Positions 1-64,000 are shown, counted from the first letter of the stretch. The stretch: DNA of 64,000 nucleotides from a bacterium (GCA_015075175.1 JABTUV010000010.1:1-64000), one strand, 5' to 3'. Notes: generated by a model from the letters alone, not told the origin. Numbers and translations: made by a program.

Positions 1-691
1 GAAGCATGACACAGGCCACGGCCATGGCGCGCGAGTTCCAGGCGTTGTCCTCGGCGCGCGTGTTGTCGATCTTGCCGGAGGGAGGCGTCACGCCGATGAA
101 GCGATCGGCCTCGGCCACGATCACGCGCGCCGCCAACTGCCGGGTTTCGGCGTCCAGCTCGTCCCACGTGAACCAGACCAGTTGGGCGAAGACGCTGGAC
201 CACGAGGCGCCGTGCCAGCCGCCTCCCCACTGCCGGCCGTCGGTGCACGTATGCGGGCCGGAGAAGTGAGTGAAAGCGGCGTAGCGGATCACGCCGACGA
301 CTCGCCGCTGCGCCTCCTGCCGAGTCACGCCCGCGATCGTGTCATCGAACGCGCCGAAGGGGAGCAACAAGGCGTAAAGATAGGCGAAGCCCAGGTTGCC
401 GTAGATTTCCTTTTCGCCCGAGCCTCCCCAGCCGAGGTAGCCGCAGTTCGGTTCCGTAGGCCATTCGCGGTAGAGGTCCGACAGGAACCGCGAGCCGCGC
501 ATCATGATCCGGTAGGCGCGGCGGCAGAACTCGTCCTCCCGGCCCACCAGTTGCGGCGGGGCAAAGTGAGCCGCCGGCGACTGCTCCGAAGCGGACGCCG
601 CGGCCCCCGCCGGCGGCGCAGCCGGACCCGCCAGGCCAAAGAGCGCCAGCAGCGCCGCAAGGCTGGACCAACTCCAGAGTTGTACAATCAT
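1..691 (-). CDS. Secreted toroid-type protein (heparinase-like), partial at window edge
   Basis: The reading frame opens with ATG at 691 and runs off the left edge, so about 230 residues are visible. The N-terminus is a signal peptide: a hydrophobic stretch of Leu and Ala (residues 5-25) followed by an Ala-rich cleavage region. The body resembles the secreted protein at 9812-11971. Both share a GRQWG/GRPWG-type motif, an EADRF helix, and an Asn-rich stretch of the type NTRAEDNAWNS versus NDTGAEENAWNA. This helical pattern suggests an alpha/alpha-toroid fold as in polysaccharide lyases, but I cannot name a substrate. It lies on the same strand as the symporter/lyase cluster, about 680 bp downstream of it, with its own upstream region, so it is probably transcribed separately. 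Confidence 0.8.
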   Translation of the reverse strand, partial: MIVQLWSWSSLAALLALFGLAGPAAPPAGAAASASEQSPAAHFAPPQLVGREDEFCRRAYRIMMRGSRFLSDLYREWPTEPNCGYLGWGGSGEKEIYGNLGFAYLYALLLPFGAFDDTIAGVTRQEAQRRVVGVIRYAAFTHFSGPHTCTDGRQWGGGWHGASWSSVFAQLVWFTWDELDAETRQLAARVIVAEADRFIGVTPPSGKIDNTRAEDNAWNSRAMAVACVML

Positions 692-1368
692 GGCATGATG
701 TCTCCTCATACGGCCGAGATTCTCGGCGAGTTCTTCACCGTCCCAGGGACGACGCAAGTCCAACGGGGCGAGGTTCCCTAGCCGGGTCTCCTGGTCCGGA
801 GATGTCACCGACCATCCTCAAGATTTATGTAAACGAAAATGCATATTTGTGTATACCTATTCGCAAACCATAACGGGATTGAAGGCGCCTGTCAAGGTCG
901 TGCGGGCGGACGTGAGGGTAGAGCGAAAGAGGGTTTTAGGGGAGGAGGCGGCAGTGGGGCGAGCGGGGCGCGCCGGCGTGGAGCGGGGCAGGCGGGTGTT
1001 TGGCGTGGTTTTTGGGGATGAAGGAGGTAATAACGGCCCGGAAATGCCGTTGGAGCGTGGCGATTTCGGCAGGTAGGCAGACTGCGGCCCTGCGTGCGGT
1101 TCAGGCGGCGCGTATCTTCCCCAAGTTTCGGCTCTCTTCCTGTTGCACCCGACAAACGGCCGGCGCGACCAAAACCAACAGACCCATCGTCGCCCGCAAG
1201 GTACTACTGGGGCCATGAATTACCGGGCTTCTTCCGGCGCTCACAGGCGCAGCACGCTGCGCAACTACCGCAGTCTTCCTCTTTCCGCTCTACCCTCCGC
1301 CGGACGATGCGCCTCAGACACCGGGAAAGGTCCGGCAGGATCGACGCAAGTCAAGTAAATTGAGGTGG
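692..1368. other. Intergenic region with AT-rich upstream segment
   Basis: No convincing gene is seen here; the short frames are GC-rich and unlike any family I recognise. The part nearest the secreted-protein gene (about 825-880) is AT-rich and contains a TATACCTATT motif at 852-861. The same nonamer core recurs in the 9.1-9.8 kb intergenic region. Confidence 0.5.
852..861. promoter_or_regulatory. Shared TATACCTAT motif, site 1
   Basis: TATACCTATT lies about 160 bp upstream of the secreted-protein start at 691 (read as AATAGGTATA on that strand). The core TATACCTAT recurs at 9449-9457 and 9648-9656, in the region between the lyase operon and the second secreted-protein gene. Because the three copies all sit in intergenic DNA of one functional cluster, I read it as a candidate operator. 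No regulator gene is seen nearby. Confidence 0.35.
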
Positions 1369-3543
1369 TTATCCTCCAAGCGAGACCAGCAGCTGGAGGA
1401 AACCCAGAACGGCGAAGAGCAGAGCGACCGCCGCCAAGAATCCAATTCCGTCCTCTCGCGTCCACTTCAAGAATTCCCAGTTCGATCGGGGAAACAGCTT
1501 GGCCTCGCTGAAGCGGTCGGGGGAGGCGTAGGAGAGCTCCATCTCGCGCGCGTCCTCGGCGCGGTTTTCCTTCACTCGAGTCCGCATCTTGACGAAAAAG
1601 CGATCCAGCCGCGCCTCGCCTTCCGGTCGAGTCAGGCTTGAAACCAGGATCAGAATCAAAAAGGGAAGAAGAGTGCGCAAGAGGATGCGCAGCGTTTCAT
1701 TCATCGCATAGGTGTTGCGCGAGAGATCGAATCCCAGGCGGTCCAGGGCGACCAGCTCGAGGCTCAACATGCCGGTTCCGCGGCCCGACCTGTCAAGGCC
1801 CTTGGTCCAGAAGATCGACTTGGCGGGAAGTACGACCGTGCGGGTGAACGACTCGCCTACGGCGAGGGGACGGGGGGCGGGCGTCGCGCTCTTCTCGGCT
1901 TCGGACAGCGCCTCCCACCGCCCGATCTCCTTTTGACGCGCCTCCACGTCCATCGCGTGGGCGCGATAGGTTTGCACGACCGACCTGACCGCGGTGGTCT
2001 TCAGAAGGTAGGGAGCGGAACGCAACGAGGGCGCAAGCATGGGCAGGAGAAGGGGAAGCAGGAAGAAAAAGGTCGCCGCCAACGCCATTGAGGACCAGGC
2101 GCCGGCGCGATTGGCGCGCCGCCACACGAACCCCAACCACCAGGTCGCGGCGATCACCACGTTGATCTCCCACATGAACTTCAGCATCTGCAGGATGGTA
2201 TCGAAGCGGGTAGCGACGACCGCGCCGGTTACGACGACCAGCGTGCCCGCGATCCGTCCCACCAGGACGTAATGCTTTTCGCCACGGCCGGCAACGAGCG
2301 GGCGATACACGTTGCGGGTCAGGAGGCCGGCGGCGCTGATCATGAGGGTATCCGCGGTGGACATGAGAGCGGCCATGAGGCAGGCGATCATCAGGCCGAT
2401 GAGTCCGAAGCCGACCGGCTGCAAGAGGTTGCTGGTGGCGTAGCCCCACATCAGGTCCGGATCGTTGATCTTGTCGCTGTAAAGCGCCAGGGCGCAGAGC
2501 GCGAAGAATCCCCACAGGACGGCGCAGAAGCGCTTGATGTAAGCGCCCATGGCGCCGACGCGGCAGACGAACTCGTTTTTCGCCGAGGCGTGCGTGGTCA
2601 GGAAGTGCGCCTGGGCGGGCGTGTTGACGACCGCCAGAAGCGAGAGGGCGGCGATGTAATACCAGGTGAAATCGACGTTGGAGGGTGCACCCAGAATTTG
2701 GAAAAACGACTCGGGCAGCCGCGCGTGCACGGTGCGCAGGGCGTCCATGACGCCCTCCCCGCCGTATTCCGCGTTGATGGCGCTCCAGCAGAAAGGAAAG
2801 AGCATGACCGTCAACACGATGATGCACATGCCCTGGAGGGTGTCGGTCAGGGCGGCCGCCGCCAGCCCGCCGGATACGCCGTAGATCAACACGATCAGGC
2901 ACACGATCCAGATCAGCATGTCCCGGCTGATGTGGGAGTAGAACGTGCGCGGGTTGGCCTGCAGGAGCTGCTCCATGCGCTCCTTCTCGGACCGGGAGAG
3001 CGTCTGGTAGTCGCGCTCGCGCAGCTCCTGCAGCTCCCCGGCCTGGGCGTATTCGCGCTGTTCCGCCGGGGTCAGCTGCTGGTACGACTTGGGGGCCAGG
3101 GCCATCACCGTCTTGGAGGCGGCGTGGAATCCCACCGACAGGTGGGTCATCAGGACCGTCGCCGCTACCAGCGAGTAAAGCCCCGCAATCGCCCTGGAAC
3201 CGTAGCGCTCCTCGAAGTAGTCCGCCATCGTCAGCACCCGCAGGCGGCGCATCCAGGGCGCGATGATCCAGTAAATGGGCGTAACGAAGAGATAGGTCAG
3301 CGAGCTCCAGATGCCGGCCGCGCCATTGGTGAAGGTCGTCGTGGCCACGCCGACGGGGCTTTCCACGCTGGTCCCCGCGCCGAAACTGGTGAAGACCTGG
3401 ACCAGCTTGCCGAACCGCCGCCCGGCGACGAAATAGTCCTCCTGGTCCTTGACGCGGCGGGAGGCCCACACGCCAATCCCGATCACGAGCGCGAAGTAGA
3501 CCCCGATGACGACGAAATCTGCAACCCTCAGCCCGGATTCCAA
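1369..3543 (-). CDS. Sodium:solute symporter (SSS family) with long C-terminal extension
   Basis: Membrane transporter that couples Na+ entry to uptake of an unknown organic solute. The SSS fold is clear: TM1 (VVIGVYFALVIGIGVW), the DYFVAGR loop, the SFGAGTSVESPVGVA segment, and later the STADTLMISAAGLLTRNVYRP segment typical of the Na+ site helix. At about 724 residues it is longer than a plain SSS protein; the extra C-terminal part has two more hydrophobic helices, the last near the end (FLAAVALLFAVLGFLQLLV). I chose the TTG start at 3543 because GGGGAGA precedes it and a longer frame would run deep into the URO-D gene. It overlaps the upstream gene end by 16 bp, so the two are translationally coupled. 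The substrate may be the compound handled by the MmgE/PrpD and lyase enzymes of this operon. Confidence 0.85.
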   Translation of the reverse strand: MESGLRVADFVVIGVYFALVIGIGVWASRRVKDQEDYFVAGRRFGKLVQVFTSFGAGTSVESPVGVATTTFTNGAAGIWSSLTYLFVTPIYWIIAPWMRRLRVLTMADYFEERYGSRAIAGLYSLVAATVLMTHLSVGFHAASKTVMALAPKSYQQLTPAEQREYAQAGELQELRERDYQTLSRSEKERMEQLLQANPRTFYSHISRDMLIWIVCLIVLIYGVSGGLAAAALTDTLQGMCIIVLTVMLFPFCWSAINAEYGGEGVMDALRTVHARLPESFFQILGAPSNVDFTWYYIAALSLLAVVNTPAQAHFLTTHASAKNEFVCRVGAMGAYIKRFCAVLWGFFALCALALYSDKINDPDLMWGYATSNLLQPVGFGLIGLMIACLMAALMSTADTLMISAAGLLTRNVYRPLVAGRGEKHYVLVGRIAGTLVVVTGAVVATRFDTILQMLKFMWEINVVIAATWWLGFVWRRANRAGAWSSMALAATFFFLLPLLLPMLAPSLRSAPYLLKTTAVRSVVQTYRAHAMDVEARQKEIGRWEALSEAEKSATPAPRPLAVGESFTRTVVLPAKSIFWTKGLDRSGRGTGMLSLELVALDRLGFDLSRNTYAMNETLRILLRTLLPFLILILVSSLTRPEGEARLDRFFVKMRTRVKENRAEDAREMELSYASPDRFSEAKLFPRSNWEFLKWTREDGIGFLAAVALLFAVLGFLQLLVSLGG

Positions 3544-4550
3544 GCCATCTCCCCGTTTTCTGTTTGAGTCCGCGCCGCTTCCGCCATGGCCGCCACGTTC
3601 TCCGGCGGCACGTTGGGCAGCAGCGCCTCGTGGCTGGGGCTGACAATCAGGCGGGGGCCCAAAAGCTGCTTGACGCGCCGCACGTCGGCCTTCACCTCCT
3701 CGGGATTTCCTCGCACCAGGAGATGCTGGGTGTCGATGCCGCCCATGAACGCGACGCGCCCCCGAAAGTCGCGCGCCAGCGTCTCCGCGTCCATTCCGCA
3801 CGCCCTGGCTTGCAGCGGATGCAGGCAATCCACTCCCGCGTCGATGAGGTCCTCGATCACGCCGTAGATGGAGCCGCAGGAATGCAGGATCACCTGGCAG
3901 CCGTGCCGATGGGCCTGCTCGGTGAAGCGCCGGAACCAGGGCATGACGAACTCCTGCATGTGCTCGGGACTGACGAGCAGGGCGCGCTGCGTGCCGAAGT
4001 CGTTGCCGAAGAAGAATCCGTCTACCTCGTCCCCAGCTTCCGAAAAGAAGCGCTGGTTGGCCTCGTAGTAGAACTCGCACACGCGATCGGTGGCCGCATG
4101 CACGAGCTCCGGGTTTTCATACAGGTTGACGAGGTAGGTCTCCATGCCGAAGAGCGACATCAGCTTGTGGAAGAACGGCACGGTAAAGCCGCTGGCGCGA
4201 TAGTGGTCGCCCGCCTGGCGCAGGCGTTGCAGTGCTTCGCCGAAGTCCAGCTGGTCCGGCCTGGGCCAGTCGAACGCCGCGTCCAGGTCGGCCACGCTGC
4301 GACAGCGGGCCAGTGGACCCTCGCCGGCGTGGGTGATCTGGGCCGGGGACTTGAACAAGGGCTTGCAGGCGGCGGGCCGAATCCAGCGAAAATCGTCCCC
4401 CAGCCGCTCGCGCACCTCCTCCTCCGTATCCACGCCGAAGTGCCGGAAATAGAGCGGCCACGAGCGCTCGTGGGGGGCGCCCAGCCAGAACCCGCAGCGG
4501 TCGGCGGACCGCCCGGAAATAATCGCGCGAATCCGCTCGCGGCCGGTCAT
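3528..4550 (-). CDS. Uroporphyrinogen decarboxylase-fold protein (MtaA/CmuA-like)
   Basis: About 340 residues with a URO-D family TIM barrel. Typical blocks are the N-terminal RERIRAIISG helix, HSCGSIYGVIEDLIDAGVDCLHPLQ in the middle, FMGGIDTQHLL, and the late SPSHEALLPNVPPENVAAM motif. Members of this branch outside heme synthesis include methylcobamide:CoM methyltransferases and many uncharacterised proteins in catabolic operons, so heme synthesis is unlikely. ATG at 4550 is chosen because GAGGAGA precedes it by a normal distance; a TTG 18 bp upstream is the alternative. It lies between the MmgE/PrpD gene and the symporter. A similar protein sits in the ABC operon at the right edge of the window. 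Confidence 0.8.
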   Translation of the reverse strand: MTGRERIRAIISGRSADRCGFWLGAPHERSWPLYFRHFGVDTEEEVRERLGDDFRWIRPAACKPLFKSPAQITHAGEGPLARCRSVADLDAAFDWPRPDQLDFGEALQRLRQAGDHYRASGFTVPFFHKLMSLFGMETYLVNLYENPELVHAATDRVCEFYYEANQRFFSEAGDEVDGFFFGNDFGTQRALLVSPEHMQEFVMPWFRRFTEQAHRHGCQVILHSCGSIYGVIEDLIDAGVDCLHPLQARACGMDAETLARDFRGRVAFMGGIDTQHLLVRGNPEEVKADVRRVKQLLGPRLIVSPSHEALLPNVPPENVAAMAEAARTQTENGEMAWNPG

Positions 4551-4595
4551 CGGGCTCTCCTCATGCAACAGCTCATAAGGCCGCCGCCTCCCTCT

Positions 4596-6029
4596 TTACC
4601 TGAGCGCGCACAGGGCCGTGAACTCGGAAACACGCCGGAATTGTTCGAACCGCTTCACCGCAGCGACGATCTCGCTTGCTTTCGCTTCCGAACAGATGCC
4701 CGAGAAGCGCGCGCAGTCGTGGAACTTCTCGATGGTGGTTTCCATGTTCATCGCCTGGGGGCCGAGGATGGAACGGATGGTCGACACCTTGCGCAGCTCG
4801 CGGCCGTCGGCGGTTCGGACGATCAGCACGTGCGGTTTGTCGACGTGGTCGGGGAAATCGTCGTGGATGCGTTCAACCTCGGGCATGTCGGGCAAGTGCG
4901 ACACGATCCTGATCTGTTCGGCCAGCTGGGCGACTTCCGTATCCTGTCGGACGCGCTCGTTGGTGAATTCGGCCAGGCCCGCCTTGCCGCGCAAGAGGCC
5001 GACGGCCACGCCGTAGGCCGAGCTGAACTGCGCCTCGACCTGCGGATTGGGGTTGTTCCTCAAACGGAAGGGACGGTCGGTGAGATTCTCGCCGTGCGGG
5101 CCGCTCTGGGTGCAGATGACCACTTCCCGGAGGTCCTGCCTTTGGAAATGATGTTCCCGACCCAGCTCGATGGCGGCCTGGGTGAGGGGATGGGCGTGCC
5201 CGCAACTGGTGAACTTCTTGATGCTGTTGCGTTCGATTTCAAAGGGATCGCCCGGCTTCTTTTTCATCACTTCCTGGGGCGTGGGGGGCTGGGCGTTGAT
5301 GAAAACGCGAAAGAGTCCCGCCTCTCCCTCGAAGACGTCCTCCGGGCCCGTCAGGCCCTGGGCGGCCAGCGAAGCCGCCCAGAGCGCGTTGCGGGCGGCG
5401 AAGGCGGGCTGCATCCGCTTGGTCAACGTCTTTTCCAACAGCGCTTGGCGATTGCCTCCCGCCTGTGCGTAGTTGATCCCCAGCGCGTGCACCGCCTGAT
5501 CCACGGACAGCCCGAGCAGTCGGCAGGCCGCCAGCGTGGCGCCGAAGCCGCCGATGACGCTGGTGGGAAGCCACCACAACCCCGGCCCGCCGCCGCGGCG
5601 CTGGTTGAAGGGCAGGCCGATGCGGCAGGCGACCTCGAATCCCAGGATGATGGCGACCAGCACGTCCTGCCCACTCGCTCCGAGCCGCTCGCCGGTCGCC
5701 AGTCCCACCGGCAGGAGCACGCAGGAGAGGTGCAAGCCGGCGGGATCATGAAGGTCGTCATAGTCCCAGGCGTGCGCCATGACCGAGTTGAGAAAGGCCG
5801 CGTGGGGCGCCGGCAGTTGCGTGCCGTAGACCAGCGCGGACGCCTCGCGCGCGCCGCCCCACTGGGTCATTTGCTCATGCACGCCCGGGATGCCGGGCGC
5901 GTTCCAGGCGGCGATGGAGACGCCGACCGCATCCAGGATGGCCTTCTTGCCGGTCTCCCGCGCCGCCGACGTCACCTCGCCGGCGGGGGTGTTGATCGCA
6001 TACTCCGCCAGTAATCTGCTGAGTGACAT
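4596..6029 (-). CDS. MmgE/PrpD family protein
   Basis: 477 residues. The family includes 2-methylcitrate dehydratase, immune-responsive gene 1 (cis-aconitate decarboxylase) and iminodisuccinate epimerase. Visible features are the N-terminal helical domain (ILDAVGVSIAAWNAPG, then NSVMAHAWDYDDLHDPAGLHLSC) and the later KKFTSCGHAHPLTQAAIEL segment, matching the family's conserved His-containing motifs. ATG at 6029 is preceded by AGGAG with nine bases of spacing. The gene follows two argininosuccinate-lyase-like genes with a 27 bp gap. A methylcitrate role is not supported, since no prpB or prpC is nearby. With two C-N lyases next door, epimerisation of an aminopolycarboxylate such as iminodisuccinate is a reasonable hypothesis, but it is inference. 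Confidence 0.8.
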   Translation of the reverse strand: MSLSRLLAEYAINTPAGEVTSAARETGKKAILDAVGVSIAAWNAPGIPGVHEQMTQWGGAREASALVYGTQLPAPHAAFLNSVMAHAWDYDDLHDPAGLHLSCVLLPVGLATGERLGASGQDVLVAIILGFEVACRIGLPFNQRRGGGPGLWWLPTSVIGGFGATLAACRLLGLSVDQAVHALGINYAQAGGNRQALLEKTLTKRMQPAFAARNALWAASLAAQGLTGPEDVFEGEAGLFRVFINAQPPTPQEVMKKKPGDPFEIERNSIKKFTSCGHAHPLTQAAIELGREHHFQRQDLREVVICTQSGPHGENLTDRPFRLRNNPNPQVEAQFSSAYGVAVGLLRGKAGLAEFTNERVRQDTEVAQLAEQIRIVSHLPDMPEVERIHDDFPDHVDKPHVLIVRTADGRELRKVSTIRSILGPQAMNMETTIEKFHDCARFSGICSEAKASEIVAAVKRFEQFRRVSEFTALCALR

Positions 6030-6056
6030 GCAGGAACACTCCTGTCTCTTGCGCGG

Positions 6057-7421
6057 TCAGGCCGCGCTGATGATGGCGTCGGCGGCGGCGCAGAGTTGCC
6101 GGTCCGCCTCCTCCAGCCGCTGTTTTCGCTCCGCCTGGCGCCGGCGTTCGGCGGCCACCACTTGGTTGCGCTGCCTGACCATGCGCCGTGTCTCGGCGGG
6201 CGCGACGCCGCCCCGGCACTTGTGCGCCTCCACGAACTTGACCGGGTCGAGCGCGGACTCCAGTTGCTCCGGCGTAAGATCGACGGGTTCGCCGATGATC
6301 TTCCGCGCCGCCGCGTCCACGATCGGCGGCGTGATCTCGGCCGCCGTCCGGCCTTGGTCGTAGAGAGTCCGCACCACTTCGGCGACGATGGCGTGGCAAA
6401 TGCGCCAGGGAATCCTCCGCTCGCGCACGAGGATGTTGGCCAGCTCGGTGGCCGTGGAGTAGCCCTCGCGCGCCAGGCGCAGCATCACCTCGCGGTGCGG
6501 CGAGAGTTCCGGGACCGCCTTGTTGAAGATGCGGATCGCTTCGATCATCTTCCCCACCACCGGCCGCATCACGTCGGAGAGGCGGATCACTTCGATGGTG
6601 TCGCCCCACATGATGTTGTGGCTGCGGGTGGAGACGTCGATGTACGCCCCCAGCACCACGCCCGCGATCTGGCGGATGTCCTCAAAGAGGCAGGCGTTCT
6701 TCTTCTGCGGCATCATGCTGGAGGGCTCGGAGAGCCGGGTGGAGAGCTCCAGCATGTTGTACTCGAAGGTGGACCAGTGCTCCAGCTCGGTGGCGGTGCG
6801 GCTGATGGGCAGCGCCAGGTTGTTCATGGCGTTGGCCAGGTCGACGGCCTGGTCGGTTCCCGCCACGCAGTAGTTGGTGTGCTCGAGGATGCCGTCAAAG
6901 CCGAGCAGCGCGGCGGGCAGGTCGCGGTCGACGTCGAAGCTGGTCCCCGCCAGCGCTCCGCAGCCGAGATCGCAGCGGTTCACCGAGGCGTAGACCGCTT
7001 CCAGCTGCCCGCAGGCGTGCGCGATCGCGTCGTGAAAACCCAGTAGGTAGTGGCCGAACGTCATCACCTGCGCGTGATGGTAGTGCGTGTAGCCTGGCAT
7101 CACCACGTCGGCGTGCGCCTCGGAAGATGCAAGCAGCGTCTCGCGGAACTCCAGCACCGCGTCGATCAGCGCGAGGGTGTCTTCCCGCATCTTCATGCGA
7201 TAGTAGGGCGGCGGCAGGGTGCGGCCGATGTTGATGTTGCTGGCGATGTCGCCCACCTGCACCGTCAGGTAGTGCTCGAACTGAACGGGCGTCTTGGGAA
7301 AGCGGACCTCGTAGACCTCCAGCATCTTCTCGAGGGTGCTCGCGTCCACGTCGCGCAGGGCGCGCAGAATCCTGGCCCCGTCCGCCCGGCTGACGATGCC
7401 CTGTCGCACCAGCATGACCAT
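6057..7421 (-). CDS. Argininosuccinate lyase-like C-N lyase, main part after an in-frame amber codon
   Basis: Fumarase/aspartase superfamily enzyme of the ArgH type, which eliminates an amine or guanidine from a succinyl adduct to give fumarate. ArgH-like blocks are MPGYTHYHHAQVMTFGH, GCGALAGTSFDVDR, and the catalytic loop SSMMPQKKN. It is a close paralogue of the gene at 7605-9128. The open frame begins with ATG at 7421 (MVMLVRQGIV), but homology continues upstream for 46 codons to an ATG at 7562 behind a good Shine-Dalgarno, interrupted only by TAG at 7424-7422. The conserved catalytic body is present, but without the N-terminal segment the enzyme may be unstable. It is probably not biosynthetic ArgH, because no arginine genes are near. 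Confidence 0.75.
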   Translation of the reverse strand: MVMLVRQGIVSRADGARILRALRDVDASTLEKMLEVYEVRFPKTPVQFEHYLTVQVGDIASNINIGRTLPPPYYRMKMREDTLALIDAVLEFRETLLASSEAHADVVMPGYTHYHHAQVMTFGHYLLGFHDAIAHACGQLEAVYASVNRCDLGCGALAGTSFDVDRDLPAALLGFDGILEHTNYCVAGTDQAVDLANAMNNLALPISRTATELEHWSTFEYNMLELSTRLSEPSSMMPQKKNACLFEDIRQIAGVVLGAYIDVSTRSHNIMWGDTIEVIRLSDVMRPVVGKMIEAIRIFNKAVPELSPHREVMLRLAREGYSTATELANILVRERRIPWRICHAIVAEVVRTLYDQGRTAAEITPPIVDAAARKIIGEPVDLTPEQLESALDPVKFVEAHKCRGGVAPAETRRMVRQRNQVVAAERRRQAERKQRLEEADRQLCAAADAIISAA

Positions 7422-7562
7422 CTACGCCATGTGGCCCTTGGCGAAGTTGGGGATTTCGTAGCCCTCCCGGCGGATGATCGCCTTGCCCTCTTCCACGCTG
7501 GGGAGTTCCTTGACGCCGCCGAGGCGGGTGTGCGTGTCCAGATTCAGAATCTTCACGGCCAT
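7422..7562 (-). pseudogene. Interrupted N-terminal part of the lyase (46 codons then TAG)
   Basis: ATG at 7562 is preceded by GGGAGG with nine bases of spacing, so it is the natural start of this lyase. The 46 residues align with the start of the paralogue: TRLGGVKELPSVEEGKA here against TRFGGAEQKEFWSHEEGKA there. Codon 47 is TAG where the paralogue has Trp-54 (HKAW), so a single G-to-A change from TGG explains it. It could be a nonsense mutation, a sequencing error or a readthrough site. Many intact genes here end in TAG, so general amber reassignment is not supported. Confidence 0.65.
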
Positions 7563-7604
7563 GACCGCCGGCCTCCCGTCATCCGCAGTGGTTGTTCGCG
7601 CTCA

Positions 7605-9128
7605 TCAGCCGCCGATCAGTTCGCGGACGGCGGCCTCCAGCTCCTGGTCGGCCTTCTCCAGCTGACCGAGCCGATCCTTCTGGCGCCGGCGCGCCGCCTC
7701 CAAGTCCTTCCGGCGCTCGTTTACCATGCGCAGCACTTCCTTCGGAGCCACGCCGCCGATCGAGTCGTGCGTCTCCACGAACACGATCGGGTCCATGGCG
7801 CCCTTGATCTGTTCTTCCGTCAACCCGACCGGCTCGCCGATGATCGCGACCGCCGCCTCATCCACCAGCTCGGGCGTGGTGTCGGCCGCGGTCTTGCCCT
7901 TGTCGATCAGCCGCCGGACGACTTCCGCCACGATGGCGTGCGTCACGCGGAACGGCATGCCGACCTCCCGCACCAGCACGGCAGCCAGCTCGGAACAGGT
8001 GGAAAATCCCTCCTGCGCGTAGCGCAGCATCTGCTCGGGATGCAGGATGATCTCCGGGATCACCTTGTTGTAGAGTTGCACCAATTGGGTCACCTTCTTC
8101 GCAATGGGCACGGTGCTCTCCGAAAGCTGCTGCACCTCGCGCGAATCGCCCCACTGGATGTTGTGCCCGCGCGCGCAGCACTCGTTGTAAGAACCCATCA
8201 CGTAACCCACCGAGGAGCGGATATCCTCCAGAAGGCCGGGATTCTTCTTCTGCGGCATCATGTTGGAGGTCTCCGAAAGCTTGCTGGAGATCTCCATCAT
8301 GTTCCATTCGAACGTGCACCAGGTGTACATCTCGGTGCAGGTGCGACCCATGGGCAGCGTCAGGTTGGTCATGGCGCAGATGAGATCAATAGCTTGGTCC
8401 GTACCGGCGACGCAGTAGTTGGCGTGTTCGATGAAGCCGTCGAAGCCGAGCAGCCGCGCGGGCAGGGCGCGGTCGATCTCGAAACTGGTTCCGGCCAGCG
8501 CGCCGCAGCCGAGATCGCAACGGTTCACCGAGGCGTAAGTCGTTTCCAGCTGGTTGGAGGCGTGGGCGATGGCTTCGTGAAATCCCAGGAGATAGTGTCC
8601 GAAGGTCATGGGCTGCGCGTGGAAGTAGTGCGTGTAGCCCGGCATCACCACGTCACGGTGCTTTTCGGAGTACTCCAGCAGCGTTCCGCGGAACTCCAGC
8701 ACGGCTTCCAGCAGGGGCAGGATGGCTTCGCGCATCATCATGCGATAATGCGGCGGTGGAAGCGTCCGGCCGAGCATCACGTTGCTGGCGATGTTGCCGA
8801 TCTTGTCCCGAAGGTAGCGCTCCAATTGCATCAGCGTCTTCGGGTAGCGCCGATCGTAGGTTTCCGCCATCTCGGGAATGGTGTCGAGGCCGATTCTGGA
8901 GAGCGCCGCCAGGATGGTCGCACCCTGATCCCGCTTGAGGATGCCCTGGCGGACCAGCATCACCGTCCAGGCCTTGTGGACCTGGACATAGCGGGGAATC
9001 GCCCAAGTCGCCTTGGAGAGGAAATACGCCTTGCCCTCTTCGTGGCTCCAGAATTCCTTCTGCTCTGCGCCCCCGAACCGGGTGAAAAAGTCCAGCTTCA
9101 GCTGGTTCAGCTTGTTCGTGTCGAGCAT
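7605..9128 (-). CDS. Argininosuccinate lyase-like C-N lyase
   Basis: 507 residues, ArgH-like member of the fumarase/aspartase superfamily. Conserved regions are MPGYTHYFHAQPMTFGH (about 162-178), GCGALAGTSFEIDR (about 207-220), and the catalytic Ser loop SNMMPQKKNP (288-297), with the MPQKKNP form typical of the ArgH branch rather than adenylosuccinate lyase. The C-terminus is a Lys/Arg/Gln-rich coiled coil not usual in ArgH. ATG at 9128 follows a GGGGGGA ribosome site; the frame stays open further upstream but enters the AT-rich regulatory region. It is the first gene of the minus-strand lyase, lyase, MmgE/PrpD, URO-D, symporter series. EDDS lyase is one characterised ArgH-like enzyme of this broad type; the true substrate is unknown. 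Confidence 0.85.
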   Translation of the reverse strand: MLDTNKLNQLKLDFFTRFGGAEQKEFWSHEEGKAYFLSKATWAIPRYVQVHKAWTVMLVRQGILKRDQGATILAALSRIGLDTIPEMAETYDRRYPKTLMQLERYLRDKIGNIASNVMLGRTLPPPHYRMMMREAILPLLEAVLEFRGTLLEYSEKHRDVVMPGYTHYFHAQPMTFGHYLLGFHEAIAHASNQLETTYASVNRCDLGCGALAGTSFEIDRALPARLLGFDGFIEHANYCVAGTDQAIDLICAMTNLTLPMGRTCTEMYTWCTFEWNMMEISSKLSETSNMMPQKKNPGLLEDIRSSVGYVMGSYNECCARGHNIQWGDSREVQQLSESTVPIAKKVTQLVQLYNKVIPEIILHPEQMLRYAQEGFSTCSELAAVLVREVGMPFRVTHAIVAEVVRRLIDKGKTAADTTPELVDEAAVAIIGEPVGLTEEQIKGAMDPIVFVETHDSIGGVAPKEVLRMVNERRKDLEAARRRQKDRLGQLEKADQELEAAVRELIGG

Positions 9129-9448
9129 ATGGGAGTCCCCCCAACGCGTGCTTCCAGATGTTTCAGCGGCGTTGGAAGCGATTGATAACAAGATGGAATT
9201 GAGGGAGCAAGGGGAAAAGCCTTGTTTCAACAAACGTTCCAAATGCGAAACCGCGAATCGACCGGTCCAGTCGGTTTGCGGTTGCAGGTGCGCGGGAATA
9301 TGAGTTGGTGCGCGAGAGGGGGGAATGCGCGCCCGGTCCTGGCAAGTTGGGCGGACCAAAGCCCGGTCTTCCGGCCGATGCTGGAAGCGAGCGTCAAAGC
9401 CAGGACGTGAGGGAGTGAAGGCGGGCGACAACCGCCCCACGAATTGTA

Positions 9449-9457
9449 TATACCTAT
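9449..9457. promoter_or_regulatory. Shared TATACCTAT motif, site 2
   Basis: TATACCTAT, extended here to GTATATACCTATATTC, lies about 320 bp upstream of the first lyase start at 9128. It is the second of three copies in the cluster's intergenic DNA. Confidence 0.35.
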
Positions 9458-9647
9458 ATTCTGGCTTCGCTTGGGCGAATGTCTTCGGCCGATGCAAAAC
9501 GCATGAAAAATGGCCCCGGAGGCACCGGAAGAGAGACTGTTTTATATAATAATTACCTTAATATATTTAAGTTATGTTATGCCTTTCAGATGGCCAGGCT
9601 TGGGTAGAACTCCTCTCAAGTCGGTCTAAAAATTGGGTCTTTTAGAA

Positions 9648-9657
9648 TATACCTATT
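9648..9657. promoter_or_regulatory. Shared TATACCTAT motif, site 3
   Basis: TATACCTATT lies about 155 bp upstream of the secreted-protein start at 9812, nearly the same distance as site 1 from its gene. The last two bases overlap a TTGACT that could be a -35 element, which would suit a repressor site. Confidence 0.35.
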
Positions 9658-9811
9658 GACTTTGGCCTGCCCGTCGGCTTGACTGGGAGCTCAGGATCAA
9701 CCGGCCGGCGAGGAATTGCGTGAACGTGACGCCGGTCCTCGACCTGGAAACGAGCATCTGCGAGGATGGCGGGATGGGGGCCGAGTGAAGAACGTTTGCC
9801 GGAGGTTTTTC

Positions 9812-11971
9812 ATGCCACGCGGTTTCATCATGGGGCTTGTCCTATGCGGCTTGTCGTGGACCACGAGCGTCTCGACGTACGCCGCGGCGGGCGGTTCCCC
9901 TGGCGATGCCGAGCTGCTCGCCGCGGTGGCGCCGTTTCCGCAGCGGGCGCTGGTCGCATCCGGCACGGACGCACGCGCCCGCGCGCTGATGGAGGCCTAC
10001 TACAACTCCATTCTGGCCTGGGGCCGGATCGTGCACGAGCGCGGGCAGGCGGTCCCGGAACGGCCCGACCAGCGCTACCTGGGCGACGGCGGGAACACGG
10101 AAGACCACGTGCGGCCCATCTGTTACGCGGCCATGGTCCAAGCTTTCCTGGCCATCGCCGAACCGCCGGAGGGCGCCGCGGGAAAAGAAGAGCGCGAGGC
10201 GATGGCCGAGGATGCCCAAGCGCTCCTGCGTTACCTTACCCAGGCGCACGTGTCCGGCGGCGGCGCCTGTCTGAACGGTCGTCCCTGGGGCGATCAGTGG
10301 CAGTCGGCGATGTGGGCGCGAGCGGCGGGGCTGGCCGGCTGGATGCTCTGGTCCCGGCTGGATTCCTCACAACAGCTGGCGCTCACGCGCCTGGTCGAAC
10401 ACGAAGCGGATCGGTTTCTCCAAGAGGCGCCCAAAAGCAGCGAATACAACGATACGGGCGCGGAGGAGAACGCCTGGAACGCCCTCATCACCAGCCTGGC
10501 GACGGTCATGCTGCCCCGCCATCCGCACGCGCCCGCGTGGCGCACCGCCGCCCAGGTCTATCTCTACAACACCTTCTCCGTCGCCGCCGACCAAGAGGAT
10601 CCGACCCCCGGCGACGAAGGCAAACCGATTCGCGACTGGGTGTCTACCGTCAACGCCCATCCCGATTTCACCGTCGAGAACCACGGGCTGGTACACGTCG
10701 GCTACCTGAAGAACTCGCTGTCGATGCTTTTGGAGAGCGCGGTCCACTTCGCCATGACGGACGCAGAAGTCCCCGCCGCCTGCCTCCACCACGCCACCGA
10801 CGTGTTCCAGGTGCTGGTGAAGTGCATGTCCGACAGCGGCTCACCCATCTACTTCGGCGGCAACGACTGGAAGCTCGTGCACACCCAGGCGACCGACGCG
10901 ATCATTTACGCCCTGCTCAGCCTCCTGACGAACAACGGAACCGCCGCCTGCCTGGAAGCGCAGGCGCTGAAGTTCATCCCTCGGATTCAGACGCAGCAAG
11001 GCGGTTACTACAACATGCGGCGCGATCTGGAGTACGGGGGGCTTTGCGCCACCCGGCTGGTCAGTTGCTACCTGGCCCATGCCGCGATGGGTCCGGGAGC
11101 GGAGCCGATCTCCGCGCAGGCGTTCCAGGAGAGCGCCAGCCACGTCACGCACCTGGAATACGCCCAGGCGATCCTGCATCGCACGCCGGACAAGTTCGTT
11201 TCGTTCGCCTGGGGGCCGCGCCGCATGGCCCTGGCCTGGCCCGCCGGCAGTGCGCCGGTTGTCTGGCCGCACATGTCGTCCTACCTGGGGATCATCAACG
11301 GCGAGGAGAGCGACTCGCGCCACAGCCGGCTTTCCAACCTGCGGCATGAAGTCGGCGCGGATTACTTCTGGGTCGCGGGGACCTTGCAGCGACTGGAGGG
11401 CAAGCTCGTCCAGGACTTCGCGTTCCTCTCGCCACCGGGACCGATGGCGGTCTACTTCGAGCGACTTACCGCGCAGCCGGGAGTCGCCATCGCCTCGCGC
11501 GAGACGGGCGTCGTGGGCCACGAGTACGACTTTGACGGCGGGCCGCGCAGCCTGTACAGCCAGGCGGGCGCGATGCGGCTCGTCGGCGAGGGTAATCCGG
11601 CGCGCGTGCATGAGCTGGCCTCCTACTGGTTGAACCTGGGCGACCGGATCGGCTACGTGATCGGCCGCCTGGCCGGCCGCGAGAACGTGGTGCGCTACCA
11701 TGATTTCACGCGCGGCTCGGGGCGCGTCCCCAAGCTGGAGGAATGGTTCAGCCTGATCGGCGAACGCGATCCCGCCGGTTGGAGCGCCACCGGCGACTGG
11801 GCCTGCGTGGTCACTTTTCTCCACCAGGGTCACGAAGACACGCGGCAGTGGAGCGGTCAGGTACGCTTCGACTTTCACGATCAGCGGGCCGCCTGTCGCG
11901 TCGGCCCGCTGCGCGTCTCTGTCGACTTCGCCAGCATGCAGGTTGAGATGCAATCGCCGGCGGCGCCCTAG
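9812..11971 (+). CDS. Secreted toroid-type protein (heparinase-like)
   Basis: 719 residues, exported. The N-terminus MPRGFIMGLVLCGLSW then STYAAA is a signal peptide. ATG at 9812 is preceded by GGAGG with six bases of spacing, better than the upstream GTG at 9785. The first two thirds are helical and look like an alpha/alpha toroid (CLNGRPWGDQWQSAMWARAAGLAGWM; EADRF; NDTGAEENAWNALITSLATVM; NHGLVHVGYLKNSLSM). The last part is beta-rich, as in polysaccharide lyases and other toroid-plus-sandwich enzymes. I do not recognise a catalytic signature, so enzymatic activity is inference. It resembles the partial gene at the left edge, and the pair brackets the lyase/symporter operon. It may act outside the cytoplasm on a polymer whose products the operon consumes. 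Confidence 0.75.
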   Translation: MPRGFIMGLVLCGLSWTTSVSTYAAAGGSPGDAELLAAVAPFPQRALVASGTDARARALMEAYYNSILAWGRIVHERGQAVPERPDQRYLGDGGNTEDHVRPICYAAMVQAFLAIAEPPEGAAGKEEREAMAEDAQALLRYLTQAHVSGGGACLNGRPWGDQWQSAMWARAAGLAGWMLWSRLDSSQQLALTRLVEHEADRFLQEAPKSSEYNDTGAEENAWNALITSLATVMLPRHPHAPAWRTAAQVYLYNTFSVAADQEDPTPGDEGKPIRDWVSTVNAHPDFTVENHGLVHVGYLKNSLSMLLESAVHFAMTDAEVPAACLHHATDVFQVLVKCMSDSGSPIYFGGNDWKLVHTQATDAIIYALLSLLTNNGTAACLEAQALKFIPRIQTQQGGYYNMRRDLEYGGLCATRLVSCYLAHAAMGPGAEPISAQAFQESASHVTHLEYAQAILHRTPDKFVSFAWGPRRMALAWPAGSAPVVWPHMSSYLGIINGEESDSRHSRLSNLRHEVGADYFWVAGTLQRLEGKLVQDFAFLSPPGPMAVYFERLTAQPGVAIASRETGVVGHEYDFDGGPRSLYSQAGAMRLVGEGNPARVHELASYWLNLGDRIGYVIGRLAGRENVVRYHDFTRGSGRVPKLEEWFSLIGERDPAGWSATGDWACVVTFLHQGHEDTRQWSGQVRFDFHDQRAACRVGPLRVSVDFASMQVEMQSPAAP

Positions 11972-12198
11972 CCGCCGCTGGCGCGGCCGCGCCTCTCCCG
12001 TCGGCCGCGGGGGCCAGGAGCGACCAAATGGTTTGCGGTTCCAGCCCGATTGGTGGATGCAGAGTATGCGTCGGGTTGAAACGGCGAAGCAGCGGAAGAG
12101 GCCCAGGGCCGTCTTCAACCCGCACCACGCCCCAATAGAGACTAGAGCATTTAAATAATTCTGTAGTCATCCGACCGCGCGTGTGCTATACCGTGGAC

Positions 12199-13150
12199 AT
12201 GGCTACATTATCAAACGACCTACGCGAACGGATTTTGGCGGCCTACGACCGAGGAGACAGCACGCGCTTGCAGGTGGCGGAGCGCTATGAGGTCCTCGCT
12301 GGGCATGGTCAAGAAACTGTTGCAGCAACGGCGCAGGACGGCGACATTGCGCCTCGGCACCGTTTCTCGGGCCGCAAGCCGAAGATCACGACCCAACACC
12401 AGAGGCGGTTGAAGCGGTTAGTGGACAAAGACCCGGATCTGACCCTGGAGGAACTGCGCGCGGCGATCGGGATTGATTGTACGCCGCCCGCCATTCATTA
12501 CGCCCTGCGACGGATCGGTCTGTCGCTAAAAAGTCGCTCCACCCCGCAGATTGAAGCGCCAAGCGATCCGATACGCCCGGGCGCGCTGACTCGAAGCCTG
12601 GCTGGGGTGGTGCACCACCGTCTGCTCTTCATTGATGAATCCAGCGCCAAGACCAACATGACTCGGCTCTACGGACGGGCGCCCGCGGAATCCGCGTTCA
12701 CGACTACGTACCCCAATCTCGTTGGCATACCACGACCATGATCGCCGCCGTGGTCCGCAAGGTCCACAGGCGGCCTGGGTCTTGAGGGGCCATCGACGGC
12801 GCCGCGTTCCACGTCTGGGCCGAACAAGTACTTGCGCCAACCTTGGAGCCGACCGACATCGTGGTCATGGACAACCTTTCCGTCCATAAGAATCCCTCAA
12901 GCCTGCCGCCATCTGCTGACCGGCGCAACCATCCGGGACTTGCCGCCCATAGTCCTGATCTCAATCCCATTGAAAAATGTGGAACAAAATCAAGGCATGT
13001 CTACGCAAGGCCAGGCACGCGAACCCGAGACGCTACTGCAGGCCATCGGTTACGCCTTGCAGCAGGCTCCACGCCCCTATTCCCGCCAGCATCGGACCGG
13101 TGCAATTCCGCGCGATGGATTCGTCATCGTGAACGCCCCCATTGTCTCCC
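12199..13150 (+). pseudogene. IS630-family transposase, multiply frameshifted
   Basis: The remnant starts MATLSNDLRERILAAYDRG, a helix-turn-helix start typical of IS630 transposases. DDE-type blocks follow in different frames: LLFIDESSAKTNMTRLYGR, then DIVVMDNLSVHK near 12855, then SPDLNPIEK near 12955, then ETLLQAIGYALQQ near 13030. At least four shifts of reading frame separate them; for example, the stretch near 12292-12345 reads SSLGMVKKLLQQRRRT only in another frame. All three acidic catalytic positions can be located, but no single protein can be made. Terminal inverted repeats could not be placed with confidence. The right boundary is approximate. Confidence 0.8.
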
Positions 13151-13266
13151 GCTTCCGACCCCGATGCAGCGGAAGCGAGGCAGGGTCGCCGCATAGGCCA
13201 TATTGAAGCGGCTACATTTACTGGCTATTCAAGAACGCCGCGTCCGGCTGGCGGTCAATCTTCCGA

Positions 13267-13420
13267 TCAATTGTGCTCTTTCGCACCTCTTGCCACTGCG
13301 AGGATTCCCCGCTTTACGGCAGGGTGAAGGTTTGGCCAAGCGGCGACGACCGACGCGAGATTCGGGGGCAGTCCCTGGTTTGGGCACGAGTTGGCCCGCG
13401 CAAGTGCCGACGTAGGTGCC
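13267..13420 (-). pseudogene. Possible short remnant of an integrase-associated C-terminal tail
   Basis: On the minus strand this encodes a segment ending NLASVVAAWPNLHPAVKRG plus about ten residues. From memory, this resembles short helical tails often found next to tyrosine recombinase genes in Planctomycetota. It lies directly beside a tRNA 3' fragment, which fits an integration scar. The frame upstream is only antisense to the tRNA piece, so at most a tail survives. Confidence 0.25.
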
Positions 13421-13483
13421 GACACAGCCTTCGGAGAATCGCCATAACCGTCTGTATTGACTGCGCCTAAGTGATGTGGTGAG

Positions 13484-13511
13484 GCGGGTTCGAGTCCCGT
13501 CTCCTGCTCCA
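13484..13511 (+). other. tRNA 3' fragment (T arm, acceptor 3' strand and CCA)
   Basis: The stretch folds as a T stem GCGGG/CCCGT (with one G-U pair) around loop TTCGAGT, followed by acceptor bases CTCCTGC, discriminator T and CCA. A matching 5' acceptor strand (GCAGGAG) is not present in the preceding 90 bases and the anticodon arm is not recognisable, so this is not a functional tRNA. The T discriminator and T-arm sequence are most like tRNA-Gly. A lone tRNA 3' end is the classic scar of an integrative element. The neighbouring IS630 remnant supports this. Confidence 0.6.
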
Positions 13512-13594
13512 GATTCCCATCAGTCTCCCGCGCCAACCCTGTCCACGCCCGCTTGGGCCGCCATCACACGCCATCACATTGACGAGCACGACCA

Positions 13595-14749
13595 CTAAGG
13601 CATGTTCGGTTCGAGGGCTACGCGGAAGCCGATGGGGCTGTTCCGGCCGGTCGGCGGGTACCGGCGGCGTTGCGCCGAGCGCGCGTACTCGGCGGAGTGC
13701 AGCCAACTGCCGCCGCGACGTATGCGCGACGAACCTTCCCGGGGCCCTGCCGGGTCGTCCACCGGCGAGTTGCGGTAATAATCCGCGGCATCCCAGTCCG
13801 CGCACCACTCCCATACATTGCCGTGCATGTCGTAAAGACCGAAAGCGTTCGCCCGAAAGCGTCCCACGGGGGCCGTGAACACGAAACCGTCGCGATGGCT
13901 TGCGGTCCCCATTTTCTCCCGGTCGACCTTTGACAGCGTCATCCAGAGGGCGAACTTCTCGTTCGCGGAAAGGTCCGATACGTTGCCCACGCCGGCCAGT
14001 CCCTCGGCGTCGCCGCCGTGGTAGAAAGGCGTCGGGGTCCCCGCTCGGCAGGCGTACTCCCACTGGGCCTCGGTGGGAAGGACGTACGTCTTCCCCTCCC
14101 TGCGGGTGAGCCACGCGCAGAAGGCGACCGCGTCGTTCCAACTGACGTTGACGACCGGATGGTCGAGGCCTTGGGAGAAACCCGGATCACGCCACGTGTA
14201 GCGGGGGTCCCGCCGAAAAGGGCGCTCCGGCACGCCCGTGTAGCCCCATCCGCCCCGCCCGTCGGTCTCCGCGTCCGTCACATGGCCGGTGGCGGCGACG
14301 AACTGGCGGAACTGCTCCACCGTCACTTCGCAGGCCCCCAGGTAAAACGGCTTCGTGATGCGCACCCGGTGGAGCGGACCCTCGTCGCTGGATCTCCCCT
14401 CCTCGTCCTCGGGGCTGCCCATCATGAACTCGCCGGCTGGAATCAACCGGAGTTTCATGCCAATCGAGTTGCTGGAATCCACCGGCAGGCCCAGCGCGCG
14501 GGCCGTCTCCTCCTGGCGGCGCCGGGCTTCCCCCTCGTCGAACGGCCACCGGGAATAAGCGGTCATGTCTCCAACACCCCTCGACGACTCGACTTCCGCT
14601 GGAGGTCCGTCTTGGGTGGCGCCCGGCGCGGGCGCCGCCGCGTCATTGCCCAACATGTGCGGCCCCGATTCGACGTCAACAACTGCAAGCGCCGGTTGGG
14701 CCGACAACAGGGAGGCGAGGAGAAAGATCGAGAAAACGGCGGTTTTCAT
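13595..14749 (-). CDS. Exported SUMF1/FGE-fold protein lacking FGE catalytic cysteines
   Basis: 384 residues. The N-terminus MKTAVFSIFLLASLLSAQPALA is a signal peptide, so the protein acts outside the cytoplasm. From about residue 95 it has the SUMF1/FGE-sulfatase domain: GMKLRLIPAGEFMMGSPEDE, CEVTVEQFRQF, HPVVNVSWNDAVAFCAWLT, LPTEAQWEYACRAG, DMHGNVWEWCADW, and a final RRGGSW ... PIGFRVA. True formylglycine-generating enzymes carry two cysteines just after the GGSW/Y block; here that segment reads GGSWLHSAEYARSAQR with none. So it is probably not a sulfatase-activating enzyme but one of the many SUMF1-fold binding or structural proteins. ATG at 14749 gives the signal peptide directly. It stands alone. 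Confidence 0.85.
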   Translation of the reverse strand: MKTAVFSIFLLASLLSAQPALAVVDVESGPHMLGNDAAAPAPGATQDGPPAEVESSRGVGDMTAYSRWPFDEGEARRRQEETARALGLPVDSSNSIGMKLRLIPAGEFMMGSPEDEEGRSSDEGPLHRVRITKPFYLGACEVTVEQFRQFVAATGHVTDAETDGRGGWGYTGVPERPFRRDPRYTWRDPGFSQGLDHPVVNVSWNDAVAFCAWLTRREGKTYVLPTEAQWEYACRAGTPTPFYHGGDAEGLAGVGNVSDLSANEKFALWMTLSKVDREKMGTASHRDGFVFTAPVGRFRANAFGLYDMHGNVWEWCADWDAADYYRNSPVDDPAGPREGSSRIRRGGSWLHSAEYARSAQRRRYPPTGRNSPIGFRVALEPNMP

Positions 14750-14865
14750 TGGTTCACGTTCTTTGCAAACTTGTTGGACCGAACCGTCCGCGAAACCTTG
14801 ATGTAATCCTGCAGGCGGCGTCAAGGGTCATTGTCGGCTCCAGATGTTCTCTTCGCGCGTTGGCG

Positions 14866-14950
14866 ACTCTCCGGAGCATAATCTTCAGTTTGCAGGCGGC
14901 AGGTTGAAGCCTGTACCTGATGCTCCCGGAGTACAAACTTCAGTTTGTAA
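14866..14950. repeat. Paired CTCC-GGAG / CTTCAGTTTG repeat unit
   Basis: Two direct copies of a CTCC(C)GGAG...CTTCAGTTTG unit about 55 bp apart flank a GGCAGGTTGAAGCCTGTACC core. Each CTCCGGAG is itself palindromic. It lies between the SUMF1 gene start and the OsmC gene end and looks like a small dispersed intergenic repeat. Confidence 0.5.
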
Positions 14951-15007
14951 TATGAGCTGGCCGCCTGCGGCGGCCGGCTTTCAGCGCAAATAGTCCTGTC
15001 GATCGGC

Positions 15008-15581
15008 TCAATTTTCGGCCAGCTGGACCTTGATGGGTACCGGCCGAGCGAGCGTGTCGAACACCGGCGAGCGGTTCTGGGCCAACTGAACCAGCTCCTC
15101 CAGCGTCTGCCGGGGCGCGTCGGCCTTGATCCTGAAGGTTACGCGAATCTCGCGGTAGCCGTTGCGCACCTTGTCGGAGAGGCCCAGGAGCTCGCGCAGG
15201 TCGATGTCGCCCTCGAAGTGCGACTCGATCTCCTCGATCTTGACGCCGCGCGCCGAGGCGTGCAGCACCAGGCTCGTGGTCAGACATCCGGCCAGTGCGT
15301 GCAGCACGTACTCGACCGGATTGGCGCCGCGGTCCGCGCCCAAAAGGACCGCCGGCTCGTCGTTGTCCATGACGAACGGCGCCGCCCGCGACGTGTCCTC
15401 TTGGCAGGCGCCGTAGAAGTCCTTGACCGTGCTGCGATTGTGCGAGCCATCCAGCCACTGGTTGTCCGCGCGGAAGCGGAAACTGGCCAGCCTGGTCGCA
15501 CCTGGATCGCCCGATGGTCTCAAACAGCCGGTTGACGTTGACTCTGTTCAGAATCTGCTCACTTGTCGTCGTCGTATTCAT
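15008..15581 (-). CDS. OsmC family protein, frameshifted near the start
   Basis: OsmC-like thiol peroxidase fold of about 185 residues, cytoplasmic, involved in organic hydroperoxide or electrophile detoxification. Family blocks include HNRSTVKDFYGACQED, LLGADRGANPVEYVLHALAGC (the reactive Cys at its end), and RSPVFDTLARPVPIKVQL. The natural start is ATG at 15581 (MNTTTTSEQILNRVNVNRLFETI), but this frame is left near 15515-15530 and the rest is in the next frame, so one indel is present. The second expected cysteine lies in GACQED. It is downstream of the MddA-like gene with a 47 bp gap. Confidence 0.75.
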
Positions 15582-15628
15582 GGTTGCTTCTCTCTCGTGG
15601 GTCGTTCTCATTTATGCTCGACCGCCGA

Positions 15629-16417
15629 TTAGGCATCGACGGTTTGCGCCACGGTAGTCTCGGGCATCTTCACGCCCTTCAGGCTGGGCACGAGCATGGG
15701 CACGCGCTCGCGGTACTCGGTGTAAATGCGCCCGTGATGCGTCGCCAGATCGCGCTCCTCCCAACGGATCGCCATCAGAATGTAGGCCGCCGTCATTATG
15801 GCGAAGAGGAGATGAGCGACGGTCATGGTCGGCGTGGCCCAGAAGGCCAGGAGCCAGCCAACGTAGAGGGGGTGCCGGACGTGCTGGTACGGCCCCGGCG
15901 TGCGGAAGGGCAGGTAGGTGTACTTCCTTCCCCGGAAGTAGAGCCACACCTGACGCAATCCGAAGAGGTCGAAGTGGTTGATCAGAAACGTCGCCACCAG
16001 GACCAGCATCCAGCCGGAAACGAAGATGCCGTGCATGATCATGCGGGCGGTCTGGCTCTCCATGTGCCAGACTACTCCGCCCATCGGGCGCCACTGCCAG
16101 AAGAGCAGAATCAGCGCCAAGCTGGAGAACAGCACGTAGGTGCTGCGCTCGACGGGCCGGCGCACGTACTGCGTCCACCAGCGCTTGAACGCGGGGCGCG
16201 CCATCACGCTGTGCTGGACCGCGAAGACGGCCAGAAGGCCCAGGTTGATGAGCAGCGCCTGCCACAGGGGCCCGTCCGCGGGGGAATCCATCGACTTGGG
16301 CACGAACAGGTTGCCCACGAAACCGAACGCATACAGGAAAGTCGCAAAAAAGATCGCGTAGCAGATCACGCCGTAGCTCAAGACAGACATCCTCGCCATC
16401 ATGCTCTTGCCGTTCAT
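15629..16417 (-). CDS. MddA-like methanethiol S-methyltransferase (NnrU/ICMT-like membrane protein)
   Basis: 262 residues with about six membrane helices. The sequence matches the NnrU-related branch that includes MddA, which methylates methanethiol to dimethyl sulfide: YAIFFATFLYAFGFVGNLFVPKS, FAVQHSVMARPAFKRWWT, PVERSTYVLFSSLALILLFWQW, FLINHFDLFGLRQVW, then PGPYQHVRHPLYVGWLLAFWATP. The HPLYVGW segment corresponds to the SAM-binding part of the isoprenylcysteine methyltransferase superfamily. ATG at 16417 is used; internal ATGs at codons 6, 7 and 10 are alternatives. It precedes osmC, so an osmC-mddA pair dealing with reactive thiols is possible. Function is assigned by family similarity only. 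Confidence 0.75.
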   Translation of the reverse strand: MNGKSMMARMSVLSYGVICYAIFFATFLYAFGFVGNLFVPKSMDSPADGPLWQALLINLGLLAVFAVQHSVMARPAFKRWWTQYVRRPVERSTYVLFSSLALILLFWQWRPMGGVVWHMESQTARMIMHGIFVSGWMLVLVATFLINHFDLFGLRQVWLYFRGRKYTYLPFRTPGPYQHVRHPLYVGWLLAFWATPTMTVAHLLFAIMTAAYILMAIRWEERDLATHHGRIYTEYRERVPMLVPSLKGVKMPETTVAQTVDA

Positions 16418-16730
16418 TACCGTTCAACCTCCGACGATTGTTGCCGCGGAACCATCGAACCGGCGAGGGGGCGGTCCATTGATCGCCTGCTTGTTGGCCG
16501 GGTTAAACGCGGGCCTCGTGCCAAAGTTGCAACCGAATCGCAATTTCAATAGCCGCAGCGGGATACGCTAGAGACGGGGCGCAGGGCGGGCTGGCGAAAA
16601 TACACGACTCACGAGATCTCGCCAAGAGAATGGCGAGTTTTCAAGACTTCCGCTCGTTCAAGGCAAAGGCGACCGAGTGGCGGGCGCAGGTGGTGCCGGG
16701 GGGGCGGACGATGCCAGGACTCCCCTTGGG

Positions 16731-16790
16731 CGCCTGTCATTTCGACCGCGCCTGTCATTTCGACCGCGCCTGTCATTTCGACCGCAGGGA
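16731..16790. repeat. Three 18-bp tandem copies of a CATTTCGACC unit
   Basis: Three head-to-tail copies of CGCCTGTCATTTCGACCG with an exact 18 bp period, the last running into CAGGGAGAAATCTCCC. The unit is the reverse complement of the core of the larger tandem block just downstream (GGTCGAAATGACAGG), so the two blocks together form a long inverted arrangement. Confidence 0.85.
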
Positions 16791-16840
16791 GAAATCTCCC
16801 GTCTTGCTCCCGGTCCGACACAACGAGGGAAGATTTTCCC

Positions 16841-17192
16841 GCGGTCGAAATGACAAGGTGGCGGCGGGGCGCGGGGATGCGGAGAAGATTACCCCTGCGG
16901 TCGAAATGACAAGGTGGCGGCGGGGCGCGGGGATGCGGAGGAGATTACTCCCTGCGGTCGAAATGACAGGGTGGCGGCGGGGCGCGGGGATGCGGAGAAG
17001 GTTTCTCCCTGCGGTCGAAATGACAGGGTGGCGCCGGGGCGCGGGATGTGGAGAAGATTTCTCCCTGCGGTCGAAATGACAGGGTGGCGCCGGGGCGCGG
17101 ATGGAGAAGATTTCTCCCTGCGGTCGAAATGACAAGGTGGCGCCGGGGCGCGGGGATGCGGAGAAGATTTCTCCCTGCGGTCGAAATGACAG
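16841..17192. repeat. Seven-copy tandem repeat, 53-57 bp period
   Basis: Seven copies of a unit holding GCGGTCGAAATGACA, then a GGTGGCGGCGGGGCGCGGGGA-type spacer shortened or altered between copies, then GGAGAAGATTTCTCCCT. Unit starts fall at 16841, 16897, 16954, 17011, 17067, 17120 and 17177. Each unit has its own palindrome GGAGAAGATTTCTCC. All reading frames through it are repeat artefacts. Single copies of the same family recur at 24261-24318 and 26421-26450, at gene ends in the respiratory operon. Confidence 0.9.
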
Positions 17193-17601
17193 GCAAGTGA
17201 CCAATGGATACGGATTCGACCGGGACCTTGGAGTGGGCGGTCGCTTGGCGTTTTTGATGCCCCGCGCGGCGTTCCGTGATCGAGACTCATGGAAAGGGGC
17301 CTGGATTGTAGATACAGCATCAAACTTGAGCGGAATCGCCTATTTAATTGCGTATCACTAATATCTGACGTATGTTATTGATATTGGACAGCGAAAAAAA
17401 GACTTGACCTGGCCAGCGTCCTCGTATACAAATTGCTTGAGATTAGGTTTGAGTGTCGCTCTCAAGAACCGGACGGCTTGCCACGCTTTCCACCCCTCGC
17501 AAGCGTCGGAGTGACCGCCGGTCTTTCTCTGTAAGAGGGGAGATTGAGTCGCATTCCGTGGTGAGCACGGCACGTCGGGCAACAAGTCTAGGAGGCTGGG
17601 A
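17193..17601. other. Leader region of the ACIII operon
   Basis: No gene is seen between the tandem repeat and actA. The segment 17330-17440 is AT-rich and holds the best promoter candidate for the respiratory operon. A strong AGGAGG lies at 17590-17595 before actA. Confidence 0.5.
17404..17432 (+). promoter_or_regulatory. Candidate sigma-70 type promoter for the ACIII operon
   Basis: TTGACC at 17404-17409 is followed after 17 bases by TACAAA at 17427-17432 (or after 15 bases by TATACA). It lies about 170 bp upstream of actA in an AT-rich leader. Confidence 0.35.
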
Positions 17602-18183
17602 ATGCATCCCCTCGACCGCCTGTTGCGCGTGATCCTCCCGCTGGGAGGGTTGGCGGTACTGGGCATGGTCGTTTTGGTCGGTTGGACCACGCAGCCCAAC
17701 CGCTACGTGGAGGGCTATGCCCCGGAGCAACCCATCCCCTTCTCGCACAAGGTGCACGCGGGCGACAATCAGATTCCCTGCCTTTACTGCCACGGCGGGG
17801 CGGACAAGTCGCGCATCGCGGGCGTCCCTTCGCTGGAGCTCTGCATGAATTGCCACCAGGTGACGCGCACCAGTACGGATAATATTCTCAACCTGACCGA
17901 ACTCTACCAGAGCGGGCAGCCCATCTTCTGGGAGCGCGTCCACAACCTGCCCGACCACGTGTTCTTCGACCATCGCCCCCACGTCAAGGCGGGCATCGCC
18001 TGCCAGGTATGCCACGGCGAAGTGGAGAAAATGGAGGTATTGCGGCAGTCGATGTCGCTGCGCATGGGCAACTGTCTGGACTGCCATAGAAACATGCACG
18101 ACTACATCCGCAAGGCGGAGTATCGCAAGGACGTAAAACCCGACCTTGTGGGCGCGGAGAATTGCTTCGCGTGCCATCGGTAA
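17602..18183 (+). CDS. actA: Alternative Complex III pentaheme cytochrome subunit ActA
   Basis: 193 residues, anchored by one N-terminal membrane helix (about 10-28) with the rest periplasmic. Five CXXCH heme c motifs are present: CLYCH 60-64, CMNCH 81-85, CQVCH 134-138, CLDCH 158-162 and CFACH 188-192, the last one residue before the stop. His residues upstream (FSHKVHAG, FFDHRPHVKAG) are likely distal ligands. ActA passes electrons within ACIII, a quinol:electron-acceptor oxidoreductase that replaces the bc1 complex. The start has AGGAGG six bases upstream. It is the first gene of a long plus-strand operon running to ctaB. Confidence 0.93.
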   Translation: MHPLDRLLRVILPLGGLAVLGMVVLVGWTTQPNRYVEGYAPEQPIPFSHKVHAGDNQIPCLYCHGGADKSRIAGVPSLELCMNCHQVTRTSTDNILNLTELYQSGQPIFWERVHNLPDHVFFDHRPHVKAGIACQVCHGEVEKMEVLRQSMSLRMGNCLDCHRNMHDYIRKAEYRKDVKPDLVGAENCFACHR

Positions 18184-18202
18184 AGGGAGAGCGTTGAGGA
18201 CC

Positions 18203-18389
18203 ATGAAGCGGTTGGAGCGGCGGAGCGCATTGGGGCGGCTGTTGGCGGGGCTGGCGGCCGGGCTGACCCTGGGCGCATGGGGGCAGGGGAATCGGGCGGC
18301 CGACTCGGCCCGCCCGTCTCTTGCCGAGCCTCCCGTCGTCCCGCAGCCTTCCATCGCCGTGCAGCCGGCACGCCATTCGGTGAGGCGCC

Positions 18390-18400
<11 letters not shown>
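18203..18400 (+). CDS. Small ORF with Tat-like N-terminus between actA and actB
   Basis: A 65-residue reading frame with GAGGACC just before its ATG and an 11 bp overlap with the actB start, which suggests translational coupling. The N-terminus MKRLERRSALGRLLAGLAAG is a basic, twin-Arg-containing segment followed by a hydrophobic stretch, so it looks like an export signal or a small membrane protein. The C-terminal half is Pro- and Arg-rich with no recognised domain. The standard ACIII gene set has no such protein known to me. It could be a detached signal-like peptide or a spurious frame. Confidence 0.4.
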
Positions 18401-21491
<3,091 letters not shown>

Positions 21492-21517
21492 GGGCACGCG
21501 ACGGAGAACGGCTCTGT

Positions 21518-21645
21518 GTAGCGCCGGCATCCTGCCGGCCGGCGTGGGTGGCGTCTCGTCCCCACGCTTCAGGTGCGCCTGTTTGTCGGACCGAAGCGCG
21601 TGGGCAGGATGCCCACACGCGAGCCGGCGAGACGCCGGCGTTACG
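21518..21645. repeat. Three-stem GC-rich palindromic repeat element, copy 1
   Basis: A roughly 128 bp element running from GTAGCGCCGGC to GCCGGCGTTACG. It contains three stem-loops: GCCGGCATCCTGCCGGC, a GTGGGCAGGATGCCCAC stem, and GCCGGCGAGACGCCGGC. A second copy lies at 63288-63404 with the same order of stems but swapped stem types. This copy sits between actB and actC inside the operon, so it will be transcribed. Confidence 0.8.
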
Positions 21646-21659
21646 CTGGGGAGGCGGCC

Positions 21660-23087
21660 ATGAGTCTTGAGAGCGCGGTGGAACGCGCCTTTCCGGCGCG
21701 CGCCCCCAAGTCTGCACCGCTGTCGCCCGCGCGCGTGGACGAGCAGGTCCTCTCGATCACCGAGACGCGCCCGCCGCTTTCCTGGTACGCCGCCTTCGCC
21801 GTCGCCGGCTCGGTGATGACGATGGGTTTCGCCATGATCGGTTACACGGTGTATCGCGGCATCGGCGTGTGGGGTAACAACGTGCCCGTCGGCTGGGCCT
21901 TCGACATCACCAATTTCGTGTTCTGGGTCGGTATCGGCGCGGACGCTCATTTCGGCGATATTTTTCTTCCGGCAGCGCTGGCGCAACGCCATCGCCCGCT
22001 TCGCGGAGGCCATGACGCTATTCGCCGTCATGTGCGCCGCCATCTTCCGCTCATCCATACCGGCCGCCCGTGGCTGGCCGCCTTCTGGCTCTTTCCTATC
22101 CCAACCAGCGCGGCCTGGGGTCAATTTCTCCTCGCGCTGTTTGGGACGTGTTCGCCATTTCGACTACTTCACGGTGTCGGCGCTTTTCTGGTACGTGGGG
22201 CTGTTGCCCGACTGGCCTCGCTGCGCGACCGGGCACGGGCCGCGCGCGCGGTCATCTTCTCCATCCTGTCGCTGGGTTGGACCGGTTCCGCCCGCCACTG
22301 GGTGCATTACGAAAAGGCCTACATGATCCTGGCCGGACTGGCGACCCCGCTCGTGCTCTCCGTGCACTCGGTCGTGTCCTTCGACTTCGCCACCTCCGTC
22401 CTCCCCGGCTGGCACAGCACCATTTTCCCCCCCTACTTCGTGGTCGGGGCCATCTTCTCCGGTTTCGCCATGGTCGTCACCGTGCTGGTGATCGTGCGCT
22501 GGGCCATGAAGTTGGACAACCTCATCACCATGAACCATCTGGACGTGATGAACAAAGTCATCCTGACGACGGGCCTGATCGTGGGGTTGGCGTACTTCAC
22601 CGAGTTTTTCATCGGCTGGTACAGCCAGGCGCTGTACGAGCAGGAGATGTTCCGCCTGCGCATGTTCGGGCCGTACGGGTGGGCGTTTTGGGTGATGTTC
22701 AGCTGCAACGTGCTCGTGCCGCAGATATTCTGGTTCCGGGCCATGCGGCGCAGCGTGCCGGTAATGTTCGCGGTGGCGATACTCGTCAACGTGGGCATGT
22801 GGTTCGAGCGCTTCGTCATCATCACCCCGACGCTGGCGCAGGACTTTCTGCCCAGTTCGTGGGGCATGTTCATCCCGACCATTTTCGACATCGGGATTCT
22901 GTTGGGGTCCTTCGGGTTGTTTTTCACGCTGATTCTCGTTTTCGCGCGGGTTTTGCCGGTGATTTCGACCACGGAAGTGAAGATGGACTTGCCGGGGGCG
23001 CAGCCGCATCGTACCCCCTCGCATCATCCCCCCCTGCCCCCCTTGCCACGGGGGGAGGGAGCAGCGGCGGGAGGCGGCGGTGACTAG
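21660..23087 (+). CDS. actC: Alternative Complex III quinol-binding membrane subunit ActC (NrfD/PsrC-like), with clustered frameshifts
   Basis: About 475 residues with ten predicted membrane helices. Intact stretches match ActC: SWYAAFAVAGSVMTMGFAMIG, AFDITNFVFWVGIG, PLIHTGRPWL, SARHWVHYEKAYMILAGLATP, and NHLDVMNKVILTTGLIVG. Between about 21930 and 22230 the coding signal jumps among all three frames. The expected TLISAIFFFRQRWRNAI stretch is only in frame +1, YPNQRGLG in another, and FTVSALFWYVGLLPD in frame +1 again. At least five indels are needed, yet no stop arises, so a single open frame survives with a scrambled middle. ATG at 21660 has GGGGAGG upstream. The function is quinol oxidation in the membrane. 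Confidence 0.85.
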   Translation: MSLESAVERAFPARAPKSAPLSPARVDEQVLSITETRPPLSWYAAFAVAGSVMTMGFAMIGYTVYRGIGVWGNNVPVGWAFDITNFVFWVGIGADAHFGDIFLPAALAQRHRPLRGGHDAIRRHVRRHLPLIHTGRPWLAAFWLFPIPTSAAWGQFLLALFGTCSPFRLLHGVGAFLVRGAVARLASLRDRARAARAVIFSILSLGWTGSARHWVHYEKAYMILAGLATPLVLSVHSVVSFDFATSVLPGWHSTIFPPYFVVGAIFSGFAMVVTVLVIVRWAMKLDNLITMNHLDVMNKVILTTGLIVGLAYFTEFFIGWYSQALYEQEMFRLRMFGPYGWAFWVMFSCNVLVPQIFWFRAMRRSVPVMFAVAILVNVGMWFERFVIITPTLAQDFLPSSWGMFIPTIFDIGILLGSFGLFFTLILVFARVLPVISTTEVKMDLPGAQPHRTPSHHPPLPPLPRGEGAAAGGGGD

Positions 23088-24336
23088 TCCGGCTGCCGTC
23101 GGTGTGGTGGGGCTTTTTGACAGCCCGGAGGCGCTCCTGGCGGCGATTCCGCGAGTGAAGGCCAGAAACCTGGGCGCGCTCAACGCCTATACGCCGTATC
23201 CCGTGCATGGTCTGGAACGCGCGCTGGGCATTCCCCGCTCGCCGCTCGGCTATCTGGTCCTCGCGGCCGGACTTTTCGGCGTGCTCGTCGCCATCGCCTT
23301 GCAGGGTTGGACCAACGCCATCGACTATCCGCAGGTGATCGGCGGCAAACCCTTCTTCGCCTGGCCGGCTTACTTTCCCATCATCTTCGAGGTGATGGTG
23401 CTGCTCTCCGCCTTCGCCACGTTCCTGGGGATGCTGGGACTCTTCAACCGGCTGCCGTACCTGGGCCATCCGCTGCTGGCCTCCGACGCGATCGCCGAGA
23501 TCACGCGCGACCGCTTCGCTCTCTCCATCGAGAAGCGCGGCGAACACCTGGACCTGCACGCCGCCGAGCAGGCGCTGCTCACCGCCGGCAGCCACTCGGT
23601 CGAGTTCCTCTTTCCCACCGTCGTGGTGAAGGAGAAAAAGCCCGAGGACCTGCCCTTCGCCGCCTTCGCCACCATCTCGCTGATCGTGCTCTCGGCGATC
23701 CTGGCGGGCTGGGCCTGGCACTGGGTGATCAAGCTCTTTCCCGAGCTGCCGCCCATGGCGCACATGCTGGCGCAGCCGCGCCTGGACCCGCAGGAGGAGT
23801 CGCTTTTCTTCATGGACGGCCGCGCCATGCGCACCCCGCCGGCGGGTACGATCGCGCGCGGCCATCGCCCCTATCCCTTCCAGCCCGACCGCGACGACGA
23901 GAAAGCGGGCCGGCTCCTGGCCAACCCGCTGCCGCAAAGCGAAAAGGTCCTCGTGCACGGGCGGCAGGTCTACGAGACCAACTGCGCCGTCTGCCACGGG
24001 CTTTTGGGCGACGGCAAGAAGATGCTCTCCGACAAGTACATGGCGCAGCCGGCCAACCTGCATACGGCGCGCATCCGCCAGTATCCCGACGGGCGGCTGT
24101 TTCACGTGATGACCGTGGGCAAGGGAACCATGCCCGCCTACGGGCCGTTCCTGTCCGAGGACGACCGCTGGAGCGCCGTCCACTACCTGCGCGTACTGCA
24201 ACAGTCCCAGAACGCGACCGAGGAGCAACTGGCGGCCGCGAGCAAGGGACTGGTGTTTGAGGAGAAGATTTCTCCCTTCGGTCGAAATGACAGGGATGTT
24301 TCCGGTCGAAATGACAGCCAGGAGAAGAAGCCATGA
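23080..24336 (+). CDS. actD: ActD-ActE fusion: DUF3341 membrane protein joined to a monoheme cytochrome c
   Basis: 418 residues. Residues 1-190 form the DUF3341 domain of ActD (VVGLFDSPEALLAAIPRVKARN; TPYPVHGLERALGIPRS; two membrane helices around 50-70 and 95-125). A third helix near 205-225 leads into an ActE-like cytochrome c with CAVCH at 302-306 and a likely Met ligand in GTMPAYGPFLSEDD. In characterised ACIII these are separate proteins. The start GTG at 23080 overlaps the actC stop. The last 20 or so codons derive from a GGTCGAAATGAC-type repeat, giving the tail ISPFGRNDRDVSGRND. The ATGA overlap with actF shows tight coupling. Confidence 0.88.
   Translation: MTSPAAVGVVGLFDSPEALLAAIPRVKARNLGALNAYTPYPVHGLERALGIPRSPLGYLVLAAGLFGVLVAIALQGWTNAIDYPQVIGGKPFFAWPAYFPIIFEVMVLLSAFATFLGMLGLFNRLPYLGHPLLASDAIAEITRDRFALSIEKRGEHLDLHAAEQALLTAGSHSVEFLFPTVVVKEKKPEDLPFAAFATISLIVLSAILAGWAWHWVIKLFPELPPMAHMLAQPRLDPQEESLFFMDGRAMRTPPAGTIARGHRPYPFQPDRDDEKAGRLLANPLPQSEKVLVHGRQVYETNCAVCHGLLGDGKKMLSDKYMAQPANLHTARIRQYPDGRLFHVMTVGKGTMPAYGPFLSEDDRWSAVHYLRVLQQSQNATEEQLAAASKGLVFEEKISPFGRNDRDVSGRNDSQEKKP
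24261..24318. repeat. GGTCGAAATGAC repeat inside the 3' end of the ActDE gene
   Basis: Two copies of GGTCGAAATGACAG, preceded by GGAGAAGATTTCTCCC, as in the tandem block at 16841-17192. Here the repeat is translated and supplies the C-terminus of the ActD-ActE protein. Confidence 0.85.
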
Positions 24337-25496
24337 GGCCCAGTGAGACGCGCGTTCCCGGCTGGGTGTTCATGATGGGCGGGGTCGGCCTCGTGGGCAT
24401 GGCGCTGGCGCTGGTCGTTACCGGCGACGTGCAGCGCTTCTTCGCCAACTGGATCGTCTGGTTGGTGGTGCTCTTGACGCTCGGGTTGGGGGCGCTCTTC
24501 ATGGTCGCCTTGGAGCACGTGGTCGCCGCGCGCTGGAGCGTGCCCCTGCGGCGCGTGCCCGAGCGGCTGGCCAGTCTGCTTCTCTTGCTCGTTCCCATCG
24601 CCGGCATCGGCCTTTTGGCGCTGTTGGGCAGCCGGCCGCTCTATCCCTGGGCTGCGCCCGGGGCGCTGGAGGATAAGATCCTCGCGGGCAAGGCCGCCTG
24701 GCTGAATCCCGGGTTTTTCACCCTCCGCGTGGCGCTCTGCTTCCTATTGTGGTGGGTTTTCTACGCCGTCCTGGTGAAAGGCTCGCTGCGCCAGGACGAA
24801 GGCCGCGACGCCGCCTTCGCCAGGCGCGCCCGACGCCATTCCGTGCTCTTCCTCCTCGTCTATGCCCCGACCATCACGCTCGTCGCCTTCGACTGGGTGA
24901 TGAGCCTGGAACCCAAATGGCGCTCGACCATTTTCGGCGTCTATCTCTTCTCCGGCAGCGTCTGGTCGGGGTTGGCGGCGATTACTCTGGGCGTGCTGTA
25001 TCTCAAGAAGCAGGGGCGGTTGCCGGGCGTCGGTCCCGACCATCTCTACAACCTGGGCGGCCTCATGTTCGCCTTCACCTGCTTCTGGACGTACATCGCC
25101 ATCTCGCAGTTCCTCCTCATGTGGTACGCCAACCTGCCGGAGGAAGTGATCTGGTTCGCGCATCGCAGCCGGGACGGCTGGGGGATGGTCGCCATCCTGC
25201 TGGCGGTCGTGCATTTCGCCGTGCCGTTCTTCGCGCTCCTGTCGCGGGACGCCAAGAGCGACGAACGCCGGTTGTCTTTCATGGCCAAGTGGATTCTGGG
25301 CGCGCACGCGCTGGACATCTATTTTCTGGTCATGCCGAGCCTGGAGCGGGGGGTGCTTTTGGGCGTGATGGAAATCTCCGCCGCGCTCTTCTTCATCGCG
25401 GCGGGCGTTTATTGGGCGGCGCGGTCGATGCGCATGGGCGCCGATATGCCTACGGGCGATCCGAATCTCGCCGAGGGGCTGGAGTTCCACCTGTGA
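24333..25496 (+). CDS. actF: Alternative Complex III membrane subunit ActF (NrfD-like)
   Basis: 387 residues with about ten membrane helices. It belongs to the ActF branch related to ActC: PGWVFMMGGVGLVGMALALV, the first loop EHVVAARWSVPLRRVPERLA, LYPWAAPG, RRHSVLFLLVYAPTITLVAFDWVMSLEPKW, then FTCFWTYIAISQFLLMWYANLPEE. The helix pattern and WVMSLEP motif are characteristic of ActF. It probably anchors ActB/ActE and may have a second quinone-related site. It overlaps both neighbours by four bases (ATGA at the start, GTGA at the end). Confidence 0.92.
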   Translation: MRPSETRVPGWVFMMGGVGLVGMALALVVTGDVQRFFANWIVWLVVLLTLGLGALFMVALEHVVAARWSVPLRRVPERLASLLLLLVPIAGIGLLALLGSRPLYPWAAPGALEDKILAGKAAWLNPGFFTLRVALCFLLWWVFYAVLVKGSLRQDEGRDAAFARRARRHSVLFLLVYAPTITLVAFDWVMSLEPKWRSTIFGVYLFSGSVWSGLAAITLGVLYLKKQGRLPGVGPDHLYNLGGLMFAFTCFWTYIAISQFLLMWYANLPEEVIWFAHRSRDGWGMVAILLAVVHFAVPFFALLSRDAKSDERRLSFMAKWILGAHALDIYFLVMPSLERGVLLGVMEISAALFFIAAGVYWAARSMRMGADMPTGDPNLAEGLEFHL

Positions 25497-26401
25497 GCGA
25501 GCTGGGCGACCTCTATCACGAGAACTTTCGCAAGCTTCGGCCGTATTTTCCGGTGCTGGCGCTCTGCGGCGTGGCGACCATGGTGTTCGTGCTGTTCGCC
25601 TTCCTGGTCATGCCCCGGGCGCTGGATCCGCGCGTCCTTTACTTCCCGCCCGCGGACCCGCTGGACGCAAAACCCGTCGCCGGCAAGCCCATCCCGCCCA
25701 TGGACGTGGCGGCGATGCTGGCCGGCTCGCCCGAACTGGTCGCCGCCGGCAAGAGCGAATACGCCATCCAGTGCCAGTCGTGCCACGGGCCGGAGGGCAA
25801 GGGCAACGGACCGGCGGGCCTCGCGCTCAATCCGCGTCCCCGCAACTTCACCGTGCCCGACGGTTGGAAGACGGGTTACAAGATTACCGACATCTACCAC
25901 ACGCTGTCCGAGGGACTGGGCGCGGTCATGCCCGCCTTCGACGTGCTCTCGCCGGAGAAGCGCTTCGCGCTGGCGCACTACGTGCAATCGCTGGGGGGCT
26001 TCAATCACGGACCCGAGGATGCGACCGCCGTCGCCTTTCTCAACCAGAACTATCATCTGTCCGAGGGCGGGCGCGAGCCGAATCGCGTCTCCGTCCCCTT
26101 CATGATGGCGTACCTGGCCGAGCGCGAGCAACCGGCGGGAGCGATCCCGCTGCCGCCGGAGAGCGACGGCTCGGACGAAGCGCGGCTCCTGCGGCGGGCC
26201 GTCGCCGATCCGGCGCGCGTCGCCCGCACGCTCGAGCGCGCCGCCGGCTGGCAAGTCTCCTCCGCCAGCCTGGCCGAAATCGCCCTCGCCGGCAGCCCCG
26301 CCAACGGCGTCTCCGCCGCCGTGGGTACCCTCTCCCGCACTCAATGGGAACAATTGCGAACATCCCTCCTCGAGCATCTATCAAGGAAGAACCAACCATG
26401 A
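25493..26401 (+). CDS. Membrane-anchored monoheme cytochrome c
   Basis: 302 residues. One N-terminal membrane helix (about 20-42, LALCGVATMVFVLFAFLV) is followed by a periplasmic cytochrome c domain with CQSCH at 94-98 and a Met ligand likely in GAVMPAFDVLSPEKR. A C-terminal region of about 110 residues has no known domain. It starts with GTG overlapping the actF stop. By position it could link ACIII to the caa3 oxidase, alongside the heme of the ActD-ActE protein. Second cytochromes of this type are common in ACIII operons. Confidence 0.85.
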   Translation: MSELGDLYHENFRKLRPYFPVLALCGVATMVFVLFAFLVMPRALDPRVLYFPPADPLDAKPVAGKPIPPMDVAAMLAGSPELVAAGKSEYAIQCQSCHGPEGKGNGPAGLALNPRPRNFTVPDGWKTGYKITDIYHTLSEGLGAVMPAFDVLSPEKRFALAHYVQSLGGFNHGPEDATAVAFLNQNYHLSEGGREPNRVSVPFMMAYLAEREQPAGAIPLPPESDGSDEARLLRRAVADPARVARTLERAAGWQVSSASLAEIALAGSPANGVSAAVGTLSRTQWEQLRTSLLEHLSRKNQP

Positions 26402-27279
26402 AAACATGGCCCACACCTACCTGTCCTTTCGACCGCAGGGAGAGATTTCTGGCTGCGCTCGTCTTCGTTGCAACTCTGTTGTGGACTGCATCCGCACCAG
26501 CCCAGTTGTCCACCACCGAGATCGGCATCGACGAGCATCTCGGCGCGACGATACCCCTGGACGCGACTTTCTACGACGAGACCGGCCAGGTCGTGCGGTT
26601 GGGCGATCTCATCGATCGTCCCACCGCCCTGGCGCTTGTTTATTACAGTTGCCCGGGCATCTGCTCCCCGCTCCTGGACGGCGTGGCCGAAGTGATCGGC
26701 CGCTCACAGATGTCTCCCGGCGTGGACTATCGCGTGATCGCCATCAGCTTCGATGTCAACGACACGCCCGCCGCCGCCAGCGAAGAGGAGGAAATCGGGC
26801 GCCGCCTGGACACGCAATTCAACAAGCGCAAGAACTACATGGCGCAGGTGGGACGCGACTTCCCCGAGGCGGGCTGGCGCTTTCTCACCGGCGACCAGGA
26901 GAACATCGACCGCATTACAAGCGCCGTCGGCTTCAAGTACAAGCTGGATCGCGGCCAGTTCGTGCACAGCGCCGCGCTCACGATTCTGTCGCCCGAGGGA
27001 AAGATCACGCGCTACCTCTACGGAGTCACCTATCTGCCCTTCGATCTGGAGATGGCGGTCGTTGAGGCGTCGCAGGGCAAGGTTGGGCCGACCGTCAACA
27101 AACTCCTGCGCTACTGCTTCGCTTATGATCCCGACGGACGCACCTACGCGCTCTCCGTGACACGGATTTCGGGCGTGATGACGCTGTTCTTCGTCGCCTT
27201 CGTGCTGTTTTACGTGCTGGTAGCCGGCCGGCCGGGTCGGCGCGGCGGCTCGCCCGCACCCAAAGAGGAGGCGCGCTGA
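26398..27279 (+). CDS. SCO1/SenC-type copper chaperone
   Basis: 293 residues, thioredoxin-fold SCO protein that delivers copper to the CuA site of oxidase subunit II. The copper ligands are visible: CPGIC in YYSCPGICSPLL and the later His in QFVHSAAL. A signal-like helix (about 15-35) is at the N-terminus, and a membrane helix near the C-terminus (VMTLFFVAFVLFYVLVAG) anchors it. ATG at 26398 overlaps the preceding stop and follows AAGGAAG. Codons 8-17 overlap a TTTCGACCGCAGGGAGA repeat copy. Its position between ACIII and the oxidase genes fits its role. Confidence 0.9.
   Translation: MKTWPTPTCPFDRRERFLAALVFVATLLWTASAPAQLSTTEIGIDEHLGATIPLDATFYDETGQVVRLGDLIDRPTALALVYYSCPGICSPLLDGVAEVIGRSQMSPGVDYRVIAISFDVNDTPAAASEEEEIGRRLDTQFNKRKNYMAQVGRDFPEAGWRFLTGDQENIDRITSAVGFKYKLDRGQFVHSAALTILSPEGKITRYLYGVTYLPFDLEMAVVEASQGKVGPTVNKLLRYCFAYDPDGRTYALSVTRISGVMTLFFVAFVLFYVLVAGRPGRRGGSPAPKEEAR
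26421..26450. repeat. TTTCGACCGCAGGGAGA repeat copy at the 5' end of the SCO gene
   Basis: CTGTCCTTTCGACCGCAGGG followed by AGAGATTTCT matches the inverse orientation of the 16.8-17.2 kb repeat with one or two changes. It encodes PFDRRERF just before the signal helix of the SCO protein. Confidence 0.65.
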
Positions 27280-27310
27280 GTCATGTTAAGGAAGATGGCA
27301 GCGATGAGGC

Positions 27311-27383
27311 GTCCTCTCGATACGCGGCCCGAAGCCACAACTCGCGCTGATCGGTGGTCCTCGGCGGGCCGCTACTCGAGGAC
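27311..27383. repeat. Inverted repeat element CTCGATACG...CTACTCGAGGAC, copy 1
   Basis: GTCCTCTCGATACGCGGCCC is mirrored about 50 bp later by GGGCCGCTACTCGAGGAC. Related copies are at 34101-34170, 34242-34339 and 54941-54985. This one lies between the SCO gene and ctaD. Confidence 0.75.
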
Positions 27384-27427
27384 TCGGTTTTGTCCTTCTC
27401 AAGATTCTGTAGGGGAGCGGTAGAACC

Positions 27428-29083
27428 ATGGCCAGCACGGTCGTCACGCATACTCCCGCGGTTCTCAACTATCTTGAGGAGAAGGGCAGGCACGCCGGCA
27501 TTCTGTCGTGGGTCCTCTCAACCGATCACAAGCGCATCGGGCTGCTCTACATGTACACCATGTTCGCCTTCTTCGGCGTCGGGGTACTCATGGGATTGAT
27601 CCTGCGGCTGGAGCTTCTGACGCCCGGCCCGACGATTCCCGGTTTTACCGCCAACATGTACAACGCGGTCTTCACGCTGCACGGCGTGATCATGATCTTT
27701 CTCTTCGTGATTCCCGGCCTGCCGGCGATCTTCGGCAACTTCTGCATGCCCATCATGATCGGCGCGCGGGACGTGGCGTTCCCGCGACTCAATTTGCTCT
27801 CGTGGTACTGTTTCATCGTAGGCGCGGGGATCGCCGTGCTGGCGCTTTTCACCGGACAGGGCTTTCCCGACACCGGCTGGACCTTTTACGTCCCCTACAG
27901 TTTGCGCACGGGGACCAATGTGACGCTGGGAATGCTGGGGGCCTTCATCATCGGCTGGTCGTCGATTCTGACCGGCCTCAACTTCCTCGTCACCATTCAT
28001 CGCATGAGGGCGCCGGGCATGGGCTGGTTCCAGATGCCGCTCTTCGTCTGGGCGCTCTACGCGACCGCCTGGATTCAGGTCATCGCCACCCCCGTGGTCG
28101 GGATTACGCTGGCGCTGGTGATGCTGGAGCGCGCCATCGACGTGGGCATCTTCAATCCCGCGCTGGGCGGCGATCCCATCCTCTTCCAGCACATGTTCTG
28201 GATTTACTCGCATCCCGCCGTCTACATCATGATCCTGCCGGCGATGGGCGCCATTTCCGAAATCATTCCCACCTTTGCGGGTCGCACCATCTTCGGTTAC
28301 AAGGCGATCGCCCTCTCCAGCCTCTCCATCGCGTCGGTGGGATACCTGGTCTGGGCGCACCACATGTTCACGACTCCGATGAGTCTGGCGGCGCTTTTCG
28401 TCTTCTCGCTGCTTACCTTCTTCGTGGCCATTCCCTCCGGCGTGAAGGTGTTCAACTGGGTCGCCACGCTCTACAAGGGCAGCATCGATCTGCGCTCGCC
28501 GCTGCTTTTTGCGCTCTCCTTCATCTTTCTCTTTTCCATCGGGGGATTGACTGGGCTGGCCAACGGCGCGCTGGGGCCGAACCTGCACATTCACGACACC
28601 TATTTCATCGTGGGCCACTTTCATTACGTGATGTTCGGCGGGACCGGCTTCGGCCTCTTCGCCGCGCTGCATTACTGGTTTCCCAAGATGTACGGGCGCA
28701 TGTACAACGAGCGGCTGGCCTGGTATTACTGGGCGCTCATGTTCGTGGGCTTCAATATGCTCTACTTCTCGATGCTGATTTTGGGCATGGAGGGCAATCC
28801 GCGGCGCTACTATGATTATCTTCCCCGCTTCCAGACCTGGCACGTGGTGAGCACGGTCGGCTCCTGGATTCTCGTAGCCGGTCTTCTGATGATGGCATAC
28901 AACTTCATCCGTTCCGCCCGGCGCGGCGCCCCGGCGCCGGCCAATCCCTGGGGCGGCGTCACGCTCGAATGGACCGTGCCCAGTCCGCCGCCGGTCGAGA
29001 ACTTCCATGAAATCCCGCGTTGGGAGGGCAGCGCCTATCACGGCTTTGAGAAACTGCAAAGGAGAAGGAGCGAAGCTCAATGA
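27428..29083 (+). CDS. ctaD: Cytochrome c oxidase subunit I (caa3-type)
   Basis: 551 residues, twelve membrane helices. Subunit I holds low-spin heme a and the heme a3-CuB oxygen site. Key motifs are present: TLHGVIMIFLFVIP (His ligand of heme a), FWIYSHPAVYIMILPAMG (CuB His and the Tyr of the His-Tyr crosslink), WAHHMFTTPM (paired CuB histidines), and HDTYFIVGHFHYVMFGG (heme a3 and heme a His). The YSHPAVY form marks an A-family type oxidase lacking the usual Glu. It begins a gene order of subunits I, III, IV, II, and overlaps ctaE by four bases. Confidence 0.95.
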   Translation: MASTVVTHTPAVLNYLEEKGRHAGILSWVLSTDHKRIGLLYMYTMFAFFGVGVLMGLILRLELLTPGPTIPGFTANMYNAVFTLHGVIMIFLFVIPGLPAIFGNFCMPIMIGARDVAFPRLNLLSWYCFIVGAGIAVLALFTGQGFPDTGWTFYVPYSLRTGTNVTLGMLGAFIIGWSSILTGLNFLVTIHRMRAPGMGWFQMPLFVWALYATAWIQVIATPVVGITLALVMLERAIDVGIFNPALGGDPILFQHMFWIYSHPAVYIMILPAMGAISEIIPTFAGRTIFGYKAIALSSLSIASVGYLVWAHHMFTTPMSLAALFVFSLLTFFVAIPSGVKVFNWVATLYKGSIDLRSPLLFALSFIFLFSIGGLTGLANGALGPNLHIHDTYFIVGHFHYVMFGGTGFGLFAALHYWFPKMYGRMYNERLAWYYWALMFVGFNMLYFSMLILGMEGNPRRYYDYLPRFQTWHVVSTVGSWILVAGLLMMAYNFIRSARRGAPAPANPWGGVTLEWTVPSPPPVENFHEIPRWEGSAYHGFEKLQRRRSEAQ

Positions 29084-29733
29084 GCACCCTTGTGGGAACC
29101 CATTCTGAAGACCTGCCCGAGCACGCCCACGCGCCCGCGCACGAGCATCGCGACGACACCGCCGCCAAGATCGGCATGTGGCTCTTTCTTTTCACCGAGC
29201 TGATGCTCTTCGGCATTCTCTTTCTCGTCTATGCCGTCTATCGCTCCATTTACAGCGAGGACTTCCACCATGCCGCCCTCGAGCTCAACGTCGCCCTCGG
29301 GTCTTTCAACACCTTCGTACTGCTGACGAGCAGCATGACCATGGCGATGTCCATCGCCGCTCTGCAGAAACGCGACAAGAACCTCTCCATGGTACTGCTG
29401 CTCGCAACCATAGTTCTGGGCGCGCTCTTCATGGTCAACAAGTACTTCGAGTGGGGCGCCAAGATTCATCATGGGCTGTATCCCGCCTCCGAGCACATGC
29501 GCACGCTGCCCCACGGCGAGCAGCTCTTTTACGGGCTGTATTACACCATGACGGGCCTGCACGGCCTGCACGTGCTCGCCGGCATGGGACTGCTTTCGCT
29601 CATGCTCTACTTTGTAGTGAGAGACAAAATCCGGCCCGACCGCCACGTCATGCTGGAAAACTCGGGGCTGTATTGGCACCTGGTGGATTTGATCTGGATA
29701 TTTCTCCTGCCGCTGTTTTACGTGACGACCTGA
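29080..29733 (+). CDS. ctaE: Cytochrome c oxidase subunit III
   Basis: 217 residues with about five to six membrane helices. Subunit III signatures are IGMWLFLFTELMLFGILFLVY near the N-terminus, ALGSFNTFVLLTSSMTMAMS, and YYTMTGLHGLHVLAGMGLL. The N-terminal region is His-rich (HAHAPAHEHRDD). It stabilises the catalytic core. The start overlaps ctaD (ATGA). Confidence 0.94.
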   Translation: MSTLVGTHSEDLPEHAHAPAHEHRDDTAAKIGMWLFLFTELMLFGILFLVYAVYRSIYSEDFHHAALELNVALGSFNTFVLLTSSMTMAMSIAALQKRDKNLSMVLLLATIVLGALFMVNKYFEWGAKIHHGLYPASEHMRTLPHGEQLFYGLYYTMTGLHGLHVLAGMGLLSLMLYFVVRDKIRPDRHVMLENSGLYWHLVDLIWIFLLPLFYVTT

Positions 29734-29783
29734 GGCGGCGGAGGGCAGGCGGGGAAGAGTCAGAGCAAGATTGGGGGAGCCTT

Positions 29784-30128
29784 ATGTACGAATCGGAATC
29801 GCCTGAGCACGCCGCGCACGTCAACTACGGTATGTACGTATTGATCTGGATTGCGCTGCTCATCCTTACCCAGTTCACGGTCACCGCGGCGCAATTGCAT
29901 CTGGGAGCGATGGGCATCATCATCGCCGTGATCGTCACCCCCGTGAAGGCGCTCCTGGTGCTCTACTTCTTCATGCATCTGGGTTACGAACGGCTCATGT
30001 TCAAGGGCATGTTCGCGTTCGCCGTGTCCACGCTGATTATTGCGATTGGATTTACATTTTGGACGTGGTGTTCAGATAGAGGCGGGTGGGGTAGGCATTC
30101 CTGCCTGACGCGGGGAGTATTGAGTTAA
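29784..30128 (+). CDS. ctaF: Cytochrome c oxidase subunit IV (caa3-type)
   Basis: 114 residues, three membrane helices typical of prokaryotic COX IV: GMYVLIWIALLILTQFTVTAA, IIIAVIVTPVKALLVLYFFMHLGYE, and FAVSTLIIAIGFTFWTW. The VKALLVLYFFMHL block is the family signature. ATG at 29784 follows GGGGGAG. The last 19 or so residues (from CSDRGG) are not family-like, and the stop lies at the edge of a repeat tract, so the tail may have been altered by repeat insertion. Confidence 0.88.
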   Translation: MYESESPEHAAHVNYGMYVLIWIALLILTQFTVTAAQLHLGAMGIIIAVIVTPVKALLVLYFFMHLGYERLMFKGMFAFAVSTLIIAIGFTFWTWCSDRGGWGRHSCLTRGVLS

Positions 30129-30273
30129 GATTAAGAGCAAGATTAGAGCAAGATTAAGAGCAAGATTAAGAGCAAGATTAAGAGCAAGATTAAGAGCAAG
30201 GTAAGAGCAAGAGTAAGAGAGAGTAAGAATAAGAGCAAGAGCAAGATTAAGATTAAGATTAAGATTAAGAGTA
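30129..30273. repeat. Hexameric AAGANN token tract 1
   Basis: About 145 bp of AAGATT, AAGAGC and AAGAGT hexamers, mostly alternating AAGATT and AAGAGC in the first half and AAGATT runs at the end. It fills the whole gap between ctaF and ctaC, ending ten bases before the ctaC start. On the other strand it reads as a meaningless Leu/Ile polymer. Confidence 0.9.
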
Positions 30274-30282
30274 AGACGAGAT

Positions 30283-31177
30283 ATGAGTCCCAGTACCGTC
30301 GAGCTGATCGACCGCTCATTCCACTATCTTCGGGACCTCGGTGGTGCTTCTCGGCATCACCGCGGCCATGCTTTTCTTCGTCTGGCGCTACCGCCTGAAG
30401 CGCAACCCGCTCGCCTCCAACATCGAGGGCAATGCCATGATGGAGATCGTTTGGACCGCGCTGCCGACGGCGCTGGTGATGGTGATGTTCTGGTACGGTT
30501 GGGCGGGGTATCAGTCCAGCCGGTCCGTGCCGCCGGACGCCATGCCCGTCAAGGTCACCGCCCGCATGTGGTCCTGGATGTTCGAGTACGCCAACGGCAA
30601 AGTCCACCACGAACTGTTCGTGCCCCTCGACAAACCGGTGAAATTGATCCTGGCCAGCCAGGACGTCAATCACAGTCTCTACATTCCGGCAGTCCGCATC
30701 AAGCAGGACTGCATCCCCGGGCGCGAGAGCTACCTCTGGTTCCGTCCCACCAAGCTGGAAACCTATGACATCCAGTGCGCGGAGTTCTGCGGAACCGAGC
30801 ATTCCAATATGCTTTCCAAGGTGCGCGTCGTATCGGCGTCCGACTTTGAGACCTGGTACAACACCATCGAACCGGTCGACGAGAACTCGGGCGAGCGGCT
30901 GGTGCAAATTTACGGCTGCCTGTCCTGCCATACCACTGATGGCGGCAAGAAAGTCGGACCGAGTTTCAAGGGCATCTACGGCGAGCGGCAGACGGTCCTC
31001 GTGCGGCGGCGCGAGATGAACATCGACGTGGACGACGAGTATCTGCTGGAGTCCATGCGCGAGCCCAACGCCAAGATCGTCAAGGGCTATCCGCCCAATC
31101 AGATGCCCAGCCAGGAGGGCATCCTGTCGGACGAACAGATGACCGCGATCGTGAAGTATATTCAGGAGCTGAAATAG
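30283..31177 (+). CDS. ctaC: Cytochrome c oxidase subunit II with fused cytochrome c, one frameshift near the start
   Basis: About 297 residues. The start MSPSTVELIDRSFHY is in one frame, and the rest (from about 30323, IFGTSVVLLGITAAMLFFVWRYR) is in the next, so one base is missing near 30323. Two N-terminal membrane helices are followed by the CuA domain (MWSWMFEYANGK; VNHSLYIPAVRIKQDCIPGR; CAEFCGTEHSNM with the Cys, Cys, His and Met ligands). A cytochrome c domain with CLSCH near residue 212 follows, which defines a caa3 enzyme. It accepts electrons from ACIII-linked cytochromes. A repeat tract lies directly upstream. Confidence 0.9.
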
Positions 31178-31180
31178 ATC

Positions 31181-32077
31181 ATGGCAGGCGTCGCGACAGT
31201 CGTCGTAGGAGGTTCGCGGAGTCCCCTGGGACTGGCGCTGGAGCTGGCCAAAATCCGCATCACCGCGATGGTCTCCGTGACCACGGCGATGGGCTACGTG
31301 CTCTTCGCGGGAGAAGTGCGACCGCACCTTCCGGCGGTCGTGTGCGGCGTGCTGCTGCTGGCCTGCGGCTCGGCGGCGTTCAACCACTTTCAGGAGCGCG
31401 AGATCGACGCCAAGATGACGCGCACGCGGCGCCGCCCCATCCCCTCGGGCGCGGTACGACCGGCGACGGCGCTCCTCTACGCCGCCGCCCTCATCACCGC
31501 CGGCGCGGGGATACTCGCCGCGTGTGCCACTCCCACCGCGCTGGTCTTGGGGCTTGTCTGTCTCTTCTGGTACAACGGCGTGTATACGCCGCTCAAGCGC
31601 ACGACGCCCTTCGCGGTGGTACCCGGTTCGCTGATCGGCGCGCTGCCGCCCGTCATCGGCTGGGTCGCCGCCGGCGGCTCGGCCCTGGATCCGCGCGCTC
31701 TCGCGCTGGGAGCCTTCTTCTTCATCTGGCAGGTCCCCCACTTCTGGCTGCTGCTCCTGGTTCACGGCCGCGAGTATGAGAAAGCCGGCATGCCCTCGCT
31801 CACCTCGGTCCTCTCGACCGCCCAACTGTCCCGGCTGACGTTCGTCTGGATGGCGACGACCGCGCTCGCCTGCCTGCTTCTGCCGCTGTTCGGGCTGGTG
31901 CAACACGGCTGGGCGCTGGCCGTCCTCGGGCTGGGTTCGTCTTGGCTGGTGCTCGCGTCGGCGCGGCTGTTGTCGGGATCGTTGCGGGCGTCGCTGTTCC
32001 GCGCTGCTTTTTTCGCCATCAACCTCTACGCGCTCCTGGTCATCCTGGTCCTTTCCGTCGAAGGTCTCCTGCAGTGA
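31181..32077 (+). CDS. ctaB: Protoheme IX farnesyltransferase (heme O synthase)
   Basis: 298 residues, UbiA-superfamily membrane prenyltransferase with about eight to nine helices. It adds a farnesyl group to heme B to give heme O on the way to heme A. Motifs seen are the Asp-rich NHFQEREIDAKMTRTRRRPIPSG and YTPLKRTTPFAVVPGSLIGALPP, plus FFFIWQVPHFWLLLL, all typical of CtaB/CyoE. It starts three bases after ctaC and ends the respiratory operon. Heme A synthase (ctaA) is not in the window. Confidence 0.93.
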   Translation: MAGVATVVVGGSRSPLGLALELAKIRITAMVSVTTAMGYVLFAGEVRPHLPAVVCGVLLLACGSAAFNHFQEREIDAKMTRTRRRPIPSGAVRPATALLYAAALITAGAGILAACATPTALVLGLVCLFWYNGVYTPLKRTTPFAVVPGSLIGALPPVIGWVAAGGSALDPRALALGAFFFIWQVPHFWLLLLVHGREYEKAGMPSLTSVLSTAQLSRLTFVWMATTALACLLLPLFGLVQHGWALAVLGLGSSWLVLASARLLSGSLRASLFRAAFFAINLYALLVILVLSVEGLLQ

Positions 32078-32081
32078 CTCT

Positions 32082-32158
32082 GGAGTGCGGCTGCTTGCTG
32101 CCGCCGGCGGGAGCAGGCCCCGTCCCTTGCCCACGCGGCAGCAAGCTGCCGCAGTCCC
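32082..32158. repeat. Inverted repeat with GCGGCAGCAAGCTGCCGC stem
   Basis: GACTCTGGAGTGCGGCTGCTTGCTGCCGC is mirrored by GCGGCAGCAAGCTGCCGCAGTC after about 30 bp, just after ctaB. It could stop transcription of the operon but has no following T run, so it is more likely a dispersed palindromic repeat. Confidence 0.5.
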
Positions 32159-32227
32159 AAAAAGAGAGGCGCACCGTAGCGCGCCTCCCAACGGGTCAGG
32201 TATATGTGCGCGGTGCGCACCTACGGG

Positions 32228-32416
32228 TTAAAACAGCGCGTAAATGAAGGGCGCCAGTTGGCTGCCCGCCGCGGTCACCAGGATCACTCCCAATAAGAGA
32301 AGAAAGACCACGATCGGCCCCAACCACCACTTGATTCCATCAGAACTCGCCGAGAACCGAGCAGTTCGCCGTGCGACTGAGTACGTTTCTTTCCCGCCCG
32401 CGCCATGACGGCCCAC
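32228..32416 (-). CDS. Small DUF5989 membrane protein
   Basis: 62 residues, with one C-terminal membrane helix. The segment KWWLGPIVVFLLLLGVILV followed by SQLAPFIYALF is the hallmark of the DUF5989 family, small membrane proteins often near carbamoyltransferase or exopolysaccharide export genes. The N-terminal half does not look family-like in this frame. An ATG at 32405 in another frame gives MARAGKKRTQSHGELLG, closer to family starts, so one indel near 32350 is likely. It stands alone between ctaB and the DUF2961 gene. Confidence 0.6.
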   Translation of the reverse strand: MGRHGAGGKETYSVARRTARFSASSDGIKWWLGPIVVFLLLLGVILVTAAGSQLAPFIYALF

Positions 32417-32554
32417 CTCGCCTCAAGTTGCTCCTACCCTAGCACAAGCGTCTCCCCTCAAGCGGTCCCTACCCCGCGGGTTTCCTGACACCATCCCCCG
32501 GTCGATATCCTCAACACGACGAACCCTTCTCATTCCACTACCCTTGAGGCGACC

Positions 32555-34048
32555 ATGCAGCGGAAGATCACCCTCGCGCTTCTGGCGGCGTTGCTTGTCA
32601 TCCCGACCGCCGCCCGCAGCGTGCTCGACACCGACCTGTCCAACCTGTGGGAGCTGCGCGACTTTGCCGTGGATCGCATCAGCAGCACCGCCGCGGACGG
32701 CTCCAACCACGACTGGAAGACCATCCCGCCGGGCGAGACGCTGGTCCTGGCCGATCTGCCCGGCCCCGGCATGATCCACCACATCTGGGTCACCATCGCC
32801 AGCGACGATCCCATGCACCTCAAGAACATCGTCCTGCGCATGTATTGGGACGGCGAGACCGTGCCCAGCGTACAGGCGCCCATCGGCGACTTCTTCGGCC
32901 TGGGGCACGGCCAGGTCTACTTCGTCAACTCCGCGCCCATCCAGGTGGGCTCCTTCAAGGGCATGAATTGCTTCTGGCCCATGCCCTACCGGAAGCGCGC
33001 GCTCGTTACCGCCGAAAACCAGGGCTCCGTCGAGTGCCGCAGCTTCTATTATTACGTTGACTATCGCAAGAAGGTGAAGTTGCCCAAGAAGGTCGCCACC
33101 TTCCACGCCTGGTACAACCAGGCTTATCCCGCCGACCGGCAGACGGACTACGTCATCATGGAGGCGGTCGGCAAGGGGCACTACGTGGGCACGAACCTGT
33201 CCGTGCAACTCAACACGCCCGGCTGGTGGGGCGAGGGCGACGACAAGATCTACATCGACGGCTCGCCGGCTCCCAGCATGAAGGGCACGGGCAGCGAGGA
33301 CTACTTCTGCGGCGCGTGGTGCTATCGGGATGCGTTTACGTTCCCCTATTTCGGGGCGCCCCTCTTGAAGGCGGGCGACCTGCACGCGCGCGAGGCGCTG
33401 TGGAACGTCTATCGATACCATATCCTGGATCCCATCACGTTCGAGAAAGACATCAAGGTGCATATCGAAACCGGCGCCTGGCCGGGGACCAACGACCGCC
33501 GGCCCTTCACCAACAACTACTCGTCGGTGGGCTACTGGTATCAGACCGAACCGCACCAGGCGTTCCCGCCGCTGCCCTCCGCGCCGGAGCGCATCGGCAA
33601 GGTGATCGCGTGGGAGACCGATCCCGTCGCGCCCGTCAAAGAGGGGGAGATGATGCCGGTGCGCGCCAAGAGCGCGGAGGGCGTGGAGATCGCCCCGCAG
33701 TCGCTGGGGAACGTGCGCTGGTCGATGAACACGCAGCAGTGGCTCAAGTTCACCGCGCCGGGCCAGTGGGCGGAACTGGAATTCAGGATGGACAAGGCAG
33801 GCCCGCGCAACGTCACTCTCGTCATCACCAACGCGGCGGACTACGGCATCGCCAAGGTCTCCATCAACGGCCGGGTGCTTGAATCGAACGTGGACTGCTA
33901 CCGGCCGGAGGGCATCGCCGCGCGGCGTGTTGCGCTCGGACAGGTGGAACTGCTGGAGGGGGCCAACACGCTGCGCATCGAGGTCGTGGGCAAAAACCCC
34001 GCCTCCAGCGGGTATCTTTTGGGCGTGGACTGCGTGAGGGTCGAGTAG
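32555..34048 (+). CDS. Secreted DUF2961 protein (glycoside hydrolase family 172-like)
   Basis: 497 residues with a short signal peptide (MQRKITLALLAALLVIPTAARS). DUF2961 features are DLPGPGMIHHIWVTI near 65, LRMYWDGE, PIGDFFGLGHG near 110, and the conserved GTGSEDYFCGAWC block near 245 with its Glu/Asp pair, then NVYRYHILDPITFEKDI. Characterised GH172 members act on arabinofuranosyl or fructose dianhydride linkages. The C-terminal 100 residues form a beta-sandwich-like domain. TTGAGG precedes the ATG. It stands alone. Confidence 0.88.
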   Translation: MQRKITLALLAALLVIPTAARSVLDTDLSNLWELRDFAVDRISSTAADGSNHDWKTIPPGETLVLADLPGPGMIHHIWVTIASDDPMHLKNIVLRMYWDGETVPSVQAPIGDFFGLGHGQVYFVNSAPIQVGSFKGMNCFWPMPYRKRALVTAENQGSVECRSFYYYVDYRKKVKLPKKVATFHAWYNQAYPADRQTDYVIMEAVGKGHYVGTNLSVQLNTPGWWGEGDDKIYIDGSPAPSMKGTGSEDYFCGAWCYRDAFTFPYFGAPLLKAGDLHAREALWNVYRYHILDPITFEKDIKVHIETGAWPGTNDRRPFTNNYSSVGYWYQTEPHQAFPPLPSAPERIGKVIAWETDPVAPVKEGEMMPVRAKSAEGVEIAPQSLGNVRWSMNTQQWLKFTAPGQWAELEFRMDKAGPRNVTLVITNAADYGIAKVSINGRVLESNVDCYRPEGIAARRVALGQVELLEGANTLRIEVVGKNPASSGYLLGVDCVRVE

Positions 34049-34100
34049 GGTGAGTCGAGAGCACGGCATGAAGGGCGGCTTGGCGGCGTTGCGCCGCCGC

Positions 34101-34170
34101 GCCTCTCGATACGGCCCCGAAGTTACCCTCGCCTCCCATGAAGGTGCAGCGGCGGGGCCTACTCGAGGAC
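34101..34170. repeat. Inverted repeat element CTCGATACG...CTACTCGAGGAC, copy 2
   Basis: GCCTCTCGATACGGCCCCG is paired with CGGGGCCTACTCGAGGAC about 30 bp later; same family as 27311-27383. Confidence 0.75.
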
Positions 34171-34241
34171 ACGGCTTACATTTTCGCGTTCCGTTCTGAA
34201 AGAAGATGGTCAAGGATAGTTCCAAAAGAAAGAGAATCCGA

Positions 34242-34339
34242 GTCCTCGAGTAGCGGTCCGACGAGCGGCGTGTCTCAATGCAAGTAGTTTCTTGGGGCCG
34301 CGCCTTGTCCCGAGTAGGCCGAAGGCCGTATCGAGGGAT
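34242..34339. repeat. Inverted repeat element, copy 3 (opposite order)
   Basis: GTCCTCGAGTAGCGGTCCG comes first and CGAGTAGGCC...GGCCGTATCGAGGG last, so the element is reversed compared with copy 2, its neighbour. Confidence 0.7.
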
Positions 34340-34402
34340 ATCGCGAAGATGGCATGGATGCGACCGGGCCGCCTGCCGAGCTGCCTCTGATTCTACGGGA
34401 AC

Positions 34403-35836
34403 ATGGTGGAGATACTTTTTCAACCCGTGCATCAACTGACCGAGCTACTGCGGAGGAAAGAGCTCTCCTCCGAAGAGCTGGTGCGCGCCGCGCTGGAGCG
34501 CATCCGCGCGCGCGACGGGGAGATTCACGCCTTCAACTGCGTGCTGGAAGAAGAGGCTCTGGCAACCGCGCGGCAGGTCGACCAGCTGCGCGCGCGCGGC
34601 GAAATCCTGCCCCCCTTCGCCGGCGTCCCCATCGCCCTCAAGGACAACCTCTGCATGGCCGGCACGCGCACCACCTGCTCCTCGCGTATGCTTGAAAACT
34701 TCGTCTCGCCCTACGACGCCACGGTCGTCGCCAAAATCAAAGCCGCCATGCTTCCCATTCTGGGTAAGACCAACCTGGACGAGTTCGCCATGGGCAGCAG
34801 TACGGAGAACTCGGCCTTCGGGCCGACGCGCAATCCGCACGATGTGACGCGCATTCCCGGGGGCTCGTCGGGCGGTTCGGCGGCGGCGGTCGCCGCCGGC
34901 ATGGCCCCCTGGGCGCTCGGTTCCGACACCGGCGGCAGCATCCGCCAGCCCGCCGCCCTCTGCGGCGTCTGCGGCATGAAACCCACCTACGGCCGCGTCT
35001 CCCGCTACGGCCTCGTCGCCTTCGCCTCCTCGCTGGATCAGATCGGTCCCTTTACCCGCGACGCCCGCGACATGGCCGCGCTCCTCGGTATCATCGCCGG
35101 CCACGATCCCCGCGACAGCACTTCCATCAACCAGCCCGTGCCCGACTATGCGCGCGAGCTGTCCGGCGACGTCTCGGGCATGAAGCTGGGCATCCCGAAG
35201 GAGTATTTCGTCGAAGGCAATCATCCCGAAGTGGAGGCGGCAGTGCGCGCCGCCATCGCAACGATGGAGCAATTGGGAGCAGAAGTGCGGGAAATTTCCC
35301 TCCCCCACACGTCCTACGCCACTCCCGCTTACTATATTATTTGCACCGCCGAGGCCAGCAGCAACCTGGCGCGCTACGATGGCGTGGTCTATTCGCATCG
35401 CACCCGCGAGCCGGTCGCCGACATCGTCGAGATGTTCCGAAAGAGTCGCACCGAGGGCTTCGGCGACGAGGTGAAGCGCCGCATCATGCTGGGAACCTAC
35501 GTACTCTCGGCGGGTTTTTATGACGCTTATTACCTGACCGCCTCGCGCGTGCGCACGCTGCTCTGCCGGGACTTTGAGGCCGCCTTCAAAGAGGTCGATC
35601 TCGTGGTCTGTCCCACCTCGCCCATCCCCGCGTTCAAACTGGGCGAGAAGACCGCCGATCCCTTGGAGATGTACCTGTGCGACGTCTACACCACGTCGCT
35701 CAACCTGGCGGGCCTGCCGGGGATGTCGATACCCTGCGGGAAGACCCGCGAAGGACTGCCCATCGGCGTGCAGATCATCGGCGGGGTGCTGAGGGAGGGT
35801 GAGATTCTGCGCCTGGCGGATGCCTACCTGGGATAG
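34403..35836 (+). CDS. gatA: Glutamyl-tRNA(Gln)/aspartyl-tRNA(Asn) amidotransferase subunit A
   Basis: 477 residues, amidase-signature enzyme that releases ammonia from glutamine for transamidation of mischarged Gln- or Asn-tRNA. The catalytic Lys is in PIALKDNLC; the Ser residues are in GGSSGGSAAAVAAGM and GSDTGGSIRQPAALCG. FLPGTYVLS-like region reads IMLGTYVLSAGFYDAYY, typical of GatA. The C-terminal LPIGVQIIGG stretch is canonical. gatB and gatC are not adjacent. The last 79 bases are duplicated at 37709-37787 behind the next gene. Confidence 0.93.
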   Translation: MVEILFQPVHQLTELLRRKELSSEELVRAALERIRARDGEIHAFNCVLEEEALATARQVDQLRARGEILPPFAGVPIALKDNLCMAGTRTTCSSRMLENFVSPYDATVVAKIKAAMLPILGKTNLDEFAMGSSTENSAFGPTRNPHDVTRIPGGSSGGSAAAVAAGMAPWALGSDTGGSIRQPAALCGVCGMKPTYGRVSRYGLVAFASSLDQIGPFTRDARDMAALLGIIAGHDPRDSTSINQPVPDYARELSGDVSGMKLGIPKEYFVEGNHPEVEAAVRAAIATMEQLGAEVREISLPHTSYATPAYYIICTAEASSNLARYDGVVYSHRTREPVADIVEMFRKSRTEGFGDEVKRRIMLGTYVLSAGFYDAYYLTASRVRTLLCRDFEAAFKEVDLVVCPTSPIPAFKLGEKTADPLEMYLCDVYTTSLNLAGLPGMSIPCGKTREGLPIGVQIIGGVLREGEILRLADAYLG

Positions 35837-36057
35837 GCGCGATCGCGGGGGGGGAGCGGGCGCGCGGTTGAATTCGGCGCCACGGCGCTTGCGACCGCAA
35901 GTCTGCGCCGCTCCCATTCATGACGAGGTTCTCCTTGACAGGGATTGGGATGCGGGCGAAAATAAGTGAACGCGACGGCGCGCAACGTGGCGCGCGACGG
36001 AGAGGCGACGAGGTGCTTTACCTTCCAGGGAAGCCGGACTGAAGAAGGAAGCAGGGG
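35837..36057. other. Upstream region of the radical SAM gene
   Basis: About 220 bp without a gene; holds the promoter candidate at 35935. No coding signal or further repeat is seen. Confidence 0.4.
35935..35963 (+). promoter_or_regulatory. Candidate sigma-70 type promoter for the radical SAM gene
   Basis: A perfect TTGACA at 35935-35940 is followed after 17 bases by GAAAAT (35958-35963). The gene starts about 95 bp downstream. Confidence 0.4.
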
Positions 36058-37671
36058 ATGGCCAACATCGTTCTGATATCGCTGTACGACCGAAACGCTT
36101 ACGCCCAGCGGCTGATGTCGGCGAACCTGAAGAAACACGGGCACCGCTGCCATCTCGTTTTTCTCAAGCGTTACGAGACGGATTGGAGCTATCAGCTGCA
36201 GCTGGACGAGGGCGAATATCCGTGGATGGGAGTCAACGAAGAGGGGCGGGTGTTCAAGTACGCGTCGAATTCACGCATCAGCGCGCGCGAGTTGGAATTG
36301 TTGACGGAGTTGATCGAACGCCTGAAGCCCGACTTCATCGGCATGACGGTCAATACGCCGCTGCGGGTCCAAAACCGGAAGGTGACGCAGTGCCTGAAGG
36401 ATCGGTTCAATATCCCGGTGGTGTGGGGGGGATACGACCCTACGGTCAACCCCCGGCAGTGCCTGGATTTGTGCGATTACGTGTGTATCGGGGAAGGCGA
36501 CGAGACCATTCTTGAGCTGGCGCGTTGCGCGGACGAGCGACGGGACTTCGATGAGGTATGCAATCTGGCCTATCGGCGCAGGGACGGCCACGTGGTGATG
36601 AACCCGCGCGCGCCGGTGGAGCAGAACATCGATGTTTATCCGTGGCGGGACGACAGCCCCGAGGACAAGTACTTCATCGACGACGACCGGCTCATCGAGC
36701 ACTATCCGGTCGTCAACGACCGTCCGCCCGGTTCCTATCAGACGATGAGCGCGCGGGGATGTCCCTACCAATGCTCGTACTGCTGCGAGGCGACACTGAA
36801 GGAGTTGTACAGCGGGGAGAAATTCCTGCGCCGGCGGTCGCCGGAGGACATGGTGGAGGAGCTGGCGCAGGCCAAGCGGCGACTTCAACTTAACCACATC
36901 CGTTTCGAGGACGAGATCTTCGGCATCCACCTGGGCTGGTTGAAGCGGTTCCTGCCGCTCTACCGGGAGAGGATCGGCCTGCCGTTCGACGCCTACCTGT
37001 ATCCGAGTCCGCAAATCGAGGAGATTCTCACGGTATTGAAGGAGATGGGATTGGCGTTCTGCTGCCTGGGGCTGGAGTCGGGCAGCGAACGCATCAACAA
37101 GAAGGTCTTCGAACGGGTGTACAACCGCGAACTGTTTCTGAAGACCGTGCGGGTGTGCAAGGAATTGGACATCCCCTTTTATACCGATGTGATCACGTAC
37201 AACCCCTATGAGGACGAGGAAGACTTGCGCAAGACGCTGGACGTGCTGCTGGACATGCGGGGCGGATACACCATGTGCATCAACAAGCTTTTCGTGCTGC
37301 CCGGTACCAAGATGGCCGAACAGATGGCCAAGGACGGTCGCACGCTGCAACTGGGGCCGGAACGGGAGCGGTTGTTCAACTTCTACTGCCGCCTCTTCTG
37401 GCTGGCGTCCTATTCCCCGCACGCGCGACCGCTGGTGCGCCTTCTGCAGGCCGCTCCCGGTTTGCGTCGCCGGCCGGAGCTGATCAACCCCAAACGTCTC
37501 AAACCCTGGGTAGCGAGCGGCTTCGGGTATTCGTGGCTGAAGGCACACACGCCGCCGCCGCTCAAGCGCGGACTGAAGAAACTGGGACTAGGCCCCCGCG
37601 GAGGCGCGCCCGTACCCGCCGGCGGGCGCACTCTGGCCCAGGAAAAGAACCCCGATCCTGCCTGTCGTTAG
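36058..37671 (+). CDS. B12-binding-domain radical SAM protein
   Basis: 537 residues. Residues 1-170 form a cobalamin-binding-like domain (MANIVLISLYDRNAYAQRLM; IGMTVNTPLRVQNR; VVWGGYDPTVNP; VCIGEGDETILEL). The radical SAM [4Fe-4S] motif CPYQCSYCC follows near 237-245. The barrel continues with HIRFEDEIFGIHLGWLKRFLPLY, LGLESGSERINKKVFERVYNR and DVITYNPYEDEEDLRKTL. The TIM-barrel part resembles BchE/HpnR-like B12-dependent enzymes that act on lipids or cofactors; the substrate cannot be told. A C-terminal basic, Pro-rich tail of about 60 residues follows. It is a single gene bounded by gatA and a duplicated gatA end, which hints at insertion as a unit. Confidence 0.85.
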   Translation: MANIVLISLYDRNAYAQRLMSANLKKHGHRCHLVFLKRYETDWSYQLQLDEGEYPWMGVNEEGRVFKYASNSRISARELELLTELIERLKPDFIGMTVNTPLRVQNRKVTQCLKDRFNIPVVWGGYDPTVNPRQCLDLCDYVCIGEGDETILELARCADERRDFDEVCNLAYRRRDGHVVMNPRAPVEQNIDVYPWRDDSPEDKYFIDDDRLIEHYPVVNDRPPGSYQTMSARGCPYQCSYCCEATLKELYSGEKFLRRRSPEDMVEELAQAKRRLQLNHIRFEDEIFGIHLGWLKRFLPLYRERIGLPFDAYLYPSPQIEEILTVLKEMGLAFCCLGLESGSERINKKVFERVYNRELFLKTVRVCKELDIPFYTDVITYNPYEDEEDLRKTLDVLLDMRGGYTMCINKLFVLPGTKMAEQMAKDGRTLQLGPERERLFNFYCRLFWLASYSPHARPLVRLLQAAPGLRRRPELINPKRLKPWVASGFGYSWLKAHTPPPLKRGLKKLGLGPRGGAPVPAGGRTLAQEKNPDPACR

Positions 37672-37708
37672 CGCCTTCCCCCTCCGCCGTGGATCGCGCT
37701 CGCCGACC

Positions 37709-37787
37709 GCCCATCGGGCTGCAGATCATCGGCGGGGTGCTGAGGGAGGGTGAGATTCTGCGCCTGGCGTACGCCTACCAGGCGTAG
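37709..37787 (+). pseudogene. Duplicated 3' end of gatA
   Basis: 79 bp nearly identical to 35758-35836, the end of gatA, in the same reading frame and orientation. It codes PIGLQIIGGVLREGEILRLA and then differs in the last few codons, ending at TAG. Two changes lie near the start (GGGCTG for GGCGTG) and several in the last 15 bp. The copy has no start codon of its own. Confidence 0.85.
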
Positions 37788-37788
37788 A

Positions 37789-38020
37789 TTATCTTAATCT
37801 TAATCTTGCTCTTGCTCTTGCTCGCAATCTTAATCTCACTCGTCATCGAGCATCGATTACGAGTCTCTTACTACGGCGGTCAGGAAATACCTGGCTTGGG
37901 AAGTCGGGCGCAGGCGCAGCACGCTGCGCAACTACGGCGTCTCGATGCCAGGTAAAGCGTGGCCGACGTAATAATACGAATACGAGTACGAGCACGAGCA
38001 CGATTACGAGTACGATACGT
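37789..38020. repeat. Hexameric token tract 2 (two blocks)
   Basis: Block 37789-37835 has CTTAAT/CTTGCT units (reverse complement of AAGATT/AAGAGC), then CGATTACGAGTC. Block 37967-38020 has ACGAGT, ACGAGC and ACGATT units on the plus strand. Together they show both flavours, AAGANN and ACGANN, between the duplicated gatA end and the arylsulfotransferase-like gene. Confidence 0.85.
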
Positions 38021-38055
38021 CGTCGCAGGTTGATTGATGGGAAAGGAGCATGTCC

Positions 38056-39747
38056 ATGTCCACGTCACGATGCATCGGCATTCTGGGTTGCCTTTTCTCT
38101 CTCTGGGCGGGGCCGGCGTTCGGCTACGAGGCGCTTCGCGGTCCGACCGAACTCCGCTACTGGAACCCGGACAAGGCCTACAACGGTTACACGCTCTTCG
38201 CCACCTACTACCGGATTTATCTCATCGACATGGCGGGCGAGGTCGTCCACACCTGGCCGACCGCCAACAATCCGCGTTTTCTCGACTACAACGGGCACAT
38301 CATGGACGCCACCAATGACGCGCCCAACCAGTTGAGGGGATTCGAGGAGCTCGACTGGGACGGCGCCGTGGTCTGGCGCCATCTGGAGACGCGCCCGGAA
38401 TACACGTTCCACCACGATTTCGTGCGCATTTTCAACCAGCAATTGGGCGACTACACCACGCTCTACATCGCCAACAAGTCGGTGGCGCACGCCTCGGCCA
38501 TCGCCGCCGGCTGCGATCCCGCCCACGGCCCTTACGACGGCGCGCAGGTCGATGCCATCGTGGAGGTGGACATGAACGGCCAGGTGGTGTGGGAGTGGTG
38601 GTTTTTCGACCACGGCGTGCAGGACATCGATCCGGGCAAGCCCAATTACGTCGGCGAAGGGAAGACCATCGCCGACCATCCGGGCCGGATCAACCTCAAC
38701 CTGCCGGGCAAGCCGCTGAGCCGCGACTGGCTGCACTGCAATTCACTCGATTATAATCCCGCGTTGGGCCATTTGGTGATCAACGCCTTCAACGGCGAGT
38801 TCTACGTGATCGATCACGACGGCACGTTTATTCCGGGCGACGTTACGGCCAGCCTCGCGCTGGCGGCCGGGCCGGCGGGCGATTTCCTCTACCGGTTCGG
38901 CGATCCTGCGCGCTACCAGCAGGGTCTAGCGCCGCGCCTGCTGGAGGACTGGACCAAGTCCACGACCGGCCACAAGCAGATCGGCGCCTCCCACGACGTG
39001 CACTGGATTCCCCCGGGACGGCCCGGCGCCGGCCATTTCCTGATCTTCAACAACGGACAGCATCTCTTCGAGATCACCCCGCAGTCCTACGTCGTCGAGG
39101 TGGATCCCTATCGCGTCTCCATCGACGCGGCGACCGACCATTACGTGAATCCGCCCGACGCGGGTTATTACACCTTGACCACGCCGTTCCAGGGCACGCT
39201 GAAGGCGCCCAAGCAGATTTCCAATCAGACCGTCTGGAAGTACGCGACGAAAAGCAACCAGGCCTTCTTCAGCCACATCGGCTCGGGGGCGCAGCGGTTG
39301 CCCAACGGCAACACGCTGATCTGCTCCATGACGGAAGGCCATCTTTTCGAGGTGACGCCGGACGGGGAGCTGGTGTGGGAGTACATCTGTCCCGTGAGCA
39401 CGCGCGGCATCGTCAAGGAGTTGGAGGATGACTATCCACTGACTAACGGGGTGTTCCGGGCGTACCGCTACGCGGCGGATCATCCGGCGCTGGCCGGGCG
39501 CGACCTCTCGCCCAAGGGGCCGATCACGGAGTTTTACAACACGCCCACGCCCACTCCGACGGCGACCGCCACGCCGCCCCTGCCGGGCGACGTGCATCGC
39601 GACGGGCGGATAGACCATCTGGACGTGTTTGACTTCTCTACCGAGTGGCAGGGGACCGAGGCCGGCTCGCTCAAGGCCGACTTGGACGGCGACGGCCAGG
39701 TGGACGCCGACGATCTCCTGCTTCTGATCGACGCCGTTCTGAAGTAG
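38056..39747 (+). CDS. Secreted arylsulfotransferase-like protein with C-terminal dockerin-like repeats
   Basis: About 563 residues. A signal peptide (CIGILGCLFSLWAGPAFG) is followed by a beta-propeller-like arylsulfotransferase (AssT) domain with repeated blades such as NGHIMDATNDAPNQLRGFEELDWDGAVVWRHLE, HHDF, LHCNSLDYNP, SHDVHWIPPG and RLPNGNTLICSMTEG. AssT enzymes transfer sulfate between phenols, but this branch (PF14269-type) is poorly characterised and active-site His identity cannot be confirmed. A TPTPTPTATATPPLP linker leads to two Ca-binding dockerin-like repeats: GDVHRDGRIDHLDVFDF and ADLDGDGQVDADDLLLLID. I prefer ATG at 38056 since AGGAG lies seven bases upstream; 38050 is the alternative. 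The tail suggests attachment to a surface partner. Confidence 0.8.
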   Translation: MSTSRCIGILGCLFSLWAGPAFGYEALRGPTELRYWNPDKAYNGYTLFATYYRIYLIDMAGEVVHTWPTANNPRFLDYNGHIMDATNDAPNQLRGFEELDWDGAVVWRHLETRPEYTFHHDFVRIFNQQLGDYTTLYIANKSVAHASAIAAGCDPAHGPYDGAQVDAIVEVDMNGQVVWEWWFFDHGVQDIDPGKPNYVGEGKTIADHPGRINLNLPGKPLSRDWLHCNSLDYNPALGHLVINAFNGEFYVIDHDGTFIPGDVTASLALAAGPAGDFLYRFGDPARYQQGLAPRLLEDWTKSTTGHKQIGASHDVHWIPPGRPGAGHFLIFNNGQHLFEITPQSYVVEVDPYRVSIDAATDHYVNPPDAGYYTLTTPFQGTLKAPKQISNQTVWKYATKSNQAFFSHIGSGAQRLPNGNTLICSMTEGHLFEVTPDGELVWEYICPVSTRGIVKELEDDYPLTNGVFRAYRYAADHPALAGRDLSPKGPITEFYNTPTPTPTATATPPLPGDVHRDGRIDHLDVFDFSTEWQGTEAGSLKADLDGDGQVDADDLLLLIDAVLK

Positions 39748-39763
39748 GGTGGGTTTTACCCAC
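39745..39763. repeat. TAGGGTGGGTTTTACCCAC palindrome
   Basis: The arylsulfotransferase-like gene stops within TAGGGTGGGTTTTACCCAC, a hairpin that recurs at 61565-61625. Here the TAG stop is the first base triplet of the repeat. Confidence 0.6.
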
Positions 39764-39780
39764 TGAGGCCGATCGTGCTC

Positions 39781-39990
39781 GTGCAAGATTAAGATTAAGA
39801 GCAAGAGTAAGAGTAGGAGCAAGAGTAAGATTAAGAGTAAGATTAAGAGTAAGATTAAGAGTAAGATTAAGAGTAAGTAGATTAAGGTAGATTGACCGGG
39901 AAACAAGATTGAATTAACAGATTAAGACATTAAGTTAGTTAGCAGAGCAAGATTAAGGTCAGATTAAGGTAAATTAGGAGTTAAGAGTAA
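39781..39990. repeat. Hexameric AAGANN token tract 3
   Basis: A clean part (39786-39876) of AAGATT, AAGAGC, AAGAGT units with a regular AAGATTAAGAGT alternation is followed by a decayed part (to 39990) with the same base composition. It separates the convergent ends of the arylsulfotransferase-like gene and the efflux operon. Confidence 0.9.
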
Positions 39991-40005
39991 AATGGTACGT
40001 ATTGG

Positions 40006-41280
40006 TTATTCGTGGCGCAGGGCCTGGATCGGGTCCATGTTGGCCGCGCGGGTTGCGGGATAGACCCCGAAGACCACCCCGATGCCCGCCGAGATGGTGA
40101 AGGCCAGGATGAGCGAGGCCGGCGTCACGATCGTTTTCATCTGGGCGAAGTAGGTCACGAGCGCGGGAATGATGATGCCGACGATGACGCCGATGATCCC
40201 GCCGCCCGCCGACAGTACCACGGTCTCGACCAGGAATTGGACCACGATGTGGCGGCGCTTGGCCCCCAGCGCGCGCCGGATGCCGATCTCGCGCGTGCGC
40301 TCGGTGATGCTGGCCAGCATGATGTTCATGATTCCGATCCCGCCCACGAGCAGGCTGATGGCGGCGATGCTGCCCAAGACGATGTTGTAGAGCCGCTTGG
40401 TCGCCTCCGCCTGGCGCAACAACTCCAGCGGCACGATCACTTCGTAATCTTCCTTCTTGTGCGTGGACTTGAGCAGATGCCGCACGATGTTGGCCGTGCC
40501 CAGCACCTCCTCCGAGTTCTTGACCACTACCGTCAACTGGTGCAATTGCACCTGTTCGGCGTTGCGCGAGCCGGCGGAAGTCTGGATGTCGTACTCGCCG
40601 ATGCGCTCGATGGAGGTGGTCAGGGGAACGTGGGCGAAGTACTCCAGGCTCTCCTGGCTGGTTTCCTTGCCGGTTGCGGCCAGCTTGCCCTCCAAGACGC
40701 CGACGACCTCGAAGTAGTGCTCGCCCGCCTTCACCGTCTCGCCGATGGGGTCCTCGCCGGGAAACAGCGCCCGCGCCATGGACAGGCTCAACACCGCCAC
40801 CGGCTTGCGCTCGTGCATGTCGTTGTACGAGAGATACCGCCCGTACAGCCGCTGGTGCGGTTGTGAACTGTAATACCAGGGCACCGTCGCCACCAAGTAG
40901 CCGGTCGTCTTGAAGGTGGCGTTGCGGAATTCCTGCAACACCCGCCGCACCGGCACGACCACGTCCACGGAGGGGATGGTAGTGGCCAGGCGCTCGGCGT
41001 CCTCATACTCCAGCCCGTAGGCGAGGACCATGCTACGGGTGGTAGTGCTGGCGCTGCGGTCCTCGGAGGGTTTCACGCTGCGGATGAGGATGTTGTGGCT
41101 GCCCAGCTGGCGAATCTGCTCCAGCGCCTCGGCCTTGCTGCCCTCGCCGATAGCCAGCATGGCGATCACGCTGCACACGCCGAACACGATGCCGAGCACC
41201 GTCAGGAAGGTGCGCAGCTTGTGCAGCAGGAGGCTTTTCACGCCCAGCTGCACGATCCGCCAGAGCTGAAAGGCATGCAT
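40006..41280 (-). CDS. MacB/FtsX-type ABC transporter permease
   Basis: 424 residues. One N-terminal helix (LRTFLTVLGIVFGVCSVIAMLAIG), a large periplasmic MacB_PCD domain, and three C-terminal helices (IAAISLLVGGIGIMNIMLASITERTREIGIRRALGAK; VETVVLSAGGGIIGVIVGI; SLILAFTISAGIGVVFGVYPATRAANMDPIQALRHE) follow the MacB/FtsX plan exactly. ATG at 41280 follows GAGGGAG. It works with the ATPase at 41423, the adaptor at 42142 and the outer membrane protein at 44036, expelling an unknown substrate across the envelope. Confidence 0.92.
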   Translation of the reverse strand: MHAFQLWRIVQLGVKSLLLHKLRTFLTVLGIVFGVCSVIAMLAIGEGSKAEALEQIRQLGSHNILIRSVKPSEDRSASTTTRSMVLAYGLEYEDAERLATTIPSVDVVVPVRRVLQEFRNATFKTTGYLVATVPWYYSSQPHQRLYGRYLSYNDMHERKPVAVLSLSMARALFPGEDPIGETVKAGEHYFEVVGVLEGKLAATGKETSQESLEYFAHVPLTTSIERIGEYDIQTSAGSRNAEQVQLHQLTVVVKNSEEVLGTANIVRHLLKSTHKKEDYEVIVPLELLRQAEATKRLYNIVLGSIAAISLLVGGIGIMNIMLASITERTREIGIRRALGAKRRHIVVQFLVETVVLSAGGGIIGVIVGIIIPALVTYFAQMKTIVTPASLILAFTISAGIGVVFGVYPATRAANMDPIQALRHE

Positions 41281-41307
41281 CGAAATCAACTCCCTCGCAA
41301 CAACTCG

Positions 41308-41405
41308 CTATCTTAATCTTACTCTTAATCTTACTCTTAATCTTGCTCTTAATCTTGCTCTTACTCTTACTCTTACTCTTAATCGTAATCTTGATGGTGT
41401 TCGTC
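41308..41405. repeat. Hexameric token tract 4
   Basis: CTTAAT, CTTACT and CTTGCT units (reverse complement of AAGATT, AAGAGT, AAGAGC). It lies between the ATPase and permease genes of the efflux operon, so it is transcribed with them. Confidence 0.9.
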
Positions 41406-41422
41406 ATCGGGCAGGACTAGGA

Positions 41423-42145
41423 TTACGTCATAACCCCATCCACAATCTTTCCATCGGAAATGCGCACGGTGCGGCCGGCGGCTTCGGCGACCTCGGCGTC
41501 GTGGGTGACGGTGATGACCGTCTTGCCGTGGCGATTCAAGTCGGCCAGGATGCCCAGGATGTCGCTGCCGGTGGCGGTGTCCAGGTTGCCGGTCGGCTCA
41601 TCGGCCAGGAGCACGACGGGATCGTTGACCAGCGCGCGGGCGATGGCGACGCGCTGCTGCTGGCCGCCCGAAAGTTCGGTGGGACGATGATTGAGGCGAT
41701 GGCCCAACCCCACCGCCCGGGCCAGGGCGATCGCGCGTTCGCGCGCTTCCTCGCGCGACGTCCCCGCCTGGTAGAACAAGGGCACCTCGATGTTCTCCAC
41801 CACCGTCAACTGCGGGATCAGGTTGTAGCTCTGAAAGATGAATCCCAGGTAGCGGCTGCGAATCTCCGAGAGGGCGTCGTCGCTCATCTTCGAGACGTCC
41901 TGGCCGTTGAGACGATAGGACCCGGAGGTGGGGCGATCCAGGCAGCCGAGGATGTTGAGCAGGGTGGACTTGCCCGAGCCGGAGGCGCCCACGATGGCGA
42001 TATATTCGCCGCGGCGGAAGGCGAGCGAGATGCCGTCCAGGGCGTGCACGGCGGTATCGCCCATGACGTAGGTCTTGCGCAGGTCGTGGACCTCGACGAT
42101 GGCCTCGGGTGGTTCTGCGGCGAGCGGCGGGGAGGACGCGGTCAT
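41423..42145 (-). CDS. MacB/LolD-type ABC transporter ATP-binding protein
   Basis: 240 residues. Walker A GASGSGKST (about 53-61), Q-loop FIFQSYNLIPQLTV, signature LSGGQQQRVAIARAL, Walker B VVLLADEPTGNLD and H-loop TVTHD are all intact. The sequence is of the MacB/LolD class, which powers a FtsX-type permease. Its start codon overlaps the adaptor's stop, and the permease follows 140 bp downstream after a repeat tract. Confidence 0.94.
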   Translation of the reverse strand: MTASSPPLAAEPPEAIVEVHDLRKTYVMGDTAVHALDGISLAFRRGEYIAIVGASGSGKSTLLNILGCLDRPTSGSYRLNGQDVSKMSDDALSEIRSRYLGFIFQSYNLIPQLTVVENIEVPLFYQAGTSREEARERAIALARAVGLGHRLNHRPTELSGGQQQRVAIARALVNDPVVLLADEPTGNLDTATGSDILGILADLNRHGKTVITVTHDAEVAEAAGRTVRISDGKIVDGVMT

Positions 42146-44048
42146 GGCACGGGGCGCTCGGGGCCGGGGGGAAGGGCGGCGCCCTCGGGGCGCGGGGCGC
42201 GGCGGGCGCCCTGCTCTCCATGCGCCGCCGGGCGCCTCGCGCCTCCGGCGTCATGGTGCTCATGCGCTCCATCTGCCGGCGCATTTCGGCGCGCTGCTCC
42301 TCGGAGAGGTTGCCGCGGCGGCCGGGGCCCATGCCGTCGGGGGCTTCCGACGGCTGGGTCGAGGAGGGGATGGCGCCGCCCACGAGCGGCAGCTGCGGCG
42401 CCTCGGCCACTTCGTCGGGCGGCGCCGCCGGCTGCCCGCCGGGCGCCCGCGGCGCGTCCGCCGGCCGTCCCGGATCGCGCGACTCCTCTTCACCCGTCCA
42501 CGGCGCCAGCGGCGAACCCTCCGGCGGCGTCATGGGCGGATACAGGAGCACCTGCTCGCCTTCCTTCAGTCCGCTCTCAATGACGATGAACTTACTGTTG
42601 GACGGCCCCGTGACGACCGGTCGCTGCTCGCTTCCCAGCGCCGTCGCCACATAGCACACCTGCTGGTTGCCCACCGCGGTGACCGCTTGGTTGGGCACGT
42701 ATAGCACGTCCTCCAACTCGTCGATGATGATCTCGACCTGCGCCGCCTTGCCCGGCCGCATTTCGGTATTGGTCCCGTCCAGAATCACCTGCGTGTTGTA
42801 GACCCGGCTGTCGGGCATGAACCAGCGCTGGTTGCTGTCGGGCAGGATGGCCACCTTTTGCACCGTGCCCCAGTAGGCGACCTCGGGCTGCGAGTCCAGG
42901 CGCACTTCGGCGCGCTGGCCGGGCTGCACGCGCGACACCTCCGATTCGTGAATCTTGGTGTTGACGACCATCTTGGAGATGTCGGGCAGCGAGATCAGGT
43001 TCTGGCGATAGCGCACCTTGGCGCCTTCCTGAATGCGCTCGCCCTCGTCCCAGCCGCGGTCGTTGCGCGAGGAGGAGTAGACCACAAGACCCGGGGAGGG
43101 GGCGCGGATTTCGCTGTTCTTGAGTTGCGCCTTGAGCTTGAGCAGCTGCTCTTCCTGCAGGCGGAAGGTGGCTTCCTTGGCCTGTAGATCGGCGTACTTC
43201 TGGGCGATCTCGGAGGCGGCTTTGCTTTGGACCCGCTCAAGTTTACGCTTGGCCTCGTCGCGCGCCGCCTCCAATTTGCGCAGCTCCTTGGGATGGGTGT
43301 GCGTCAGGAGCACTTCCAGAGCCAGCTTGGCCTGCTCGGCGTCCAGCAGCCGCTTGTTGTATGCCAGCCGGTCCGCCTCCAGCTCGCTGCGCGTGGCAAA
43401 GCCGCGTTCGTAGAGCTTCTCCGTCCAGTTCAACTTGTCCTGGGCGCGGTTGAGCTCCTCGCTGGCGATGGCCACGTCCGCCTTGGCCTTGGCCTCCTGT
43501 TGCGGCCATTCCCCCTCGACGTATTTTTTCAGGTCCACCTCGGCGAACTCCAGCTCCAGCGAGGCCGCGGTGATGTCGCTTTCGTTCTGGCTCTTCTGGA
43601 TGCTGTAGGATTCGGAGGCCTGGGTCAGATCGGCGGCGGCCCGCTGGAAGGAAATCTCCTGTTGGTTCAGGCGGTCCTTGTACTCGCCCGTCTCCAGCTC
43701 GACCAGCACGTCGTCGCGGTTGACGTAGGTTCCCTCGGGCACGATGCTGATGATGGTGGAGGTGCCCTCGACGTCGCAACGCACGTCGGTCGAGTTGAGC
43801 GCGTCCACGGTACCCCGGTTCAGGACCGAGATGCGCAGGTTGCCGCGGGTGACGGGGAAGGTGATCTCCTTGGTCTCGGTGGAGACCTTTTCGGCGCCAT
43901 TGCGCGAGTAGAGCGCGGCCGCCAGCGCCAGGACGACCAGCACGGCGGCGATCCAGGGGCCGATGCGACGCTTCTTTTCGATCTTGGCCGACGCGGCGCG
44001 CGAGACCGCGCCCCAGTCGATGCGTTGTTCTTCGTTCACGGTTGCCAC
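42142..44048 (-). CDS. HlyD/MacA-type periplasmic adaptor, probable frameshift near the 3' end
   Basis: About 635 residues. An N-terminal membrane helix (IGPWIAAVLVVLALAAALY, about 30-48) is followed by the barrel-sandwich half-motif, a long coiled coil (residues about 120-300) and the second half motif with VPNQAVTAVGNQQVCYV, as in efflux adaptors. The C-terminus is a Pro/Arg-rich tail. The open frame as it stands runs 550 bases into the ATPase gene, which is not credible. One base changed near 42200 puts PEGAALPPGPERPVP and then TGA at 42144-42142, overlapping the ATPase ATG. I take that as the true end. The start is GTG at 44048; GTG at 44039 is possible. Confidence 0.82.
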
Positions 44049-45709
44049 GTCCCCTTTTCATTCACGTCCAAGAGCTCCAGATCCCGATAAAACCCAAGCC
44101 GGGCGATGGTGTAATCCACCAGCGCCGCGGTCAACGCGTTGCGCGCCTCCAGGAGGGCCTCCTGTGATTCCAGGAGGTCGCGGGTGGTGGCGCGGCCCGC
44201 CTGCAGGAGCAGGTCCACGCTTTCCACGCGACGCTCGGCGACCGCGACGCTGTCGGTCTGGATGCGGTAGCTCTCGCGCGCCTGTTCCAGCGCGCGCAGC
44301 GCCACCCGCACGTCCAGCTTCACGTCGTCCGTCTCCTGCGTCAACTGCCGCTTCTGCCGCTCCAGGTTGATCAGGCTGCGGCGGTAGGCGTTGCGCTCGG
44401 AGAGGCGTTCCAGAGGCAGATCCAGATCGACGCCGCCCGAAAGGCTGCGGCCGTCCCAATCCGGATCGCCCGGCTGGTTGGCGTCGCTGGGCACGTCCAG
44501 CCCCAGTGCCACCTCCAGGTCGCCTCGCAGGTTGTCCCGGGCCACCTCCACTCTGCGTTCCGTGTCCGCCAGTTGGTCCCGCATGTTGGCCAAGTCCAAC
44601 CGGTTGGCCAGGGCCAGCGTGATGGCTTCCTCGCCGTCGATTTCGACCGGTATGAGGCCCTGCGCATGCAACTTGGCCAGCTCCCCATCATCCAGGATGA
44701 TCGGCGCGTCCACGGGAAGCCCCAAGCGCAGTTTAAACCTGTCCAGCTGAAGTTCATAGTCCTCTCGCGCGACAATCCACCGATTGTAGGCCCGTAACTG
44801 ATCCTGGCGCACCTGGTCGACCTGGAAGGGCGGCAGCACGCCGGCCTCCGCCAGGCTGGCGTTGCGCACGTAAGAATAAGCCAGACTCTCGTAGTTGCGC
44901 CATTCATTGACGACTCGGTCCTGCTGCTGGAGGACCCGGTAGTAGGCGTCGGCCAGATCGACGGCGAAGGTGCGCTGGTAGCGGGCGAAGGAGCGGATTT
45001 GATAGATGGCGTCACGTTCCGCCTGGGTGAGGTTCTCCTGGGCGATGCGACGACCCGCCCCGCGCCACAATGGCTGTAATAAGTCGAGTGAAAACAGGGA
45101 CCTGGACGAATCTCGGAAGTCCCCGGTGAGGTAGTGCAAGAAGTTGGAGGCGAGGTTGAGGGCGAGCGAGCCGCCCGCGGCCAAGTTGCGCCGCAACGTC
45201 GCCGAAGCGGACCCGCCGACCGTCTCGGTTCCGTCGCTGTTGCGGGCGACGTCTCCGCCGACGGCGCCGAAGTAGCGCGTCTCAAAGTTACGGCGGGCGT
45301 CCGTCAGGCTGAGCGCCGCCAGGTACACGTCCTCTTTCTGGCGCAGGTACTCGCGGCTGGAGAGCACGCCGATGCCCAGGGCGTCTTCCAGGGGTAGCCG
45401 GACGACCTGCGTGCGGGTCGGCGTGCGTAGCGCGGCGGGCGCCGCCTCCGGCGTGGGGGGGAGGATTTCCCATGTCCCCGCTTCCGTCAGCCGCGCCTCT
45501 TCCAAGGGCCGCTCCGCCAGCGGATCCATACCAACCGGCTCGATGCTGAACTCCCGCGTCGCCCCAAGAACTTGTACCTGCTTGTCCGTCACGATGGAGT
45601 ACACCTGCCGGTCGGCCTGCTTCCGATAGTGGTCCGGCGAGCAGGCGGTTCCCCCTAGGAGCAGGAGTCCGGTCAATAGTTGAAGCAACAACGTAAATCG
45701 AGACAACAT
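44036..45709 (-). CDS. TolC-like outer membrane efflux lipoprotein
   Basis: 557 residues. A lipoprotein-type signal (MLSRFTLLLQLLTGLLLLGG then TAC) ends in a lipobox Cys, followed by an N-terminal region of about 75 residues with no known domain. Two TolC/OEP repeats follow, with helices such as NLTQAERDAIYQIRSFARYQRTFAVDLADAYYRVL and DVRVALRALEQARESYRIQ. ATG at 45709 follows AAAAGAG. It is first in the operon and overlaps the adaptor start by 13 bp. Confidence 0.88.
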   Translation of the reverse strand: MLSRFTLLLQLLTGLLLLGGTACSPDHYRKQADRQVYSIVTDKQVQVLGATREFSIEPVGMDPLAERPLEEARLTEAGTWEILPPTPEAAPAALRTPTRTQVVRLPLEDALGIGVLSSREYLRQKEDVYLAALSLTDARRNFETRYFGAVGGDVARNSDGTETVGGSASATLRRNLAAGGSLALNLASNFLHYLTGDFRDSSRSLFSLDLLQPLWRGAGRRIAQENLTQAERDAIYQIRSFARYQRTFAVDLADAYYRVLQQQDRVVNEWRNYESLAYSYVRNASLAEAGVLPPFQVDQVRQDQLRAYNRWIVAREDYELQLDRFKLRLGLPVDAPIILDDGELAKLHAQGLIPVEIDGEEAITLALANRLDLANMRDQLADTERRVEVARDNLRGDLEVALGLDVPSDANQPGDPDWDGRSLSGGVDLDLPLERLSERNAYRRSLINLERQKRQLTQETDDVKLDVRVALRALEQARESYRIQTDSVAVAERRVESVDLLLQAGRATTRDLLESQEALLEARNALTAALVDYTIARLGFYRDLELLDVNEKGTWQP

Positions 45710-46023
45710 AACTCTTTTACTGCGGAGCAAGCCCCGCCTGGTAACGCTGCTTTTCACACCGCCGGCATCTCTGCGGGTGCGCGCAGCACGGTGAGGCAAC
45801 TACGTACCAGTTTACGGCATTTTCCCGCCCCTGGTCGCCGAAAAGTGCGGCCATACCAAGAATTTCTCACTTGGTGCAAATGTCAACACCCCGTCCAACC
45901 CGATGGCGGACGAACTGTTGAATATTCCGCCAGCCCTCGCGGCCGTCTATCCCACCTGTTGAAATACTCCCCAAACGGCCACAATCGCGCAATTCTGACT
46001 CAGCCGATATGGATTTCATAACT

Positions 46024-46047
46024 AACTTAATTTACAGGAATTAAGTT
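46024..46047. promoter_or_regulatory. Perfect inverted repeat AACTTAATT-N6-AATTAAGTT
   Basis: Arms of nine bases (46024-46032 and 46039-46047) match perfectly around a six-base centre. It lies 24-47 bases upstream of the sigma-54 type promoter, so it is a strong candidate binding site for the operon's own response regulator. Confidence 0.6.
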
Positions 46048-46070
46048 GCGTTGTGAAAATCGTCACGGGA

Positions 46071-46086
46071 TGGCACGGTGATTGCT
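46071..46086 (+). promoter_or_regulatory. Sigma-54 type promoter (TGGCAC-N5-TTGCT)
   Basis: TGGCACGGTGATTGCT has GG and GC separated by exactly ten bases, the defining -24/-12 spacing, with close match to the consensus TGGCACG-N4-TTGC. The first gene of the redox operon starts 35 bases downstream, and the operon encodes an NtrC-class activator. Confidence 0.7.
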
Positions 46087-46120
46087 TGAGACTCGTTCAG
46101 CACGCGAAAGGAGTTCGATC

Positions 46121-46786
46121 ATGGTCGCGTTATTCGTTATAGGAACCATTGTCCTCTTTATCACCGTTGACCTTGTTTATCAAAAGGTCGCGGCCCGCAA
46201 AGCGGAGACGGAAGCGGCGGGCGCTACGGTAAGCCCGAGAAAGCTGCCGCACGTTCCCGCCGGCATCTTTCTATCACCGCAGCACGCCTGGATGTGCGTC
46301 TCACCCAACGGGCGGGTGACGGTCGGGGCGGACGACTTCATCCGCTCGGCGGTGGGGGAGGTGGATCAGGTGTCGCTGCCCGAGCCGGGCGCGCGGGTGA
46401 AACGGGGCGACGTGCTGGCCGTCCTCTCCCGTGGCGGCAAGTCGGTCAAGATCCTGTCCCCCGCCAGCGGCCAGGTGCACAGCGTAAACTCTGAAGTCGC
46501 TTTGCACCAGCATCGCATAGCCGAATCGCCGTACGGCGACGGCTGGCTGTGCAGCATCGCTCCCACCGCGCTGGCCGAGGATTTGCGTGCCATGCGGGTG
46601 GCCGAGGACGCCGCCGGCTGGATGAAGTCCGAAATCGAGCGCTTCACGCAGTTCCTTTCCTCGCGCATCCGCCTTTCCCCGGCCTACGCCGCGGTGATGG
46701 CGGACGGGGGCGAGATCATCGAGGGGCCGCTGGGAGAGTTGCCCGAGAACTGCTGGACCGAGTTTGAACACGCGTTCCTGTCCTGA
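46121..46786 (+). CDS. Membrane-anchored H-protein/lipoyl-domain-like protein
   Basis: 221 residues. One N-terminal membrane helix (MVALFVIGTIVLFITVDLVY) anchors a cytoplasmic or periplasmic domain resembling the glycine cleavage H protein: SPNGRVTVGADDFIRSAVGEVDQVSLPEPGARVKRGDVLAVLSRG, then SVKILSPASGQV. Lys-110 in SVK stands where H protein is lipoylated. No glycine cleavage genes are near, so a role as a swinging lipoyl or structural subunit of the adjoining redox complex is likely. ATG at 46121 follows AAAGGAG with seven bases spacing. It is the first gene of the sigma-54 controlled operon. Confidence 0.72.
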   Translation: MVALFVIGTIVLFITVDLVYQKVAARKAETEAAGATVSPRKLPHVPAGIFLSPQHAWMCVSPNGRVTVGADDFIRSAVGEVDQVSLPEPGARVKRGDVLAVLSRGGKSVKILSPASGQVHSVNSEVALHQHRIAESPYGDGWLCSIAPTALAEDLRAMRVAEDAAGWMKSEIERFTQFLSSRIRLSPAYAAVMADGGEIIEGPLGELPENCWTEFEHAFLS

Positions 46787-46825
46787 CCCGACAGGCGACC
46801 GACATTCCGATCTTGAGGTGACATC

Positions 46826-47575
46826 ATGAGCTATGGAATGCTCTTCGACGTAACGCGCTGCGTGGGTTGCCTGGCCTGCGAGGCCGCCTGCGACGAGGCC
46901 AACGGCAACCATCCCCCCGAGGACGTGCGCGACCTCCGCTACGACAAGTGGACGGTGGTGCGCACGGTCGAGGTGGACGGAGAGGAGAAGCACGTGCGCA
47001 GGATGTGCATGCACTGCCAGGACCCCTCCTGCGTCTCCGTCTGCCCGGTCGGCGCGTTCAAGAAAACCGAACTCGGCCCCGTCATCTATGACGAGAACCG
47101 CTGCATGGGCTGCCGCTACTGTATGATGGCCTGCCCGTACAACGTGCCTACCTACGAGTGGGACAACCCGACCACCCCGCGGGTGCGCAAGTGCATCATG
47201 TGCTACGAACGGGTCAAGGCGGGTGAGCCGACCGCCTGCGCCGCCGCCTGCCCGGCGGAAGCCACCGTCTTCGGCAAACGTGAGGACCTCTTGGCCGAGG
47301 CGCACAAGCGCATCGCGGAAAACCCCGAGCTGTACTATCCGCACGTGTTCGGCGAACACGAGGCGGGCGGCAGCTCGGTGCTATTCCTGGCCGACAAGAA
47401 CTTCGCCGCCCTCGGGCTGCCGGGCAACCTGCCGGAGGGTCCGCTGCCGGAACTGACCGGACAGGTGCTGCACCGGCTGCCCAACGTGGTGGTCACCGCG
47501 GGAGCCGCGCTGATGGGCCTCTGGTGGATCATCCACCGCCGTCAGGAGCTGGCCGCGAGTCCCGAGAAGAAGTAG
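46826..47575 (+). CDS. Four-cluster ferredoxin subunit (NrfC/HybA/HmcB-like)
   Basis: 249 residues. Four groups of Cys fit four [4Fe-4S] clusters: CVGCLACEAACDEANG, CMHCQDPSCVSVCPVGA, CMGCRYCMMACPYNV, and CIMCYE ... CAAACPAEA. The C-terminus has one membrane helix (VVTAGAALMGLWWII), a HybA-like feature. It passes electrons between the membrane partner at 47615 and a soluble donor or acceptor. No Tat signal is visible, so cytoplasmic orientation is possible. TTGAGG precedes the ATG. Confidence 0.88.
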   Translation: MSYGMLFDVTRCVGCLACEAACDEANGNHPPEDVRDLRYDKWTVVRTVEVDGEEKHVRRMCMHCQDPSCVSVCPVGAFKKTELGPVIYDENRCMGCRYCMMACPYNVPTYEWDNPTTPRVRKCIMCYERVKAGEPTACAAACPAEATVFGKREDLLAEAHKRIAENPELYYPHVFGEHEAGGSSVLFLADKNFAALGLPGNLPEGPLPELTGQVLHRLPNVVVTAGAALMGLWWIIHRRQELAASPEKK

Positions 47576-47614
47576 CCGACGCGGGCAAGCGATTTGCATA
47601 AGGAGAATGCGATC

Positions 47615-48796
47615 ATGAAAATCCCGAGACTTACCTTCTGGCGCGCCGTCTTCCTCGTGGTGGTGGCCCTGGGCCTCTACTCGACCTACGTGCGCTTCAT
47701 GCACGGCCTGGGTGCGTCGACCCATCTTTCCGACAGGACGCCGTGGGGACTGTGGATCGGCTTCGACGTGCTCTGCGGGGTCGGACTGGCGGCGGGCGGT
47801 TTCACCATGACCGCCATGGTGTACCTCTTCAACCTCAAGCAGTACTACCATCTCACCCGGGCCGCCATCCTGACGGCTTTTCTGGGTTACATCATGGTCA
47901 CGGTGGCCCTGCTCTTCGACCTGGGACGACCGCTGCGGCTGTGGCATCCGCTGGTGATGGGCAACCCGCATTCGATCATGTTCGAGGTTGCGTTGTGCGT
48001 CACGTTCTACAGCACGGTCCTGGCCATCGAGTTCGCGCCGTGCGTCTTGGAGCCGTTCGGCTGGAAGAGGCTGTGCGCGATCATCGACAAGATCAAGGTC
48101 CCGCTGGTGCTCTTCGGCGTGCTCCTGTCCATGTTGCACCAGTCCTCGCTGGGCAGCCTGTACCTGATCGTGCCGGGCAAGCTGCATCCGCTCTGGTACA
48201 CCAGCCCGTGGCTGCCGGTGCTGTTCTTCCTGTCGGCGGTGATGGTGGGATTGGCGATGGTGATCGTGGAGAGCTTTTGGAGCGGACGCGCCTTGGGACA
48301 CAAGCCGGACATGAAAGCCCTGGCTCCGCTGGGCCGCATCATGCTGGTGGTTCTGGCCATCTACGCCTTGACCCTGCTGCAGATTCGCTGGAGCCGGGAA
48401 ACGCTGGGGCTGATCGCCGCCGGCACGGAAGAGAGTTATCTCTTCTTACTGGAAATCGCCTGTGGTATTCTGATTCCGGGAATCCTGTTGGCGATGCCCC
48501 GGGTCCGCCTGCAGCCGCGGGGGCTGTTCACGGCGGCGGTCCTTGTGGTGTTGGGATTCGTGCTCAATCGCATGAACGTGAGCGTGACCGGCATGGCGGC
48601 CATCTCGGGCGAGAAATACTTCCCCGCCTGGACGGAAATCAGCATCACCCTGATGCTGGTCGCCATCGGCTGCTTGCTCTTCAACCTGGCCGCGCGCTAC
48701 CTGGCGGTGTTCCCGCATCACGGGCCGGCGGCCCCGCGCGTCCCCGCGCGCGCCGACGCCGCGGTCCCCGAGTATATGGCCGCCGAAAGGTCTTGA
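47615..48796 (+). CDS. NrfD/HybB-type integral membrane subunit
   Basis: 393 residues with ten membrane helices. HybB-like stretches are YVRFMHGLGASTHLSDRTPWGLWIGFDVLCGVGLAAGGF, ILTAFLGYIMVTVALLFDLGRP, FGVLLSMLHQSSLGSLYLIVPGKLHPLWY and NRMNVSVTGMAAISGEKYFPAWTE. It exchanges electrons with the quinone pool. AAGGAG precedes ATG at 47615. With the ferredoxin subunit it forms an Hmc/Hyb-like membrane redox module, but no hydrogenase or multiheme cytochrome gene lies here. Confidence 0.9.
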   Translation: MKIPRLTFWRAVFLVVVALGLYSTYVRFMHGLGASTHLSDRTPWGLWIGFDVLCGVGLAAGGFTMTAMVYLFNLKQYYHLTRAAILTAFLGYIMVTVALLFDLGRPLRLWHPLVMGNPHSIMFEVALCVTFYSTVLAIEFAPCVLEPFGWKRLCAIIDKIKVPLVLFGVLLSMLHQSSLGSLYLIVPGKLHPLWYTSPWLPVLFFLSAVMVGLAMVIVESFWSGRALGHKPDMKALAPLGRIMLVVLAIYALTLLQIRWSRETLGLIAAGTEESYLFLLEIACGILIPGILLAMPRVRLQPRGLFTAAVLVVLGFVLNRMNVSVTGMAAISGEKYFPAWTEISITLMLVAIGCLLFNLAARYLAVFPHHGPAAPRVPARADAAVPEYMAAERS

Positions 48797-48810
48797 CGCC
48801 TCCGATTGCG

Positions 48811-48929
48811 ATTTCGTAATCGTGCTGGTAATCGTAATCGTAACTCCTGCTCGTGCTCGTAATCGAGGTTCGATTACGAGCACGAGCATGATTAAGATTA
48901 CGATTGGGATAAAGATTACGATTGTGAGG
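48811..48929. repeat. Hexameric token tract 5
   Basis: Plus-strand CGTAAT/CGTGCT units, then inverted to CGATTACGAGCACGAGCATG, then ATTAAGATTACGATT. Both orientations meet near 48867, so the tract can form a hairpin. It lies between the NrfD/HybB gene and the sensor kinase gene, inside the operon. Confidence 0.88.
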
Positions 48930-48939
48930 ACGATGCGCG

Positions 48940-49587
48940 ATGCCTGCCGCCTGGCGTCTGCCGCTCGGGGTCAAACTGGTCCTCAGCCTGGTGGTAAGCC
49001 TGGCGGTCGTGGAGGTGGTGTTCGGCGTGGTCCACTACCGCAACCACCGCCACGCCTTGGAAGAGCGGCTGAAGTTCTCCGCCGAACGCCTGGGGAACGT
49101 GGTCAAACGCAGCCTGCGCGACGGCATGTTGGAGAACCAGCGCGACCAGCTCTTGCGCGAGATTACCACCATCGGGGCGGAGCCGGGCATCGAGAAGATT
49201 CGCGTCTTCGATCCCCTGGGTGAAGTGCAGTATTCCTCGGACCCCTCGGAAATCGGCCACACCGTGGACAAGGCGGCGGAGGCCTGCTACGGCTGCCACG
49301 CGCAGGAGGAACCGCTGCATCGGCTGGACCGTCCCGACCGCACCCGCATCTTCGCGGGCGAATCCGGCTACCGCCTGCTGGGCCAGATTGTACCCATCGA
49401 AAACGAGCCGGATTGCTCCTCCGCACCCTGCCACGCCCATCCCGCCGACCAGGTGATCCTGGGCGTAATCGACATGGTGCTGTCGCTGGAGGACGTGGAC
49501 CACGAGCTGGCCCGGTCGCGCCGCCGCTACCAGGCGGTGGTGGTGATCTCCTCCTGTTGCCCGCGGGGATCGCGATTCTTTAGGTGA
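48940..49587 (+). CDS. Sensor histidine kinase, N-terminal sensor part with two heme-binding motifs
   Basis: 215 residues, the first part of a kinase split by a frameshift. A membrane helix (LVLSLVVSLAVVEVVFGVV) is followed by a periplasmic domain with CYGCH (CXXCH) and CSSAPCH (CX4CH), both plausible heme c sites, so it may sense redox state or a gas. The reading frame turns to a short tail near 49545, where a second membrane helix (VVVISS...GIAIL) should continue into the next gene. In the downstream frame a TAG at 49581 also intervenes. Confidence 0.75.
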   Translation: MPAAWRLPLGVKLVLSLVVSLAVVEVVFGVVHYRNHRHALEERLKFSAERLGNVVKRSLRDGMLENQRDQLLREITTIGAEPGIEKIRVFDPLGEVQYSSDPSEIGHTVDKAAEACYGCHAQEEPLHRLDRPDRTRIFAGESGYRLLGQIVPIENEPDCSSAPCHAHPADQVILGVIDMVLSLEDVDHELARSRRRYQAVVVISSCCPRGSRFFR

Positions 49588-50573
49588 ATATCTTCGTGAA
49601 CCGTCCGGTGAATGGGTTGATTGAGGCGCCGCGGCGCGTCGCCGCCGGCGATCTGGAGCCGGCCGGCTCGCGCTACAGCCACGATGAGATCGGCCAGTTG
49701 GCGCGTTCCTTCGACGCCATGACGGTGGACCTGGCCAAGGCGCGCGCCGAGTTGAACGAATGGGCGGAGACGTTGGAACAGCGGGTGGAGAGGAAGCGCG
49801 AGCAGTTGCGCCAGGCGGACGCGCGCGCCATGGCCGCGGCCCAGATGGCGACGGTGGGAAAGCTCGCCGCCAGCGTCGCGCATGAAATCAACAACCCCCT
49901 CGCCGGCATTCGCACCTACGCCCGCCTGCTCCTGCGCCGTCTTTCCGCCCAGGGCAGCCTGCCCGCCGACGAGGCCGCCCTGGAGGGCCTCTCGCTGATC
50001 GAGAGCGAATCGGCCCGCTGCGGGGAGATCGTCAAGCACCTGCTCCAGTACTCCCGCCCCGGCACGGAACAGATGGCCGACAGCGACCTCAACCAGTTGG
50101 CGCGCGAGGCGGCCCGTCTCATCCAGCACCAGACCCAGGTGCAAAACCTGCGCTTCCAGGTCGAGTTGACGCCGGAGTTGCCGCGCGTGCGCTGCCATCC
50201 CCAGGAGATCAAGCAGATGCTCCTGGCGCTCCTGATCAACGCCTGCGAGGCCAGCCGCGAGGGCGGGGGACTCTTCCTGCGCACCCGACCCGGCGCCGAC
50301 GGCTACGCCTGCCGCCTGGAGGTCGCCGACGAAGGCTGCGGCATGAGCCCGGACATCGCGGACAGGATTTTCGAGCCGTTTTTTACTACCAAAGAGGCGG
50401 GGAAGGGCGTGGGACTGGGACTGGCGGTAGTGGCGCAGATTGTGCGGCGGCACGGCGGCCGCATCCTGGTCGACACCAGCCCCGGCCACGGCGCGACCTT
50501 TACCATCGACCTGCCCGCCACTCCGCCGGAAGATCCCCCCAGTGACGCTCGAGGAGGCCCGGATGGTGCATAA
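49584..50573 (+). CDS. Sensor histidine kinase, HAMP and catalytic part
   Basis: About 330 residues. A HAMP domain (VNIFVNRPVNGLIEAPRRVAAGDLE), a coiled coil, then a HisKA domain with the phospho-acceptor His in VAHEINNPLAGIRTY and a HATPase domain with N, G1 and G2 boxes (LLALLINACEAS, EVADEGCGMSP, FFTTKEAGKGVGLGLAVV, GGRILVDTSPGHGATF). It continues the sensor at 48940. Start at GTG 49584 immediately follows an in-frame TAG, so the open frame is probably not an independent gene. It overlaps the response regulator by 11 bp. Confidence 0.82.
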   Translation: MNIFVNRPVNGLIEAPRRVAAGDLEPAGSRYSHDEIGQLARSFDAMTVDLAKARAELNEWAETLEQRVERKREQLRQADARAMAAAQMATVGKLAASVAHEINNPLAGIRTYARLLLRRLSAQGSLPADEAALEGLSLIESESARCGEIVKHLLQYSRPGTEQMADSDLNQLAREAARLIQHQTQVQNLRFQVELTPELPRVRCHPQEIKQMLLALLINACEASREGGGLFLRTRPGADGYACRLEVADEGCGMSPDIADRIFEPFFTTKEAGKGVGLGLAVVAQIVRRHGGRILVDTSPGHGATFTIDLPATPPEDPPSDARGGPDGA

Positions 50574-51909
50574 GCCCCGCATTCTGATCGTGGACGACGA
50601 GGAGATCGTGCGCAAGTCGCTGGCCGGATGGTTTACCCAATCCGGCTACGAGGTCGAGGCCGCCCCCGGCGGCAAGGAAGCCCTCAAGCTGGTCGCCGAG
50701 CGTCCCTTCGATCTCTATTTCCTCGACATCAAGATGCCCGGCATGGACGGCCTGGAACTGCAGCGCCGCATCCGCCAGGCGCAGCCCGACGCGACCGTCA
50801 TCATCCTCACCGCTTACGGGACGGTCGATACCGCCGTGCAGGCGCTCAAAGACGGCGCCTATGACTTTCTCTCCAAGCCCTTCGACCCCGAGCACGTCGA
50901 GGCCCTGGTGCGACGCGCGCTGGAGCGCATGGACCTATTGGCCTCCCGCAAGCACCTGCAGCGCGAAGTCGAGGAACTGACCGGCATGGGCCGCATCGTC
51001 GGCCAGAGTCCCGGCATCGAGACGGTCCGCCAGATGATCACGACCGTGGGGGGGACCGACAGCACGGTCCTCATCCGGGGCGAATCCGGCACGGGCAAGG
51101 AGCTGGTGGCGCGCGCGATTCACGACACCAGCCCCCGCCGCTACATGCCCTTCATCGTCGTCAACTGCGGCGCCTTGCCGGAGGGCGTCCTGGAGAGCGA
51201 ACTCTTCGGCCATGAGAAGGGCGCCTTCACCAGCGCCGCCGGCCGCCACAAGGGCCGCCTGGAACTGGCCGACGGCGGGACTCTCTTTCTGGACGAGATC
51301 GGCGACATCTCGCCCAAGACCCAGGTTGATCTTCTGCGCGTGCTGGAGGACAAGCAGATCGTGCGCGTGGGCGGCGACCGGCCCATCCCCGTCGATTTCC
51401 GCGTGGTCGCCGCAACCCACCGCGACTTGGAGGAGCAGGTGCAAAACGGCGCCTTTCGGCATGATCTCTACTATCGCCTGCGGGTCGTGGAGATCTTCCT
51501 GCCGCCGCTGCGCGACCGCCTGGAGGACCTGCCGCTTTTGTGCGAGCACTTCCTGGATCAACTGGCGCAGAAGCTTGGCAAGCCGCTGGAGAACCTGCCG
51601 TCGGCGACCCTGTCGATCCTGAAGGGCTACCACTGGCCGGGCAATGTGCGCGAGTTACGCAATGTATTGGAGCGCGCGGCGGTAGTCGCGCCGAGCGCGC
51701 TGATCCTGCCCGAGCATCTGCCGCATCCGCTGGCGCCCGCCAAGACCCAGGAAATCGCCGGCGCCAGCCTGGCCGACGCCGAGAAGGCGCACATCGAAAA
51801 AGTACTCGCCCAGGTGGACTGGAACATCTCGCGCGCCAGCCGCATCCTGGAGATCGACCGAGCGACCCTGTACAACAAGATCAAGCGGTATGGGCTCTCG
51901 CGGCAGTAG
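50563..51909 (+). CDS. Sigma-54-dependent response regulator (NtrC family)
   Basis: 448 residues. Receiver domain (1-120) with acidic pocket in ILIVDDEE and phospho-acceptor Asp in YFLDIKMPG, Lys in LSKPFD. AAA+ domain with Walker A GESGTGKE, GAFTSA loop (the sigma-54 contact, usually GAFTGA), Walker B GGTLFLDEIGD and arginine finger region. C-terminal Fis-type helix-turn-helix (NISRASRILEIDRATLYNKIKRYG). It overlaps the kinase gene and has GAGGAGG upstream. It probably activates the sigma-54 type promoter at 46071 that drives its own operon. Confidence 0.95.
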   Translation: MVHKPRILIVDDEEIVRKSLAGWFTQSGYEVEAAPGGKEALKLVAERPFDLYFLDIKMPGMDGLELQRRIRQAQPDATVIILTAYGTVDTAVQALKDGAYDFLSKPFDPEHVEALVRRALERMDLLASRKHLQREVEELTGMGRIVGQSPGIETVRQMITTVGGTDSTVLIRGESGTGKELVARAIHDTSPRRYMPFIVVNCGALPEGVLESELFGHEKGAFTSAAGRHKGRLELADGGTLFLDEIGDISPKTQVDLLRVLEDKQIVRVGGDRPIPVDFRVVAATHRDLEEQVQNGAFRHDLYYRLRVVEIFLPPLRDRLEDLPLLCEHFLDQLAQKLGKPLENLPSATLSILKGYHWPGNVRELRNVLERAAVVAPSALILPEHLPHPLAPAKTQEIAGASLADAEKAHIEKVLAQVDWNISRASRILEIDRATLYNKIKRYGLSRQ

Positions 51910-52444
51910 GCGCCCCATCCCGGTGCGACTGGTGCGCGTGGGTGAGGTTCCGCCGGAAGTGCTGGAGTTTCTCGCCTGGACGCTCTCCGAAGACGGGGTC
52001 TTCGCCCTCGCAGAGGGGGAGCCGCTGGCCGTCGCCGATTTCGCCTACGATGTCGGGCGCGACCAGTGGAATGCGCTGCTGCTCCTGGACGCCTTGCATA
52101 CGCGGCTGGACGAGGCCGGCGGCAAGCTCTTGGGGATAGCGGGTTTCGACCTTTTTCTTCCCATCATGACGCACGTCTACGGGGCGGCGGAGACGGGGGG
52201 GGCGGCGGCGATCCTCTCGACCTACCGCCTGCGTCCCGAGTACACCGGCGGCCCGCCCGACGCCGATCTCTTTCTCTCACGCTGCCGCAAAGAGGCGCTG
52301 CACGAACTCGGCCACACCCTCGGCTTGGTGCATTGTCGCAACAGCGCCTGCGTGATGTCGTTCTCGTCGGCGGTGGAAGCGGGGGACTTGAAGCGGATGA
52401 GTACTGCTGGAGCGAGGCGGCGGCTGGGTAAGGGTTTGGCGTAG
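51890..52444 (+). CDS. Archaemetzincin-type zinc metalloprotease
   Basis: 184 residues, starting 20 bp inside the response regulator gene. The archaemetzincin zinc site is complete: HELGHTLGLVHC followed by the Cys-x4-Cys-Val-Met block CRNSACVMSFSS, with the Met-turn. GPPDADLFLSRCRKEALHELGH is typical. The C-terminus should carry another CxxC zinc knuckle, but this frame lacks it; a shift near 52400 gives YCWSEA, so one indel may have removed it. Substrates of archaemetzincins are unknown. Confidence 0.8.
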   Translation: MGSRGSRRPIPVRLVRVGEVPPEVLEFLAWTLSEDGVFALAEGEPLAVADFAYDVGRDQWNALLLLDALHTRLDEAGGKLLGIAGFDLFLPIMTHVYGAAETGGAAAILSTYRLRPEYTGGPPDADLFLSRCRKEALHELGHTLGLVHCRNSACVMSFSSAVEAGDLKRMSTAGARRRLGKGLA

Positions 52445-52833
52445 CAGCGGCAAGATGTCGCCGTTACGGGCCTCGCCGGGCATCAGGTGCAACATTTTGG
52501 GAACATTTCGCCCACCGGCAGCGTCTATTAACCGACCGGGGAGCGGCTCCGGCTCCATGCCGGCCCTGACCTCGTCAGAGCCTCCCGACCGGACGGTTCG
52601 CGGCCCGCTGATTTTCTGGACAAGGCGTTTTCTGCGTAGAATCAATCAACGGTGCCGGTCGGTAGACCGTCCGGAATGGTGTACTCGCTTTTCTCCCGCC
52701 CCGTGGCCCTACCGGCCTGGCAATGAAAACCCGGTCCTGTACGTATATGCGATGGTAACGGGCGCCGCCCCAATACCGGAGATGACGCCCGCCAGGAATT
52801 GAGATCAGTCTTGGAGATCGTTCCGGGAGGGCC
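52445..52833. other. Intergenic region, no feature seen
   Basis: About 390 bp without a credible gene, RNA or clear repeat; a GGGAGG lies just before the receiver remnant at 52834. Confidence 0.4.
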
Positions 52834-53458
52834 ATGCAACCTCGCAACGTGCTCATCATCGACGACAACCAGCACAACCTTTCGGGGTTGCGCGACAGCG
52901 TGCGCAAATTGGGCCACCGCGTAAGCAGTACCAACCAGTGGCGCCAAGGCCTGGCCAGGCCCGCACCGAGCGCCCTGACGTGGTCATCCTGGACGTGATG
53001 CTGCCCGAGCTGAACGTCCCCGAGTTCTGCAACATCCTGAAAAGTTACACGGTGACGCGCACCATCCCCATCATACTGGTAGGGCCGAAGGGCAGCGCGG
53101 ACACCTTCATCTACGGCAACGTGGCGCACGCTGAGTTCTTCGTGGTGGACGCCTCAATCCCACGGACCTGGCGGCGGACCTGTACTTTCTCTTCGAGTGG
53201 AAGTTCCAGGTTCCCGACGAGAACCTGCCCATGCTGCGACTGATCCAGCCGATTCGTTATGACATTCGCCAGAAGCGGGCCACGCTCAAACCCGAGCCGG
53301 CGGTCAAGACGCCCGGCGTCCTGCCCCGGAAGCCGCGCGTCTGGACGTGCTGGACGCTCCCGGACTTGCAGACCCTTGCCAAGATGGTCACCAACCTAGC
53401 AACCCGCCTGAGGCGCTCATCAGCGTGCTGGGCGCCACGATGTGATCCGCCGCGGTGA
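52834..53458 (+). pseudogene. Response-regulator receiver protein, frameshifted
   Basis: The start MQPRNVLIIDDNQHNLSGLRDSVRK is a receiver-domain start behind GGGAGG. The frame is lost near 52960, and the rest continues in another: RPDVVILDVMLPELNVPEFCNILKSY with the phospho-acceptor Asp, and VGPKGSADTF with the conserved Lys. After about 53160 it shifts again (DLYFLFEWKFQVPDENLPMLRLIQP). At least two indels break it. No output domain is seen, so the parent was a stand-alone receiver with a C-terminal extension. Confidence 0.7.
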
Positions 53459-53516
53459 AATCGATCAGAAACCGATGAAATCCAGGAGGTCTCGGACAAA
53501 GAGGTCAACTGGATCT

Positions 53517-53585
53517 AGCACGATTACGTTTTGAGATTACGAATCACGAATCGCAATCGTACACTTACCCGTAATCCTGATCCAC
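53517..53585. repeat. Hexameric token tract 6 (decayed)
   Basis: GCACGATTACG, GATTACGAATCACGAATCGC and CCCGTAATCC units; shorter and more degraded than the others, between the receiver remnant and the DUF2225 gene. Confidence 0.6.
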
Positions 53586-53786
53586 GGACCGTCCATGTTC
53601 GCCGCCTGTAAACGCCTATCCGCCGATGAGGCGCGAAGATCAGCCGCCCGTAGTTGCGCAGCGTGCTGCGCCGAGCCGGACGCGCAGCGTGCGGGGCGCA
53701 GGGCAGGGACGAGGGGCTGATTCTGAAGATGGGCTCGGACCGCAGGCGGGCCGGTCGCGCAAATTGACGATGCCCTCAGCCACCGT

Positions 53787-54742
53787 TCAGGAGCTTCGCG
53801 GCTGTTCTTCGGCCCGAGTGGTCACCTGGGCGGAGTTTGCGGTGGCCAGCGCCTGGCGAAAGGATTCAATCGCCGGGTTTGTCGCCCAGCCGCCGGTGCA
53901 GTTCGCCCATACGTAGAGAAACTCGCCCATGAGGGCGTCCGATACCTGTTGGGCCGCCGCGCCTCCTGGTAGAGGACGAGCGCGCGGTGCTGGAAGAACT
54001 GCTCGTCGGCGATGAGGGCCAGCTCACGCGCGATTTTCTCGCGCAACGACGCATCTGCCGCGCGGCCGGCCTCCGAAGCGGCGCCAAGATTTCGCCGCGG
54101 CTGCGGTAGAGCGATGCCGGCGAAGTAGGTTCGCGCGCCGCTCCTCGGCGGCTTCGCTCGCACCGCCGCCGATCTCTGCCCCTGACGCAAGGGCCGATAC
54201 TGCGGCGCCAACTCCCTCGTCAGCTCGGCCAACGCCAAAAGCTCCGCCAGCCCCTCGAACTCCGCCTCGTCATCCTGTGTCCACGCATGTGTCAACCGGC
54301 AGGCCCAGGAACCCAGGAGCGCCAGGTCGCCCCGCTGCAGGGCGGTCCTGTCCAAAACCTCATAACAGGCCAGCGCGTTCTTGTACTTGTCCGCCGCCGC
54401 ATAGAGCCGCTGGTCCTCCGTGGCGCCCGCCGGTTTCGGCGCGACCAGCTCCCGCCGCAAGCGCTCCTTCTGCGCGTCCGTCAACTTGACCTCAAAGTCC
54501 GCCTCCATGCCCGCGTATCCGCAGCCCGGACACACCCAGACGACCACCGTCGGGGGCTGCTGGCCCAAAGCGTGCGGGCACAGGTCGCGGTCCTGGCCGC
54601 CCAGGTTGTTGGTCTCGACCACGCGAAAAGCGGAAAACCCTCGTCCGTCCAACGGACAGTGCGCTCGGGTTGCTTCCAGGGTCGTCGCCGAAACAAGCAG
54701 GGGGAGGAGGACAAGACCGGAGATAATGAGAAGTCGTAGCAT
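53787..54742 (-). CDS. DUF2225 protein with signal peptide, frameshifted near the C-terminus
   Basis: About 315 residues. A signal peptide (MLRLLIISGLVLLPLLVSATT) is followed by a DUF2225 core: CPLDGRGFSAFRVVETNNLGGQDRDLCPHALG and VWVCPGCGYA, four Cys in two pairs that likely bind a metal. The middle is helical (tetratricopeptide-like). At about 53966 the frame changes; the better continuation is AAQQVSDALMGEFLYVWANC then NPAIESFRQALATAN, stopping at TGA 53789-53787. Function unknown. It is a single gene between repeat tracts. Confidence 0.72.
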
Positions 54743-54779
54743 GGCTTCGAGCCGCCGGCATCTCGGCCGGCCCGCATCG

Positions 54780-54884
54780 ATTACGATTCGTAATCTTAAT
54801 CGTAATCGCAATTGTAATCCTGCTCGTGCTCGCCAATCGTAAACGAGAATCCTTTACGAGCACGATCACGAGTACGATTGTGGT
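54780..54884. repeat. Hexameric token tract 7 (inverted)
   Basis: Begins with TTACGATTCG, runs through CGTAATCGCAATTG and CTGCTCGTGCTCGCC, then turns to GTTTACGAGCACGATCACG and AGTACGATT. As in tract 5, the two halves face each other, so it can form a hairpin. Confidence 0.82.
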
Positions 54885-54940
54885 TACGGCTGTAGGCGGT
54901 CCGCCGGCGCCGTTTCAAGAAAAGTCGTAGCGCCCCATTC

Positions 54941-54985
54941 GTCCTCTCGATACGCGGAGTACCGCTCCAGCCGGACTCGTTTTCT
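54941..54985. repeat. CTCGATACG repeat element, copy 4 (partial)
   Basis: GTCCTCTCGATACGCGGAGTACC then CCGGACTCGTTTTCTCC match the ends of the 27311-27383 element with the middle missing. Confidence 0.55.
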
Positions 54986-55017
54986 CCTTTCGCGCAACTA
55001 CCTATTGAGCAACGGCG

Positions 55018-55539
55018 CTAGCGGTTGATGCGTTCCTTGCGTTTCTTGCGGGCGGCCTGCATCAGACCCTTGATCTTCACCGTGATTTTGCCCTTGGTGG
55101 TCTTCTCGACGAAAGAAATCTCCTCGGTGAGGACGCGCAACATGCGGGTCCACAGGTCGGCTTCGGCGCGGCTGAGGGCGATGTCCTTCTCATGATTGAA
55201 GAGCGCGCGCATCCACTGGGCGATGGCCATGGGATCGCGATAAGCCAGGGCCTTCTCCATCTCGCGCGGGTCCAGATGGTAGGGATTGTCGGGCTCGTGA
55301 TCGTCGGCCAGGAGGGGTTCCTCGAAGGCGTGGTAGAGGGCGGCCAGTTGCTCCTCGGTCATGGCGGGGCGGAGTTCGCCCTTCTCGGCGCGCGAGCGGG
55401 GGACCATCACGCGCACGTCGCCGGAGAGCACGATGAAGTATTCCTCGCAGCGCCCGTCCACGACCATGGTTCGCATCCCCATAATCTTGCAGAGGCCCAG
55501 CGAGGGTTTGACGACGGTGTCGCCGACTTGAAAGGTCAT
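55018..55539 (-). CDS. CarD/CdnL-family transcriptional regulator
   Basis: 173 residues. The N-terminal CarD_CdnL_TRCF domain (FQVGDTVVKPSLGLCKIMGMRTM; EEYFIVLSGDVRVMVPRSRAE) binds the RNA polymerase beta subunit. The C-terminal helical DNA-binding part follows (YRDPMAIAQWMRALFNHEKDIALSRAEADLWTRMLRVLTEEISFV), then a highly basic tail rich in Lys and Arg. GGGGAG precedes the ATG. Such proteins stabilise open complexes at promoters. It lies downstream of clpX on the same strand with a 100 bp gap. Confidence 0.9.
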   Translation of the reverse strand: MTFQVGDTVVKPSLGLCKIMGMRTMVVDGRCEEYFIVLSGDVRVMVPRSRAEKGELRPAMTEEQLAALYHAFEEPLLADDHEPDNPYHLDPREMEKALAYRDPMAIAQWMRALFNHEKDIALSRAEADLWTRMLRVLTEEISFVEKTTKGKITVKIKGLMQAARKKRKERINR

Positions 55540-55641
55540 GAAAAGTCTCCCCGCGCCGCGGCCCGGCGCGGCGCATCCTTACCCCGATAACTCCTGTGGA
55601 ACCTCCAGACGCATGCCGGGAACCGGCGTGGCCGCGGCGCG

Positions 55642-56907
55642 TCAGCGCGCCTTTTCCAACTCCTTGCGCTCGAACGTCAGGATCGGTTCGGCGCTGCGAA
55701 GGATCACGTCTTCGGTAATCAGGCAGTCCTTCACCCCCGTGATCGAGGGCAACTCGAACATGATATCCAGCATCACCGACTCCAGCACCGCCCGCAGGCC
55801 GCGCGCGCCGGTCTTGCGGCGGGTAGCCGCGCGCACGATCCCCGCCAGCGCCTCCGGCGTAAAACGCAAGGTCACGCCCTCCATCTCGAACAGCTTCTGA
55901 TACTGCCGCACCAGCGAATTCTTGGGCTCGGTCAGAATCCGCAACAGCGCGTTCTCGTCCAGGTCCTCCAGCGCCGCCACCACCGGAAAACGCCCCACGA
56001 ACTCGGGAATCATGCCGAACTTCAGAAGGTCCTCCGGCTCCACCTGCGCCAGGATTTCCCCGATCTCGCGCTTCTTGCGCCTCTGCGAGGAGGCCCCGTA
56101 ACCGATGCTGGAATGGCCCAGGCGCGTCTCGATCAGCTTCTCCAGACCCACAAAAGCGCCGCCGGCGATGAAGAGGATGTCCTGCGTGTTGACCTGGATG
56201 AATTCCTGGTGCGGATGCTTGCGCCCGCCCTGCGGCGGCACGTTGGTGATGGTGCCCTCCACGATCTTCAGCAGCGCCTGCTGCACCCCTTCGCCGGAGA
56301 CGTCGCGCGTGATCGATACGTTTTGCGTGGTGCGCGCGATCTTGTCGATTTCGTCGATGTAGACGATCCCCTTCTCCGCCTTCTCCACGTCGAAGTCGGC
56401 GTTCTGGAGAAGCTTGAGGATGATGTTCTCCACGTCCTCGCCGACGTAGCCCGCCTCCGTGAGGGTGGTGGCATCGACGATGCAGAAGGGGACGTTGAGG
56501 AGCCGGGCCAGGGTCTGGGCGATCAGCGTCTTGCCCGTGCCCGTGGGACCCAGCAGCAGGATGTTGGACTTGGCGATCTCGACGTCGCCGGCCATGCCCT
56601 CGTGGTAGAGAATGCGCTTGTAGTGATTGTGCACGGCCACCGCCACGCTGCGCTTGGCGCGCTCCTGGCCGATCACGTATTGATCCAGCACGTCCTTGAT
56701 CTCGCGCGGCTTATGGACCTCGGCGACATTGACCTCGCGCTCTTCGCCCAGGACCTCGTTACAGAGGAGCACGCACTCGTTGCAGATGTAGACCGGCTGG
56801 CTGGTGGACTTCTGGGGCGGGCCGGCGATCAACTTGCGCACCTCGTCCTGCGTCTTTCCGCAGAAGGAGCAGGAGAGGATGCGCGTCTTGCCGCTGTAAG
56901 CTGTCAA
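55642..56907 (-). CDS. clpX: ATP-dependent Clp protease ATP-binding subunit ClpX
   Basis: 421 residues. The N-terminal zinc-binding domain ([32 protein letters not shown]) is followed by the AAA+ unfoldase with Walker A GPTGTGKT, Walker [10 protein letters not shown] and the pore loop AGYVGEDVE. The [15 protein letters not shown] segment and [13 protein letters not shown] sensor 2 are canonical. The start is TTG at 56907; an ATG at 56914 is in another frame. It follows clpP in the tig-clpP-clpX order, separated by 128 bp. Confidence 0.94.
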
Positions 56908-56959
56908 ACACCATGAGTTTCAGTCCCCGGTCGCGGATGCGGGCGGCGGCTGAAGCCTA

Positions 56960-56980
56960 GCGCGGGCGGGATGCCCGCGC
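56960..56980. repeat. Hairpin GCGCGGGC-N5-GCCCGCGC between clpP and clpX
   Basis: Perfect eight-base arms around GGGAT. It lies in the 128 bp gap between clpX and clpP, about 55 bases after the clpP end in transcription direction. It could attenuate clpX expression or be a small repeat; no T run follows it. Confidence 0.4.
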
Positions 56981-57007
56981 CGCGTCTCCGGCCGCGCCTG
57001 TCTACTT

Positions 57008-57034
57008 CTTATACTAGCAAAAAAAACCGTCCAA
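57008..57034 (-). promoter_or_regulatory. Possible internal promoter for clpX
   Basis: On the minus strand TTGGAC (57034-57029), 15 bases, then TATAAG (57013-57008), after an eight-T run. The spacing is short, so it is only a candidate. Confidence 0.25.
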
Positions 57035-57035
57035 G

Positions 57036-57674
57036 TCACCCCTGTTGCGGCTTGTCTTCCTCCTTGCCGCCGCGCTTTTTGCCCTTGACGCCCGAATTGG
57101 GCGTGTAAATCACGTCAATAATGCCGTAATCGCGGGCCTCCTCGGCCGACATGAAGTAGTCGCGGTCGCAGTCCCGCTCCAGCCGGGCCAGGTCCTGGCC
57201 GGTGTGCTGATGCAGGATTTCGTAGAGCCGCTTGCGGGTATTGAGGATCTCCCGCGCCTGGATTTCGATGTCGGAGGCCTGGCCCTGCGCCCCGCCCGCG
57301 GGCTGGTGCAACATGATGCGCGCGTTGGGCAGCGCAAACCGCTTGCCCGGCGTCCCCGCCGCCAACAGGACCGCGGCCATGCTGGCCGCCAGCCCCATGC
57401 AGGTCGTGGTCACGTCCGGCTTCATGAACCGCATGGTGTCGTAGATGGCCAACCCCGAATGCACATGGCCGCCGGGCGAATTGATGTAGATGTGAATGTC
57501 CTTCTCCGGATCCTCCGCCTGCAAAAACAGCATCTGCGCGATGATCAGATTTGACGTGTGGTCGTCGATCGGCGTGCCGATGAAAATGATGCGGTCCTTC
57601 AGCAGCCGCGAGTAGATGTCATAGGACCGCTCGCCGCGGCTGGTCTGCTCGATTACGAAGGGAATGTAGCCCAT
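57036..57674 (-). CDS. clpP: ATP-dependent Clp protease proteolytic subunit ClpP
   Basis: 212 residues. The serine protease triad is visible: Ser in [11 protein letters not shown], His in MLHQPAGG, and Asp in the [15 protein letters not shown] region. The G next to the Ser in most ClpP (ASMG) is Ala here. [17 protein letters not shown] and [10 protein letters not shown] are normal. ATG at 57674 follows AAGGAG with eight bases of spacing. It pairs with ClpX to degrade tagged proteins, and lies five bases after tig. A Lys/Arg-rich C-terminal tail of about 15 residues ([11 protein letters not shown]) is unusual. Confidence 0.94.
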
Positions 57675-57679
57675 GCGTG

Positions 57680-59080
57680 TCACTCCTTGGGGATTTCAGG
57701 CTCTTGAGACTGTTCAGACGGCCCAGGCTGCTGAGCGGCCGGTTCGGGTTCGTGGCCGTGCACGCACTCGGGTCCGTGTATGTGCGCCGATTGGGGGCCT
57801 TCCGGGGGCGTCACGCCCAGGAGCACGTTGTAAACCTTGTTCTCCAGCGCCCGACGCCGATAATACTCCTGCAACTTGTTTTTGACCACGTTCTGCACGA
57901 ACCACTCGGGATTCTCGCGCCGTTCGTGGGCCAGGTGGATGAGGTAGTTGAGATACTCCTCTTCGGAGAGGGTGATGCCGGCGTCGGCGGCGATACGGTC
58001 CAAAATGAGCGAGAGGCGGGCGGCGCGCTCACCCTCGGCGCGGTTGGACGCGCGCAGTTCCTCCGACGTCCTGCCCAGGTCTTCCAGGCTGCCTCCCATC
58101 CGCTCCATCTGCAGCTCCTGCATGGCGGAGATGTACTTGGCGTGGCCCTCGATCATGCTGGGGGGCACGCTGAATTGAACCCTCTCCAGCAGCCAGTCGG
58201 CGAGTTTGCGCCGCGCGTCCAGGAAGGCGCGACTGCGCGCCTCGCCCTCCAGGTTGCCGCGAATGCGGTCCTTCAGCTCCGACAGGCCCCCCTCCGCGCC
58301 GAAATCCCGCGCAAACTCATCGTCCAGCTCCGGCAGGAGCTTCTCCTTGAGCTCCAAAAGATCGATCGTGAAGAGCGCCTCCTTGCCCTGCAACGCCGGA
58401 TCATGGAAGTCCGGCGGGAAGGTGAGACTGACGGTCTTCTGTTCACCCGGCGTCATGCCCACGACGGCCTCCTCGAAACCGGGCATGTGCACGTTTTCAC
58501 CCAGCTCCAACTGGTAGCGCTCGTGGGAGACGTCGGGGAGTACCGCGCCGTCCGCCTCCGCCTTGAAATTGACGACGGCCACGTCACCCTTGACCGCCGG
58601 TCTGGGTTCTATCGACCGCAGCGTCGCGCTGCTCTCGCGCAGGCGCTCCAGAATCCGCCCCACTTCCGCTTCGCCGACCTCTTTCGGTTCGATGCTGACG
58701 CCGTGATCGCGATAGTCGCACAACTGGAACGGGGGGACGTACTCGAGCTCCAGTGTGAAGCGTAGGGGATCGCCAGGCTCGTGGGTCGGATCGGAGATGC
58801 TCGGCTCGCCCACGACCGGCAAGGAAAGGTCCTTGACTACCGTTTCCACAGTCGACGCGATCAGGCTGCGCACCGCGTCCGCCTCCACGTCCTTGCCGAA
58901 ACGCCGCTCCAGAAGCGACAAGGGCGCCCGACCCTTCCTGAAACCGGGCAGAATCACGTTTTGCCGAACGGTATCAAACCCCTTGGCGACCTCCTGGTTG
59001 AGTTGCTCGCGCGGTACCTCGAGTATGAGTTTCTTGGTGCACGCGGAAGTGTCCACGTTTTCCACCACGTTATAAGTCAT
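57680..59080 (-). CDS. tig: Trigger factor
   Basis: 466 residues, ribosome-associated chaperone and prolyl isomerase. The N-terminal ribosome-binding domain carries the signature GFRKGRAP near residue 47, then the FKBP-type domain ([17 protein letters not shown] ... [16 protein letters not shown]), then a long helical C-terminal arm. The last 40 or so residues are Pro/Glu/Gln/His-rich ([18 protein letters not shown]). GAGGGAAAA precedes ATG at 59080. It is the first gene of the tig-clpP-clpX operon. Confidence 0.94.
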
Positions 59081-59581
59081 TTTTCCCTCTGCCCAAGGGG
59101 CTGTCGCAGTGCTTGCGCCGGTCGGCAAGTGGTGCAAAACGCAAAGGTTATGCGCCCAACCGCCGGTCGAAGCGAAGACAAATAGCATGAAACGGGCCGG
59201 AGTGCAAACGAATTGCCGACAGCCGTAGGCGGCGGGGAGGCGGCCGGGAAGGGAACGCAGGGAGAGGGAGGTTGGGGGTTGTATTCGGTGGTGGCGCCCG
59301 GAACACTCCGTCCTGAGGCCTGGCCTGGCGCCTGGGGGACGAAAAGCAGGGTGGCTGCGAAGGCGGGCGGGTTGCAGCGAGGCGGTCCTGGCGATACGCC
59401 GAAGTACCGGACGCCCTTCGATGCGTCCGCGGCGGCGGACTCGTCGGGGGATGCCTCGCGGATGCGCTTTTCATTCCCTCGGCGTCTTGGGAAGGCCCAT
59501 TCTCCCGGGGAGGCGCAGATTTCTTGAGCGGGGGCCCGGCATTCCGGCGGCGCGTGGCGGCGGAAATCGGCGACGGTCGCG
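59081..59581. other. Intergenic region, no feature seen
   Basis: About 500 bp between the divergently read tig start and the end of the ABC operon. GC-rich with no coding signal or repeat family that I recognise. It must hold the tig promoter, which I could not place. Confidence 0.4.
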
Positions 59582-60577
59582 TCAAGGTTTCGCGGGTTCG
59601 CCCAGGTTCTCGAAGATGGCTCGAATCCGGGCGCGATGCTCGGGGGCCAGCGAGAAGGCGAGCGCGCCCGCGTTTTCCCGGACCTGCGGCTCGGAGCGGG
59701 CGCCTACGATGGCGGCGGTAATCCCAGGCTCGCCCGCGACCCAGTTAATGATGGCCTGCGCGACGCTGACGCCGTACTGGCGGGCGACGCCTCGCACCTC
59801 TTGGAGGGCGGCGATGAGCCGGGGGCGGTTGGCCGGCTGCGCCCACGGGTGGGTGCGGCGCAGGTCGTCGCCGGAGAATCTACGCTCCGGCGTGAGCGCG
59901 TCGGACAGCAGCCCGTGCTCCAGCGGTGAATAGGCCAGCACGCCGACGGACAACTCCCGGCAGACCGGCAGGACGTCGCGCTCGCTGTCGCGGCGCAGCG
60001 GATTGTAGCGCGGTTGGTTGCTGGCGATGTCGGCCAGCGCCTTGCACTTGCGGATGCTGTCCGCGCTGAAGTTGGAAACCCCGATGGCCCGAATCTTGCC
60101 CTGCTTTTGGAGGAGCAGCAGCGCCTCCATCGTTTCCTCCAGCGGGGTCGTCGGGTCCTCCCAGTGGCATTGGTAAAGGTCGATGACATCGACGTTGAGC
60201 CTCCGCAGGCTCTGCTCGCATTCCCAGATGATCGACTCGGCGCCGAGGTACTTGTGGATTCTGTAGGTCGCGCCGTGGTGGCGGGTCTGGAAGTAGAACT
60301 GGCCGGCGTCCACGTTCCAGCGCAGGCAGCACTTGGTGGCGATGAGGACCTCGCGGCGGCGGCCGGCGACGGCGCGGCCCACCAGCTCCTCGCTGTGGCC
60401 GAAGCCGTAGATGGGGGCGGTGTCGATGCAGGTGATACCGAGGTCGATGCCCGTCTGGATGGCGCGCACCACCTCGTCGTCGTCGATCCCGCCCCACATC
60501 CAGCCGCCCGCCGCCCAGGCGCCGAATACCACTGCGGGAACCGTGAGCTGACTGTCGCCTAATTGACGGTATTGCAT
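59582..60577 (-). CDS. Aldo/keto reductase
   Basis: 331 residues, NADPH-dependent (beta/alpha)8 oxidoreductase. The catalytic tetrad can be placed: Asp and Tyr in CIDTAPIYGFGHSEE, Lys in LIATKC, His in YQCHWEDP. Cofactor contacts are in IGVSNFSA and AIVGARSEPQVRENAGAL. Related family members act on sugars or aldehydes. It lies 16 bp after the ABC permease gene and ends the operon, so reducing an imported sugar or its product is plausible. Confidence 0.9.
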   Translation of the reverse strand: MQYRQLGDSQLTVPAVVFGAWAAGGWMWGGIDDDEVVRAIQTGIDLGITCIDTAPIYGFGHSEELVGRAVAGRRREVLIATKCCLRWNVDAGQFYFQTRHHGATYRIHKYLGAESIIWECEQSLRRLNVDVIDLYQCHWEDPTTPLEETMEALLLLQKQGKIRAIGVSNFSADSIRKCKALADIASNQPRYNPLRRDSERDVLPVCRELSVGVLAYSPLEHGLLSDALTPERRFSGDDLRRTHPWAQPANRPRLIAALQEVRGVARQYGVSVAQAIINWVAGEPGITAAIVGARSEPQVRENAGALAFSLAPEHRARIRAIFENLGEPAKP

Positions 60578-60593
60578 GACGGGAGATCGCCTT

Positions 60594-61556
60594 TCAAATC
60601 AGATTCCGTCTGCGGCCGCGTTTCAGCTGGTCGAAGAGGACCGCCGCCAGGAGGATTCCGCCGCGCGCGATATACTGCCAGAAGGGGGGCACGTTGCACA
60701 GGTTCATGGCGTTTTGCACCGTGCCCATGATGAGCACGCCCACGAGGACTCCGAGGATGCTGCCCACGCCGCCGGAGAGGGAGACGCCGCCCAGCACGCA
60801 GGCGGAGATCACGTCCAGCGAGAAACCCGCCGAGGTGTTGGGTTGGCCGCTGGTGATGCGGCTGGCCAGGACCACGCCGGCCAGGCCGGCCATGAGTCCT
60901 TGCAGCGTGAAGATGACGAGCTTGGTGCGCTCGACGTTGATGCCCACCAGCCGCGCCGCCTCCGCGTTGCCGCCGATGGCCAGGCAGTTGCGTCCGAAGA
61001 CCGTCTTGTGCAGGAGAAGCCCGAACACCACGAAGCAGGCGACGGTGATCCAGACCGGCGTGGGAAAGCCCAGAAACGAGCTCTGGCCCAGGGCGAAGAA
61101 ACCCGGTTGGCTGATGCCGACGGAGCTGCCGCCGGAGACGAGAAAGCCCAGCCCGCGCACGATCTGCATGGTCGCCAGGGTGGTAATCAGCGCGTTGATG
61201 CCGAGCACCGCGATCACCCAACCGTTGAAGAGACCGACCACTCCGCCGGCCAGGACGCCGGCGGCGATGCCGGCGGCGACGGCCAGGGGTCCCGGGGCGA
61301 TGCTGTTGATGACGACGGCCGCCAAGACCCCCGAGCAGGCCACGGTAGACTCGACGGAAAGATCGAAGTCGCCGGAGGCCAGGCAGAGGAGCATGGTGCA
61401 GGCGACCATGCCGACCATGGAGACGGAGAGCGCCAGGCCGGTCATGTTGTACCAGGTGAGAAACCTGGGCACGAACAGGCAGCAGCCGACGAAGAGCAAG
61501 ACAAACACGAGCGCCATGCCCGCACGGTCCCAGAGTGTGAAAAGCATCTTATGCAT
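60594..61556 (-). CDS. Sugar ABC transporter permease (RbsC/XylH-like)
   Basis: 320 residues, about ten membrane helices. RbsC/AraH-family stretches are SVESTVACSGVLAAVVIN, GIAAGVLAGGVVGLFNGWVIAVLGINALITTLATMQIVRGLGFL, VFGRNCLAIGGNAEAARLVGINVERTKLVIFTLQG and GGVSLSGGVGSILGVLVGVLIMGTVQNAMNL. The ASRITSGQPNTSAGFSLDVIS segment is typical. It needs the ATPase at 61763 and a binding protein, which is not in the window. Confidence 0.92.
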   Translation of the reverse strand: MHKMLFTLWDRAGMALVFVLLFVGCCLFVPRFLTWYNMTGLALSVSMVGMVACTMLLCLASGDFDLSVESTVACSGVLAAVVINSIAPGPLAVAAGIAAGVLAGGVVGLFNGWVIAVLGINALITTLATMQIVRGLGFLVSGGSSVGISQPGFFALGQSSFLGFPTPVWITVACFVVFGLLLHKTVFGRNCLAIGGNAEAARLVGINVERTKLVIFTLQGLMAGLAGVVLASRITSGQPNTSAGFSLDVISACVLGGVSLSGGVGSILGVLVGVLIMGTVQNAMNLCNVPPFWQYIARGGILLAAVLFDQLKRGRRRNLI

Positions 61557-61564
61557 ATTCCCCT

Positions 61565-61625
61565 AGGGTGGGCTTGACCCACCATTCCCTCCGCAACCCG
61601 CATCGGTGGGTAAAACCCACCCTAC
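61565..61625. repeat. GGTGGGTTTTACCCACC palindromic repeat pair
   Basis: TAGGGTGGGCTTGACCCACC and GGTGGGTAAAACCCACCCTA face each other around a short core, and each is itself a hairpin. The family also appears at 39745-39763. It lies between the ABC ATPase and permease genes. Confidence 0.7.
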
Positions 61626-61648
61626 GCCACCTGATAACCTCGCCGACA

Positions 61649-61685
61649 GCCCTGAGCGCAGCGCGCTGTGCGCTGCGCTCAGGGC
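61649..61685. repeat. Long hairpin with GCCCTGAGCGCAGC arms and following GCAGCTGCTCAGGGC direct repeats
   Basis: GCCCTGAGCGCAGC and GCTGCGCTCAGGGC form a strong 14-base stem. Two GCAGCTGCTCAGGGC copies follow at about 61704 and 61736. Lying within the ABC operon, it could lower permease expression relative to the ATPase. Confidence 0.6.
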
Positions 61686-61762
61686 CTTCGGCTTCTAGTT
61701 TTCGCAGCTGCTCAGGGCATTCGGTTCTGGTCATTGCAGCTGCTCAGGGCTTTCGAGATCGA

Positions 61763-63271
61763 TTAAACCGACGCCATGGCCGGCACGGTTTCGGGCAGGG
61801 CCAGGCGCATGACGGCCTCCTCGGTGGCTTCCGCGTGCGGCAGGTCGCCGACCAGGCGGCCCTGACGCATGACGAGAATCCGGTCGGCGAGGCCCAGCGC
61901 CTCGGGCAGGTCGCTGGTCGCCAGGAGTATCCCCACGCCCGCCTCGGCCAGATTCTGGATGATGGCGTAGATTTCGCTGCGTGCGCCCACGTCGATGCCG
62001 CGCGTAGGCTCGTCCAAGAGCAGCACGGCCACGTCGCCCGTCAGCCATCGCGCCAGGATGCACTTCTGCTGGTTGCCGCCCGAGAGATTGGCGATCTTCT
62101 GGGCCGGCGAAGACACCCTGATGTTAAAGCGGCGCACGCACGCCTCGGCGTTGTGACGCTCGCTGGTTTCGGACAGGAAACCGAAGCGTCCGCGGCGGCG
62201 GCGGGCCGATAGGTGGATGTTCTCCTGGACCGAGGCGCTGGGAAAGATGCCGGACTTCTTGCGATCTTCAGGACACAGCACGAGGCCGGCGCGAATGGCG
62301 TCGGCGGGACGGCCGGGGGCAAGGGGCCGGCCGAGGAGGCGCAGGGCGCCGGCGCGCGGGCGCGCCGCACCCGCCAGAAGGTACAGCAGTTGGCTGCGCC
62401 CCGCGCCTACCAGTCCGAAAAGGGCGACGATCTCGCCCCGCCGGACGGTCAGGTGCAGCGGCGCCGACAGGCCCGGCCCGGTCAGCCCCTCGACCTCCAA
62501 CGCCGGCTCGCGCGCCGCACGCGGCCGGTAGGCGTAAATGTCCTCGATTCTGCGTCCCACCATCTGGCTCACCAGCTCATCCGACGACGCCTGGGCAATG
62601 TCGGGAAAGCTCGCCACGCACCGCCCGTCGCGCAGTACCGTCGCGCAGTCGCAGATCTCAAAAATTTCGTGCAACCGGTGGGAGACATAGAGGATCACGC
62701 AACCCATCGCCGCCAGTTCACGGATGATGTCGAAAAGCTTGGCGGTCTCGCGCTGCGAGAGGCTGCTGGTGGGTTCATCAAAAGCGAAGATGCAGGCGTT
62801 GGAGGCGAGCGCCTTGGCGATCTCGACCATCTGGCGATGGGCGATGGGCAGGCGGCGCACGGCACAGGCAGGGTCGATGGCCTCACCCAGGCGGACCAGT
62901 TGCGCGCGCGCGGCGGAAAAGAGGGCGCGGCTGCGCAGCCAACCCCAGCGATGCGGCATCCGGCCCAATAGCAGGTTCTCCGCCACGCTCATGTCGGGGA
63001 CCAATTGCAGTTCCTGGTGGATGACGGCCACGCCCTCGGCGATGGCGTCTTGGGGGGAATTGAAGACCACCGGACGGCCGCCCAGTTCCAGCCGTCCCGC
63101 GTCGGGGGGATAAACGCCGGCCAGAATCTTGAGCAGGGTGGACTTGCCGGCGCCGTTTTCGCCCACCAGGGCGTGGACCTGGCCGGCCGCGACCTCCAAG
63201 CTGACGTTGCAGAGCGCCTCCACGCCGGGGAAGCGCTTGCCCACGCCGACAAACCTCAGATACGCCTCCAC
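61763..63271 (-). CDS. Sugar ABC transporter ATP-binding protein (RbsA/MglA-like)
   Basis: 502 residues with two ABC cassettes. The first has Walker A GENGAGKST, a degenerate signature (LPIAHRQMVEIAKAL) typical of RbsA, Walker B FAFDEPTSSLS and H-loop YVSHR. The second has a degenerate Walker A (GLVGAGRSQ), signature LSGGNQQK and LLDEPTRGIDVGA. GTG at 63271 is chosen because GGGAG lies six bases upstream; further upstream the frame enters the three-stem repeat. It follows the URO-D-like gene and drives the permease at 60594. Confidence 0.92.
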   Translation of the reverse strand: MEAYLRFVGVGKRFPGVEALCNVSLEVAAGQVHALVGENGAGKSTLLKILAGVYPPDAGRLELGGRPVVFNSPQDAIAEGVAVIHQELQLVPDMSVAENLLLGRMPHRWGWLRSRALFSAARAQLVRLGEAIDPACAVRRLPIAHRQMVEIAKALASNACIFAFDEPTSSLSQRETAKLFDIIRELAAMGCVILYVSHRLHEIFEICDCATVLRDGRCVASFPDIAQASSDELVSQMVGRRIEDIYAYRPRAAREPALEVEGLTGPGLSAPLHLTVRRGEIVALFGLVGAGRSQLLYLLAGAARPRAGALRLLGRPLAPGRPADAIRAGLVLCPEDRKKSGIFPSASVQENIHLSARRRRGRFGFLSETSERHNAEACVRRFNIRVSSPAQKIANLSGGNQQKCILARWLTGDVAVLLLDEPTRGIDVGARSEIYAIIQNLAEAGVGILLATSDLPEALGLADRILVMRQGRLVGDLPHAEATEEAVMRLALPETVPAMASV

Positions 63272-63287
63272 GCCTTGCTCCCGTGCC

Positions 63288-63404
63288 GTAGCGCCGGCGT
63301 CTCGCCGGCCCGCGTGTCGGCGTCCTGCCGACACGCTTCGGATTTGCGCGCGAAACGTGTGGGCGGGACGCCCACACGTGAGCCGGCAGGATGCCGGCGT
63401 TACG
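63288..63404. repeat. Three-stem GC-rich palindromic repeat element, copy 2
   Basis: Starts GTAGCGCCGGCGTCTCGCCGGC, then GTGTCGGCGTCCTGCCGACAC, then a GTGTGGGCGGGACGCCCACAC stem, and ends GCCGGCAGGATGCCGGCGTTACG. It corresponds to the copy at 21518-21645. The URO-D-like gene's stop codon TAA lies in its GTTACG end, so the repeat supplies that gene's stop. Confidence 0.82.
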
Positions 63405-64000
63405 TTCGATCGTATTCGCCCAGCTCCAGCGGATATTCCCCGTACTCCTTGACCAGCGACACCAAGTAGTCATAGGTGGCCGGGGCCACGTTGTCGGGGA
63501 CGGAGTGGTCGGAGTGGACGATGTAGCCGCCGCCCTTGGCGGCGTTGAGCTTGATCAGAACTTCGCGGCGCACTTCATCGCGGTTGTTGCGGGCCAGGAC
63601 GCGGACGTCGATGTTGCCGACAAAGGCCCAGCGGTCGCCGAACCTGCGCTTGAGTTCGAGCACGTCCAGGCCGGTCTTGGCCTCCAGTGGGTTATAGGCG
63701 TCCACGCCCGCCTCGATCATGTCCTCGAAGACCTCGGAGGCGTTGCCGCAGCCGTGGTAGATGACCGGCAGTCCGGCCGCGTGGACGGCGTCGCAGATGC
63801 GGCGCAGTTGCGGCAGGTAGGCCATGCGCCAGTAGTCGGGGGAGAAGAACATGGCGCGCGTGTAGGCGATGTCGCCCCACACGTAGAGGCCGGACAGCTT
63901 GCCGCCGGCCGCCGCGATCTGTCCCTGCACGATGCCCACCAGGAAGTCGCCCAACCGCTCCAGGAACCGGGCCACCTTCAGCGGCTCCTCGGCGATCTTG
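63400..64000 (-). CDS. Uroporphyrinogen decarboxylase-fold protein, partial at window edge
   Basis: The last 200 or so residues of a URO-D family protein; the start lies outside the window. Seen are GLYVWGDIAYTRAMFFSPDYWRMAYLPQLRRICDAVH, PVIYHGCGNASEVFEDMIEAGVDAYNPLEAKTGLDVLELK, FVGNIDVRVLARNN and GGYIVHSDHSVPDNVAPATYDYLV. It is of the same broad group as the protein at 3528-4550. The stop lies inside the palindromic repeat. It is the upstream partner of the sugar ABC genes and aldo/keto reductase, so a catabolic role is likely. Confidence 0.85.
   Translation of the reverse strand, partial: KIAEEPLKVARFLERLGDFLVGIVQGQIAAAGGKLSGLYVWGDIAYTRAMFFSPDYWRMAYLPQLRRICDAVHAAGLPVIYHGCGNASEVFEDMIEAGVDAYNPLEAKTGLDVLELKRRFGDRWAFVGNIDVRVLARNNRDEVRREVLIKLNAAKGGGYIVHSDHSVPDNVAPATYDYLVSLVKEYGEYPLELGEYDRT

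Follow-up and report, generated by a model that had tools for sequence, protein, structure and literature searches.

Gene-ward polarity of degenerate hexamer arrays in the intergenic DNA of unrelated bacteria

Arrays of the hexamers AAGANN and ACGANN are oriented towards genes. On the strand that reads AAGA/ACGA, the 3' end adjoins a gene boundary, and this boundary may be a start codon or a stop codon. A sequence-only reading of the window, i.e., the whole 64,000-nucleotide stretch of DNA analyzed here, had described seven tracts of such words. Beyond that description, we find the gene-ward polarity, the absence of arrays from divergent gaps in the genome of the window (G000, a 4.98 Mb draft from an uncultured bacterium, 84% complete and compared here without close relatives) and the recurrence of the arrays in unrelated phyla. 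Judged from the sequences, there is about an even chance that the tracts are arms belonging to a non-coding intergenic repeat of the fold-back type, which is dispersed and has been reshaped by short duplication.

Tracts in the window

All seven tracts that had been reported are present in the sequence at the positions given for them. From these positions, the tracts would be transcribed, as the sequence-only reading held. Runs of A[AC]GA followed by TT, GC or GT, with words no more than 30 nt apart, contain up to 20 words in the window, whereas Markov-1, Markov-2 and Markov-3 simulations of the window give runs of at most 3 words. The tracts are intergenic, as had been claimed, since predicted genes cover 4 of the 768 bases of the higher-scoring window tracts. 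The coding exceptions, which lie outside the window tracts, include a glutamine-rich ORF and an apparently spurious small ORF. The TRF period in the tracts is 6 and 12. An Rfam scan of the window gave no matches at the gathering threshold, and a tRNA search in the window found none.

Tract 1 (30125..30280, plus strand) is a single purine arm of the AAGA type in the COX4/COX2 gap of the caa3 oxidase operon. It ends 2 nt before the ATG at 30283, and COX2 likely starts at this position, 2 nt after the tract. From this ATG, COX2 reads as MSPSTVELIDRSFHYL and then as FGTSVVLLGITAAM in another frame (30283-30345), which is an apparent frameshift, either real or an assembly error. Tract 2 has two arms. 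The left, pyrimidine arm (37791..37848, minus strand) lies 3 nt past the TAG of the ORF at 37275-37787, and the right, purine arm of the ACGA type (37968..38016, plus strand) lies 39 nt ahead of the point where an arylsulfotransferase/dockerin gene is predicted to start. Between the arms is a GTAG-type palindromic repeat (37871..37938, minus strand), an element that also precedes the arrays at C1:91142 and C1:119857. The amidase gene closes with an 83-bp segment (35754-35836) that recurs with 90% identity at 37705-37787, as the end of a second ORF located downstream of the radical SAM gene. Only this second copy is followed by tract 2, which begins immediately after it.

Tract 3 (39783..39993, plus strand; regular core 39785-39877) lies between convergent genes and consists of one purine arm, whose end is 12 nt away from the stop of the permease gene on the minus strand. 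Tract 4 (41303..41409, minus strand) is a single arm with AAGA words in sense; its neighbors are an ABC ATPase gene (stop 41423) and a MacB/FtsX-like permease gene (start at about 41280-41289). The left arm of tract 5 (48814..48865, minus strand) is 17 nt past the NrfD-like stop codon, and 5 nt separate its right arm (48871..48934, plus strand) from the start codon that follows. The left arm of tract 7 (54788..54832, minus strand) is 45 nt from the predicted start of a DUF2225 gene, and its right arm (54854..54879, plus strand) faces a CarD-like gene. Tracts 5 and 7 were said to invert in the middle so that they can fold. This is confirmed, because as single DNA strands the two arms form a hairpin in tract 5 (z -9.5) and also fold together in tract 7 (z -5.4), whereas the single-arm tracts 1 and 4 have no fold signal (z 0.5 and -0.2). 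Tract 6 (53517-53585, here delimited to 53517..53582, unstranded) is weak; it is short and degenerate, has four words and shows the opposite arm order, purine then pyrimidine. A GTAG-type palindrome, GTAGTTGCGCAGCGTGCTGCGC, lies near it (53650..53673, plus strand). A tandem array of another kind, with a 57-bp unit (GAAGATTTCTCCCTGCGGTCGAAATGACA...), occupies window positions 16829-17193, and its GTCATTTCGACC motif recurs near the arrays at C1:48953 and C1:279193.

Word alphabet and word order

The hexamers are not confined to the window. The pattern (AMGAKY)x4 matches G000 574 times, and the reversed control gives 0 matches. In the 1.19 Mb of G000 that were read directly, 41 arms exceed the score threshold, as against 2 in the reversed sequence. 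The sequence-only reading had proposed that the last two bases of a word are almost always TT, GC or GT. In the window tracts, TT (41), GC (21) and GT (20) make up 82 of 97 words (85%), and 15 words carry other pairs; elsewhere in the window, A[AC]GA is followed by TT in 3%, GC in 10% and GT in 2.5% of cases. Because the seed pattern already contains the KY pair, the alphabet figures for the wider genome were taken from a separate pair-neutral scan (TT 40%, GC 26%, GT 13%, TG 3%, TC 3%), while the loci of other genomes were still picked by their KY matches and do not form a random sample. Minor words with TC (AAGATC/ACGATC), TG and TA occur in the arrays. Given the 15 other pairs among 97 words and the TC and TG pairs found genome-wide, the alphabet is restricted yet not strictly one of three words. 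It consists of TT and GC, which are coupled, together with GT, and TC, TG and TA are minor. The coupling is seen in the shortage of TC, which occurs 11 times in G000 where independence predicts 57, and in the four other genome sets 8, 1, 61 and 9 times where 67, 14, 90 and 21 are predicted, respectively. Avoidance of GATC was rejected as the cause of the rare TC. This is because GATC on C1 shows only a mild deficit (5208 vs 6146 expected), and TC is common in Acidobacteria arrays.

The word order of the arrays is not free, since it contains 6- and 12-bp duplications and a component common to different loci. The same word recurs at a lag of 12 bp more often than expected in G000 (0.44 vs 0.28) and in Acidobacteria (0.46 vs 0.26), and in Desulfobacteraceae LH_M58 (G029) the excess is at the 6-bp lag (lag-1) instead. 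Thus, short tandem duplication acts on the arrays. Alignments between arms score higher than those of word-shuffled arms in G000 (23.1 vs 19.8), in G029 (31.2 vs 27.3) and in the Acidobacteria genome G031 (38.1 vs 22.0); the excess in G000 is modest, and it comes from pairwise comparisons that are not independent. There is also a gradient along the arm. In G000, the TT/GC counts change from 20/39 at the center end to 35/4 next to the gene (Fisher p 3e-8), and in G029 the gradient is opposite (p 1e-5). Because order and gradient are shared across loci, the loci are not independent products of slippage, and the common order and gradient point to copies of one ancestral order. In G000 and G029, two arms from one locus resemble each other no more closely than arms taken from separate loci. 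Hairpins are therefore not kept perfect in these two genomes, which rules out perfect hairpin maintenance.

Orientation and distribution among genomes

In five genome sets, 46 arms point toward and 9 away from the nearest boundary where this is a start codon (p 4e-7), and 67 point toward and 16 away where it is a stop codon (p 1e-8); these p-values are optimistic, since arms within one genome are not fully independent. Gene calls were made by a codon-usage script, and start positions depend on the caller but stop positions do not. Many single-word matches (e.g., AAGATC in Pseudomonas, ACGAGC runs), which look like coding repeats, were excluded from the polarity analysis. In tandem gene pairs, sense arms lie directly before starts and antisense arms directly after stops. 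Gaps with two arms have the order pyrimidine then purine in 34 cases and the reverse in 1 (p 2e-9). The 31 array gaps in the 1.19 Mb of G000 comprise 27 tandem, 4 convergent and no divergent gaps, although divergent gaps hold 23% of intergenic bases (p 3e-4); a few divergent array gaps exist in the other genome sets. Replichore orientation was rejected as the cause of the orientation, as the C1 arrays, inspected by eye, are mixed on both strands.

The polarity is clear in G000, LH_M58 and Acidobacteria. It is present in Desulfobacterales HSG2, where it comes from few arms, and it is weak in the small PVC/Riflebacteria set taken alone (15 toward, 8 away). Polar hexamer arrays were thus found in G000, Desulfobacterota and Acidobacteriota, while most relatives have no arrays. 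For example, none of 13 other genomes of the same phylum as G000 has a four-word match, 22 of 26 genomes around LH_M58 have no five-word match, and in a set of 20 genomes centered on an array-rich Acidobacterium only three, counting that one, match five words in a row. A scan outside the phylum found at least 116 stretches in many phyla. The genome of the culturable Chthoniobacter flavus contains at least one such tract (L128). In a scan of viral contigs, 75 stretches (L301-L375) have five AAGAKY words in a row.

The words were not found as strings in a literature search, and nothing relevant was found on degenerate hexamer or fold-back intergenic repeats, in both cases among literature that included few subscription papers. 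One known parallel is the TAACTGA heptamer, which is repeated in intergenic DNA of Beggiatoaceae, Cyanobacteria and Bacteroidetes (PMC4679880). These repeats are also short-word intergenic arrays that are patchy over unrelated lineages, near starts and biased in orientation. In BOGUAY, they have essentially one 7-base word in two to six copies and one inverted repeat, and 147 of 170 sets are directed toward a start codon and 12 toward a stop (PMC4679880). In contrast, the hexamer arrays approach stops (67) at least as often as starts (46), and two-arm units are common among them. The STRR heptamers of heterocystous cyanobacteria are likewise degenerate, intergenic tandem arrays of short words. 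Their words and period are unlike those of the hexamer arrays, and they are not known to show gene-ward polarity.

Origin of the arrays

If the tracts are arms of a fold-back repeat, the unit would consist of a pyrimidine array, a center of 0 to about 470 nt and a purine array, and GTAG-type palindromes or further inverted word arrays would often lie in the center. Units or half units would spread by copying and build up in the short gaps of tandem or convergent gene pairs, with selection tolerating them only away from promoters. Since a unit would end in an array on either side, the AAGA/ACGA strand would have its 3' end beside starts and stops alike. After arrival, point mutation and tandem duplication of 6 and 12 bp would remodel the arms. 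As a consequence of this remodeling, the arms of one locus would diverge, while a loose ancestral order and the TT/GC gradient would persist across loci. We favor the fold-back repeat since it explains the arm order, the polarity of single arms, the common word order and a filled gap. This gap separates the convergent pair 15925-17454/17903-18703 of the array-bearing locus L170; it is 448 bp long and contains both arms and other word tracts. In the array-free relative G035, the orthologues overlap by about 13 bp. The G035 gap is not a clean pre-insertion site, because the distance to G035 is large (protein identities of 41% and 59%), and a deletion in G035 is a possible source of the near-empty gap. 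No target-site duplication was seen, the L170/G035 comparison being too divergent to show the junction. In favor of the fold-back repeat, array regions in Acidobacteria match dozens of other sites with roughly 70-97% identity. Elsewhere, two Acidobacteria differ in the direction of one gene that is flanked on both sides by gaps rich in word arrays (L170 6250-7770 in G031, L300 in G034), which suggests recombination between inverted intergenic repeats.

Several observations speak against the fold-back repeat, among them the weak polarity in PVC/Riflebacteria and the modest word-order signal in G000. Neither G000 nor G029 shows a perfect palindrome of the kind that fresh copying would leave, and many loci are single-armed. 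No mobilizing gene was found in a survey of PF01797 (Y1/RAYT). The arrays resemble MITEs and other fold-back elements in being non-coding intergenic units with inverted ends (34 of 35 two-arm cases) and no transposase gene of their own. They differ in having no fixed terminal inverted repeat sequence and no visible target-site duplication, and in an arm length that varies by whole words.

In LH_M58, the centers of two-arm gaps hold further inverted word arrays (such as AACCACAGAG...CTCTGTGGTT and TCGTAAAAAGC...GCTTTTTACGA), and other families there have one arm order each (CACAGAG 7:0, CATGAAG 6:0). We tentatively consider a cross-phylum class of intergenic repeats. Here, inverted arrays nested within each other, with a separate word family for each, would line the gaps between genes and share a fixed gene-ward polarity and a putative, laterally moving machinery; on these sequences such a class is possible, though less likely than not. 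At the Acidobacteria loci L168, L170 and L177, intergenic DNA contains more than the hexamers and consists largely of several degenerate word families (GGGGCTC/GAGGCTC, CGGACAT/CGGACTT, CCCAGGTCCC and ATTCACC).

Another explanation, which we regard as unlikely, is that each tract is a degenerate microsatellite that arose at its own locus by replication slippage and point mutation and survived in gaps as coding sequence is intolerant of it. The limited alphabet would then reflect a founder word and local duplication. Like microsatellites, the arrays are head-to-tail strings of short units that change length by whole units, and the lag excess at 6 and 12 bp and the nearly complete restriction of the window tracts to non-coding bases agree with this. 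Orthologous arrays in G031, G027 and G034 differ by words and by word-length gaps and indels, as slippage would have it. When word order was compared at the same locus, as had been proposed, one array was unchanged word for word between two Acidobacteria genomes that are about 94-96% identical, which slippage at each locus would not lead one to expect; one of the two has an extra 95-bp duplication. Further, microsatellites would be neither oriented to genes nor similar in order from locus to locus. Neither the polarity, the 34:1 arm order nor the cross-locus word order and gradient is predicted, and the coupling of TT and GC with depleted TC, common to all five genome sets, also speaks against slippage. 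The earlier claim that slippage alone is insufficient is thus borne out.

Somewhat less likely still is selection at the RNA level. Here, the arrays would provide an unstructured A/G-rich leader before starts and a pyrimidine-rich stretch after stops, where a TC every 6 nt could form a putative Rho-loading site. The location fits, since arrays lie a median of 16 nt before starts in G000 and 9 nt after stops, and divergent gaps are avoided; the TAACTGA repeats of Beggiatoaceae also lie just upstream of starts (PMC4679880). However, one word set, reverse-complemented, fills both positions, which two separate roles would not need, two-arm hairpins would mask an unstructured site, and most related genomes have no arrays. 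The roles suggested by the sequence-only reading (RNA-binding arrays, nucleoid protein sites and replication-dependent expansions) gained no direct support.

We consider it improbable that a polymerase, templated or untemplated, added polar KTRMTC words to the 3' ends of breaks that were then joined. Extension of both ends would give the pyrimidine-then-purine order at 34:1, and the two arms are indeed independent in G000 and G029, but neither the cross-locus word order nor the position of single arms, which lie nearer the gene on their 3' side in 18 of 22 cases in G029 and 29 of 34 in Acidobacteria, would follow.

Ordinary REP/BIME elements spread by RAYT transposases are the least probable source. 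Such elements carry GTAG or CGTC tags and are dispersed in intergenic DNA of several phyla, mostly in tandem and convergent gaps (PMC3733652), a niche shared with the arrays. They often occur in opposite-orientation pairs that can fold, as in two-arm gaps, and GTAG-type palindromes immediately precede some arrays in G000, although they are separate from them. The arrays are not REP, as they have no fixed tagged palindrome of 20-40 bp, or tag of their own, and do not track RAYT genes; their arms are word arrays of variable length, and at either side of a gap they keep one fixed orientation to the gene boundary. RAYT was also rejected as the cause on copy number. In drafts that may be incomplete, there are 2 PF01797 copies in G000, several in many array-free relatives (up to 24) and no Y1 transposase match in HSG2, the array-richest of the genomes counted (1194 matches).

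A single orientation rule at starts and stops in unrelated bacteria means that the arrays are not random debris. The same words and the same rule in unrelated phyla suggest a kind of intergenic repeat DNA that is widespread and apparently undescribed. In practical terms, the hexamer arrays can confuse assembly, the calling of gene starts and homology searches. The findings raise the question of which process puts identical hexamer words, in the same direction, into the genomes of distant phyla when most relatives lack them.
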